Positions 1-64,000 of a stretch of DNA of 64,000 nt are shown piece after piece. The notes under the pieces were generated by a model. That model searched no databases and was not told the DNA's origin. It saw nothing but the letters and a program-made list of their open reading frames with translations. Source of the stretch: Terebella lapidaria (lineage: Eukaryota; Annelida; Polychaeta; Terebellida; Terebellidae); contig OX424555.1 of NCBI GenBank assembly GCA_949152475.1, positions 18,370,868 through 18,434,867 on the forward strand. The letters run 5' to 3'. Within the stretch, counting starts at the first letter, position 1. Every line of letters starts with the position of its first letter. A program made the translations under genes and the position numbers.

Positions 1-290
1 AGTATTAACTATATTTTCAGTTTTATGCACTTTTTTCCTGTTTACTTCTAGACATTGCGTACTTGCCGAGAAATATTCTGTGCACATTTGTTCGGGAAAG
101 AAAACATCCCACGTATTCATCAATATCTATGAACCAGTTTTGAGGAGTGGTGATTGGTTTTCTTTCCTGGATACTGCATCAGTATCAGCTTGCGATATTC
201 ATCAGGAAAATGAACAGTGCTACCTAATTCCTACGAGATACAATTCAGAAAGTAGTAGTGATGTGAAAATGTCTCCTATGCAGTAGTAAC
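1..290. repeat. Linker block L0, short form, 3' end only
   Basis: Matches the end of the short linker at 3,900-4,190 and 19,765-20,050. The window edge cuts off the rest. No gene is supported here. Confidence 0.8.
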
Positions 291-3200
291 TTTCAGATTT
301 TGATCCAATTTAATAAGTACATGTTCCTGCTGTTATTTCCTTCGATGTCGACACCTGACAAAACTTGTACAAGATCATGCATTTTCAAATAGACTGTAAC
401 TCAATCTGCAGATGTGACACAAATCTGAACAGGTATACCCCATCAATAGCAATCAGAATACATCAAGTTTTATCTTTTGATAGTTTTGCCAGTGTATATG
501 CCAGGTTCTGCATTCTCGACGTTTGTTTATGAATAAAACTGCAGAGGCGACATGGAACTGAGCAAAAAATCTTGATGTTGCTTTCATTGATGACATGCAC
601 TTCGATATCGAAATACCACGAGTTGTGTTCATATTTTCGTATGCTGCATGAATACATCTGTGATTCTCCATATCAAAGTATAGCTCTAAAATCCCCACCA
701 CAATTGAGATCCATGAGGTAAATTGCTGATTTTCTTTCTCTCGATATTCACTTCCTTTGTTGATATAGCTGCCAAATCAAGTGCCAGATCATGCATTTTC
801 ACCATCATGTTTACTGAAACTGCATATGTGACACGGAACTGAGCTAGCATAAAATACTCATATCTATTGTACAAGTGTAACTGCATTCTGGAGAATTAAT
901 AGACACCAAGTCGATCAAGGAGGATGAATGTTTTCAAAAAAGTATGCTGATCATATACACAATCGACAGGTCATTTGCTGGAATTATTCTTTGAATTAAC
1001 AATGTTACTGAACTTGATTTCATGGTTTGGTAACTGATACTACAATTTTTTAGAATACGTTTGAGCAAACAATTTCGGTTGCCCCGATTGCAATTAGTAT
1101 CAGCTTCCAATGTTCAATTAGGTCAATAGTGGTGTTGTGAAAATGTCTCCTTCTGAATAACACTGAGAATACATCATATTTTATCTGTTGATAGTTTTAC
1201 CAAGTCATGTGCCAGATCATGCATTTTCATGTTTTGTTAATGGATGAAACTGCAGAGGTGACACGGAACTGAGCAAAAATCTTGCTGTTGCTTTCTTTGA
1301 TGACATGCACTTCGATATCGAGATACCACGAGTTGTGTTCATATTTTCATATGCTACATGAATACATCTGTGATTCTCCATATCGAAGTACAGCTCTAGT
1401 ATTCCCACCACAATTGAGATCCATGAGGTAGATTGCTGAATCTCTTTTGCTGGATACTCACTTCCTATGTTGATATAGCTGCCAAGTCAAGTGCCAGATC
1501 ATGCATTTTCACAATTATGTTCACTGAAACTGCAGATGTGACACGGAACCGAGCTAGCATAAAATACTCATATCTATTGTACAATGTAACTGCATTCAGG
1601 AGAATTGATAGACACCAAGTCGACCAAGTAGTGTGAATGTTTGGAAAAAGCATTGAAATTATATAGGCAATCGATAAATCATTTGCTGGAGTTATTCTTT
1701 GAACTGGCAATCTTACTGCACTTGATTTCATGGTTTGACTGATACAACATTTTTGAGAATACGCTTGAACACGAAATTTTGATTGGCTTCTTTACAATTA
1801 GTATCAACTTGCAATATTCATCAGGAAAATAGACAGTTTTACCTAAGTACTACGTGATTCAATGCAAATAATATTAGTGTTGTAAAAGTGCCTCTTATAC
1901 AATAAGATTTTGAGATTTTCCAATAAGTTAATACTCCTTCTGTGTTTTCCTTTGACGTCAACACCTGTCAAAACTTGTGCCAGATCATGCATTTTCAAAT
2001 AGACTGTAACTGAAATTGCAGATGTGACACAAACCTGAACAGGTATACCTCCTGAATAACACTGAGAATACATCAAGTTTTATTTGATGATAGTTTTGCC
2101 AAGTCATGTGCCAGATCATGCATTTTCATGATTTGTTTATGAATGAAACTGCAGAGGTGACACGGAACTGAGCAAAAAATCTTGCTGTTGCTTTCTTTGA
2201 TGACATGCACTTCGATATCGAGATACCACGAGTTGTGTTCATATTATCATATACTACATGAATACATCTGTGATTCTCCATATCGAAGTTCAGCTCTAAT
2301 ATACCCGCCACAATTGAGATCTATGAGGTAGATTGCTGAATCTCTTTTGCTGTATTTTCACTTCCTATGTTGATATAGCTGCTAAGTCAAGTGCCAGATC
2401 ATGCATTTTCACAATTTTGTTCACTGAAACTGCAGATGTGACACGGAACCGAGCTAGCATAAAATAATCATATCTGTTGTACAAGTCTAACTGCATTCTG
2501 GAGAATTGATAGACACCAAGTCGACCAAGTAGTGTGAATGTTTGGAAAAAGCATTGAAATTATATAGGCAATCGATAAATCATTTGCTGGAGTCATTCTT
2601 TGAACTGACAATTTTACTGCAGTTGCTTACATGGATTGACTGATACTACACTTTTTGAGAATACGTTTGAACACGAAATTTTGATTGTTGGATCGCAATT
2701 AGTATCAAATTGCAATATTCATCAGGAAAATAGACAGTTTTAAGTACCACGTGATTCAATGCAGATAACATTAGTGCTGTAAAAGTGTCTTCTATACAAT
2801 AATATTTTGAGATTTTCTAATAAGTAAATATTCCTGCTGTGTTTTCCTTTGACGTCAAAACCTGTCAAAACTTGTGCCAGATCATGCATTTTCAAATAGA
2901 CTGTAATTGAAACTGCAGATGTTACACGAAACTGAACAAGTATACCTCCTGAATAACACTGAGAATACATCAAGTTTTATCTGTTGATAGTTTTGCCAAG
3001 TCTTGTGCCAGATCATGCATTTTCATGTTTTGTTATCAATGAAACTGCAGACGTGACACCGTACTGAGCAAAAAATCTTCCTGTTGCTTTATTTGATGAC
3101 ATGCACTTCGATATTGAGATACCACGAGTTGTGTTCATATTGTCACATGCTACATGAATACATCTGTGATTCTCCATACCGAAGTACAGCTCTAATATTC

Positions 3201-3354
3201 TCACATAAATGAGATCTATGGGGTAAATTGCTGAATCTCTTATGCTGGATATTCACTTCCTATGTTGATATAGCTACCAAGTCAAGTGCCAGATCGTGCA
3301 TTTTCACAATTATGTTCACTGAAACTGCAGACGTGACACGGACCTGAGCTAGCA
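291..3354. repeat. Satellite block S1
   Basis: Tandem units with the core (GTGCCAGATCATGCATTTTC followed by CTGCAGANGTGACACGG) at about 371 (C), 500 (A-prime variant), 781 (B), 1210 (A), 1491 (B), 1979 (C), 2108 (A), 2391 (B), 2874 (C), 3007 (A) and 3287 (B). A to B is about 284 bp, B to C about 485, C to A about 130, giving a unit near 0.9 kb. Between 890 and 1,200 the C core is missing and a variant segment takes its place. Short open frames recur in both strands but are a by-product of the repeat. Confidence 0.9.
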
Positions 3355-4190
3355 TAATTTAGAATATCCACAACAGAACAGTTCTACTAATCTCTATGGA
3401 AGCAAACTCACCTCAATTTTGTGCAGTATTTGTTCAGAAATTGCCAAAGTGTGTGGCGATGAATGGTTTGCAATGCCTGTTGATGTGATTTATATACCAA
3501 TCGAATTGCTTGTCAGAGCGAATTCATACACGAGAGACATGTTTTTTCCGAACAGATTTTGCGGCCCGTTGCACTCTAACACCCTTGCCAGTTTGCACGC
3601 TTGAACTGGTGGGTGTCAATGTTGCCCTACTGCAATTAACCACGACATGAATCAGTGAATTATAAATCTGTCATATTGCTGTATTTATTCTTGTAAATTT
3701 TACGCTAATTACTTCTTTAATCTGGTAATTAATTGATTGATTTGATATCAGTGATTACAAATTGGCTATCGAGAAATTCATGGTCAAATTGGCATGTCTG
3801 AATAGCAAAGACTAAACAAGAAAAAATAGGAACCAAAGGAAAACAGGTACTGTCTTGTATTGATTCGAAATATGATAAGTTATTGTTTGCATGATGTCAA
3901 GTATTAACTATATTTTCAGTTTTATGCACTTTTTTGCTGTTTACTTCCAGACATTGCGTACTTGCCGAGAAATATTCTGTGCACATTTGTTTGGGAAAGA
4001 AAACATCCCACGTATTCATCAACATTTATGAACCAGTTTTGAAGAGTGGTGATTGGTTTTCTTCGATGGATATTGCATCAGTATCAGCTTGCGATATTCA
4101 CCAGGAAAATAAACAGTGATACCTAATTCCTACGAGATACAATTCAGAGAGTAGTAGTGATGTGAAAATGTCTCCTATGCAGTAGTAATT
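3355..4190. repeat. Linker block L1, short form
   Basis: Starts just after a B core at TTTAGAATATCC and ends before the next C core. Copies are seen at 10.07-10.90, 19.21-20.06 kb and, in part, at 1-290. It has a recurring plus-strand frame near its start (3419-3604, 61 codons) containing a GDEWFAMPVDVIY-like stretch that I do not recognise. Confidence 0.85.
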
Positions 4191-7100
4191 TTCAGATTTT
4201 AATCCAATTCAATAAGTAAATATTCCTGCTGTGTTTTCCTTCAACGTCGACACCTGTCAAAACTTGTGCAAGATCATGCATTTTCAAATAGACTGTAACT
4301 GTGCAAGATCATGCATTTTCAAATAGAATGTAACTGAAACTGCAGATGTGACACAAAACTGAACAGGTCTACCTTCTCAATAGTACTCAGAATACATCAA
4401 GTTTAATGTTTTGATAGTTTTGCCAGTTTATATGCCAGGTCCTGCATTCTCGAGGTTTGTTTATGAATAAAACTGCAGAGGCGACATGGAACTGAGCAAA
4501 AAATCTTGATGTTGCTTTCATTGATGACATGCACTTCGATATCGAGATACCACGAGTAATATTCCCGCCACAATTGAGATCCTTGAGGTACATTGCTGAA
4601 TCTCTTTTGCTGAATATTCACTTCCTATGTTGATATAGCTGCCAAGTCAAGTGCCAGATCATGCATTTTCACAAATATGTTCACTGAAACTACAGATGTG
4701 ACACGGAACCGAGCTAGCATAAAATACTCATTGTACAAGTGTAACTGCATTCAGGAGAATTGATAGACACCAAGTCAACCAAGTAGTGTGAATGTTTGGA
4801 AAAAGCATGCAGAATATATAGGCAATCGCTAAATCATTTGTTGGAGTTATTTTTTTAACTGACAATCTTACTGCACTTGATTTCATGGTCGGACTGATAC
4901 TACACTTTTTGAGAATACGTTTGAAGACGAAATTTTGATTGGCTTGGTTGCAATTAGTATCAACTTGCAATACTCATCAGGAAAATAGGCAGTTTTACCT
5001 AAATACTACGTGATTCAGTGCAGATAGTATTAGTGCTGTAAAAGTGTCTCCTATGCAATAATAATTTGAAATTTTCCAATAAGTAAATATTCCTGCTGTG
5101 TTTTCCTTTGACGTCAACGCCTGTCCAAACTTGTTCCAGATCATGCATTTTCAAATAAAGTGTAACTGAAACTGCAGATGTGACACGAAACTGAACAGGT
5201 ATACCTCCTGAATAACACTGAGAATACATCAAGTTTTTGATGTTGATAGTTTTGCCAAGTCATGTGCCAGATCATGCATTTTCATGGTTTGTTTATGGAT
5301 GAAACTGCAGAGGTGACACGGAACAGAGCAAAAAATCTTGCTGTTGCTTTATTCGATGACATGCACTTCGATATTGAGATACCACGAGTTGTGTTCATAT
5401 TGTCATATGCTACATGAATACATCTGTGATTCTCCATACCGAAGTACAGCTCTAACATTCCCGCCACAATTGAGATCCTTGAGGTAAATTGCTGAATATC
5501 TTTTGCTGGATACTCACTTCCTATGTTGATGCCAAGTCATGTGCCAGATCATGCATTTTCTCAATTGTGTTCACTGAAACTACAGATGTGACACGAAACT
5601 GAAACAGGTATACTACATGTGCTACATGAATACATCTGTGATTCTCTATATCGAAGTACAGCTCTAATATTCCCGCCACAAAGGAGATCCATCAGGTAGA
5701 TTGCTGAACATCTTTTGCTGGATATTCGCTTCCTATGTTGATATAGCTGCCAAGTCAAGTGCCAGATCATGCATTTTCACAATTATGTTCACTGAAGCTG
5801 CAGATGTGACACGGAACCGAGCTAGCATAAAATACTCATATCTATTGTACAAGTGTAACTGCATTCTGGAGAATTAATAGACACCAAGTCGACCAAGTAG
5901 CGTGAATGTTTGGAAAAAGCATGCCGATTATATAGGCAATCGATAAATCATTTGCTGGAGTCATTCTTTGAACTGGCAATTTTACTGCAGTTGATTTTTC
6001 ACGACTTGGCTGATACTACACTTTTCGAGAATACGTTTGAACACGAAAATTTTATTTTTTGATTGCAATTGGCATCAACTTGCAATATTCATCAAGAAAA
6101 TAGACAGTTTGACCTAATTACTACGTGATTCAATGCAGATATTATTAGTGCTGTAAAAGTGTCTCCTATACAATAATATTTTGAGATTTTCTAATAAGTA
6201 AATATTCCTGCTGTGTTTTCTTTTGACGTCAACACCTGTCAAACCTTGTGCTAGATCATGCATTTCAAATAGACTGTAACTGAAACTGCAGATGTGACAC
6301 GAAACTGAACAGATATACCTCCTGAATAACACTGAGAATACATCTAGTTTTATCTGTTGATAGTTTTGCCAAGTCGTGTGCCAGATCATGCATTTTTCAT
6401 GTTTTGTTCATGAATGAAACTGCAGACGTGACACGGAACTGAACAAAAAATCTTGCTGTTGTTTTCTTTGATGACATGCACTTCGATATCGAGATACCAC
6501 GAGTTGTGTTCATATTGTCATATGCTACATGAATACATCTGTGATTCTCCATATCGAAGTACAGCTCTAATATTCCCACTACAGTTGAGATCCATGAGGT
6601 AGATTGCTGAATCTCTTTTGCTGGATATTCGCTTCCTATGTTGATATAGCTGCCAAGTCGAGTGCCAGATCATGCATTTTCACAACTATGTTCACTGAAA
6701 CTGCAGATGTGACACGGAACCGAGCTAGCATAAAATACTCATATCTATTGTACAAGTGTAACTGCATTCTGGAGAATTGATAGACACCAAGTCGACCAAG
6801 TAGTGTTAATGTTTCGAAAAAGTATGCAGATTATATAGGCAATCGATAAATCATTTTCTGATGTTTTTCTTTGAACTGGCAATCTTACTGCACTTGATTT
6901 CATGGTTTGACTGATACTACACTTTTTGAGAATACGTTTGAACACGAAATTTTTATTGGCTAGATTGCAATTAGTATCAACTTGCAATTTTCATCAGGAA
7001 AATAGACTGTTTTACCTAAGTACTACGTGATTCAATGCAGATAATATTAGTGCTGTAAAAGTGTCTCCTATACACTAATCTTTTAAAATTTCTCAATAAG

Positions 7101-10073
7101 TAAATATTCCTGCTGTGTTTTCCTTTGACGTCAATACCTGTCAAAACTTGTGCCAGATCATGCATTTACAAATAGAATGTAACTGAAACTGCAGATGTGA
7201 CACAAAACTGAACAGGTATACCTCCTGACCAACAATGAGATTACATCAAGTTTTATCTGTTGATAGTTTCGCCAAGTCATGTGCCAGATCATGCATTTTC
7301 ATGGTTTCTTTATGGATGAAACTGCAGAGGTGACACGGAACAGAGCAAAAAATCTTGCTGTTGCTTTATTTGATGACATGCATTTCGATATTGAGATACC
7401 ACTAGTTGTGTTCATATTGTCATATATTATGCTACATGAATACATCTGTGATTCTCCATATCGAAGTACAGCTCTAATATTCCCACTACAGTTGAGATCC
7501 ATGAGGTAGATTGCTGAATCTCTTTTGCTGGATACTCACTTCCTATGTTGATATAGCTGCCAAGTCAAGTGCCAGATCATGCATTTTCTCAATTGTGTTC
7601 ACTGAAACTGCAGATGTGACACGAAACTGAAACAGGAATACCTCCTGAATAACACTGAGAATACATCAAGTTTCATCTGTTGACAGTTTTGTCAAGTCAT
7701 GTGCAAGAACATGCATTTTCATGGTTTGTTTATGAATGAAACTGCAGAGGTGACACGGAACTAATCAAAACATCTTGCTGTTGCTTTCTTTGGTGACATG
7801 CACTTCGATATCGAGATACCACGAGTTGTGTTCATATTGTCATATGCTACATGAATACACCTGTGATTCTCCATATCGAAGTACAGCTCTAATATTCCCA
7901 CTACAGTTGAGATCCATGAGGTAGATTGCTGAATCTCTTTTGCTGGATACTCACTTCCTATGTTGATATAGCTGCCAAGTCAAGTGCCAGATCATGCATT
8001 TTCACAAGTATGTTCACTGAAACTGCAAATGTGACACGGAACCGAGCTAGCATAAAATACTCATATCTCTTGTACAATGTAACTGCATTCAGGAGAATTG
8101 ATAGACACGAAGTCGACCAAGTAGTGTGAATGTTTGGAAAAAGCGTTGAGATTATATAGGCAATCGATAAATCATTTGCTGGAGTTATTCTTTGAACTGG
8201 CAATCTTACGGCACTTGATTTCATGGTTTAACTGACAATACACTTTTTGAGAACACGTTTGAACAAAACATTTCGGTAGCTTCGATTGCAATTAGTATCA
8301 GCTTCCAATGTTCAATTAAGTAAATAGTGATGTTGTGAAAATGTCTCCTATACAATAGTCATTCTCAGATTTTAATCCAATTTAGAAAGTAAATATTTTT
8401 CAATTGTCTTGCTTGCAAAGGAAAATGTATAGTTTTACTAAGTCATGTCAGATTCAATTCAGAAAATAGCAGTGCTGTGTAAAATGTCTCCTATACAATA
8501 GTAATTTTCAGGTTTCAATCCGATTCAATAGGTTAATATTTCTGATGTTATTTCCTTTAACATCAACACATGTCACAACGTGTGCCAAGTCATGCATCCT
8601 CAAATAGACTGCAACTGAAACTGCAGATGTGACACAAAACTAAACACGTATACCTCCTGAATAACACTGAGAATACATCAAGTTTTATCTGTTGATCGTT
8701 TTGCCAAGTCATGTGCCAGATCAATCATTTTCATGTTCTGTTTATGAATGAAATTGCAGAGGTTACTTGGAGCTAAGCAAAAAAATCTTGCTATTGCTTT
8801 CTTTGATGATGCACTTCGATATCGAGGTACCACAAGTTGTGTTCATATTGTCATATGCTACATGAATACATCTGTGATTCTCCATATCGAAGTACAGCTC
8901 TAATATTCCTGCCACCATTGGGATCCATGAGGTAGATTGCTGAAACTCTTTTGCTGGATATTCAAACTCTAATATAAACACAACGAAATGGTATATATCG
9001 AAGTACAGCTCTAATATTTCCGCCACAATTGAGATCCATCACGTAGATTACTGAATCTCTTTTGCTGTATATTCACTTCCTATGTTGATATAGCTGCCAA
9101 GTCAAATGCCAGATCATGCATTTTCACAATTATGTACCGAAACTGCAGATGTGACACGGAACCGAGCTAGCATAAAATACTCATATCTATTGTACAAGTC
9201 TAACTGCATTCTGGAGAATTGATAAACACCAAATTGACCAAGTAGTGTTAATGTTTGGAAAAAGTAAACAGATTATATAGGCAATCAATAAATCATTTTC
9301 TGGAGTTATTCTTTGAACTGGCAATCTTACTGCACTTGATTTCATGGTTTGACTGAAACTACACTTTTTGAGAATACGTTTGAACACGAAATTTTTATTG
9401 GCTAGATTGCAATTAGTATCAACTTGCAATTTTAATCAGGAAAATAGACAGTTTTACCTGAGTACTACGTGATTCAATGCAGATAATATTAGTGCTGTAA
9501 AAGTGTCTCCTATACAATAAGATTTTGAGATTTTCTAAGAAGTAAATATTCCTTCTGTGATTTCCTTTGACGTCAACACCTGTCAAAGCTTGTGCCAGAT
9601 CATGCATTTTCAAATAGACTGTAACTGAAACTGCAGATGTGACAAAAAAACTGAACAGGTATACCTCCTGAATAACACTGAGAATACATCAAGTCTTATT
9701 TGTTGATAGTTTTGCCAAGTCATGTGCCAGATCATGCATTTTCATGTTTTGTTTTTGAATGAAACTGCAGAGGTGACACGGAACTGAGCAAAAAATCTTG
9801 CTGTTGCTTTCTTTGATGACATGCACTTCGATATTGAGATACCACGAGTTGTGTTCATATTGTCATATGCTACAGGAATACATCTGTGATTCTCCATACC
9901 GAAGTATAGCTCTAATATTCCCACATAAATGAGATCTATGAGGTAAATTGCTGAATCTTCTATGCTGGATATTCACTTACTTTGTTGATATAGCTGCCAA
10001 GTCAAGTGCCAGATCATGCATGTTCACAATTGTGTTCATTGCAACTGCAGACGTGGCACGGAACCGAGCTAGC
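4191..10073. repeat. Satellite block S2
   Basis: About 21 core copies in mostly A-B-C order, starting with a C core whose inner 36 bp are duplicated (about 4265-4340), followed by an A-prime core (about 4430). At 8.88-9.02 kb part of the A segment is duplicated. Perfect TGACGTCA sites occur in the C segments at 5109, 6224, 7126 and 9568. Confidence 0.9.
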
Positions 10074-10895
10074 ATCATTTAGAATACCCAGAACAGCACC
10101 GTCCTACTAATCTATATGGAAGCAAACTCATCTCAATTTTGTTCAGAATTTGCCAAATGTGTTGCTGTGTGTGGCGATGAATGGTTTGCAATGCCAGTTG
10201 ATGTGATTTATATACTAATCGAATTGCTTGTCAGAGCGAATTCATACACAGGAGACATGTTTTTTTCTGAACAGATTTTACGGCACGTTGCACTTTAACA
10301 CCCTTGCCAGTTTGCACGCTTGAACTGGCGGGTGTCAATGGTGGCCTACTGCAATTAACCACGACATGAAACAGTGAATTATAAATATGTCATATTGCTG
10401 TATTTATTCTTTTAAATTTCACGCTAATTACTCCTTTAATCTGATAACTAACTGATTGATGTGATATCAGTGATAACAAATTGGTTATCGGGAATTCATG
10501 GTCAATTTGGCATGCTTTAATAGCAAAGACTAGACAAGACAATAAAGGAACCAAAGGAAAACACATACTGATTTGAAATATGATAAGTTATTGTTTTCAC
10601 GATGTCAAGAAGTAACTATATTTTCAGCTTTATGCAATTTTTTGCTGGTTATTTCCAGACATTGCGTACTTGCAACAAAATTTCTGTGCACGTTTGTTTG
10701 GGAAAAAAACATCTCACGTTTTCATCCTTCTCTATGAACCAGTTTTGAGGATTGGCGATTGGTTTTCTTTCCTGGATACTGCATTAGTATCAGCTTGCGA
10801 TATTCATCAGGAAAATGAACAGTGATACCTTATTCCTACGAGATACAATTCAGAAAAAAGGAGAGCTGTGGAAATGTCTCCTATACAATAGTAAT
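10074..10895. repeat. Linker block L2, short form
   Basis: Same order of sequence as the block at 3,355-4,190. The recurring frame (10116-10298) here starts at an earlier ATG and changes frame before its end, so the linker peptide is not conserved as one frame. Confidence 0.85.
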
Positions 10896-13800
10896 TTTAA
10901 GATTTTAATCCATTTTAATAAGTACATGTTCATGCTGTTATTTCCTCCGACGTTGACACCTGTCAAAACTTGTGCCAGATCATGCATTTTCAAATAGACT
11001 GTAACTGAAACTGCAGATGTGACACGAAACTGAACAGGTATACCTCCTGAATAACACTGAGAATACATCATGTTTTATCTTTTGATAGTTTTGCCAGATC
11101 ATATGTCATATCCTGCATTCTCGAGGTTTGTTTATGAATAAAACTGAAGATTTGACATGGAACTGAGCAAAAGATCTTGATGTTGTTTTCTTTGATGACA
11201 TGCACTTCGATATCGAGATACCACGAGTTGTGTTCATATTGTCATATGCTACATGGATACATCTGTGATTCTCCATATGGAAGTACAGCTCTTATATTCC
11301 AGCCACAATTGAGATCCATGAAGTAGATTGCTGAATCTCTTTTGCTGGATATTCACTTCTCATGTTGATATAGCTGCCAAGTCGATTGCCAGATCATGCA
11401 TTTTCACAACTATGTTCACTGAAACTGCAGATGTGACACAGAACCGAGCTAGAATAAATACTCATATCTATTGTACAAGTGTAACTGCATTCTGGAGAAT
11501 TGATAGACACCAAGTCAACTAAGTAGTGTGAATGTTTGGAAAAAGTATGCAGATTATATAGGCAATCGCTAAATCATTTGTTGGAGTTATTCTTTGCACT
11601 GGCAATCTTACTGCACTTGATTTCATGGTCGGACTGATACTACACTTTTTGAGAATACGTTTGAAGACGAAATTTTGATTGGCTTGATTGCAATTAGTAT
11701 CAACTTGCAATACTCATCAGGAAAATAGGCAGTTTTACCTAAATACTACGTGATTCAATGCAGATAATATTAGTGCTGTAAAAGTGTCTCCTATGCTATA
11801 ATAATTTGAAATTTTCCAATAAGTAAATATTCCTGCTGTGTTTTCCTTTCACGTCAACACCTGTCCAAACTTGTGCCAGATCATGCATTTTAAAATACAG
11901 TGTAACTGAAACTGCAGATGTGACACGAAACTGAACAGGTATACCTCCTGAATAACACTGAGAATACATCAAGTTTTTGCTGTTGATAGTTTTGTCAAGT
12001 CATGTGCCAGATCATGCATTTTCATGGTTTGTTTATGAATGAAACTGCAGAGGTGACACGGAACTAAGCAAAAAATCTTGCTGTTGCTTTTTTTGGTGAC
12101 ATGCACTTCGATATCGAGATACCACGAGTTGTGTTCATATTGTCATATGCTACATGAATACATCTGTGATTCTCTATATCGAAGTACAGCTCTAATATTC
12201 CCGCCACAAAGGAGATCCATGAGGTAGATTGCTGAATCTCTTTTGCTGGATACTCACTTCCTATGTTGATATAGCTGCCAAGTCAAGTGCCAGATCATGC
12301 ATTTTCACAATTATGTTCACTGAAACTGCAGATGTGACACGGAACCGAGTTAGCATAAAATACTCATTGTACAAGTGTAACTGCATTCTGGAGAATTGAT
12401 AGACACCAAGTCTTTGGAAAAAGCATGCAGATTATATAGGCAATCGGTACATCATTTGATGGAGTTATTCTTTGAACTGGCATTCTTACTGCCCTTGATT
12501 TCATGGTTTGGTAACTGATACCACACTTTTTGAGAATACGTTTGAACACGAAATTTTGATTGGCTTGATTGCAATCAGTATCAACTTGCAATATTCATCA
12601 GGAAAATAGACAGTTTTACCTAAGAACTACGTGATTCAATGCAGATAATATTATTGTTGTAAAAATGTCTCCTATACAATAATAATTTGAGATTTTCTAA
12701 TAAGTAAATATTCCTGCTGTGTTTTCCTTTGACGTCAACACCTGTCAAAACTTGTGCCGGATCATGCATTTTCAAATAGACTGTAACTGAAACTGCAGAT
12801 GTGACACGAAACTGAACAGGTATACCTCCTCGATAACACTGAGAATACATCAAGTTTTATCTGTTGATAGTTTTGCCAAGTCATGTGCCAGATCATGCAT
12901 TTTCACAATTATTTTCACTAAAACTGCAGATGTGACACGGAACTGAGCAAAAAATCTTGCTGTTGCTTTCTTTGATGAAATGCACTTCGATATCGAGATA
13001 CCACGAGTTGTGTTCATATTGTCATATGCTACATGAATACACCTGTGATTCTCCATATCGAAGTACAGCTCTAATATTCCCACTACAGTTGAGATCCATG
13101 AGGTAGATTGCTGAATCTCTTTTGCTGGATACTCACTTCCTATGTTGATATAGCTGCCAAGTCAAGTGCCAGATCATGCATTTTCACAATTATGTTCACT
13201 GAAACTGCAGATGTGACACGGAACCGAGCTAGCATAAAATATTCATATCTATTGTACAAGTGTAACTGCATTCTGGAGAATTGATAGACACCAAGTCGAT
13301 CAAGTAGTGTGAATGTTTGGCAAAAGTATGCAGATTATCTAGGCAATGGATAAATCATTTGCTGGAGTCATTCTTTGAACCTGCAATCTTACTGCAGTTG
13401 ATTTTTCACGGCTTGGCTGATACTACACTTTTCGAGAATACGTTCGAACACGGAAATTTGATTGGTTGATTGCAATTAGCATCAAATTGCAATATTCATC
13501 AGGAAAATAGACAGTTTGACCTAAGTACTACGTGATTCAATGCAGATAATATTAGTGCTGTAAAAGTGTCTCCTATACAATAATATTTTGAGATTTTCTA
13601 ATAAGTAAATATTCCTGCTGTGTTTTTCTTTGACGTCAACACCTGTCATACCTTGTGCCAGATCATGCATTTCAAATAAACTGTAACTGAAATTGCAGAT
13701 GTGACACGAAACTGAACAGATATACCTCCTGAATAACACTGAGAATACATCAAGTTTTATCTGTTGATAGTTTTGCCAAGTCATGTGCCAGATCATGCAT

Positions 13801-15037
13801 TTTTCATGTTTTGTTTATGAATGAAACTGGAGACGTGACACGGAACTGAGCAAAACATCTTGCTGTTGCTTTCTTTGATGACATGTACTTCGATATCGAG
13901 ATACCACGAGTCATGTTCATATTGTCATATGCTACATCAATACATCTGTGATTCTCCATATCGAAGTACAGCTCTAATATTCCCGCTACAGTTGAGATCC
14001 ATGAGGTAGATTGCTGAATCTCTTTTGCTGGATATTCGCTTCCTATGTTGATATAGCTGCCAAGTCGAGTGCCAGATCATGCATTTTCACAACTAATTTC
14101 ACTGAAACTGCAGATGTGACACGGAACCGAGCTAGCATAAAATACTCATATCTATTGTACAAGTGTAACTGCATTCTGGAGAAATGATAGACATCAGGTC
14201 GAACAAGTAGTGAATGTTTGGAAAAAGCATGCCGATTATATAGGCTATCGCTAAATCATTTGCTGGAGTCATTCTTTGATCTAGCAAATTTACTGCAGTT
14301 GATTACATGGATTGACTGATACTACACTTTTTTAGAATACGTTTGAACACGAAATTTTGATTGGCTTGATTGCAATTAGTATCAACTTGCAATATTCATC
14401 AGGAAAATTGACAGTTTTACCTAAGTAATACGTGATTCAATGCCGATAATATTATTGCTGTAAAAGTGTCTCCTATACAATAATATTTTGAGATTCTCTA
14501 ATAAGAAAATATTCTTGCTGTTTTTTCCTTTGACGTCAACACCTGTCAAACCTTGTGCCAGATCATGCATTTTCAAATAGACTGTAACTGCAACTGCAGA
14601 TGTGATACGAAACTGAACAGATATAACTCCTGAATAACATTGAGAATACATCAAGTTTTATCTGTTGATAGTTTTGCCAAGTCATGTGCCAGATCACGCA
14701 TTTTCATGTTTTGTTTATGAATGAAACTGCAGAGGTGACACGGAACTGAGCGAAAAATCTTGATGTTGCTTTATTTGATGACATGCACTTTGAAATTGAG
14801 ATACCACGAGTTGTGTTCATATTGTCATATGCTACATGAATACATCTGTGATTCTCCATATCGAAGTTCAGCTGTAATATTCCCACATACATGAGATCTA
14901 TGAGGTAGATTGCTGAATGTTTTTGCTGGATATTCACTCCCTATGTTGATATAGCTGCCAAGTCAAGTGCCAGATCATGCATTTTCACAATTATGTTCAC
15001 TGAAACTGCAGATGTGATACGGAACCGAGCTAGCATA
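10896..15037. repeat. Satellite block S3
   Basis: Fifteen cores, beginning C (10,972) then A-prime (11,100), as after the other short linkers. The core near 12,887 is a recombinant: its first half is B type (TTTTCACAATTAT) and its second half A type (CGGAACTGAGCAAAAAATC). Perfect TGACGTCA at 12730, 13631 and 14531. Confidence 0.9.
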
Positions 15038-16681
15038 AGTTAGAATACCCGAAACAGTACAGTTCTACTATTGTCTATGGAAGCAAACTCACCTCAATCT
15101 TGTGTGGTATTTGTTCAGAATTTGCTAAATGTGTTGCTGTGTGTGGCAATGAATGGTTTTCAATGCCAGTTGATATGATTTATATACCAATCGAATTGCT
15201 TGTCAGAGCAAATTCATACAGAAGAGACATGTTTTTTCTGAACAGATTTTACGGCCTGTTGCACCGTAACACCCTTGCCAGTTTGCACGCTTGAACTAGT
15301 GGGTGTCAATGGCGCGCTATTGCAGTTAACTACTACACGAATAAATGAAACATAAATCTGTCATATTGCTGTCTTGATCCGTTTAAATTTTATGCCAATT
15401 ATTTTGTGTAATCTGGTAATTAATTGATTGTGGTAATATATTGATTACAAATTGACTTTCGAGAAGTGTATGGTCGAATTGCATGTCTGAATAGAAACAT
15501 AAAACAAGACAATAAAGGAACCAAATAAAAAACGTGAACTGTCTTGTGTGTTGATTCAAAATCTGATAACTTATTGATTGCAAGATATCAAGAAGTAACT
15601 GCCTTTTCATTTTTGCGTGTTTTTGCTTTGGACATGTATACTTAGCCATATTTGCATACTTTTTAATATAAACTAAAACATATGTATAAACACGCGATAA
15701 TACTAATTATGTATATTATTTTCATTCCATTGCTTAATGAAATCAAACCTGGTAAATATATATCATAATTGTGTGAAGTCAGACTAGTTACAGTCAGAAG
15801 CTTCCATGTTTCGAAGATATGGAAAGCCCTAGACGCAAAGTAATTGAGTAGGGAATACTGGTACTGCCCTTGTTGTGGAACTGAACCAGTGGGCACCAAA
15901 CACTAAATTTTTCGACGCCAGTGCGCCTGGTATTAGCTATGTGTCAACTCCTATGAATAAATATAGCAGCACTACCTGGTTGACCAGGTAGTTCGATTTG
16001 GTGCGTTTTAACATTGGTTTCATTGCAAGTTGGAGTTACTGAAATGTTACCTAGAGATGCGAAATCTTACGTAAAACATAATATGCCATATGTGGGAGAT
16101 GCTAAGACGTATCAAACAAATACGTGGGACATAACAAATAACACATCTGAACTTCATAATATTATTATCTCATCATATCAAACAACAGTACAGCGATATA
16201 ATAGTGACTAGAATACATGTATATCGTGGAGACCAGTTAATTTACTCTCAGCACATCAAAGTGGGCAATCAACCGCCTAAGGTGATTTAGGGAATGGAAA
16301 TCAGAAGCATAGATATAGGAATAAACATATATGGAATATCTATAATCAGAAGGCTTTCATGTTGCCCAGCCGTATACAAATTGGCATTACCCTCACACTA
16401 TGTACCTGTTCATAACTGGGTGCCGTGTGAGAGTGGTCAATAACCCCTAAACAATTAACACCATAATTTCAATCATATCGCAGGTGCATGCCTAAACTGG
16501 ATGGCTTTTTCTTGAAAGACTAGACATGTACTTGATCTATTTTGTGCTACGTTTGTTTCATGTTTAAACTTGGCTTGGTGATGGAATCTTTAAGAATGTG
16601 TGAGATAATTTGATCATTAAGGCAGTAGGTTTGGGACTGCCATTATTCATGACAGAGTTATGAAACTATACTCTGATTTTT
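15038..16681. repeat. Linker block L3, long form
   Basis: Opens like the short linker, then continues into about 1 kb not found in the short form. The same extension recurs at 25.67-27.0, 32.3-33.9, 37.8-39.4 and 43.3-44.9 kb. No protein domain or RNA gene is recognised in it. Confidence 0.8.
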
Positions 16682-16834
16682 TAGGTTACCACACCTTTGG
16701 TCCTATAAACTATTGCCGTGACGTTGCGTCCGTTGTCCGTCAACAATTTTATCTTTAAAGTTTACAGTCAGATTTTCCTGAAATTTTGCACAAAATGCCT
16801 AAAAATATTTCGAGAGGGGGGTATTTTTAGTTTT
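16682..16834 (+). repeat. Dispersed GTTGCGTCCGTC repeat, copy U1, truncated
   Basis: Starts TTAGGTTACC, carries the GTTGCGTCCGTTGTCCGTC stretch and ends abruptly at AGTTTTCTCCTATACAATAA, where satellite resumes. Longer copies lie at 33.87, 39.37 and 44.94 kb, and an inverted one at 59.65 kb, so this is a dispersed repeat. The motif is familiar from molluscan genomes. Confidence 0.75.
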
Positions 16835-19211
16835 CTCCTATACAATAATATTTTGAGATTTTCTAATAAGTAAATATTCCTGCTGTGTTTTTCTTTGACG
16901 TCAACACCTGTCAAACCTTGTGCCAGATCATGCATTTTCAAATAGACTGTAACTGAAACTGCAGATGTGACACGAAACTAAACAAGTATACCTCCTGAAT
17001 AACACTGAGAATACATCAAGTTTTATCTGTTGATAATTTTTCCAAGTCATGTGGCAGATCATGCATTTTCATGTTTTGTTTATGAATGAAACTGCAGAGG
17101 TGACACGGAACTGAGCAAAAAATATTGCTGTTGCTTTCTTTGATGACATGCACTTCGATATCGAGATACCACGCGTTGTGTTCATATTGTCATATGCTAC
17201 ATGAATACACCTGTGATACTCCATATCGAAGTACAGCTCTAATATTCCCGCCACAACTGAGATCCTTGAGGTACATTGTTGAATCTCTTTTGCTGAATAT
17301 TCACTTCCTATGTTGATATAGCTGCCAAGTCAAGTGCCAGATCATGCATTTTCACAATTATGTTCACTGAAACTGCAGATGTGACACGGAACCGAGCTAC
17401 CAAAAATACTCATATCTATTGTACAAGTCTAACTGCATTCTGGAGAATTGATAAACACCAAGTTGTCCAAGTAGTGTGAATGTTTGGAAAAAGTATGCAG
17501 ATTATAAAGGCAATCGATAAATCATTTTCTGGAGTTATTCTTTAAACTGTCAATCCTATTGCACCTGATCTCATAGTTTGACTGATACTACACTTTTTGA
17601 GAATTCGTTTGAACACGATTTTTTTTTGGCTAGATTGCAATTAGTATCAACTCGCAATTTTCATCAGGAAAGTCGACAGTTTTACCTAAGTACTACGTGA
17701 TTCAATGCAGATAATATTAGTGCTTTAAAATGTCTCCCATACAATAATCTTTTAAAATTTCTTAATAAGTAAATATTCCTGCTCTGTTTCCCTTTGAAGT
17801 CAACACCTGTAGGAAAATTGTGCCAGATCATGCATTTACAAATAGAATGTAACTGAAACTGCAGATGTGACACAAAGCTGAACACAGTGAACAGGTATAC
17901 ACATCCTGAACAACACTGAGAACACATCAAGTTTAAACTGTTGAAAGTTTTGCCAAGTCATGTGCCAGATCATGCATTTTCATGTTTTGTTTATGAATGA
18001 AACTACAGAGAAGACACAGAACTGCACAAAAAATCTTGCTGCTGCTTTCTTTGATGACATGCACTTCGGTATCGATATACCACGAGTTGTGTTCATATTT
18101 TCATATGCTACATGAATACATCTGTGATTCTACATATCGAAATACAGCTCTATTATTCCCACCACAATTGAGATCCATGAGGTAGATTGCTGAATCTCTT
18201 TTGCTGAATATTCACTTTCTATGTTGATATAGCTGCCAAGTCAAGTGCCAGATCATGCATTTTCACAATTATGTTCACTGAAACTGCAGATGTGACACGG
18301 AACCGAGCTAGCATAAAGTACTCATATCTATTGTACAAGTGTAACTGCATTCTGGAGAATTGATAAACACCAAGTCGAACAAGTAGTGAATGTTTGGAAA
18401 AAGTATGCAGATTATATAGGCAATCGCTAAATCATTTGCTGGAGTTATTCTTTGAACTGACAACCTTACTGCACTTGATTTCATGGTTTGACTGATACTA
18501 CCCTTTTTGAGAAAACGTTTGAACACGCATTTTTTTTTGATAGATTGCAATTAGTATCAACTCGCAATTTTCATCAGGAAAATAGACTGTTTTACCTAAG
18601 TACTACCTGCTTCAATGCAGATAATATTAGTGCTGTGAATGTGTCTTCTATACAATAATATTTTGAGATTTTCTAATAAATAAATATTCCTGCTGTGTTT
18701 TCCTTTGACGTCAACCCCTGTCAAAACTTGTGTCAGATCATGCATTTTTAAATAGACTTTAACCGAAACTGCAGATGTGACACGAAATTGAGCAAGTATA
18801 CCTCCTGAATAACACTGAGAATACATTAAGTTTTATCTGTTGATAGTTTTGCCAAGTCATGTGCCAGATCATGCATTTTCATGTTTTGTTTATGAAGAAG
18901 CTGCAGAGGTGACACGGAACTGATCAAAAATCTTGCTGTTGCTTTCTTTGATGACATGCACTTCGATATCGAGATACCACGAGTTGTGATCATATTGTCA
19001 TATGCTACATGAATACACCTGTGATTCTCCATATCGAAGTACAGCTCTAATTTTCCCACCACAAATGAGATCCATGAGGTAGATTGCTGAATCTTTTTTG
19101 CTGGATACTCACTTCCTATGTTGATATAGCTGCCAAGTCAAGTGCCAGATCATGCATTTTCACAATTATGTTCACTGAAACTGCGGATGTGACACGAAAC
19201 CGAGCTAGCAT
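16835..19211. repeat. Satellite block S4
   Basis: Cores in order C (16,920), A, B (17,336), C (17,821), A, B (18,248), C (18,732), A (18,862), B (19,144). Perfect TGACGTCA at 16896 and 18706. Confidence 0.9.
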
Positions 19212-20055
19212 AATTTAGAATACCCAAAACAGCACAGTTCTACTAATCTCTATGGAAGCAAACTCACCTTAATTTTGTGCGGTGTTTGTTCAGAAATTGC
19301 CAAAATGTTGCTGTGTGTGGCGATGAATGGTTTGCACTGCCAATTGATGTGATTTATATAGCAATCGAATTTCTTGTCAGAGCGAAATCATACACAAGAG
19401 ACATGTTTTTTCTGAACAGATTTTACGGCCCGTTGCACTCTAACATCCTTGGCCAGTTTGCACGCTTGAACTGGTGGGTGTCAATGGTGCCCTACTGCAA
19501 TTAACCACGACATGAATCAGTGAATTATAAATTTGTCATATTGCTGTATTTATTCGTTTAAATTTCACCCTAGTTACTTCTTTAATCTAATAATTAATTA
19601 ATTGATGTGATATCAGTGATTACGAATTGGCTATCGAGGAATTCATGGTCAAATTGGCATGTCTGAATAGCAAAGACTAAACAAGACAATATAGGAACCA
19701 AAGGAAAACACGTACTGTCTTGTATTGATTCGAAATATGATAAGTTATTGTTTGCAAGATGTCAAGTAGTAACTATATTTTCAGTTTTATGCACTTTTTT
19801 CCTGTTTACTTCCAGATTGCGTACTTGCCGAGAAATATTCTGTGCACATATGTTTGGGGAAGAAAACATCCCACGTATTCATCAACATCTATGAACCAGT
19901 TTTGAGGAGTGGTGATTGCTTTTCTTCCCTGGATACTGCATCAGTATCAGCTTGCGATATTCATCAGGAAAATGAACAGTGATACCTAATTCCTACGAGA
20001 TTCAATTCAGAAAGTAGTAGTGATGTGAAAATGTCTCCTAGGAAGTAGTTATTTT
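19212..20055. repeat. Linker block L4, short form
   Basis: Near copy of the short linkers. Its 3' end and the satellite that follows match window positions 1-1,460 at an offset of about 19,760 bp, including rare variants. The 19277-19504 frame keeps most of the linker peptide but with a different end. Confidence 0.85.
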
Positions 20056-23000
20056 CAGATTTTAATCCAATTCAATAAGTACATGTTCCTGCTGTTATTT
20101 CTTTCGACGTCGACACCTGTCAAAACTTGTGCAAGATCATGCATTTTCAAATAGACTGTAACTGAAACTGCAGATGTGACAAAAAACTGAACAGGTATAC
20201 CTCCTCAATAGCAATCGGAATACATCAAGTTTTATCTTTTGATAGTTTTGCCAGATCATATGCCAGATCCTGCATTCTCGAGGTTTGTTTATGAATAAAA
20301 CTGCAGAGGCGACATGGAATTGAGCAAAAAATCTCGCTGTTGCTCTTTGATGACATGCACTTTGATATCGAGATACCACGAGTTGTGTTCATATTGTCAT
20401 ATGCTACATGAATACATCTGTGATTCTCCATATTGAAGTACAGCTCTAATATTCCCACCACAATTGAGATCCATGAGGTAAATTGCTGATTTTCTTTCTC
20501 TCGATATTCACTTCCTATGTTGATATAGCTGCCAAACCAAATGCCAGATCATCCATTTTCACCATCATGTTCACTGAAACTGCATATGTGACACGGAACT
20601 GAGCTACCATAAAATACTCATATTTATTGTACAAGTGTAACTGCATTCTGGAGAATTAATAGACACCAAGTCGATCAAGGAGGATGAATGTTTTCAAAAA
20701 AGTATGATGATCATATACACAATCGGCAGGTCATTTGCTGGAATTATTCTTTGAATCAACAATGTTACTGAACTTGATTTCATGGTTTGGTAACTGATAC
20801 TACATTTTTTTAGAATACGCTTGAGCAAAAAATTTCGGTTGCCTCGATTTTTCGATTGCAATTAGTATCAGCTTCCAATGTCCAATTAGGTCAATAGTGG
20901 TGTTATGGAAATGTCTCCTCCTGAATAACACTGAGAATACATCATGTTTTATCTGTTGATAGTTTTACCAAGTCATGTGCCAGATCATGCATTTTCATGT
21001 TTTGTTTATGAATGAAACTGCAGAGGTGACACGAAACTGAGCAAAAAATCTTGCTGTTGCTTTCTTTGATGACATGCACTTCGATATCGAGATACCACGA
21101 GTTGTGTTCATATTGTCATATGCTACATGAATACATCTGTGATTCTCCATATGGAAGTACAGCTCTAATATTCCAGCCACAATTGAGATCCTTGAGGTAG
21201 ATTGCTAGATCTCTTTTGCTGGATATTCACTTCCTGTGTTGATATAGGTGCCAAGTCAAGTGCCAGATCATGCATTTTCACAATTATGTTCACTAGAACT
21301 GCAGATGTGACATAGAATCGAGCTAGCATAAAATACTCATATCTATTGTACATGTCTAACTGCATTCTGGAGAATTGATAGACACCAAGTTGACCAAGTA
21401 GTGTGAATGTTTGGGAAAAGTATGCAGATTATATAGGCAATCAATAAACTATTTTCTGGAGTTATTCTTTGAACTGGTAATCTTTCTGCACCTGATTTCA
21501 TGGTTTGACTGATACTACGCTTTTTGAGAATACGTTCGAACACGAAATTTTTATTGGCTAGATTGCAATTAGTATCACGTTGCAATTTTCATCAGGAAAA
21601 TAGACAGTTTTACCTAAGTACTATGTGATTCAATGCAGATAATATTAGTGCTGTAAAAGTGTCTCTTATACAATAAGATTTTGAGATTTTCTAATGAGTA
21701 AATATCCCTGCTGTGTTTTCCTTTGACGTCAACACCTGTCAAAACTTGTGCCAGATCATGCATTTTCAAATAGAATGTAACTGAAACTGCAGATTTGACA
21801 CAAAACTGAACAGGTATACCTCCTCAATAGTAATGGGTATACATCAAGTTTTATCTGTTGAAAGGTTTGCCAAGTCATGTGCCAGATCATGCATTTTCAT
21901 GTTTTGTTTATGAATGAAACTGCAGAGGTGACACGGAACTGAGCAAAAAATCTTACTAATGCTTTCTTTGATGACATGCACTTCGATATCGAGATACCAC
22001 GAGTTGTGTTCATATCATCATAGGTTACATGAATACATCTGTGATTCTCCATATCGACGTACAGCTCTAATATTCCCGCCACAATTGAGATCATGGAGGT
22101 ACATTGCTGAATCTCTTTTGCTGAATATTCAATTCCTATGTTGATATAGCTGCCAAGTCGAGTGCCAAATCATGCATTTTCACAATTATGTTCACTGAAA
22201 CTGCAGATGTGACACGGAACCGAGCTAGCACAAAATGCTCATATCTATTGTACAATGTAACTGTATTCAGGAGAATTGATAGACACCAAGTCGACCAAGT
22301 AGTGTGAATGTTTGGAAAAAGCATTGAGATTATATAGGCAATCGATAAATCATTTGCTGGAGTTATTCTTTGAACTGGCAATCTTACTGCACTTGATTTC
22401 ATGGTTTGACTGATACTACACTTTTTGAGAATGCGTTTGAACACGAATTTTTTTTGGATAGATTGCAATTAGTATCAACTCGCAATTTTCATCAGGAAAA
22501 TAGACAGTTTTACCTAAGTGATTCAATGCAGATGATATTAGTGGGCTGGTTACCATGCAAATACAGAAAAATGTTAAATATGCTTCGTTTGTGGAATAGA
22601 CTGATAAAAATGCCAAGTGAACGTTTGACTAAACAAGTGTTTTTGTCAGAATACAATTCTAGTATGTATACTTGGTCCAATGAGTTAGAAAACATTTTTG
22701 AGCTTTTAAATATGAAAACTGTGTTTCAAAACAAGTTAGTATGTGACCTGAACGTATGTCGAACTAGAATTTTAGAAGTTGTAGAAGCAGAATGGGCAGC
22801 TTCAGTTGTCTGTAAACCCAAGTTGAGAACTTATGTCACATTTAAAAGTATATTTAAGACAGAACAATATGTAAAACAAATATTTAATAGACATGATAGA
22901 TCAATTATTTCGAAATTTCGTTGTGGTATATTGCAATTGAACATAGAAACTGGTAGATTTATTAGGAAACCTGTCCATGAACGTGTTTGTGACTTCTGTG

Positions 23001-25668
23001 ACTCTGACTTCATTGAAGACGAATTTCATTTTTTATGTATATGTGAACTGTATAAAGAAGAAAGAAAACTTTTGTATACCACTGTCTCAGATAGTACTAA
23101 TGTAAAATTTTTTTAACTTGACCGACATTGATAAATTTATATATATTATGAAACATGCCGGCAAACCTTTAGCCAAGTACCTTACAAATGCTTGGGAAAA
23201 AAGAAAACATAATTTGTACAATGAAAATTAACAGAATACAGTTTGTAACGATTTTCTGCAAGATAATATATATATTTATACAATATGCAACTACGAGAAA
23301 ATATAAAATGGTCAATGTATAGCCATTAGGGCCACTGTATATATCAAAATGTAAGCTTATACAGTAAAGGGAATTTTATTTTATGTTGTTCATACACAAG
23401 TATTATGGTTCACGTGTATACATTGGTCTTAGGATTTTTCATTTGGTAAATCATCATTCAGCTCAAGTAGAGACTGAACTGACCAATAAGACCAATGAGG
23501 CTGGGTGCTTGTTGATTTTGTTATATTCTATGTTAATTCTATATCATTTCGCACTGGTCAGTATAATAAAGATATTTTGAACTTGAGCTTGAAGTGCTGT
23601 AAAGGGTCTCCTATACAATAATCTTTTTAAAAAAATTAATATGTAAATATTCCTGCTCTGTTTTCTTTTGACGTCAACACCTGTCAAAACTTGTGCCAGA
23701 TCATGCATTTACAAATAGAATGTAACTGAAACTGCAGATGTGACACAAAACTGAACAGGTTTACCTCCTGAGCAACACTGAGAATACATCAAGTTTTATC
23801 TGTTGATAGTTTTGCCAAGTCATGTGCCAGATCATGCATTTTCATGTTTTGTTTATAAATGAAACTGCAGAGGTGACACGGAACGGAGCAAAAAAAAATT
23901 TGCTGTTGCTTTCTTTGATGACATGCACTTCGATATCGAGATACCACACGTTGTGTTTATATTTTCATATGCTACATGAATATATCTGTGATTCTCCATA
24001 TCGAATTACAGCTCTAGTATTCCCGCTACGATTGAGATCCTTGAGGTACATTGCTGAATCTCTTCTGCTGAATATTCACTCCCGATGTTGATATAGCTGC
24101 CAAGTCAAGTGCCAGATCATGCATTTTCACAATTATCTTCACTGAAACTGCATATGTGACACGAAACCGAGCTAGCATAAAACACTCATATCTATTGTAC
24201 AATGTAACTGCATTCAGGAGAATTGATAGACACCAAGTCGACCAAGTAGTGTGAATGTTTGGAAAAGGCATTGAGATTATATAGGCAATCGATAAATCAT
24301 TTGCTGGAGTTATTCTTTGAACTGGCAATCTTACTGCACTTGATTTCATGGTTTGACTGATACTACACTTTTTGAGAATACGTTTGAACACGAACTTTTG
24401 ATTGGCTTGATTACAATTAGTATCAATTTGAACTATTCATCAGGAAAATAGACAGTTTTACCTAAGTACTACGTGATTCAATGCAGATAATATTAGTGCT
24501 GTAAAGGGTCTCCTATACAATAATCTTTTTTAAAAAATTAATATGTAAATATTCCTGCTCTGTTTTCTTTTGACGTCAACACCTGTCAAAACTTGTGCCA
24601 GATCATGCATTTACAAATAGAATGTAACTGAAACTGCAGATGTGACACAAAACTGAACAGGTTTACCTCCTGACCAACACTGAGATTACATCAAGTTTTA
24701 TCTGTTGATAGTTTTGCCAAGTCATGTGCCAGATCATGCATTTTCATGTTTTGTTTATAAATGAAACTGCAGAGGTGACACGGAACTGAGCAAAAAAAAT
24801 TTGCTGTTGCTTTCTTTGATGACATGCACTTCGATATCGAGATACAAGGCGTTGTGTTCATATTGTCATATGCTACATGAAAACATCTGTGATTCTCCAT
24901 ATCGAAGTACAGCTCTAATATTCCCGCCACAATTGAGATCCATGAGGTAGATTGCTGAATCTCTTTTGCTGGATATTCACTTCCTATGTGGATATAACTG
25001 CCAAGTCGAGTGCCAGATCATGCATTTTCACAATTATGTTCACTGAAACTGCAGATGTGACACGGAACCGAGCTAGCATAAAATACTCATATCTATTGTA
25101 CAAGTCTAACTGCATTCTGGAGAATTGATAGACACCAAGTCGACCAAGTAGTGTGAATGTTTGGAAAAAGTATGCAGATTATATAGGCATTCGGTAGGTC
25201 ATTTTCTGGTATCATTCTGTGAACTAACAACCTTACTGAACTTGCTTCTTGGTTTGTTAACTGATACCACACTTTTTGAGAATGCGTTTGAGCACACAAT
25301 TTCGATTGCCTTGATTGCAATTAGTATCAGCTTGCAATATTGATCAGAAACTGAATATTTCCACCTAAACCATGCGCTCTTCAATTCAGAGAATAGTACA
25401 GTTGTGAAAATGTCTCCTTTTCAATAACAATTTTCAGATTTTAATCCAATTTAATAAGTGAATATTTGATCGTCTCGCGTGCATCTAGTATTATATCGAA
25501 CGTTTTGTATATGAGACCACAACTGAGATCCATGAGGCAGACTGTAAATCTTTTTTGCTGGATATTCACTTCCTGTTGATATAGCTGCCAACCCAAGTGC
25601 CAGATCGTGAATTTTCACGATTATGTTCACTGAACCTGCAGACGTGACATGGAACCGAGCTAGCATAA
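20056..25668. repeat. Satellite block S5, split by a LINE
   Basis: Begins C (20,130), A-prime (20,260), B (20,542), then the rare segment lacking a C core, then regular units. It is interrupted at 22,544-23,592 by a LINE; the C segment on the right side resumes where the left one stopped. The C segments after the LINE (23.6 and 24.5 kb) are nearly identical to each other. Perfect TGACGTCA at 21724, 23669 and 24571. Confidence 0.9.
22544..23592 (+). mobile_element. 5'-truncated non-LTR retrotransposon (LINE)
   Basis: The satellite is interrupted exactly after ATATTAGTG and resumes with AGTGCTGTAAAGG, giving a short target duplication AGTG (22540-22543 and 23593-23596). The insert encodes about 190 residues of a LINE ORF2 C-terminus, including a Cys/His cluster (VCDFC...HFLCIC) of the kind seen at the end of such proteins. 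The frame stops at 23114-23116 inside a run of seven T; one base either way restores an open frame to a stop at 23229-23231, so this is probably a frameshift. The 3' end reads AATAAAGATATTTTGAACTTGAG. The ATG upstream at 22,406 lies in satellite and is not a real start. Clade uncertain. Confidence 0.7.
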
Positions 25669-27000
25669 TTTAGAATACCCAAAACAGCACAGTTCTACTA
25701 ATCTCTATGGAAGCAAACTCACCTCAATTTTGTGCGGTATTTGTTCAGAATTTGCCAAATGTGTTGCTGTGTGTGGCGATGAATGGTTTTCAATGCCAGT
25801 TGATGTGGTTTATATACCAATCGAATTGCTTGTCAAAACGAATTCATATAGAAGAGACATGTTTTTTTCTGAACAGATTTTACGGCCTGTTGCACCCTAA
25901 CACCCTTGCCAGTTTGTGCGCCTGAACTATAGTGGGTGTCAATGGCGCGCTATTGCAATTAACTACTACGCGAACAAATGAAACATAAATCTGTCACATT
26001 GCTGTCTTGATCCGTTTAAATTTCATGCCAATTATTTTTTATAATCTGGTGATTAATTTGTTGTGGTGATAAATTGATTACAAATTGGCTTTCGAAAATT
26101 TATGGTCGAATTGCATGTCTGAATAGAAACCCAAAACAAGACAATAAAGGAACCGAAAGAAAACCATGAACTGCCTTGTGTGTTGATTCAAAATCTGATG
26201 AATTATTGATTGCAAGATATCAAGAAGTAACTGCTTTTTCATTTTTGGGTGTCTTTGGTTTTGGACATGCATACTCAGTCATACTTGAATACTTTTTATG
26301 ATATACTGAAACATATGTATAGACGCATGATAATACTAATAATATTCTTTTTCCTTGCCTTAAGTAGAAATATCATAATTATGTGAAGTCACACAAGTTA
26401 CAGTCAGAAGCTTCCATATTTCGAAGATGGGGAAGCTCTAGACACCAAGTAGTTGGGCGGGAAATAGTAGTAATTCGCTTGTTCTGAAACTGAACCAGTG
26501 GGCATCAAACACTAAATTTTTCGAAGCCAGAGCGCCTGTTGGTCTGTCTGAATCGGCCTGAATAAATAGAAAGTCCCTCATGGCTAAATCCCGGGGACAG
26601 TGAAAAATTTAAGGGTGTCTTTAAAAAATTAAGCTGTAGCAGAAAATTTAGTTTATGAACATCTACTTTCATTGCAATGTTGGAACGGGGAATGTACTAC
26701 CTATGTGTCAGCTCCTATGAATAAATAGAGTAGCACTACCTGGTTGACCAGGTATACACACACAAGAAATACCTACCACGATATGCAATCAGCTAATGTA
26801 AATTTTGTTCTGGGAAGAAGTGAGCATTTGAATTGACGCGTTTTAACATTGGTTTCATTAGAAGTTGGAGTTACTGAAATGCTATCTAGAAATACGAAAT
26901 CTTACGTAAGAGATAATATGCCATATGTGGGAGATACTAAAACATATCAAACAAATACGTGGGAGATAATAAATGACATAACTGGGGTTCATAACATCTG
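25669..27000. repeat. Linker block L5, long form
   Basis: Copy of the long linker with its own changes, including an insertion of unrelated sequence near 26,545-26,690. It ends at a sharp junction near 27,000 into a C core lacking its first part. Confidence 0.8.
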
Positions 27001-30000
27001 TTCATATATGAACAGGTATACCTCCTGAATAACACTGAGAATACATCAAGTTTTATCTGTTGATAGTTTTGCCAAGTCATGTGCCATATTATGCATTTTC
27101 ATGATTTGTTTATGGATGAAACTGCAGACGTGACACGGAACTGAGCAAAAAATTTTGCTGTTGTTTTCTTTGATGACATGCACTTCGATATCGAGATACA
27201 ACAGTTGTGTTCATATTGTCATATGCTACATGAATACATCTATGATTCTCCATACCGAAGTACAGATCTAATATTCCCACCACAGTTGAGGTAGATCCAT
27301 GAGGTAGATTGCTGAATCTCCTTTGCTGGATATTCACTTCCTTAGTTGATATAGCTGCCAAGTCAAGTGCCAGATCATGCATTTTCAAAATTATGTTCTC
27401 TGAAACTGCAGATGTGACACGAAATCGAGCTAGCATAAAATACTCATAAGCCTATCTATTGTACAAGTGTAACTGCATTCTGGAGAAATGCTAGACACCG
27501 GGTCGACCAAGTGGTGTGAATGTTTGGAGAAAAAACATGCAGATTATATAGGCAATCGCTAAATCATTTGCTGGAGTTATTCTTTGAACTGGCAATCTTA
27601 CTGCACTTTGATTTCATGGTTTGACTGATACTTCACTTTTGGGGAATACGTTTGAACACGAAATTTTGATTGCCTTGATTGCAATTAGTATCAACTAGAA
27701 ATATTCATCAGGAAATGGAAGCTTTACCTGAGTACTAAGTGATTCAATGCAGATAATATTAGTGCTGTAAAATTGTCTCCTATACAAAAATATTTTGAGA
27801 TTTTTTAATGAGTAAAATATTCCTGCTGTGTTTTCCTTAGAAGTCAACACCTGTCAAAACTTGTGCCAGATCATGCATTTTCAATTAGACTGTAACTGAA
27901 ACTGCAGATATGACACGAAACTGAACAGGTATACCTCCTGAATAACACTGATAATACATCATGTTTTAGCTGTTGATAGTTTTGCTGAGTCATGTGCCAG
28001 ATCATGCATATTCATGTTTTGTTTATGAATGAAACTGCGGAGGTGACACGGAACTGAGCAAAAAATCTTGCTGTTGCTTTCTTTGATGACATGCACTTCG
28101 ATATTGAGATACCACGATTTGTGTTCATATTGTCATAAGCTACATGAAAACATCTGTGATTCTCCATAGGTAGATTGCTGAATCTCTTTTGCTGGATAGT
28201 TACTTCCTATGTTGATATAGCTGCCAAGTCTGGATTTCTTTTGCTGAATATTCACTTCCTGAGTTGATATAGCTGCCAAGTCAAGTGCCAGATCATGCAT
28301 TTTCACAATTATGTTCTCTGAAACTGCAGATGTGACATGGAACCGAGCTAGCATAAAATACTCATATCTACTGTACAAGCGTAACTGCATTCTGGAGAAT
28401 TGATAGACACCAAATCGACAAAGTAGTGTGAATGTTTGGAGAAAGCATACAGATTATATAGGCAATCACTGAATCATTTGCTGGAGTTATTCTTTGAACT
28501 GGCAATCTTACTGCACTTGATTTCATGGTTTGCCTGATACTACCCTATTTAAGAATACGTTTGAACAAGAAATTTTGATTGGCTTGATTGCAATCAGTAT
28601 CAACTTGCAATACTCATTTGGAAAATAGACAGTTTTACCTAAGTACTACGTGATTCAATGCAGATAATATTAGTGCTGTAAAGGTGCCTCCTATACAATA
28701 ATATTTTGAGATTTTCTAATGAGTAAATATTCCTGCTGTGTTTTCCTTTGACGTCAACCCTTTTCAAAACTTGTGCCAGATCATGCATTTTCAAATAGAC
28801 TGTAGCTGAAACTGCAGATGTGACACGAAACTGAACAGGTATACCTCCGGAATAACACTGAGAATACATCAAGTTTTATCTGTTGATAGTTTTGCCAAGT
28901 CATGTGCCAGATCATGCATTTTCATGTTTTGTTTATAAATGAAACTGCAGAGGTGACACGGAACTGAGCAAAAAATCTTGCTGTTGCTTTCTTTGATGAC
29001 ATGCACTTCGATATCGAGATACCACGAGTTGTGTTCATATTGTCATATGCTACATGAAAACATCTGTGATTCTCCATACTGAAGTACAGCTCTAATATTC
29101 CCACAACAATTGAGATCCATGGGGTAGATTGCTGAATCTTTTTTGCTGAATATTCACCTCCTATGTTGATATAGCTGCCAAGTGAAGTGCCAGATCATGC
29201 ATTTTCACAAATATGTTCACTGAAACTGCAAATGTGACACGGAACCGAGCTGGCCTAAAATACTCATATCTATTGTACAAGTGTAACTACATTCTAAAGA
29301 ATTGATAGACACCAAGTCGACCAAGCACTGTGAATGTTTCGCAAAAGCATGCAGATTATATAGGCAATCGATAAATCATTTGCTGGAGTTATTCTTTGAA
29401 CTGGCAATTTTACTGCACTTGATTTCATGGTTTGACTAATACTACACTTTTTGAGAATACGTTTGAACAGGAAATTTGGATTGGCTTGATTACAATTAGT
29501 ATCAACTCGCAATAATCATCAGGAAAATAGACAGTTTTACCTGAGTACTACGTGATTCAATGCAGATGATATTAGTTCTGTAAAAGTATCTTTTATACAA
29601 TGATATTTTGAGACTTTCTAATAAGAAAACATTCCTTCTGTGTTTTCCTTTGACGTAAACACCTGTCAAAACTTGTGCCAGATCATGCATTTTCAAATAG
29701 GCTGTAACTGAAACTGCAGATTTGACACACAACTGAACAGGTATACCTCCTGAATAACATTGAGAATATATCAAGTCTTATCTGTTGATAGTTTTGCCAA
29801 GTCATGTGCCAGATCATGCATTTTCGTGTTTTGTTTATGAATGAAACTGCAGAGGTGACACGGAACTGAGCAAAAAGTCTTGCTAATGCTTTCTTTGATG
29901 ACATGCACTTCGATATCGAGATACCACGAGTTGTGTTCATATTGTCATATGCTACATGAATACACCTGTGATTCTCCATATCGAAGTACAGCTCTAATAT

Positions 30001-32302
30001 TCCCACCACAATTGTGATTCTTGAGGTACATTGCTGAATCTTTTTTGCTGAATATTCACTTCCTATGTTGATATAGCTGCCAAGCCAAGTGCCAGATCAT
30101 GCATTTTCACAATTATGTTCACTGAAACTGCAGATGTGACAAGGAACCGAGCTAGCATAAAATACTCATATCTATTGTACAACTGTAACTGCATTCTGGA
30201 GAATTGATAAACACCAAATTGACCAAGTAGTGTGAACGTTTGGAAAAAAGTATGCAGATTATGTAGGCAATCGATAAATCATTTTCTGGAGTTAAACTTT
30301 GAACTGGCAATCTTATTGGCAAACTTATGCCAGATCATGCATTTCAAATAGACTGTAACTGAAACTGCAGATGTGACACGGAACTGAACAGGTATAACTC
30401 CTGAATAACACTGAGAATGCATCAAGTTTTATCTGTTGATAGTTTTGCCAAGTCATGTGCCGGATCATGCATTTTCATGTTTTGTTTATGAATGAAACTG
30501 CAGAGGTGGCACGGAACTGAGCAAAAAATCTTGCTGTTGCTTTATTTGATGACATGCACTTCGATATCGAGATACCACGAGTTGTGTTCATATGGTCATA
30601 TGCTGCATGAATACATCTGTGATTCTCCATATCGAAGTACAACTCTAATATTCCCGCCACAATTGAGATTCTTGAGGTACATCGCTGAATCTCCTTTGCT
30701 GAATATTCACTTCCTATGTTGATATATCTGCCAAGTCAAGTGCCAGATCACGCATTTTCACAATTATATTCACTGAAACTGCACATGTGACACGGAACCG
30801 AGCTAGCAAAAAATACTCATATCTATTGTAGAATGTAAATGCATTCTGGAGAATTGATAAACACCAAGGTGACCAAGTAATGTGAATGTTTCGAAAAAGC
30901 TTTGAGATTATATAGGCAATCGATAAATCATTTGCTGGAGTTATTATTTGAACTGGCAATCTTACTGCACTTGATTTCATGGTTTGACTAATACTACACT
31001 TTTTGAGAATACGTTTGAACACGAAATTTTGATTGGCTTGATTACAATTAGTATCAACTTGCAATGTTCATCAGGAAAATAGACAGTTTTACCTAAGTAC
31101 TACGTAATTCAATGCAGATAATATTAGTGTTGTAAAAATGTCTCCTATACAATAATAATTTGAGATTTTCTAATAAGTAAATATTCCTGTTGTGTTTTCC
31201 TTCGACGTCATTACCTGTCAAAACTTGTGCCAGATCATGCATTTTCAAATAGACTGTAACTGAAACTGCAGATGTGACACGAAAACTGAACAGGTATACC
31301 TCCTGAATAACACTGAGAATACATCAAGTTTTATCTGTTGAAAGTTTTGCCAAGTCATGTGCCAGATCATGCATTTTCATGTTTTGTTTATGAATGAAAC
31401 TGCAGAGGTGACACGGAACTGAGCAAAAAATCTTGCTAATGCTTTCTTTGATGACATGCACTTCGATATCGAGCTACCACGAGTTGTGTTCATATTGTCA
31501 TATACTACATGAATACATCTGTGATTCTCCATATCGAAGTACAGCTCTAATATTCCCGCCACAATTGAGATCCATGAGGTAGATTGCTGAATCTCTTTTG
31601 CTGGATACTCACTTCCTATGTTGATATAGCTGCCAAGTCAAGTGCCAGATCATGCATTTTCACAATTATGTTCCATGAAACTGCAGATGTGACACGGAAC
31701 CGAGCTAGCATAAAATACTCATATCTATTGTACAAGTGTAACTGCATTCTGGAGACTTGATAGACACCAAGTCGAACAAGAAATTTAACTGTTTGGAAAG
31801 AGTATGCAGATTGTATAGGCATTCGGTAGGTCATTTGCTGGAATTATTCTGTGAACTAACAACCTTACTGAACTTGATTCATGGTTTGATGACTGATACC
31901 ACACTTTTCGAGAATACGTTTGAGCACACAATTTCGATTGCCTTGATTGCAATTAGTATCAGCTTGCAATATTTATCAGAAACTGAATATTTTCACCCAA
32001 ACCGTGCACGCTTCAATTCAGAGAATAGAACAGTTGTAAAAATTCAATAACTATTCAATAACAATTTTCAGACTTTAACCCAATTTAATAAGTGAATACT
32101 TGATCGCCTTGCATGCATCTAGTATTATCTTGAACGTTTTGTATATGAGACCACAACTGAGATCCATGAGGCAGATTGCTAAATCTTTTTTGCTGGATAT
32201 TCACTTCATGTTGATATAGCTGCCAAGCCAAGTGCCAGATCGTGCATTTTCACAATTATGTTCACTGAAACTGCAGACATGACACGCAACCGAGCTAGCA
32301 TA
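27001..32302. repeat. Satellite block S6
   Basis: About 17 cores. Near 28,150-28,290 the segment leading to the B core is partly duplicated. Near 30,310-30,330 a B-C interval has been shortened so that the C core follows early. Perfect TGACGTCA at 28749. The part after 30.4 kb is the oldest visible copy of the sequence duplicated at 36.4 and 41.9 kb. Confidence 0.88.
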
Positions 32303-33870
32303 ATTTAGAATACCCAAAACAGCACAGTTCTACTAATCTCTATGGAAGCAAACTCACCTCAATGTTGTGCGGTATTTGTTCAGAATTTGCCAAATGTGTT
32401 GCTGTGTGTGTCGATGAATGGTTTTCAATACCAGTTGATCTGATTTATATACCAATCGAATTGCTTGTTGGAGAGAATTCATACAGAAGAGACATGTTTT
32501 TTTCTGAACAGATTTTACGGCCTGTTGCATTCTAACACCCTTGCCAGTTTGTGCGCCTGAACTAGTGTGTGTCAATGGCGCGCAATTGCAATTAACTACT
32601 ACAAGAATAAATGAAACATAAATCTGTCACATTGCTGTCTTGATCCGTTTAAATTTCATGCCAATTATTTTTTGTAATCTGGTAATTAATTGATTGTGAT
32701 GATATATTGATTACAAATTGTCTTTCGAGAAGTGTATGGTCGAATAGTATCTCTGAATAGAAACCTAAAACAAGACAATGAAGGAACCAAGTAAAAAACG
32801 TGAACTGTCTTGTGTGTTGATTTAAAACCTGATAACTTATTGATTGCAAGATATCAAGAAGTAACTGCCTTTTCATTTCTGCGTATTTTTGGTTTGGACA
32901 TGCATACTTAGTCATATTTGCATACTTTTTAATATATACTAAAACATATGTATAGACACGCGATAATACTAATACTAAGTCATACAAGTTATAGTCAGAA
33001 GCTTCCATATTTCGAAGATAGGGAAAGCCCTAGACACAAAGTAATTGAGCAGGGAACTGGTACTGCCCTTGTTGTGGAACTGAACCAGTGGGCACCAAAC
33101 GCTAGCACCAAGCGCCTGGTATTACCTATGTGTCAGCTCCTATGAATGAATATAGTAGCACTACCTGGTTGACCAAGCATACGCAAACTAGAAATACCTC
33201 CCATGATACGCAGCTAGTTTAAATTTTGATATGGGAAGGAGTGAGCATTTGAATTGGCGCGTTTTAACATTGGTTTCACTGGAAGTTGGAATTACTGAAA
33301 TGTTACCTAGAGATGCGAAATCTTACGTAAAAGATAATATGCCATATGTGGGAGATACTAAGATGTATCAAACAAATACGTGGGACACAACAAATGACAC
33401 GACTGGGCTTCATAATACCCCTTGAATATGACTTATTATCTCATCATATCAAACAAGAGTACAGCGATTTAATAGTGGCTAGAATACATGTATGTCACGG
33501 AGACCAGTTAATTTACTCTCAGCACATCAAAGTGGGCAATCAACCGCCTAAGGTGATTTAGGGAATGGAAATCAGAAGCATAGATATAGGAATAAACATA
33601 TATGGAATATCTATAATCAGAAGGCTTTCATGTTGCCCAGCCGTATACAAATTGGCATTACCCTCACACTATGTACCTGTTCATAACTGGGTGTCGTGTG
33701 AGAGTGGTCAATAACCGCTAAACAATTAACACCAAAATTTCATGTTTAAACTTGGCTTGGTGATGGAATCTTTAAGAATATGTGAGATAATTTGATCATT
33801 AGGGCAGTAGGTTTGGGACTGCCATTATTCATGACAGAGTTATCAGGTTATGAAACCATACTCTGATTTT
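32303..33870. repeat. Linker block L6, long form
   Basis: Long linker, first of three closely related copies (others at 37,798 and 43,291). From about 33,230 onward it is nearly identical to the second copy; before that they differ at scattered bases. No gene recognised. Confidence 0.85.
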
Positions 33871-34144
33871 TAGGTTACCGAACCTTTGGTCTTATAACTT
33901 ATTGCCGTGATGTTGCGTCCGTCGTCCGTTGTCCGTCAACAATTTTATCTTTAGAGTTTACAGTCGGATTTTTCTGAAACTTTGCACAAAATGCCTAAAA
34001 ATATTTGGAGAGGGAGGTATTTTTTAGTTTTATGATTTTCGCTTTTTTTTCAAAATCGCGGCCATTTATTTCGAGAGGGAGGTATTTTTAGTTTTTTTAT
34101 TTTCGCTTTTTTTTTCAAAATCGCGGCCGTTTATTTCGAGAGGG
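33871..34144 (+). repeat. Dispersed GTTGCGTCCGTC repeat, copy U2
   Basis: Begins TAGGTTACCGAACC. Its end holds tandem copies, about 63 bp apart, of a GGAGGTATTTTTTAG ... AAATCGCGGCC unit (near 34,014 and 34,077). A solo LTR has inserted into a further copy, whose remainder lies at 35,045-35,096. Confidence 0.75.
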
Positions 34145-35044
34145 TGTCACGAATATGTGACATGTTGTTTACTAGATTATTCCCGTACCGGGCTTCACGT
34201 TATTGTTGAGCAGTGGCAAGTCCCATTGCGAGTGGTACCCGAAGAGTGAAGTATTATAGTTGTGTTATTTCAGAGTTGAGTTTAGTTATATGTATATTAT
34301 TTCAGTGGAATTCGTGGCAGAGCAATGTATATATGTTATTGCATTAATTTGGTTAATCCTGTTGTGCTTGTTCACGCCTGGTGACCACAGACGCTCACTA
34401 GGATATATAAACTCGAGGCTAATTTGTGTTTGTTACAATGCAACCGGGAGCTCAGCGACTGCACCAGACAGAGGCAGTAGTGATAGTGCGATGTAGTGCT
34501 ATGTGATATTACCAGTATTATGTGAAATTGTGTGGAGGACTGACACTTTCTCCGTGAGTACATGTATATATGTTGGATTTTATCGATAGGTCGGGGATAG
34601 GGTAAGATAGTTAGGTGGGTTAGGACATGTTGTGCTATTTGTTTGATTTATTTAGCTTCAGGGTCGGGAACCCGATATGATGTAACAGACGGTGTGACAG
34701 ACGCCTAGAACAGGGCTGAACTAAAGAGCCGACAACAGTCATACGGGGGAAGAACTACGTGGGAAAACTCAAGAATTCAAGTCGGGTCGCCGCTAACCTC
34801 CAAGCAACGCGGGAGCGTCTAGTACAGCAGTTCAAGATTGAAATTATTGTAACGGGAGCAGTGTTGCTCGAAGCGCTATTTTAATATTACACAGCTGTCA
34901 TTTATTGTACATATTGTCTACTTATTAAACGTTTAAAATTATATTTGGTTGTCCGAGTTAGTTATTTGTCCAATATATGAGTCCGAGTGAATTAGGTACC
35001 AAGAGGTGCTTTATATGTCTGACCAGTCACAGAATATCGTGACA
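34145..35044 (+). mobile_element. Solo LTR of a retrotransposon, copy 1 (900 bp)
   Basis: Starts TGTCACGA and ends TCGTGACA, the TG...CA inverted ends typical of LTRs. It is flanked by the 5-bp duplication GAGGG (34140-34144 and 35045-35049). It has a TATA box (TATATAA at 34404-34410) and no coding sequence, so internal LTR-LTR recombination probably removed the body of the element. The family is not identified; a 5-bp duplication fits Ty3/gypsy and several others. Confidence 0.85.
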
Positions 35045-35099
35045 GAGGGATGTATTTTTTAGTTTTTTGATTTTCGCATTTTTTTTCAGAATCGCGGCC

Positions 35100-37797
35100 G
35101 AAATACAATAATCTTTTTAAAAACATTGATAAGTAAATATTCCTGCTCTGTTTTCCTTTGACGTCATCACCTGTCAAAACTTGTGCCAGATCATGCATTT
35201 ACAAATAGAATGTAACTGAAACTGCAGATGTGACACAAAACTGAACAGGTATACCTCCTGAATAACACTAAGAATACATCAAGTTTTATCTGTTGTTAGT
35301 TTTGCCAAGTCATGTGCCAGATCAGGCATTTTCATGTTTTGTTTATGAATGAAACTGCAGAGGTGACACGGAACTGAGCAAAAAATCTTGCTAATACTTT
35401 CTTTGATGACATGCACTTCGATATTGAGATACCACGAGTTGTGTTCATATTGTCATATACTACATGAATACATCTGTGATTCTCCATTTCGAAGTACAGC
35501 TCTGATATTCCCACCACAATTGAGATCCTTGAGGTACATTGCTGAATCTCTTTTGCTGGATATTCACTTCCTATGTTGATACAGCTGCCAAGTCAAGTGC
35601 CAGATCATGCATTTTCACTTATGTTCACTGAAACTGTAGACGTGACACGGAACCGAGCTAGCATAAAATACTCATATCTATTGTACAAGTGTAACTGCAT
35701 TCTGGAGAATTGATAAACACCAAATTGACCAAGTAGTGTGAACGTTTGGAAAAAGTATGCAGATTATATAGGCAATCGATAAATCATTTTCTGGAGTTAA
35801 ACTTTGAACTGGCAATCTTACTGGCAAACTTGTGCCAGATCATGCATTTACAAATAGAATGTAACTGAAACTGCAGATGTGACACGGAACTGAACAGGTA
35901 TACCTTGCGAGCTAGCAAAAAATACTCGTATCTATTGTAGAATGTAAATGCATTCAGGAGAATTGATAAACACCAAGGTGACCAAGCAGTGTGAATGTTT
36001 CGAAAAAGCATTGAGATTATATAGGCAATCGATAAATCATTTGCTGGAGTTATTATTTGAACTGGCAATCTTACTGCACTTGATTTCATGGTTTGACTGA
36101 TACTACACTTTTTGAGAATACGTTTGAACACGAAATTTTGATTGGCTTGATTACAATTAGTATCAACTTGCAATATTCAACAGGAAAATAGACAGTTTTA
36201 CCTAAGTACTACGTGATTCAATGCAGATAATATTAATGATGTAAAAATGTCTCCTATACAATAATAATTTGAGATTTTCTAATAAGTAAATATTCCTGTT
36301 GTGTTTTCCTTCAACGTCATTACCTGTCAAAACTTGTGCCAGATCATGCATTTTCAAATAGACTGTAACTGAAACTGCAGATGTGACACAAAACTGAACA
36401 GGTATACCTCCTGAATAACACTGAGAATGCATCAAGTTTTATCTGTTGATAGTTTTGCCAAGTCATATGCCGGATCATGCATTTTCATGTTTTGTTTATG
36501 AATGAAACTGCAGAGGTGGCACGGAACTGAGCAAAAAATCTTGCTGTTGCTTTATTTGATGACATGCACTTCGATATCGAGATACCACGAGTTGTGTTCA
36601 TATGGTCATATGCTGCATGAATACATCTGTGATTCTCCATATCGAAGTACAGCTCTAATATTCCCGCCACAATTGAGATCCTTGAGGTACATCGCTGAAT
36701 CTCTTTTGCTGAATATTCACTCCCTATGTTGATATAGCTGCCGAGTCAAGTGCCAGATCATGCATTTTCACAATTATGTTCACTGAAACTGCACATGTGA
36801 CACGGAACCGAGCTAGCAAAAAATACTCATATCTATTGTAGAATGTAAATGCATTCAGGAGAATTGATAAACACCAAGGTGACCAAGCAGTGTGAATGTT
36901 TCGAAAAAGCATTGAGATTATATAGGCAATCGATAAATCATTTGCTGGAGTTATTATTTGAACTGGCAATCTTACTGCACTTGATTTCATGGTTTGACTG
37001 ATACTACACTTTTTGAGAATAAGTTTGAACACGAAATTTTGATTGGCTTGATTACAATTAGTATCAACTTGCAATATTAAACAGGAAAATAGACAGTTTT
37101 ACCTAAGTACTACGTGATTCAATGCAGATAATATTAATGATGTAAAAATGTCTCCTATACACAATTATGTTCACTGAAACTGCAGATGTGACACGGAACC
37201 GAGCTAGCATGAAATACTCATATCTATTGTACAAGTGTAACTGCATTCTGGAGACTTGATAGACACCAAGTCGAACAAGAAATTTGACTGTTTGGAAAGA
37301 GTATGCAGATTGTATAGGCATTCGGTAGGTCATTTGCTGGAATTATTCTGTGAACTAACAACCTTACTGAACTTGATTCATGGTTTTGTAACTGATACCA
37401 CACTTTTCGAGAATACGTTTGAGCACACAATTTCGATTGCCTTGATTGCAATTAGTATCAGCTTGCAATATTTATCAGAAACTGAATATTTTCACCCAAA
37501 CCGTGCACGCTTCAATTCAGAGAATAGAACAGTTGTAAAAATGTCTCCTATTCAAAAACAATTTTCAGACTTTAACCTAATTTAATAAGTGAATACTTGA
37601 TCGCCTTGCGTGCATCTAGTATTATCTTGAACGTTTTGTATATGAGACCACAACGGAGATCCATGAGGCAGATTGCTAAATCTTTTTTGCTGGATATTCA
37701 CTTCATGTTGATATAGCTGCCAAGCCAAGTGCCAGATCGTGCATTTTCACAATTATGTTCACTGAAACTGCAGACATGACACGCAACCGAGCTAGCA
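35100..37797. repeat. Satellite block S7
   Basis: C (35,185), A, B (35,599), shortened C (35,834), then regular units. At about 37,160 a C segment is joined directly to a B core; relative to the copy at 31.1-31.7 kb this is a 513-bp deletion. Perfect TGACGTCA at 35159. Confidence 0.88.
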
Positions 37798-39367
37798 TAA
37801 TTTAGAATACCCAAAACAGCACAGTTCTACTAATCTCTATGGAAGCAAACTCACCTCAATGTTGTGCGGTATTTGTTCAGAATTTGCCAAATGTGTTGCT
37901 GTGTGTGGCGATGAATGGTTTTCAATACCAGTTGATCTGATTTATATACCAATCGAATTGCTTGTTGGAGAGAATTCATACAGAAGAGACATGTTTTTTT
38001 CTGAACAGATTTTACGGCCTGTTGCACCCTAACACCCTTGCCAGTTTGTGCGCCTGAACTAGTGTGTGTCAATGGCGCGCAATTGCAATTAACTACTACA
38101 AGAATAAATGAAACATAAATCTGTCACATTGCTGTCTTGATCCGTTTAAATTTCATGCCAATTATTTTTTGTAATCTGGTAATTAATTGATTGTGGTGAT
38201 ATATTGATTACAAATTGGCTTTCGAGAAGTGTATGGTCGAATAGTATCTCTGAATAGAAACCTAAAACAAGACAATGAAGGAACCAAGTAAAAAACGTGA
38301 ACTGTCTTGTGTGTTGATGTAAAACTTGATAACTTATTGATTGCAAGATATCAAGAAGTAACTGCCTTTTCATTTCTGCGTATTTTTGGTTTGGACATGC
38401 ATACTTAGTCATATTTGCATACTTTTTAATATATACTAAAACATATGTATAGACACGCGATAATACTAATACTAAGTCACACAAGTTACAGTCAGAAGCT
38501 TCCATATTTCGAAGATAGGGAAAGCCCTAGACACAAAGTAATTGAGCAGGGAACTGGTACTGCCCTTGTTGTGGAACTGAACCAGTGGGCACCAAACGCT
38601 AGCACCAAGCGCCTGGTATTACCTATGTGTCAGCTCCTATGAATGAATATAGTAGCACTACCTGGTTGACCAAGCATACGCAAACTAGAAATACCTCCCA
38701 TGATACGCAGCTAGTTTAAATTTTGATCTGGGAAGGAGTGAGCATTTGAATTGGCGCGTTTTAACATTGGTTTCACTGGAAGTTGGAATTACTGAAATGT
38801 TACCTAGAGATGCGAAATCTTACGTAAAAGATAATATGCCATATGTGGGAGATACTAAGATGTATCAAACAAATACGTGGGACACAACAAATGACACGAC
38901 TGGGCTTCATAATACCCCTTGAATATGACTTATTATCTCATCATATCAAACAAGAGTACAGCGATTTAATAGTGGCTAGAATACATGTATGTCACGGAGA
39001 CCAGTTAATTTACTCTCAGCACATCAAAGTGGGCAATCAACCGCCTAAGGTGATTTAGGGAATGGAAATCAGAAGCATAGATATAGGAATAAACATATAT
39101 GGAATATCTATAATCAGAAGGCTTTCATGTTGCCCAGCCGTATACAAATTGGCATTACCCTCACACTATGTACCTGTTCATAACTGGGTGTCGTGTGAGA
39201 GTGGTCAATAACCGCTAAACAATTAACACCAAAATTTCATGTTTAAACTTGGCTTGGTGATGGAATCTTTAAGAATATGTGAGATAATTTGATCATTAGG
39301 GCAGTAGGTTTGGGACTGCCATTATTCATGACAGAGTTATCAGGTTATGAAACCATACTCTGATTTT
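37798..39367. repeat. Linker block L7, long form
   Basis: Second copy of the long linker in the tandem duplication. It is nearly identical to 43,291-44,550 and, from about 38,727, to 33,230-33,870. Confidence 0.85.
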
Positions 39368-39641
39368 TAGGTTACCGAACCTTTGGTCTTATAACTTATT
39401 GCCGTGATGTTGCGTCCGTCGTCCGTTGTCCGTCAACAATTTTATCTTTAGAGTTTACAGTCGGATTTTTCTGAAACTTTGCACAAAATGCCTAAAAATA
39501 TTTGGAGAGGGAGGTATTTTTTAGTTTTATGATTTTCGCTTTTTTTTCAAAATCGCGGCCATTTATTTCGAGAGGGAGGTATTTTTAGTTTTTTTATTTT
39601 CGCTTTTTTTTTCAAAATCGCGGCCGTTTATTTCGAGAGGG
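39368..39641 (+). repeat. Dispersed GTTGCGTCCGTC repeat, copy U3
   Basis: Same as the copy at 33,871, displaced by 5,497 bp, and likewise interrupted by the solo LTR. Confidence 0.75.
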
Positions 39642-40541
39642 TGTCACGAATATGTGACATGTTGTTTACTAGATTATTCCCGTACCGGGCTTCACGTTAT
39701 TGTTGAGCAGTGGCAAGTCCCATTGCGAGTGGTACCCGAAGAGTGAAGTATTATAGTTGTGTTATTTCAGAGTTGAGTTTAGTTATATGTATATTATTTC
39801 AGTGGAATTCGTGGCAGAGCAATGTATATATGTTATTGCATTAATTTGGTTAATCCTGTTGTGCTTGTTCACGCCTGGTGACCACAGACGCTCACTAGGA
39901 TATATAAACTCGAGGCTAATTTGTGTTTGTTACAATGCAACCGGGAGCTCAGCGACTGCACCAGACAGAGGCAGTAGTGATAGTGCGATGTAGTGCTATG
40001 TGATATTACCAGTATTATGTGAAATTGTGTGGAGGACTGACACTTTCTCCGTGAGTACATGTATATATGTTGGATTTTATCGATAGGTCGGGGATAGGGT
40101 AAGATAGTTAGGTGGGTTAGGACATGTTGTGCTATTTGTTTGATTTATTTAGCTTCAGGGTCGGGAACCCGATATGATGTAACAGACGGTGTGACAGACG
40201 CCTAGAACAGGGCTGAACTAAAGAGCCGACAACAGTCATACGGGGGAAGAACTACGTGGGAAAACTCAAGAATTCAAGTCGGGTCGCCGCTAACCTCCAA
40301 GCAACGCGGGAGCGTCTAGTACAGCAGTTCAAGATTGAAATTATTGTAACGGGAGCAGTGTTGCTCGAAGCGCTATTTTAATATTACACAGCTGTCATTT
40401 ATTGTACATATTGTCTACTTATTAAACGTTTAAAATTATATTTGGTTGTCCGAGTTAGTTATTTGTCCAATATATGAGTCCGAGTGAATTAGGTACCAAG
40501 AGGTGCTTTATATGTCTGACCAGTCACAGAATATCGTGACA
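39642..40541 (+). mobile_element. Solo LTR, copy 2 (900 bp)
   Basis: Displaced from the first LTR by exactly 5,497 bp, with the same length and the same GAGGG flanks. It arose by duplication of the whole segment, not by a second insertion. Confidence 0.85.
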
Positions 40542-40595
40542 GAGGGATGTATTTTTTAGTTTTTTGATTTTCGCATTTTTTTTCAGAATCGCGGC

Positions 40596-43290
40596 CGAAA
40601 TACAATAATCTTTTTAAAAACATTGATAAGTAAATATTCCTGCTCTGTTTTCCTTTGACGTCATCACCTGTCAAAACTTGTGCCAGATCATGCATTTACA
40701 AATAGAATGTAACTGAAACTGCAGATGTGACACAAAACTGAACAGGTATACCTCCTGAATAACACTAAGAATACATCAAGTTTTATCTGTTGTTAGTTTT
40801 GCCAAGTCATGTGCCAGATCAGGCATTTTCATGTTTTGTTTATGAATGAAACTGCAGAGGTGACACGGAACTGAGCAAAAAATCTTGCTAATACTTTCTT
40901 TGATGACATGCACTTCGATATTGAGATACCACGAGTTGTGTTCATATTGTCATATACTACATGAATACATCTGTGATTCTCCATTTCGAAGTACAGCTCT
41001 GATATTCCCACCACAATTGAGATCCTTGAGGTACATTGCTGAATCTCTTTTGCTGGATATTCACTTCCTATGTTGATACAGCTGCCAAGTCAAGTGCCAG
41101 ATCATGCATTTTCACTTATGTTCACTGAAACTGTAGACGTGACACGGAACCGAGCTAGCATAAAATACTCATATCTATTGTACAAGTGTAACTGCATTCT
41201 GGAGAATTGATAAACACCAAATTGACCAAGTAGTGTGAACGTTTGGAAAAAGTATGCAGATTATATAGGCAATCGATCATTTTCTGGAGTTAAACTTTGA
41301 ACTGGCAATCTTACTGGCAAACTTGTGCCAGATCATGCATTTACAAATAGAATGTAACTGAAACTGCAGATGTGACACGGAACTGAACAGGTATACCTTG
41401 CGAGCTAGCAAAAAATACTCGTATCTATTGTAGAATGTAAATGCATTCAGGAGAATTGATAAACACCAAGGTGACCAAGCAGTGTGAATGTTTCGAAAAA
41501 GCATTGAGATTATATAGGCAATCGATAAATCATTTGCTGGAGTTATTATTTGAACTGGCAATCTTACTGCACTTGATTTCATGGTTTGACTGATACTACA
41601 CTTTTTGAGAATACGTTTGAACACGAAATTTTGATTGGCTTGATTACAATTAGTATCAACTTGCAATATTCAACAGGAAAATAGACAGTTTTACCTAAGT
41701 ACTACGTGATTCAATGCAGATAATATTAATGATGTAAAAATGTCTCCTATACAATAATAATTTGAGATTTTCTAATAAGTAAATATTCCTGTTGTGTTTT
41801 CCTTCAACGTCATTACCTGTCAAAACTTGTGCCAGATCATGCATTTTCAAATAGACTGTAACTGAAACTGCAGATGTGACACAAAACTGAACAGGTATAC
41901 CTCCTGAATAACACTGAGAATGCATCAAGTTTTATCTGTTGATAGTTTTGCCAAGTCATATGCCGGATCATGCATTTTCATGTTTTGTTTATGAATGAAA
42001 CTGCAGAGGTGGCACGGAACTGAGCAAAAAATCTTGCTGTTGCTTTATTTGATGACATGCACTTCGATATCGAGATACCACGAGTTGTGTTCATATGGTC
42101 ATATGCTGCATGAATACATCTGTGATTCTCCATATCGAAGTACAGCTCTAATATTCCCGCCACAATTGAGATCCTTGAGGTACATCGCTGAATCTCTTTT
42201 GCTGAATATTCACTCCCTATGTTGATATAGCTGCCGAGTCAAGTGCCAGATCATGCATTTTCACAATTATGTTCACTGAAACTGCACATGTGACACGGAA
42301 CCGAGCTAGCAAAAAATACTCATATCTATTGTAGAATGTAAATGCATTCAGGAGAATTGATAAACACCAAGGTGACCAAGCAGTGTGAATGTTTCGAAAA
42401 AGCATTGAGATTATATAGGCAATCGATAAATCATTTGCTGGAGTTATTATTTGAACTGGCAATCTTACTGCACTTGATTTCATGGTTTGACTGATACTAC
42501 ACTTTTTGAGAATAAGTTTGAACACGAAATTTTGATTGGCTTGATTACAATTAGTATCAACTTGCAATATTAAACAGGAAAATAGACAGTTTTACCTAAG
42601 TACTACGTGATTCAATGCAGATAATATTAATGATGTAAAAATGTCTCCTATACACAATTATGTTCACTGAAACTGCAGATGTGACACGGAACCGAGCTAG
42701 CATGAAATACTCATATCTATTGTACAAGTGTAACTGCATTCTGGAGACTTGATAGACACCAAGTCGAACAAGAAATTTGACTGTTTGGAAAGAGTATGCA
42801 GATTGTATAGGCATTCGGTAGGTCATTTGCTGGAATTATTCTGTGAACTAACAACCTTACTGAACTTGATTCATGGTTTTGTAACTGATACCACACTTTT
42901 CGAGAATACGTTTGAGCACACAATTTCGATTGCCTTGATTGCAATTAGTATCAGCTTGCAATATTTATCAGAAACTGAATATTTTCACCCAAACCGTGCA
43001 CGCTTCAATTCAGAGAATAGAACAGTTGTAAAAATGTCTCCTATTCAAAAACAATTTTCAGACTTTAACCTAATTTAATAAGTGAATACTTGATCGCCTT
43101 GCGTGCATCTAGTATTATCTTGAACGTTTTGTATATGAGACCACAACGGAGATCCATGAGGCAGATTGCTAAATCTTTTTTGCTGGATATTCACTTCATG
43201 TTGATATAGCTGCCAAGCCAAGTGCCAGATCGTGCATTTTCACAATTATGTTCACTGAAACTGCAGACATGACACGCAACCGAGCTAGCA
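40596..43290. repeat. Satellite block S8
   Basis: Near-identical to the satellite at 35,100-37,797. A 4-bp deletion at about 41,276 changes the offset from 5,497 to 5,493. It shares the 513-bp deletion (junction near 42,653). Perfect TGACGTCA at 40656. Confidence 0.88.
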
Positions 43291-44938
43291 TAATTTAGAA
43301 TACCCAAAACAGCACAGTTCTACTAATCTCTATGGAAGCAAACTCACCTCAATGTTGTGCGGTATTTGTTCAGAATTTGCCAAATGTGTTGCTGTGTGTG
43401 GCGATGAATGGTTTTCAATACCAGTTGATCTGATTTATATACCAATCGAATTGCTTGTTGGAGAGAATTCATACAGAAGAGACATGTTTTTTTCTGAACA
43501 GATTTTACGGCCTGTTGCACCCTAACACCCTTGCCAGTTTGTGCGCCTGAACTAGTGTGTGTCAATGGCGCGCAATTGCAATTAACTACTACAAGAATAA
43601 ATGAAACATAAATCTGTCACATTGCTGTCTTGATCCGTTTAAATTTCATGCCAATTATTTTTTGTAATCTGGTAATTAATTGATTGTGGTGATATATTGA
43701 TTACAAATTGGCTTTCGAGAAGTGTATGGTCGAATAGTATCTCTGAATAGAAACCTAAAACAAGACAATGAAGGAACCAAGTAAAAAACGTGAACTGTCT
43801 TGTGTGTTGATGTAAAACTTGATAACTTATTGATTGCAAGATATCAAGAAGTAACTGCCTTTTCATTTCTGCGTATTTTTGGTTTGGACATGCATACTTA
43901 GTCATATTTGCATACTTTTTAATATATACTAAAACATATGTATAGACACGCGATAATACTAATACTAAGTCACACAAGTTACAGTCAGAAGCTTCCATAT
44001 TTCGAAGATAGGGAAAGCCCTAGACACAAAGTAATTGAGCAGGGAACTGGTACTGCCCTTGTTGTGGAACTGAACCAGTGGGCACCAAACGCTAGCACCA
44101 AGCGCCTGGTATTACCTATGTGTCAGCTCCTATGAATGAATATAGTAGCACTACCTGGTTGACCAAGCATACGCAAACTAGAAATACCTCCCATGATACG
44201 CAGCTAGTTTAAATTTTGATCTGGGAAGGAGTGAGCATTTGAATTGGCGCGTTTTAACATTGGTTTCACTGGAAGTTGGAATTACTGAAATGTTACCTAG
44301 AGATGCGAAATCTTACGTAAAAGATAATATGCCATATGTGGGAGATACTAAGATGTATCAAACAAATACGTGGGACACAACAAATGACACGACTGGGCTT
44401 CATAATACCCCTTGAATATGACTTATTATCTCATCATATCAAACAAGAGTACAGCGATTTAATAGTGGCTAGAATACATGTATGTCACGGAGACCAGTTA
44501 ATTTACTCTCAGCACATCAAAGTGGGCAATCAACCGCCTAAGGTGATTTAGGGAAGGGAAATCAGAAGCATAGATATAGGAATAAACATATATGGAATAT
44601 CTATAATCAGAAGGCTTTCATGTTGCCCAGCCGTATACAAATTGGCATTACCCTCACAATATACCTGTTCATAACTGGGTGTCGTGTGAGAGTGGTCAAT
44701 AACTCCTAAACAATTAACACCAAAATTTCAATCATATCGCAGGTGCATGCCTAAACTGGATGGCCTTTTCTTGAAAGATTGAACATGTACTTGATCTATT
44801 TTGTGCTACGTTTGTTTCATGTTTAAACTTGGCTTGGTGATGGAATCTTTAAGAATATGTGAGATAATTTGATCATTAGGGCAGTAGGTTTGGGACTGCC
44901 ATTATTCATAACAGAGTTATGAAACCATACTCTGATTT
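43291..44938. repeat. Linker block L8, long form, last copy
   Basis: Near-identical to the second long linker until about 44,553, then more diverged. It retains 89 bp (44731-44819) that the two preceding copies have lost, a sequence also present in the 15.0-16.7 kb linker. It is therefore the older edge of the array. Confidence 0.85.
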
Positions 44939-45135
44939 TTAGGTTACCGAACCTTTGGTCTTATAACTTATTGCCGTGACGTTGCGTCCGTCGTCCGTCG
45001 TCCGTCAACAATTTTATCTTTAGAGTTTACAGTCGGATTTTTCTGAAATTTTGCACAAAATACCTAAAAATATTTGGAGAGGGAGGTATTTTTTAGTTTT
45101 TTGATTTTCGCATTTTTTTCAAAATCGCGGCCGTT
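44939..45135 (+). repeat. Dispersed GTTGCGTCCGTC repeat, copy U4, without LTR
   Basis: Same repeat as at 33,871 but with no LTR insertion, ending AAATCGCGGCCG. It marks the right end of the satellite array. Confidence 0.75.
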
Positions 45136-45299
45136 TTCGACGGAAAATTTCTCAAATCTGTTCAGTAACTTTTTTTCTTATTGATGTATAACACTCCTCA
45201 TAATTATGTACCCCTGTGACATGTACAAGCTTCGTTGCCCTTGGACTTTCCCATGTTAAATTCTCGTATGCTTTATAATGGGACACATTTTCTGAATGT

Positions 45300-46290
45300 C
45301 TCACTCAATATTGAGATTAGATATTAGGAATCAATTGTGGACATATAGGAAATGATATATGCTGAATATTCTCAAGACCTTGAATTTGACATTTGACCTG
45401 ATATCCAAGGTCAGAGCCCAAAATGGCTAATATATCGCTTATTAACGACTTTACTGCTTAGGAACCAATTGTGCACATATAAGAAATGATATATTCTGAA
45501 TATTGTCGTGACCTTGAATTTGACCTTTAACCTAATTTTCAAGGTCACATGACAAAATGGCTAATATCTCACTTATCGACTTTATAGCCTAAGAATCCAT
45601 GGTGAACTTATAGGGAATTATATATGCTGAATAATCTGGTCACCTTGAACTTGACCTTTGATCTCATTTTCAAGATCAGAGAACAAAATGGTTAATATCT
45701 CGCTTATTAACGATTTTACAGCCTAGGAATCACTAGTGAACATATAGAAAATGATATATGCTGAATTTTCTGGTGACCTTGAATTTGACCTTTGACCTTA
45801 TTTTCAAGGTCAAAGAACAAAATGGTTAATATCTTGACCTTATTTTCAAGGTCAAAGAACAATATGGTTCATATCTCGCTCGTTATCGACTTTACAGCTT
45901 AGGAATCGATAGTGAACATATAGGAAATGATATCTGCTGAATATTCTAGTGACCTCGAATTTGACCTTCGACCTCATTTCAAGATCAGAGAACAAAATGG
46001 CTAATATCTGGCTCATTATCAACTTTACAGCTTCCATAGTGAACATATAGGGAATGATATATGCTGAATATTCTGATGATCTTGAATTTGACATTTGAAC
46101 CTGTTTTCCAGGTCAGGTCACAAAATGGCTAATATCTGGCTTATTACCAACTTTACAGCTTAATAATCAGTTGTGGACATACTATAAATGATATATGCTG
46201 GATATTCCCATGACCTTGAATTGACCAATGACCTTATATTTGAGGTCATGGGACAAAAGGTTAATATCTGAAATATATATTGTCTGGTGA
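45300..46290. repeat. 133-bp minisatellite rich in AAGGTCA
   Basis: Seven units with the anchor GACCTTGAATTTGAC at about 45376, 45509, 45641, 45775, 45950, 46078 and 46212. The fourth interval is longer because of an extra duplication of about 41 bp. Most units carry TTTCAAGGTCA or a one-base variant. No gene. Confidence 0.85.
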
Positions 46291-46307
46291 CCTTTCTTAG
46301 CCTAAGG

Positions 46308-46740
46308 ATAATTTTTTAACTTGCCTACACTGGTTTTTGACAATATTTTTCAGACTTCTATCGCAAAATTGGAAGAAGTTGGCAATCTAACCCAATGTTA
46401 AATTTCAGCCCAAAACCGGATCACGAGAATCTGAGCATATTCGAGGATTTGGTCCTGCTTACATCCATCAGGGTTCAATTATTTTTGTTATTAGGGACCA
46501 GAAATCACATTGTAGTGTATTCCACACAAACATGCTGATTTCGAAAGATTGCACTGCTACAAAACCAAGCGAATGCACAAAATTGTGTGTGGACCCTGAA
46601 ATTGAATGACAGGGCTAAATTTAACATTGGGGTAGATTGCCAACTTTTTCAATTTTCGCCATATAAATCTGTAATTCGGTAAAATATTGCCGTTTGACTC
46701 CCAGGTGAAGTATGCCAAGTTATAGAACGATACCCTTCAG
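46308..46740. mobile_element. Imperfect inverted-repeat element, about 430 bp
   Basis: GAAGTTGGCAATCTAACCCA near 46375 recurs inverted near 46630, with similarity extending outward on both sides for about 100 bp at lower identity. One arm also resembles 62,607-62,671, so the family is dispersed. Borders and target duplication are unclear. Confidence 0.6.
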
Positions 46741-47857
46741 TAGCCTAAGTTAACCCTTCAGCGTCGCAAAATATCTAGTATATGATGCAAACCATACCCT
46801 GCACATACCTTTCTAGACGGGCATAAATCTTTCTAGCAGGGCACAAACGTTTCCAACGCGGGGCAAACCCTTGTAGCAAACGTTTTTACAGAGACCTGCC
46901 GTAGTGATTTAATCAAGTTGGTTGCATTGAAATGTTGCATTGGCCGTATTATTAAAGCAAATTTCACAGTATTGTTGAAATATTGAGAAGCAATTCATCC
47001 GTCAGCCATAATTTGGTTCTTATACAATAACATTCAAATTTCATTGTTGCTGAGACCATCTCATGAAATCAAACTAAAATACTATTCCTTAACGATATTT
47101 ATTGTGACAATTGTGGACAGTCATTCAATTAGCAAACACACACATCAAAACTGGCTAAATATCAATCAGCAATCATGCCACCTTTAAATGGTTTATTTTA
47201 ACTTATAATATTTTTCAGTAAACAAAAACATATCTTCGACCGCTTTTCACTGTCACGGAAGATTGTCATTACACTTTACCTCTAAAGATACAATCTTGAA
47301 TGACTGAGATCACACTGTTGTTTGCAGTGGTCGATTTTAAGCAAAATAATCAATAAATAGTTACTGTTTAATCCTGCTCTGTATTCAAAAATCTAATATC
47401 CTGAATACTCGGAACTTAAATTCTGGCTAAAGTAACTTCCAGCATCGAAACTCACATGACCAGCATGTTACCAGCATGTTACTTTATACTCTGCAACTTG
47501 GGGACAATCTCATCGATGGAACCATAACCATGGCACAAATATACCGGTAGAGAACTTCACAATACACTGGTATACTTGCAACAATGTACCATAAATTTGC
47601 ATCTATCCTTCATTACTGTAAAGCAATCATAGCAGTTGACAGACTCCGACCATGTCCTCCAGGCTCCACAGTGTATTGCTGTAGGATTTACACCAGGTGC
47701 TGCAGGTCAAGCGACTGCTACTTGATGGGTCATCTCCCGAATTTGATCGATCCATGGGTCTTCCATGATGCTCTGGGTCCCTGGGAGTCCACTTACGGCT
47801 TGTATCAGTCAGCCCACCACTGCGGTATGTCAGAGTTCCAGCATGTGTCTGTCTAAC
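46741..47857. other. 3' flank and probable 3' UTR of DHX36
   Basis: No recognisable gene. GGGCATAAATC/GGGCACAAACG-like short repeats occur at 46.80-46.89 kb. The segment closest to the DHX36 stop is probably transcribed as its 3' UTR. Confidence 0.4.
47098..47197 (-). promoter_or_regulatory. Candidate polyadenylation signals for DHX36
   Basis: On the minus strand AATAAA occurs at 47098-47103 and 47192-47197, roughly 660-760 nt past the stop codon. Either could end a 3' UTR occupying 47.1-47.86 kb. AATAAA is common in AT-rich DNA, so this is only a candidate. Confidence 0.3.
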
Positions 47858-50800
47858 TCAGTCCCTATCTTGCCTGTAGCCGTGCCCGTCATGTCGCCTA
47901 GACGACCCGGACCCACCATGTCCCCTAGATGACCCAGGCGCGTGGTCCTCTGTGGTGATCAGGTCTAAGATAGCCCTCATCAAGGCCCCCTCCTTGTGCC
48001 CCGCCCCCCACCGCGTCACCCCCGGGTTGCTGATCTTGTTCTCCAGCAGCTTGTCCAGCTCTCCTCTCAGCTCCTGCAACACAGCCAACAGAGACATAAC
48101 TCACCACTCAGTCAAGGCACTTCACTCTAAACACTGTGATACAAGCCATAAAGTCTCAGACCGGGTTCTCGCAATGGAACTTCCATTCGTGTCAGGCTTT
48201 TGAAAGAACCCGAATCACTGGCATAAAAACCAATTATTTTGTGTAATTACCCTATAACCTTTAAATAACCTTTGAATAACACAGTTCCAGGTATTTACAT
48301 TTTTGGATACAAAATCTCAATTTCACATGTCTGACTTATACAAGTAAATCAGCATCTTATGATAACATTGTTGCATACCACAACAAGCTGTGCGATTCTC
48401 CTCGATGTGCGGAATATGATCCAGTCATCCACAATAATGCAATCCTGGCCGTGGTCCTGGGAACAAAATATGCTAACTATAAGCATCCAAACAAGCAGTC
48501 AAGGAATCATTTGGTACATCTTCATATTCACATTTATTATATTTTGAAACATGCATAGTTTCATAATTTCTATTTACCAATTTGTATGTTTCATGATGAT
48601 AAACTATGAGCTAATCAGTGCTATTCCACTGGTAATTCCACTCACCTTTCGAACATCTATTTTACCACCGAAGAAGAGAAGGGGGTATGGCGAGACAACT
48701 GTACAGTCATAGAGGAAAATCTGAAAGACACACAACATAAAACACAGTCTTCAAACAAGAAAACATATCCGGCAACAGTGCATTGACCGTCATGAAACTA
48801 CATTATCAACCATAGTGGACACAATACTGCACACATGCTTGTTGATACCATGACTTTATACACAGATTCACAGGTATATCTTACTTTTGAAGTTTTCATC
48901 TTGAGGTGGTAGATGAACCATGAGGAAGAAAACTCTCGTTCTGCCGCATTGACAGATTTCGGGTGAATCTGAACCTTTCTTTCTGTGACAGTTTGCAAAG
49001 GTACTGGTCTGAAGGCAGAAAATAACAATACATTTTCAATCAATCAATGTCTGTTGTTGTCAAACACATAGCTGTAAGCACAGCTGACATTAATATTGGT
49101 GGACAACTCACTGTTTAGATTCTGGTCTGATTATTTTCCCTGGTCTTATTCTCGCCACATTTGGGTAAAGTCCAGCACAGAGGATGGCCTTCAGCAGCTT
49201 CTCATTCCCTGGAAATCAACAGGAACCTTTATGACAAATGTCAGTCATAATGGTATCATAACGTACCCAATGATTGACACTCACTGGAATTCATGTTGGC
49301 TCTCGAGTCCTTTGGGTCACAGGAATCGATGAATCTCATGCTGTGCAAAAGTTGAGCGAACTGTTGCCTCATGTTTTTCAGCATCTGCCAAATCATAGTC
49401 ATTGGATGTCTTGCAATTCACACAGGAGCATTATGATATATCATCAAATAAACTTGTATCCAGGCATTTATTTTTGCGAGGCATTTTACCTTCAAAGTGG
49501 TGACTGAGAGGAAGTTACTGTAGCAGTATTGACCAGAAGTCCCTCGACTGCAAGCTCTCTCCCAACCCTAGCAAGTACACAGTAACATGTAATAAACATG
49601 ACTGGTAGGATCTACCAGAGACCAACCAGTAACCACCAAACTTGACCACCAGAAGTTACATACACTGTAAGCCTTGGCCAGCATGATGTGGTCACTCTGG
49701 CTTCCTTCCGATAGTTCTCTTCGTCTTTTGTCAGCTATATGTTCCTTTCCCTGAAAAATCATCAAACTTTATACATCACACCAACGCTACAACTTCCAGA
49801 CGTTATGTTGCAAATTAGCTATAATCTCAACAACTGAAATTCACATTCACACCCATATATTATTTTTTATTATTTCTTATAATTCCCTTATTTCTATGGC
49901 GCCCCATTCGTGCCACCAAAAAGGGAAGTTATTTTTTTATTTATCTCATACGTATGAAATAAAAAGTCATACATAGGAGATACTAACACATACGTATGAG
50001 ATAACAAGTCATACATAGGAGATACTATGACATACGTATGAAATACTAAGTCATCTGATGAGATACTAAGTCATACGTAGGAGATACTATGACATAAGTA
50101 GGAGATACTATGTCATACGTAGGAGATACTATGACATACTCATACGTATGAGATAGTATCTCATACGTATGACTTAGTATCTCATACGTATGACTTAGTA
50201 TCTAAAACATATCACTTTTTATCTCATACGTATGACTTTTTATTTCATACGTATAACTTAGTAACTCATACGTATGAGATACTATCTCATACGTATGAGT
50301 TAGAGAAAAAAAAAAATTATCTTTTTTGTGGCACGAACGGGGCGCCATATATTTCACATTCCTGAATACATGTATTCTATTGTTAACGAGTTGGCATCTG
50401 CACACAGAATTCATATCATGACACACCATGGGTATGTAGAAGGCGTCCTTGAAGCTGAGACTGGCTGCCACAGTCAGCACAGGGTCGAGACAGCAGAACA
50501 TCGCAGCAAACAGCAGCATCTTGCCAGTGTGGGGGTCCACAGGCATCTTAGCTAGGTGGTACCCCAGGGGCGTCAGCTCCTCAAGCGCATCCAGCGCATT
50601 CTACCAAGACATTCCGCAATTTCATACTACATATATTATTGTTACTTACTACATCAATAATCATCAAATTGATATCATTATTATCCGAAAGCATGCATGC
50701 ATGTGTAGGAATCTCACAAGATTCTGCAGGTTGGTAATAGCAGTTCTCAGACTCTGCATTGGTGGCGGCTGCATCGCTTTCTGTACAAACGCTTCAATTC

Positions 50801-53800
50801 TTCCAAGCTTCAGCAGCTGAAATTTATATTGAAGACAATCATAGGGCGGGGAACATTGCTTTGCATTTGCATAATCTACCCTATGACCTTCAGCTGACCA
50901 AACTGAATCGCTCAGCCTCCAAAGCCAGCCAGTCTAGAGCTGTGTGGAGTCTTACCTTGATCTGCAGACACAGCTCCTCCAGTTGGGTTCTAAGTATCTC
51001 CGGCAGCTGGTAGTCAGCGAACTGGGCCTCCTGTTGGGCTGTGTACAGGTGGTAACACTCTCCCGGCTGTACTCTGGAGAATCAGACAATATGTACCTTC
51101 TAGTACTCCTAGTACACACACATTTTATGATACTCATGAAAAGGACTTTCTGTTTAATGTTTTAAAATTGTAATCTACCGTACAAACGAATATCAATGAT
51201 GCATGTTCAATACTGATACGGCTTTAACCATGCATGTTTAACTACATGTACCTGTATCACAAGAGAGGCATTTCTATCCAGAATCTGCATCCAAACTTAG
51301 TGTATTACCTGCCAGCTCGCCCTCGTCTCTGTTTGGCATTGGCTCGGCTGACCCACTCCGGTTCTAGCGTTGATATGTTGTTCTGTGGATCGTAGTTCTT
51401 CAGCTTGATCTTGCCACAGTCAACCACGTATACCACATCGTCTATCGTAATACTGCGCGGTGGAACAGAAAGTTATCTACACACTATTCTAGTCATCATA
51501 GGCAAATGTCAGACTACCATATATGGTAGATCTGTATCTCATATATGTCAAGTTTATTTGCATGATTTGATACATATTTAGCCATACAAAATCCTGACCT
51601 GGTCTCTGCAATATTGGTTGCTATGACGATCTTTCGCACACCAACTGGAGGACGGTCAAACACTTGTTTTTGATTGATTGTTGGCATAAGGGAATGCAAG
51701 GGTATCACCAGAAAACGACCTGTCACAGACAACACCATCCTCATTAGACTTTTTTCGTGTCGGGGTTATTTCGAGGGTGTTTCGGGGGTACTTCGGGGTG
51801 AAGTACCGCGGTCAAGTGAGTAGGGGTTTTTGCGCATTGAAGCGTGGCAAATATAACTCAGATTCATTAATCAGCGCCTGTTAGGCCACACAAAATAGAA
51901 CCGAACTCTAGCAGAGGTATGCTATACTGAATTTTCTTTTATCTCTAATCAGGATTAAAAGGGTGTCAGACAGATTAAATGAGATGTTTCCCGTTGTCGC
52001 GCAGTGTTCATGGGAAGCATACTAAAGTCGGCCCAAATACCGTACATTATTCCTTAATACTACTCGTCCAATGAAAACATACCATTTAATCCGTCTCGCA
52101 CCTTTTCAATCCTTATTGAATATAGAGGAAGGCGCAGGATTTGATACTTGGGCGCATGTAGCGCAGCTTACTTTTTCTTCTAAATTCAATGAATATTAAA
52201 AATGTGCCAGATTGATTAAATATGGTATACATCAAATGGGTGAGTAGTATTAACAGATTGGGCCCTACAGGCTTAGACAACCCTGAACATATCACCTTTT
52301 GTAAATTTTATTGCTAAAATATGATATATTTCACCTAAGGTATCTGTTATTTGCTCTTTCAGTCACTCTCATCTTTGTATGCACAAATAACATCAGACAT
52401 TCAGAAATCGTGCAACATCAGAATACTTTATTAATATTGGGCGAAACACGCTAAATTAATTTGCAGGGGAAAAATAATGGAGTGCGAAAATTAACATGAC
52501 AATGGTGAAATATGGTTGGTGATTGTATATTGATCAACATCAGTTCCATTGCAACCAGTTACTTTCATGTGTTTCACCAATGTAACACGAGTTGGTGACA
52601 TATGTATTTAAGTTTGTTGGTATAATTTGTCGATTTCACCAGAATAAACCTTCTGGTGTGATTTTGAGATACTTGTCTATAAAGTAAAGACAGGGGATTC
52701 ACTATTATAGACCGCCCGTAATAAACACATTTCTTACGACATTTCTATTTTCATGATTGTACGACTCTCGTGTTTCTCAGTCTTAGACTTTCGGATCCAT
52801 TGTATAGCTGGGTTCTGTTATAATGGGTGAATTGCAACAAAATGTCACAGGCATCCTCCTTAGGTAATATCGTCAGTGTTTGGCTAGTAAGCAATCGGCC
52901 AGTTTCATGATTTGTGTGTGAAAAGTGTAACCTGGAACAAAATCAATGACACTGCGGTCATTAAAGTTATGTGTCTGTGGTTTTAACAGGGCTATCATTA
53001 GGCCTATAGGTTTATCACTCATCGAATTTGACCGTTCATGACACTGATTTTGTAAGTATCATTCATGAATCACTCCTAAAATATGGATTTGTCTATATCG
53101 ATATCCATTCGTCAGTAGGCCTATACATATGTAACGTGAGACCAAAGAAATCAGTGATCCCCAAAAGTCCCCCCCCCCCCCCCCTAAAAAAGGATCAAAA
53201 ATACGCTGACCGGCGCTTTTTAATTCGAATGACATTTACTGCTCTGATATACAACATTTATCGTAGGAATAGCATATAGCTGTCTGTACTTCCAATGAAA
53301 CATTATGTGAATATAAAACAGACTACTCCTCCCGACGTGTATAGAACATGATTCGTTTCATATATAAATATAAACATGCTTTCGCATATCAAATTCTTCT
53401 AATTTGAATCCGAATTATAACAAACGACTCAAATCTCGACGGTGACACACTACACGTTCTTGCCAAAAACATGTGTGAGGTGAACACTGGACCATTGAGC
53501 TACTGAGACCCGATGAACCAGAATCCTTGCATACGTCACACACGGAGATTGTAATACAATGAACAGTAATAGTGGTAAATTAGTTAGACACTATAAACTG
53601 GTTTATAATTTTGTTTGGCCTCAATCTCTGTGGAGTGTCGACTGGAAATCGCTCTTGTGGGATTAGTTTGCTTTAAGCTGCACGCATCACTGAATAAACC
53701 CCTGGGTGACGAGAAGAGGGGATTATTGCGGTACTTCACCCCGAAACACCCTCGAAATAACCCCGACACGAAAAAAGTCTATTACAGTCATGTTCAAGGA

Positions 53801-56800
53801 CAAATCAGAATAGCATACACATATACTGTAATGAATGACTATTGAAACTGTCCTACCTGTGTTATACATGGGATTGTTATCGAGTTTGTAATGGAGTTTC
53901 TTGATTTGCTCCCAGCCAGGCATGAATACAAGTATAGCACCTTCCTAGCAACAAAACATATATCAAATCAGACACAAAGGCATTCTCATCAGAATCATAT
54001 AGCAGGTGAGGTACAACCGCAAAGTTCTGGAATTTTAAATACTGGTAAGTAACACAGAGGTGAATGTGAACTTACAGGTTTAGTTCGCACGATGAAGTCG
54101 ACAAGGTGTGCACAGAGGTCAATGTCAATCTCATTGGGATCCATCCCTTCCAGAACCTTCAGAGTCCCAGTCGAGTACCTGAACAATATATACAGTTACT
54201 CATCCAAGCGTGGCCACTTACAAACAATGGTTCTATGATATTTGGTTGACGATGAAAATTGACAACAGTGACTTTTCAATTCAGGATCTTAAGCTACATT
54301 CAGACATGTAAATATGTAGACTATCATGTACATATTGCATGTGTACATGATGAATACTAGTACATACTTTCCCTTGAGAGAGCTGACGAAAGATCTCCTT
54401 CCCTCCATCTGCTCCTGCCAGGCAAAGCGTCGCTTCCCCCACATTGGACGACTGGGCTGACTGACTGGGGGGTCGTTGTGTCGGTACCTGGGGGTACAAC
54501 ACAGATATGGGCAGACTGGGATAATAGATGTGAACATATATCTTTTTCTGGAAAAAATATATTGACTACGGATATTTGTGGCTTTCCCTCTATAACACAG
54601 CTTTACCTTGTGAGCTCAACAACATCCTCAAGAAGATACTCAGTCACAGGGAATGTGAAACCCGGAATGTTCAACATCGGACAATCATCTGAATGTATAA
54701 TGCATGCAAAAATGATCAATGAACAAGTGCAAAAACATGATCATCTCATCATCAAATTCAACTGATGTATCAGGGTTTTGATGTGAAGAAGTCACCAAAT
54801 CATGCCACTCCACATACCAAAGTATCTGGAGAAGGATTCCGCGTTGAGAGTGGCACTCATGAGAATCAGTTTGAGGTCAGATCGGATCCGGATCAGGTCC
54901 CGTAGGATGATCATCAGGAAGTCTGACTGTAGATCTCGCTCATGGATCTCATCCAGTATCACGTGCGATGTCTTACACAACCACCTGGTAAGCAGCACAA
55001 AGGTGTAATCTGGTAGCAAAACAAGTCAGTAAATAAACGTAACCCCATTTATGATCATGTTAAATGACATGCTTTTGACTGATATTGGAATTACATGTAC
55101 TAGGACTTTTGGGACACATACGGATCAGAGACAAGCCACTGTAGAAGGATTCCAGTCGTACAGTAAAGTATGGACCCTTGATCGCGAGGACGTTTCCTAT
55201 AAGACATGAACACTGCTACATTCGAGGATTTGGTAACTTACACAAAGGATGTATTATTGCTTTTTTCCTACAATACAATATACACATTGAAATCCACATA
55301 ACTTTGACAACATGAGCCTATCTAGACACTAGATTAGATCTAAGAACTCACGCCTCAAGTCGTATCTGGTAGCCGACACTGACCGCACCACACCCCTCGG
55401 CTCTCTCATCAGCAACACGCTCTGCAACCTACAGCAGCCAAGCAACATCAACGTTTTTGTTGTGAATGCAATAAGACATGTGGTACCAGTAACATTATGG
55501 GTTATTTTTGAATATACATACAGAGATGGCACTGATTCGTCGAGGCTGTGTGCACACAATTCGACACAAAGATCCATCTCCTCTCTCTATACAGTCATCC
55601 AGGATGAACTGGGAGACCTGAAACATCAACCAATGAAAAGCAATGTTTCTGTATGCATAGAATACAACTTTAATACTTATAACGACATAATTATGTTTAT
55701 TTTCATCCATAACTGACCTGTGTAGTTTTTCCACATCCCGTTTCTCCGCTGATCACAGTTACTTGGTTACTATTGACAACTCTCAGCACTTCCTGAACAT
55801 TGAGGTTAAAGCAAATGGCCATTAGTTTATTAACTCATTCACTGCCATGATAATTTTTGGGTTTCAAGGCCTGTGTGCCACATTAATTTTAGAAAATATG
55901 AAAAATTCCCGAGTTTAGAAGTTATCATTTTTATTCCAAATCAATAATAACACAACTAACTTTTGATAATCAGCTTATAATAAGACTGATTTCTTGAAAA
56001 CAACAACAATATTCCAAGTATCAGCTCTTGCTATTTTCACATACTGTTCTCAATATATAGGGCATTACCCAGAATTGATGAAAATTCACTTAAATAATTT
56101 GAAAAACAAGAAGTAATTGTCAGAAATAGGTCTGAATTTGTTCATATTGTCAACAAAAACGAAGTACAAACTAGCTAGGCAGTGCCTGAGGCGCCACCTA
56201 TCGAGTGGAATAGATCTTTAATAAACGAAACTGAAACCAGGTTTTTCCATGTGGGGAATCCCCTTAGGCGAGATATCTCGTCGCCGGCACACAGATCGTG
56301 ACGTTTGGGCGACGAGATAACTCGTCGCCAGCAGTGAATGAGTTAATTACTGTAAGGATTTCAAATCACTCATGGAAGATCCACTAGAACGTAAAACTGA
56401 ATCTCATCCAATTTTGACCAAACCAACTCACATTTCTCTGTTTGTATGATGGAAGTTTCTGCCTAAATCCCATCATCTGCTGATATCTCCTATCCTCCTG
56501 TTTCCCCAGCAGCTCTCGTTTCATTCGCTCGTCAAGTCTTGGGTTTCTCTCCAACAAGTCTTGTTTCTCACCAAGCTCTGTCAAAATGGTCAAAAGAAAA
56601 TTGCAAGATGCATACATTAATGCATTCGGTTGCATATAAATTATGAAGTCTAAGCCACAGATTTGATGTCAAAATCCTTGCATCATGGTGTGCATGTATT
56701 ACCATGATAAGCTCAACATACAACATAACCCAATCAATGCTGCAAATGTCTAGACTGTGTTAAAATGATGACACTTGTACACTACCGTTGAGTCTGTTGT

Positions 56801-58096
56801 AGCTGCCTCGGTTGGCCTTTCTGTTCTCGTACAGCTCGGCCAGAAACTCTGACTGAACAATGTCCTCTTCAGGGTGGAAGAGTTCTGCAGACGACTCTGG
56901 CTCCATGTCAACTGAGTCGTTGAGGTCCATGTCCCCTCCTTCCTCCTGCTCCATCAGCTCACGCACATCTGTGGCACTCAGCACATCATCATCCTGAGTA
57001 GAAACAACACCCAGCACATTCCAATCCGGAATGTGGAAGAATGTTATTTTAGCACAATCTTCCAACTAGACTTAATCATGAGAAAAAAGGTCATGAAAAT
57101 GATACAAAAGTCAATGACTTACATCATCTGAACCACTGGAGTTATCTGCTGCTGATGGATCCAGATTTTGTCCTCGATTGTGTCCCTGAGATGACCCTGG
57201 TTCAGGTCGTCGTACGTCGGACTGAACACTTAACGGGACATACTCCTCCCAGCTGTCTGCCACTTGATCGGGGTCCAGTTCCCTCTCTGCTCTACCTAGC
57301 CCCGTGGCTCCCAGCTCCTCACTGTCCGAGTCTGAGGGACCTGGTTCATCATATGATCTAGACGGCTGGGGAGCAACATTGTCACCAGCCCGAATGGTGC
57401 TTAACAGTCGGGTGATGTTTTGTTCTTTGCTCTTGTCCATCTGAATATATGTCCTCTGTGAAAAATGTTTATTAACATTCAGCATGTTGAGACTATAATA
57501 TCAATAAATCATTGACACGATTATCATTACATGATGGTACTAGTACCTTATTTTGTATTGATAGATAACCTAAGCAACTCTCAAATAACAAAATGTTTAT
57601 ATTGCTGCATAACATTTACATTCTGCAGTTCCTTTTCCATGGTTTTCTTCTTGGATCTTGCTGCATACCACATCCCAATGTCCCGTCCCTTAAGACCACG
57701 CGGGGGACCACCTCGCCGGCCTCCACCTGGAAATATCATCCTCTACTCTCCATTCTTGGTGATTCTTAACATATATCTATGAAGCATGTATGATTGCAGA
57801 AATAGATTATCTCTCGTTATGTATTTCTGATGATTGGTAAGAACTTTCCTATACACATACATATTCGACAAGTGAAAAATCAGTGGTCATTGTGCTATAC
57901 TTTTACATGAAGTACCTCTGCCTTCTCTTCGTGAGTCAAAGCCTCCCTCTTGATCATTGTTACCATGGTGATGACCTCTTCCATGACCCCTGCGACCTCC
58001 ACGACCCCTGCGACCACCGTGGTGACCCCCATGACCCCGTGATCGTCGACCCCAAGACTCATCTCTGGATGACCCAGATCCATAGCCATGATCCAT
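47858..58096 (-). CDS. DHX36: ATP-dependent DEAH-box G-quadruplex helicase DHX36, complete, 27 exons
   Basis: Orthologue of DHX36 (RHAU/G4R1), which unwinds DNA and RNA G-quadruplexes in nucleus and cytoplasm. Exons, first to last: 57916-58096, 57620-57726, 57123-57455, 56786-56993, 56432-56577, 55718-55792, 55522-55617, 55352-55428, 55122-55196, 54818-54984, 54607-54688, 54368-54487, 54076-54178, 53857-53944, 51599-51719, 51309-51452, 50956-51073, 50718-50816, 50427-50600, 49664-49750, 49490-49567, 49285-49384, 49112-49208, 48885-49008, 48646-48720, 48379-48456, 47858-48073. Every intron is GT-AG, the phases join, and the sum is 3,369 nt (1,122 aa plus TGA; human about 1,008 aa). Residues 1-66 are Gly/Arg/His-rich. 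The RHAU-specific motif ([12 protein letters not shown]) is at 71-82, motif I GETGCGKT at 341-348, Ia TQPRR at 373-377, DEIH at 444-447, SAT at 476-478, motif [11 protein letters not shown] at 651-660 and [10 protein letters not shown] at 701-708. Ratchet and OB-fold-like regions follow. Residues 97-276 are acidic and low in complexity, and explain most of the extra length. The start is the ATG ten bases after an AG acceptor-like site, so a 5' UTR intron is likely. Expression was not assessed. Confidence 0.94.
49897..50347. mobile_element. 451-bp MITE built of ATACGTAT palindromes, DHX36 intron 19
   Basis: The ends are inverted repeats of about 27 bp beginning TGGCGCCCC, with one substitution and a small length difference, flanked by TA (49895-49896 and 50348-50349). 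The interior has ten exact ATACGTAT palindromes in variants of a CTCATACGTATGAG unit, plus several diverged copies, spaced roughly 15-40 bp. The orientation of the AGATACTA/TAGTATCT spacers flips near 50150, so the whole element is also a large imperfect palindrome. No protein is encoded; the apparent tyrosine-rich repeat peptide on the minus strand is intron read-through. Confidence 0.85.
51950..52115. repeat. Nested imperfect hairpin inside the intron 14 element
   Basis: Sequence starting GGATTAAAAGGGTGTCAGAC near 51953 is repeated in inverted orientation ending near 52113, with several mismatches, around a loop of about 95 bp. It could be a smaller MITE nested in the large element or part of that element's own structure. 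Confidence 0.55.
53420..53512 (-). repeat. tRNA-like (possible SINE head) segment
   Basis: On the minus strand TAGCTCAATGG (53492-53502) fits the RNA polymerase III A-box, and GATTTGAGTC (53426-53435) matches 8 of 10 positions of the B-box. The box spacing of about 67 bp is longer than in most tRNAs, and no clean cloverleaf folds by eye. A degraded tRNA-derived SINE is the likeliest reading; chance resemblance is possible. Confidence 0.35.
55834..56342. mobile_element. 509-bp TTAA-flanked piggyBac-like MITE, DHX36 intron 5
   Basis: The element begins CTCATTCACTGCC and ends with its inverse, and is flanked by TTAA at 55830-55833 and 56343-56346. TTAA target sites are the hallmark of piggyBac, and the ends resemble Looper-type piggyBac repeats. 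Near the right end, palindromic GGCGACGAGAT/ATCTCGTCGCC motifs occur in tandem (about 56272-56330). No transposase is encoded. Confidence 0.75.
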
Positions 58097-58430
58097 AGCG
58101 CGGAGGCTGTCAAATATAACCATTTGGCTTACATGTATAATAAAGTGGGCAATTTTTGTTGGCTTGGGAGCTTGGAAGAGATTTGTTTGGCAGCAACATC
58201 ATATAAGTTACAATGAAACATATGAACATGTACCAGTGTACATGAGTATCACATTGAATAAAGTAATACATGGAATGAAATTCAATGAGTTATGTATAAG
58301 TCTTGTAGCTTAAATTTATTACATGACAATTGAAACTTGCCCACTGTATGAGGGTATCCTATGAAAATTAAAAATTAGCCCAAAGGCTAAGATAGGTTAC
58401 CAAACAATTTTGGTTTGGCCATGGCAGCAT
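58097..58430 (-). other. 5' flank / probable 5' UTR intron of DHX36
   Basis: A pyrimidine-containing stretch ending in CAG at 58107-58109 (minus strand) lies ten bases before the DHX36 ATG and looks like a 3' splice site, so an upstream non-coding exon is expected. I see no TATA box, CpG-rich promoter or recognisable first exon in this AT-rich stretch. Confidence 0.4.
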
Positions 58431-59650
58431 AGGCAGGTAACAGACCTTGAGATTTACCAATCAAGGTTCGCAGTGTGAACATATGACCTTGAGATTCACC
58501 AATCAAGGTCATCCATGTGAACTTTGATGTCACCATTACATGTATGTGTGCGGCATTTGATATTCTATATGTTCATAATTCAAAGATATATCTGGGTGGA
58601 ATCGTTTAGGCCGCTCAGGTCAATTTACACATTTCGAGTCAGACAATTTTGGCACTCAAGGTCATCTGACCTCAAGTTCAAGGTCATCATTAGTTGTGCC
58701 ATATATGTCTTCCTATATGTTCATGATGCAAACATGAGCTCTATCTGCAATTATTTCATTTATAGAGGCAAATCTGGACATTTTTCGACCCCAAAATGGC
58801 TGTTTTGACCTTTCAAGGTCATCGAAGGTCAAATTCAAGGTCACCACACAAGTCACCATATATGACTTCCCATTTGAAAGTGCCAATTTCTAAGCTGTAT
58901 CTTCAAGTGTTTTATGAGTACAGTCCTGACAGCTCCCATTATGGAGGAAAAGTGCCGAAAATTTTTTTCAAAGGGTGAAAAAAATTTTTTTCCCTAGAAA
59001 TGGCCCAAAATGGATAGTAATGCGATTTGGGATGGAAAAATTTTTTTCGCCGACTCGTCAAAAATTCAAAACGGCCGCCACACGGAGGTCGGCGATTCAC
59101 GGGCAACAAAACTCATACACGTCACAGAGGTATAGGAGAGGAATCTTTTTAAAAAAAAACTCAAAACTGATCAGACAGTTTTTGAGAAAATACAGACCAG
59201 GTGCAAATTTGAGCATTGTTCGACCCAAAAATGGCTGTTTTGACCTTTCAAGGTCATCCAAGGTCAAATTCAAGGTCACCACACAAGTCGCCATATATGA
59301 CTTCCCATTTGAAAGTGCCAATTTCTAAGCTCTATCTTCAAGCGTTCTATGAGTACAGCCCTGACAGCTCCCATTATATAGTCCAAAATATTTCTCTAAG
59401 GGTGAAAAAATTTGTTTGCCCTAGAAATTGCCCAAAATGGATAGTAATGCGATTTGGGCCGAAAAATAATTTTTTCGCCGACCCGACCAAAAATTCAAAA
59501 TGGCCGCCACACGAAGACCGGCGAATTCAAGGCCAACCAAACCTATACATATCACAGAGGTATATGAGGGGAATCTTTTGAAACCAAAAACTCAAAACTG
59601 ATCAGACAGTTTTTGAGAAAATGGCCGTCGAAGTCTAAAATTGAGCGTTT
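58430..59650. repeat. Composite AAGGTCA-rich repeat with two 435-bp units
   Basis: A pair of about 42-bp repeats (GACCTTGAGATT...AATCAAGGT) at 58.44-58.52 kb is followed by two tandem units with period 435 bp, anchored at AAAATGGCTGTTTTGACC (58793 and 59228). Each unit has two or three AAGGTCA sites. The open frames in each unit are repeat by-products. Confidence 0.85.
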
Positions 59651-59862
59651 TTCGACAAAAACAGCCGTCATTTCGAAATAAATGCGAAAATCAAAAAACA
59701 AAAAAATACCTCCTTCTCAAAATATTTTTAGGCATTTTTGTGCAAAATTTCAGAAAGATTCGATCGTAAACTTTAAAGATAAAAATGTTAACGCCGGACG
59801 GCCGGACGGACGGACGCAACGCCATGCCAATAGGTTATCGGACCAAAGGTCCGGTAACCTAA
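59650..59862 (-). repeat. Dispersed GTTGCGTCCGTC repeat, copy U5, inverted
   Basis: Reverse complement of the repeat found four times at the satellite linkers, with GGACGGACGGACGCAACG and GACCAAAGGTCCGGTAACCT. It lies directly against the 435-bp tandem units, so the two may form one composite element. Confidence 0.75.
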
Positions 59863-60240
59863 GAATACATAAGCTGGATTATCCTTCTGCAGTGAAGACT
59901 TTGCAGGAACAATAATTTTTTGGAGAATGAATACGGGAGTTCGGAAATGTTTTCAGGTTAGGTCAGTAGAATTGGGTCAGGGTCAAGTGGTATAACCATA
60001 GCCAATTCATGCTGCATTTCTGTCACGCTACAGACCAAACATGCGCACAATTTTGTAAATAAACAAAAACACGTGGATTCTGCATGGTCACGGTGAGGAT
60101 ACTCTTCGCCAATATCAGTGAGTAATGTATAGTATGTGTGTGAATGGACGATGTGAAAGTGAAACTTAAGTGATATATTCGTATTGCACTTGGAAAAATG
60201 TCCTGTGAGAACTGGCACATGAGGTAGTGGTTGACCAATA
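59863..60240. other. Intergenic, nothing recognised
   Basis: Unique-looking AT-rich sequence between two repeats; no gene, RNA or element is supported. Confidence 0.5.
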
Positions 60241-60243
60241 TAT

Positions 60244-60298
60244 TAATTTCAATTTCAATTTCAATTTCAATTTCAATTTTCAATTTCAATTTCAATTT
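60244..60298. repeat. (AATTTC)n microsatellite, LINE 3' tail
   Basis: About nine AATTTC units with one T insertion, forming the 3' tail of the adjacent minus-strand LINE. Confidence 0.9.
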
Positions 60299-61282
60299 AT
60301 TTCAGCATAATGACAAAAGTTTACAGTGAAACTTGTATGTCGCTGCAACATATTTACAAGACATCACTTAAATTGTTACTACAAAGACATATTTAAACGG
60401 CACAAATGTACAATGTAATCCCTGTGAGAACACGTAATCATATTACATGTATATCTATTGGAATTCTAAATAGGTAGACGTTTTCCAATATCGTTGCATT
60501 ATATTATTACGAGATTTTGCGTGAAGTCTGAATCAGCGCTCACTGAGATATTTTTTCAATAACCTTTTGAATGTAAATAATGATTTGGCCATCTTGCATT
60601 GTTGTGGGAGTGAATTCCATATTCTGGGGCCAACAGTTTTTATGGAAAATTGAGCAAACTTTTTTCTTTGGAAAACGGATCTAAGATTGTAATTAGTTCT
60701 GTGATTAATATTCCTGTGGAAAAGACATCTGAAAAATATTGGCACTGGTTGATAAAGACTCTTGTGAATAAATATTCCAACGAATAAAGCGTGTAAATCA
60801 AATATTGACAGTATCTTATATCGATTAAACAAAGGTTCAGTATGTGCATTATATTCGGAGAAGCTGATGATACGAATCACACGTTTCTGTAGGATAGTTA
60901 ACCTGTGGAGACTTTTTTTATGAGTGTTACCCCATAAGGTTATACCATATATAAAGTGTGGTTTAACAAGTGCATTATACAACATGGATAAAGTATGTCC
61001 ATATAGCATATGACGTGCTCTTAATAATATGCCAATGGTTTTAGAAACCCGTTTACACACATAATTGATATGATGATGCCAAGACATGCATTCGTCTATC
61101 CTCAGACCAAGAAATTTGATATTTTGTATACGAGTAATAGAACAGTGATTCATTATTATGTTACATGCGTCACGGTCTAACTTTATTATGTTACATGCGT
61201 CACGGTAATTTCCAACAAACTGTACCCAAAAACTGAATCTGTCGATCCCTAATGAAATACGTACATTTTTTGTTAGGCACAT
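60244..61282 (-). mobile_element. 5'-truncated LINE with hexanucleotide tail
   Basis: An open frame of 249 codons (60533-61282) contains the typical C-terminal part of a non-LTR reverse transcriptase: FLGLRID, then WHHHINYVCKRVSKTIGILL, an ALVKPHFIYGITLWG segment, LQKRVIRII, and near the end WNSLPQQC and KRLLKKYL. After the stop the element ends in an array of AATTTC units (60244-60298 on the plus strand), the microsatellite tail seen in CR1/L2/Crack-like LINEs. The catalytic palm domain is missing. Residues 27-47 contain an in-frame 10-codon duplication (30-bp repeat at 61153-61206). Clade assignment is inference. Confidence 0.82.
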
Positions 61283-62600
61283 TGGTGGGGTATTTGTGGA
61301 ATTTTATCGCTAAGCCCCAAGTATCGCAGGGAACGCTGAACAGTGTTCATCGTAAGGTAGGTTTAACATGGGGAGTGAATGCCACTAGAAATGCAGCTGT
61401 ACTAGAAATTACAGCTGTACTCGATTTCGCCTGTACAATACTAAATACTTTGTTTGCTTCGTGTTCATGGTGCGTACGAACGTTTTGTTTATACCAGTTG
61501 TCCTAACCTAGAAAAATTTCCGAACTGGCTTATTAACCAAACGCGGACTTGCAGCCTAATGCAACCCATTATCGCCCATATTACCTGGATGTTGTGATCC
61601 TGTGTTCGCCTTTCGTTCCGACTATAGCGAAATCGTCAAAAGTACGTGGGTGAATATGGGCAACCAAATGTTACATTCGTTATTTTGTTGCATAATATTG
61701 ACTGTATATCAGAAAATATTGAAAATAACAATTTCTACCGATGAAAAAATAATAATATAGTTAACACCGACTACAACATATACTACGCTAGCACAATCAA
61801 TCAATAAAATCTTTATTCCACTATTTCTGAACATAAGCAAATAAATGTACACAAATGAAATAATGGACGTCAAAACCTCGCGGTTTGGCGAAGACGTGAC
61901 CCGAGTACCTGAGAACATAATAGGCCTATATAAATGTGTATGCAAGTTAAAGTATATATTGTTTTTTTTTAGTACTACAAATGAACATCTGATTATATGA
62001 ACATTTGCTTATACGGGATAGGGGAAGGATTTTATTCAGTATACTGTGATAATAATATTAATGATAATTATAAATATCTGTAGAAAAATAGACTCCATTA
62101 TACAATGTTTTATACATTGAAGTAGGCCTACATCATAGTGAAAAAAATACTTGTGAATTAAACTGATGAATTATTATTGTCGAGCCAGGAGGTGGTGTTT
62201 CAAACAGTTTTTGAACAATGGGACAGTGGGTAAACTTATTATTTCATCAGAAAGAATTCACCAAAGTCTACACAATACAATATCTCAGTTTCGTTCATTT
62301 AATTTTCTTTGGAACTCATGGCTCATACAGTACATAATGACCACATATACCTACGTAAAACAAGGAAAGAACACAGACAGCAAAATAATAACAAAAGACA
62401 CAACAGAATGTACAATTTTCAATTATTACATTTCTGCTACTATGTACGACCCGTGAAATGTGACGCATGCTTTCTAAGTATTTCAAAGTTTAGAATATTC
62501 AACCCAACAAACATTGCACTGGCACTAAACTAGTTCACACCGTTTTTTTTTTTCCTTATATTTTTGCTATGCTAACTGATATCGTATTAAAACGTGGCAT
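61283..62600. other. Intergenic, AT-rich, nothing firmly recognised
   Basis: Several short open frames of 60-96 codons have no recognisable domain. On the minus strand the stretch near 61.80-61.92 kb resembles the 3' untranslated end of a retroelement, but no coding part is attached. Confidence 0.4.
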
Positions 62601-62606
62601 AGTTCA

Positions 62607-62671
62607 TCTGGGAGTCAAACGGCAATTTTCTACCGACAACTTCTATCGTGAAAATTGAAAAATTTCTTACG
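62607..62671 (+). repeat. Dispersed relative of the 46.3-46.7 kb inverted-repeat element
   Basis: CTGGGAGTCAAACGGCAATT and the following AAAATTGAAAAA match the inverted arm at 46.65-46.71 kb in order and spacing. Confidence 0.6.
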
Positions 62672-62785
62672 GTAAAAACTCTTTCATACTTGGCCCTTAC
62701 GGAACTCGCTCCCTAACTATTTAAAAAGCTGCAATAATGCAAACACTATTAAAACATTGAGAGTGCACAAATTTAAAAACTACTG
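62672..62785 (+). pseudogene. LINE ORF2 C-terminal remnant
   Basis: One frame reads RNSLPNYLKSC ... TLRVHKFKNY and then a stop, matching the last residues of LINE ORF2 proteins (compare WNSLPQQC...FKRLLKKYL in the LINE at 60.5 kb). The residues before it fall in another frame, so it is broken. Confidence 0.55.
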
Positions 62786-63285
62786 ATTTGGCCAATCCGT
62801 CAATCGACCTTTGACCCAGGAGGAAACTAGACGCTTTTCAGTCGCCGACGACCGCGTGGGAGTATCATCCCTTTCGTCAACTTGTTTCTCACTAAATATT
62901 TTCCACAAAAGATTGGAATATGAAACCCAGTCCGAAACATTACAAATGATTATATATATTTTCTTTATCATACAGCCATATTCGAATTTGTAATGAAATA
63001 AAATCCAATACGTTTTACTCGAGTACATGTAGTCTTCTATATTTGTGACGAAGTGAATATCGTGGGTTTTGATAGTGTTTACAGCATGTCAATATCTTGA
63101 TTAGTTATGGATATGTTAAAGTTTTAGTGAAACTTGTCTGATCCATTGTAATCGGTATTTGTGACGTCACAAAGTTAATATATATATATATCATTTATTT
63201 CGTACTGTTGTACAATCAAATATAATGGTGCAAGTTACAAATAACCAACAGTGCAAAGATTTGAGTGGATGACATCAAATTGACA
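62786..63285. other. Intergenic; short (TA)n run
   Basis: Holds an AT dinucleotide run at about 63,179-63,191. Nothing else recognised. Confidence 0.45.
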
Positions 63286-63570
63286 TTAATTCACACATAT
63301 GTCATGAATAAAATCGTTCATATCATTAAAATGATCATCAGATAGATGCAGGGCACCATCTCTAATAAGACATAACTCACGAACTGTATTACCAATAGAG
63401 GCACATTCCTCGTTACACATTAACGAGCTCAAGAGATCTTTCTTCAATCTATGTAAGTTCAATTGGGTAAAACGGTTATCATCCAAATTAAGTTTGTACA
63501 TTAGTTTTCTTCTGTTGACACCCACAGCAGTATTTGAATATTGACATAATTTAGCACAATTTGATATCTG
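63286..63570 (-). pseudogene. Possible LINE C-terminal fragment
   Basis: An open minus-strand frame of about 80 codons, reading VNRRKLMYKLNLDD at its start and ending DMNDFIHDICVN before a stop, has the Cys/Tyr plus basic start and the terminal short helix seen at the ends of LINE ORF2 proteins. No palm or endonuclease motif is present, so the identification is weak. Confidence 0.35.
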
Positions 63571-64000
63571 TGCTATGACAGGTTAATTATTGAATTAACT
63601 AAACAGTCAATTAAGCTTCTAAATTTCAATCGGTGGCAATATGTATGTGCTAGTTTAGCGTGTAGGTACATTCTTGGGTATATATAACATTAAATGCAAT
63701 CAGTGGACACCACAGCATTCAAAAACCATGTGTGTCGAAACAGCTGATTTCGTCATATAATGTATAAAAAAATCGGCCATATTGTACTCTATGGCAAACT
63801 AATTGAAGAGGTGTCGTACTCTTACCGTAAGGCATGTCAATATAGAATATTATGAGAATCGGTTCAGATTTGCAACCTGTAGAGCGTTCACAAGAAAATC
63901 TGTGACGCTGTACCATAGTAGCCTTTTCGCCGAATAGGCTACCTTTGTTCGGTACAATTATGCTGAGTCATCCTTGAGGCTCCCTGCATATCTCGAAAAT
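63571..64000. other. Intergenic, possible dispersed-repeat remnant
   Basis: The minus strand near 63.84-63.91 kb (TTTTCTTGTGAACGCTCTAC) resembles a dispersed repeat common in molluscan genomes, recalled from general knowledge only. No gene is supported. Confidence 0.3.

Follow-up and report, generated by a model that had tools for sequence, protein, structure and literature searches.

Organisation of the locus

The window, that is, the whole stretch of 64,000 nucleotides of Terebella lapidaria DNA analysed here, contains a tandem array (array 1) at 367..43293 on the minus strand. This part of the array comprises about 34 units of approximately 902 bp, with 106 mir-277-like cores and, where a 3p sequence can be recognised, 34 mir-317-like hits, all read here as microRNA precursors. 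Leftward, the array extends beyond the window to about C1:18363069. The cores start at positions 367 to 43222 and number 106, not about 90 as counted in the initial annotation; they fall into the three subtypes distinguished there (A, 33 copies; B, 38; C, 35). The fixed order, with spacings of about 284, 485 and 130 bp, was likewise borne out: typical distances are 283 bp (AB), 486 bp (BC) and 131 bp (CA), and 90 of the 105 transitions are canonical steps (CA 30, AB 31, BC 29, with unusual spacing in some BC steps). The unit, previously put at about 0.9 kb, measures 902 bp, with a mean pairwise identity of 90.4% among 11 clean units; unit comparison identified a clean example at 1977..2873 (minus strand; plus-strand order C, A, B). 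The TRF run reported periods only up to 500, so a 0.9-kb period could not appear in its output.

Homology between A and B cores spans about 88 bp, and that of C only 62-69 bp. In a FastTree phylogeny, each subtype has a clade of its own: one holds all 33 A cores (support 0.90), another 37 of the 38 B cores (0.57) and a third 33 of the 35 C cores (0.20, weak). Monophyly of the subtypes holds for A and nearly so for B and, weakly, C, the three exceptions (cores at 5541, 7569 and 12885) all being chimaeras. Array 1 is a higher-order satellite, built of tandemly repeated multimers whose subunits have diverged, with each subtype closer between units than to other subtypes; the label describes DNA organisation and is compatible with coding for microRNAs. 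The earlier view that a core was triplicated, diverged, became locked into a 0.9-kb unit and was then amplified is judged correct.

Array 1 is broken at seven places by a sequence, J, that also forms its right flank from 43294 on. The first J segment lies at 3358..4071 and further ones start near 10076, 15039, 19214, 25669, 32304 and 37801. None of them gave an Rfam match to mir-277 or mir-317 when considered as an extra source of hairpins; a minus-strand stretch of J sequence near 44056 has a folding z of -3.8. One further break is due to an insert resembling a non-LTR fragment. A tandem duplication of about 5.5 kb covers 31661..44730 (31661-39239 versus 37160-44730, 99.5%). Two of the chimaeric cores, both on the minus strand, are B-type on the left and C-type on the right: 5541..5616, identified from the tree and core comparison, and 7569..7644, where core and unit comparison indicates a crossover with loss of the approximately 485-bp spacer. 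The third (12885..12960, minus strand) is a B-type hairpin core within A flanks, in the stretch of the window closest to the unit of a second array (see below).

On the same strand as the array, a DHX36-like helicase gene occupies 47627..58198 (minus strand); it lies upstream in the sense of transcription and ends about 4.3 kb short of the array. An exon within 50202-50600 matches DHX36 (E 5.8e-24) and Pfam HA2; the remaining exons and both ends were judged by eye from open reading frames. A TATA-like site (CCTATATAA; 2560..2569, minus strand), a candidate promoter, precedes the B hairpin on its upstream side, within the B-C spacer. TATATA occurs in 10 of 11 clean units, and the site, picked after looking, has a nucleotide diversity (pi) of 0.018, a value in the bottom 2.5% for 10-bp stretches across the spacer.

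Hairpins and their likeness to mir-277 and mir-317

The initial annotation had noted that the core ends are conserved and the centre variable. This is correct, but it missed that the two ends pair, forming a single imperfect dyad with 15 of 19 pairs in A and, in B and C, 16 of 19 together with one bulge. The unit is therefore a group of RNA hairpins. Read on the minus strand, every core gives an imperfect hairpin whose arms, about 22 nt long, are the conserved ends and whose loop is the variable centre. Also overlooked was a second type of hairpin, in the A-B spacer, which is the strongest fold of the unit. Altogether, each unit contains three mir-277-like hairpins and one mir-317-like hairpin, sharing one strand in the order B-317-A-C. 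Their consensus energies range from -26.9 to -36.8 kcal/mol and are lower on the minus strand for all four; in a shuffle-based scan of the C region, the plus strand (z -3.4) scored more strongly than the minus strand (z -2.2). Examples, all on the minus strand, are found at 1961..2046 (C; -29.5 kcal/mol; 26.2 bits for Rfam mir-277 at 1962-2045, under its gathering threshold of 43), 2092..2179 (A; -26.9), 2375..2460 (B; -28.7, z -3.25) and 2206..2290 (mir-317-like; -36.8, z -6.5; Rfam mir-317, 19.6 bits, below the threshold of 56).

Animal microRNA genes are recognised by at least 16 paired positions between the arms and a loop of at least 8 nt. Of the mir-277-like copies, 97 of 106 have at least 16 of the 22 3p nucleotides paired, and the gap between arms is 13-18 nt in 97 copies; at least 16 paired 3p positions are likewise found in 31 of the 36 mir-317 hits in the window. 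The 3p seed AAAUGCA, as in MIR-277, is kept on the hairpin in 92 of 106 copies, and the MIR-317 seed GAACACA lies intact on a stable hairpin in 30 of 36 hits.

The lead to these two families arose solely from an Rfam scan by E-value. Over 1..46500 at E<=10 there were 48 Rfam matches, of which 24 were to mir-277, 16 to mir-317 (all 40 on the minus strand) and eight to other families. A flank control (43300..64000, E<=1) gave eight matches, none to mir-277 or mir-317. No match reached the gathering threshold: the best scores were 28.2 bits for mir-277 (RF00730; threshold 43) and 24.1 bits for mir-317 (RF00720; threshold 56), the latter at 7378-7469 on the minus strand. As these scores lie under the curated cut-offs, we use the names mir-277-like and mir-317-like. 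Sub-threshold matches of other microRNA models fall on unrelated sequence, and the MIR8675 and mir-1298 models match some of the hairpins matched by mir-277 and mir-317. The 3p sequence is identical to the Rfam mir-317 consensus at 22 of 25 positions (reached by 0 of 3000 shuffles) and to that of mir-277 at 17 of 23 (23 of 3000). Against published snail microRNAs (PMC12261956, PMC7328434) the figures are 19 of 23 for miR-277a and 20 of 24 for miR-317, each reached by 0 of 5000 shuffles; over the first 20 nt of miR-277a the match is moderate (14 of 5000). A search for a mir-34 partner found no Rfam match within the array, nor a seed match close to any unit hairpin. Weak pattern hits left of array 1 (C1:18344343-18354021), considered as possible older copies, were dropped when at E<=2 they matched neither mir-277 nor mir-317.

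Other origins were considered and discarded. No tRNA was found. As for protein coding, consensus open frames do not exceed 86 aa, and in the longest pi by codon position is 0.115, 0.090 and 0.115, with no third-position excess; single unit copies have open frames of up to 137 aa, taken as chance. An exact 20-base core pattern retrieved 0 stretches from viral and prokaryote collections.

Variation in array 1 and a homogeneous second array

The subtype consensuses are identical in 41 of 42 arm columns while centre and flanks differ widely. Mere shared ancestry, one of the two explanations initially offered, is therefore inadequate; the other, a protein-binding site, keeps some room, although conservation biased towards 3p, folding into hairpins and the likeness to mir-277 and mir-317 suit pre-miRNAs better. 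Among the 11 clean units of array 1, pi is 0.0585 in the arms versus 0.1050 outside them (3 of 901 shifts give a value this low), and 0.0486 in the 3p arms (1 of 901). In the lower stems 84.4% of cells are paired, versus 25-52% when slid; the shuffle mean is 76.9% and 0 of 500 shuffles reach the observed value. Arm changes are mostly one-sided (108) with four compensatory, and 111 of 500 shuffles pair equally well; three lower-stem pairs are changed on both sides, no more than in slid controls (1-5). Retention of the dyad for cruciform formation or pairing as such was rejected because core DNA folds are weak (z -1.4 to -2.6) and arm changes rarely compensated.

Array 2 lies about 0.96 Mb from array 1 and is about 108 kb long. 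Its units, of 897 or 898 bp, are homogeneous (pi 0.003 in 51 units), and the arms show no shortage of variable columns (9 observed versus 6.9 expected). TGAAAATGCATGATCTGGCAC is present in 151 of 159 array 2 matches and the same mir-317 3p in 51 of 52; among Rfam matches at E<=2, mir-277 was listed and mir-317 was not. As in the window copy at 12885..12960, A flanks surround a B-like core in the array 2 consensus. The UGUAAAUGCA form has eight copies in the window and none in the examined part of array 2. Genome-wide, all 40 scored matches (of 295 candidates) fall in two places on one contig; dispersed copies are possible.

Interpretation and comparison with known systems

What is observed comprises hairpin folds, family likeness, arms that vary less in array 1, the number of copies in the window and a homogeneous second array. 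From these we conclude, with a probability of roughly 0.8, that a microRNA gene cluster has been amplified in tandem to form the satellite, and that every unit of about 900 bp encodes four precursor hairpins, three of them mir-277-like and one mir-317-like. Transcription of the array would yield long primary RNAs; it may begin at a TATA-bearing promoter present in each unit, or read through from the DHX36 side. Drosha and Dicer would release 3p microRNAs of about 22 nt with seeds AAAUGCA and GAACACA, whose reads are predicted to start with (U/A)AAAUGCAUGAUCUGGCAC and UGAACACAACUCGUGGUAUCUC. The arrays probably grew through unequal crossing-over, with gene conversion between similar hairpins, and the younger array now appears to be filled by one converted form, a B core in A flanks.

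Conservation of dyad arms around a variable centre, with mismatched arm positions as conserved as paired ones, would also be expected of an ordinary higher-order satellite whose dyad is a protein-binding site, resembling the CENP-B box (17 bp, with bases essential for CENP-B), or a recombination-promoting motif. Chimaeras are located at cores; however, by a hand tally 6 of 15 rearrangement events touch them (P=0.12, no excess), and a recombination hot spot was rejected. Meloidogyne satellites with a CENP-B-box-like motif offer a comparable case, with a short conserved motif in diverged higher-order repeats and junctions at the motif (PMC3694981), but the parts of that account considered here report no hairpin or microRNA likeness. 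Such a satellite predicts neither a likeness to two clustered microRNA families nor a strong spacer hairpin nor 3p- and seed-biased conservation, and we regard it as unlikely. A plain satellite with a chance dyad is rejected as sole account by dyad conservation, family likeness, folds and arm variation. Multi-copy hairpins with transposon-like fragments inside the array could also recall a hairpin-siRNA or piRNA source or a foldback, MITE-like element. The short stems with microRNA-like mismatches and bulges, the near-fixed core register and the confinement of the 40 scored matches (of 295 candidates) to two places on one contig make this very improbable. In Helentron-borne (HINE) repeats, subTIRs, a microsatellite and a 3′ palindrome are described around the array (PMC7492417).

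A different question is whether array 1 still works. It might be a decaying relic, mostly unexpressed satellite-like DNA, with array 2 as the working locus, an option compatible with the microRNA-cluster reading for array 2. Array 1 is broken up by chimaeras, by J segments and by insertions of LTR-like and non-LTR-like type, the exact seed is lost in 14 of 106 copies, and array 2 is homogeneous; yet most array 1 copies keep fold and seed, and arms vary less than the rest across the clean units. We hold the relic option as a real possibility, short of an even chance.

mir-277, mir-317 and mir-34 are normally present in one copy each. If expressed, the locus would permit a test of independent extreme microRNA dosage outside vertebrates. 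The diverged array 1 and near-uniform array 2 would illustrate concerted evolution of microRNA-like genes, including a fixed hairpin conversion. Because repeat finders may well label and mask such a locus as satellite DNA, other invertebrate genomes may hide microRNA arrays of similar size.

In most arthropods mir-317, mir-277 and mir-34 are clustered (PMC7523956). Here, hairpins like those of two of the three families are adjacent on one strand, as three plus one per unit, in many units, with no mir-34 found. A literature search found no report of satellite-scale amplification of this protostome cluster. Expanded microRNA families of the Hessian fly, with up to 91 genes per family, conserve the microRNA and pairing regions and not the surroundings (PMC3608969). 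Copy number and arm conservation are similar in Terebella, whereas the fly families, as described, are unknown from other insects and have flanks little alike; in Terebella the families are old and tandem repetition takes in the entire unit. Xenopus mir-427 forms 171 tandem precursors in X. tropicalis and 33 over 55 kb in X. laevis, for which an explanation by dose has been proposed (PMC10569791). The Terebella locus, if expressed, would rank with the largest microRNA arrays considered here, and its copy number may likewise raise dose; mir-427 is a single family, with X. laevis copies in both orientations, whereas each Terebella array has one orientation where examined. Fish miR-430 comes in tandem units of 251-1443 bp with several variants of one microRNA (triplets a, b and c in zebrafish), detected by repeat-finding pipelines and with putative in-unit promoters in some species (PMC10417697). 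The Terebella unit is also tandem with several variants of one family; the family differs, however, a second one is mixed in, and the host is a protostome. More tentatively, it could be a protostome counterpart of the miR-430/427 arrays, with about 160 units in two arrays (by extrapolation some 490 mir-277-like and 160 mir-317-like hairpins), a promoter per unit and a single-stage burst of microRNA at embryonic genome activation or in the germ line. On that reading, microRNA amplification to satellite scale would have arisen independently here, out of an old cluster of two families. At its best reading, the locus appears to be a protostome microRNA cluster amplified to satellite scale, with an architecture like that of the fish miR-430 arrays.

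Core hairpins of the repeat and their family likeness

A fuzzy scan of the window bears out the initial annotation's description of a satellite with three core subtypes, returning 106 cores (A 33, B 38, C 35) where about 90 had been counted. Core starts in this array (array 1) run from 367 to 43222. The proposed fixed order holds for 90 of 105 adjacent core pairs, which fit C-A-B-C with usual distances of 131, 283 and 486 bp, and the 0.9-kb unit has a consensus of 902 bp, built from 11 clean units with a mean pairwise identity of 90.4%. In a core tree, the expected monophyly was complete for A (33/33, one clade) and nearly so for B (37/38) and C (33/35; weak clade support, 0.20). The three exceptions, one B and two C, are chimaeras at 5541, 7569 and 12885.

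The left end of the core matches the reverse complement of its right end at 16 of 19 positions plus one bulge in B and C, and at 15 of 19 in A. As initially proposed, the core ends are conserved and the centre differs: the three subtype consensuses share 41 of 42 arm columns, with wide differences in centre and flanks. Within subtypes, nucleotide diversity (pi) is 0.062 in cores vs 0.103 elsewhere in the unit (circular shifts go this low in about 1 case in 1000), with no reduction in core centres (0.088). Arms kept and loop free, core variation matches the pattern of a microRNA precursor.

On the minus strand, the consensus cores fold at -29.5 (C), -26.9 (A) and -28.7 (B) kcal/mol, and a fourth hairpin, in the A-B spacer, at -36.8 kcal/mol (88-nt stretch, z -6.5). 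All four have a lower energy than their plus-strand counterparts. A shuffle-based scan, however, favoured the plus strand for the C region (z -3.4 vs -2.2 on the minus strand), and the plus strand also has a stretch at unit consensus 741 with z -3.4.

The cores and the spacer hairpin resemble mir-277 and mir-317, respectively, two families of protostomes. Rfam gave zero matches at curated cut-offs. Because the mir-277 and mir-317 scores (18-28 bits) fall under these cut-offs (43 and 56), we label the hairpins only "mir-277-like" and "mir-317-like". An E-value scan of a 2.8-kb stretch matched mir-277 to one C and one A core, mir-317 to the A-B spacer (two matches) and MIR8675 to the C core (one match); all of these matches are on the minus strand. 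At E<=10, the region 1..46500 yielded 48 matches, 24 of them mir-277 and 16 mir-317; the remaining 8 include some (MIR8675, mir-1298) that sit on the same hairpins. In the flank at 43300..64000, all 8 matches at E<=1 belong to other families and none to mir-277 or mir-317. The Rfam 3p consensus of mir-317 agrees with the array at 22 of 25 letters (0/3000 shuffles; shuffle maximum 19) and that of mir-277 at 17 of 23, a value reached by 23/3000 shuffles. The array also matches miR-277a-3p and miR-317-3p, both sequenced from the snail Biomphalaria glabrata (PMC12261956, PMC7328434), at 19/23 and 20/24 letters (0/5000 shuffles each). With the first 20 nt only, the miR-277a match is reached by 14/5000 shuffles and that of miR-317 by none; the mir-277-like arm contains AUGCAU, as in the snail. 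This motif and the protostome range of the two families point to a protostome host, perhaps a lophotrochozoan. The joint presence of the two families is telling, since PMC7523956 names miR-317-277-34 as one of several conserved clusters, a grouping seen in most arthropods. A mir-34 partner was not found by Rfam over 1..46500 or by seed near the unit hairpins.

Constraint on the hairpin arms

Of the 22 3p nucleotides, 97 of the 106 mir-277-like copies have 16 or more paired; 92 copies retain AAATGCA. For the mir-317-like hairpin, 36 matches were found (at least 2 being fragments): the 3p arm is recognisable in 34, at least 16 of its nucleotides are paired in 31, and GAACACA is retained in 30. 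In the 11 clean units, pi is 0.0585 over the eight arms vs 0.1050 elsewhere (3/901 shifts as low), 0.0486 over the four 3p arms (1/901) and 0.0684 over the 5p arms (49/901). Cells off consensus in the mir-277-like 3p arm amount to 2.2% in the seed vs 4.6% in the remainder (98 copies, excluding 8 within a near-identical duplicate).

Lower stems are paired in 84.4% of cells; slid registers give 25-52% and shuffles average 76.9%, none of 500 reaching the observed value. Both-side changes in these pairs, however, number 3, no excess over slid controls (1-5). Arms pair no better than shuffles do (111/500 as high), and arm changes are one-sided in 108 cases vs 4 compensatory. Constraint thus acts mainly on sequence, which fits the expectation for mature microRNAs.

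Setting of array 1 and a second array

The window spans positions 18370868-18434867 of its contig in a genome of 762 Mb. Array 1 reaches left to about contig position 18363069, with 22 further mir-277-like and 8 mir-317-like pattern matches. Left of it, one stretch (L009:6085-6207) has perfect 25-bp inverted-repeat arms about 73 nt apart. A DHX36-like gene, most exons of which were read by eye, lies upstream on the same strand; at 49942-50299 it contains a 21-bp palindromic unit, TATCTCATACGTATGAGATAC, repeated about 17 times, and seven of the eight sub-threshold Rfam matches of the 43300..64000 flank lie in or within 3 bases of this repeat. The right-flank sequence of array 1, J, recurs at seven places inside the array; therefore array-plus-flank blocks were duplicated. 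One J segment carries a 900-bp solo-LTR-like insert (34145-35044; ends TGTCAC...GTGACA, GAGGG 5-bp direct repeat on both sides), whose second copy is placed at 39642-40541 via a 5497-bp offset. A unit is also broken, between positions 805 and 802 of the consensus, by an insertion (22544-23592) whose ORF resembles, by eye, the C-terminal portion of a non-LTR reverse transcriptase. A 256-aa minus-strand ORF at 60533-61303 likewise resembles, by eye, the end of such an enzyme; neither ORF has a Pfam match. J in the right flank also has a possible extra hairpin (44044-44146, minus strand, -32 to -34 kcal/mol, z -2.7 to -3.8). A minisatellite at 45325-46269 has units of about 134 bp rich in TGACCTTTGACCT, AGGTCA direct repeats that we take to resemble nuclear-receptor DR1 elements. 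In the B-C spacer, upstream of the B hairpin, a TATA-like site conserved in 10 of 11 units may mark a promoter.

Array 2, in opposite orientation, starts near contig position 19373051, leaving about 0.96 Mb between it and the end of array 1. The 46.9 kb examined hold 157-159 mir-277-like and 52 mir-317-like matches at a strict period of 897/898 bp, with a pi of 0.0030 over 51 units. Array sequence was present in all 7 samples from 19425001 to 19480001 and in none of 13 others (8 beyond array 2, 5 between the arrays). With the end near 19480750, array 2 thus measures about 108 kb, which extrapolates to about 120 units. Rfam at E<=2 over its first units gave mir-277 in 15 of 16 matches and no mir-317. 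The A hairpin of array 2 combines A flanks with a B-like core, as copy 12885 does, and the nearest array 1 stretch (12138-13919, 94.5%) includes that copy. Array 2 shows no shortage of variants in its arms, which contain 9 of its 35 variable columns vs 6.9 expected. Comparison of the two array consensuses shows differences at 2/176 sites in the arms, 17/549 in the spacers and 7/173 in other hairpin parts (the converted A loop).

Proposed function and comparison with known clusters

The satellite reads as an amplified microRNA gene cluster. Most likely, both arrays would give rise to long primary microRNA transcripts, from which miR-277-like and miR-317-like 3p microRNAs would be cut, their dose increasing with copy number; unequal exchange and gene conversion would keep copies similar. 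We infer the expression, processing and timing of these microRNAs. Among the titles listed by full-text searches of the open-access literature, none reported arrays of mir-277 or mir-317. The closest known designs are the fish miR-430 cluster, whose tandem units hold a, b and c variants (PMC10417697), and Xenopus tropicalis mir-427, with 171 precursors (PMC10569791).
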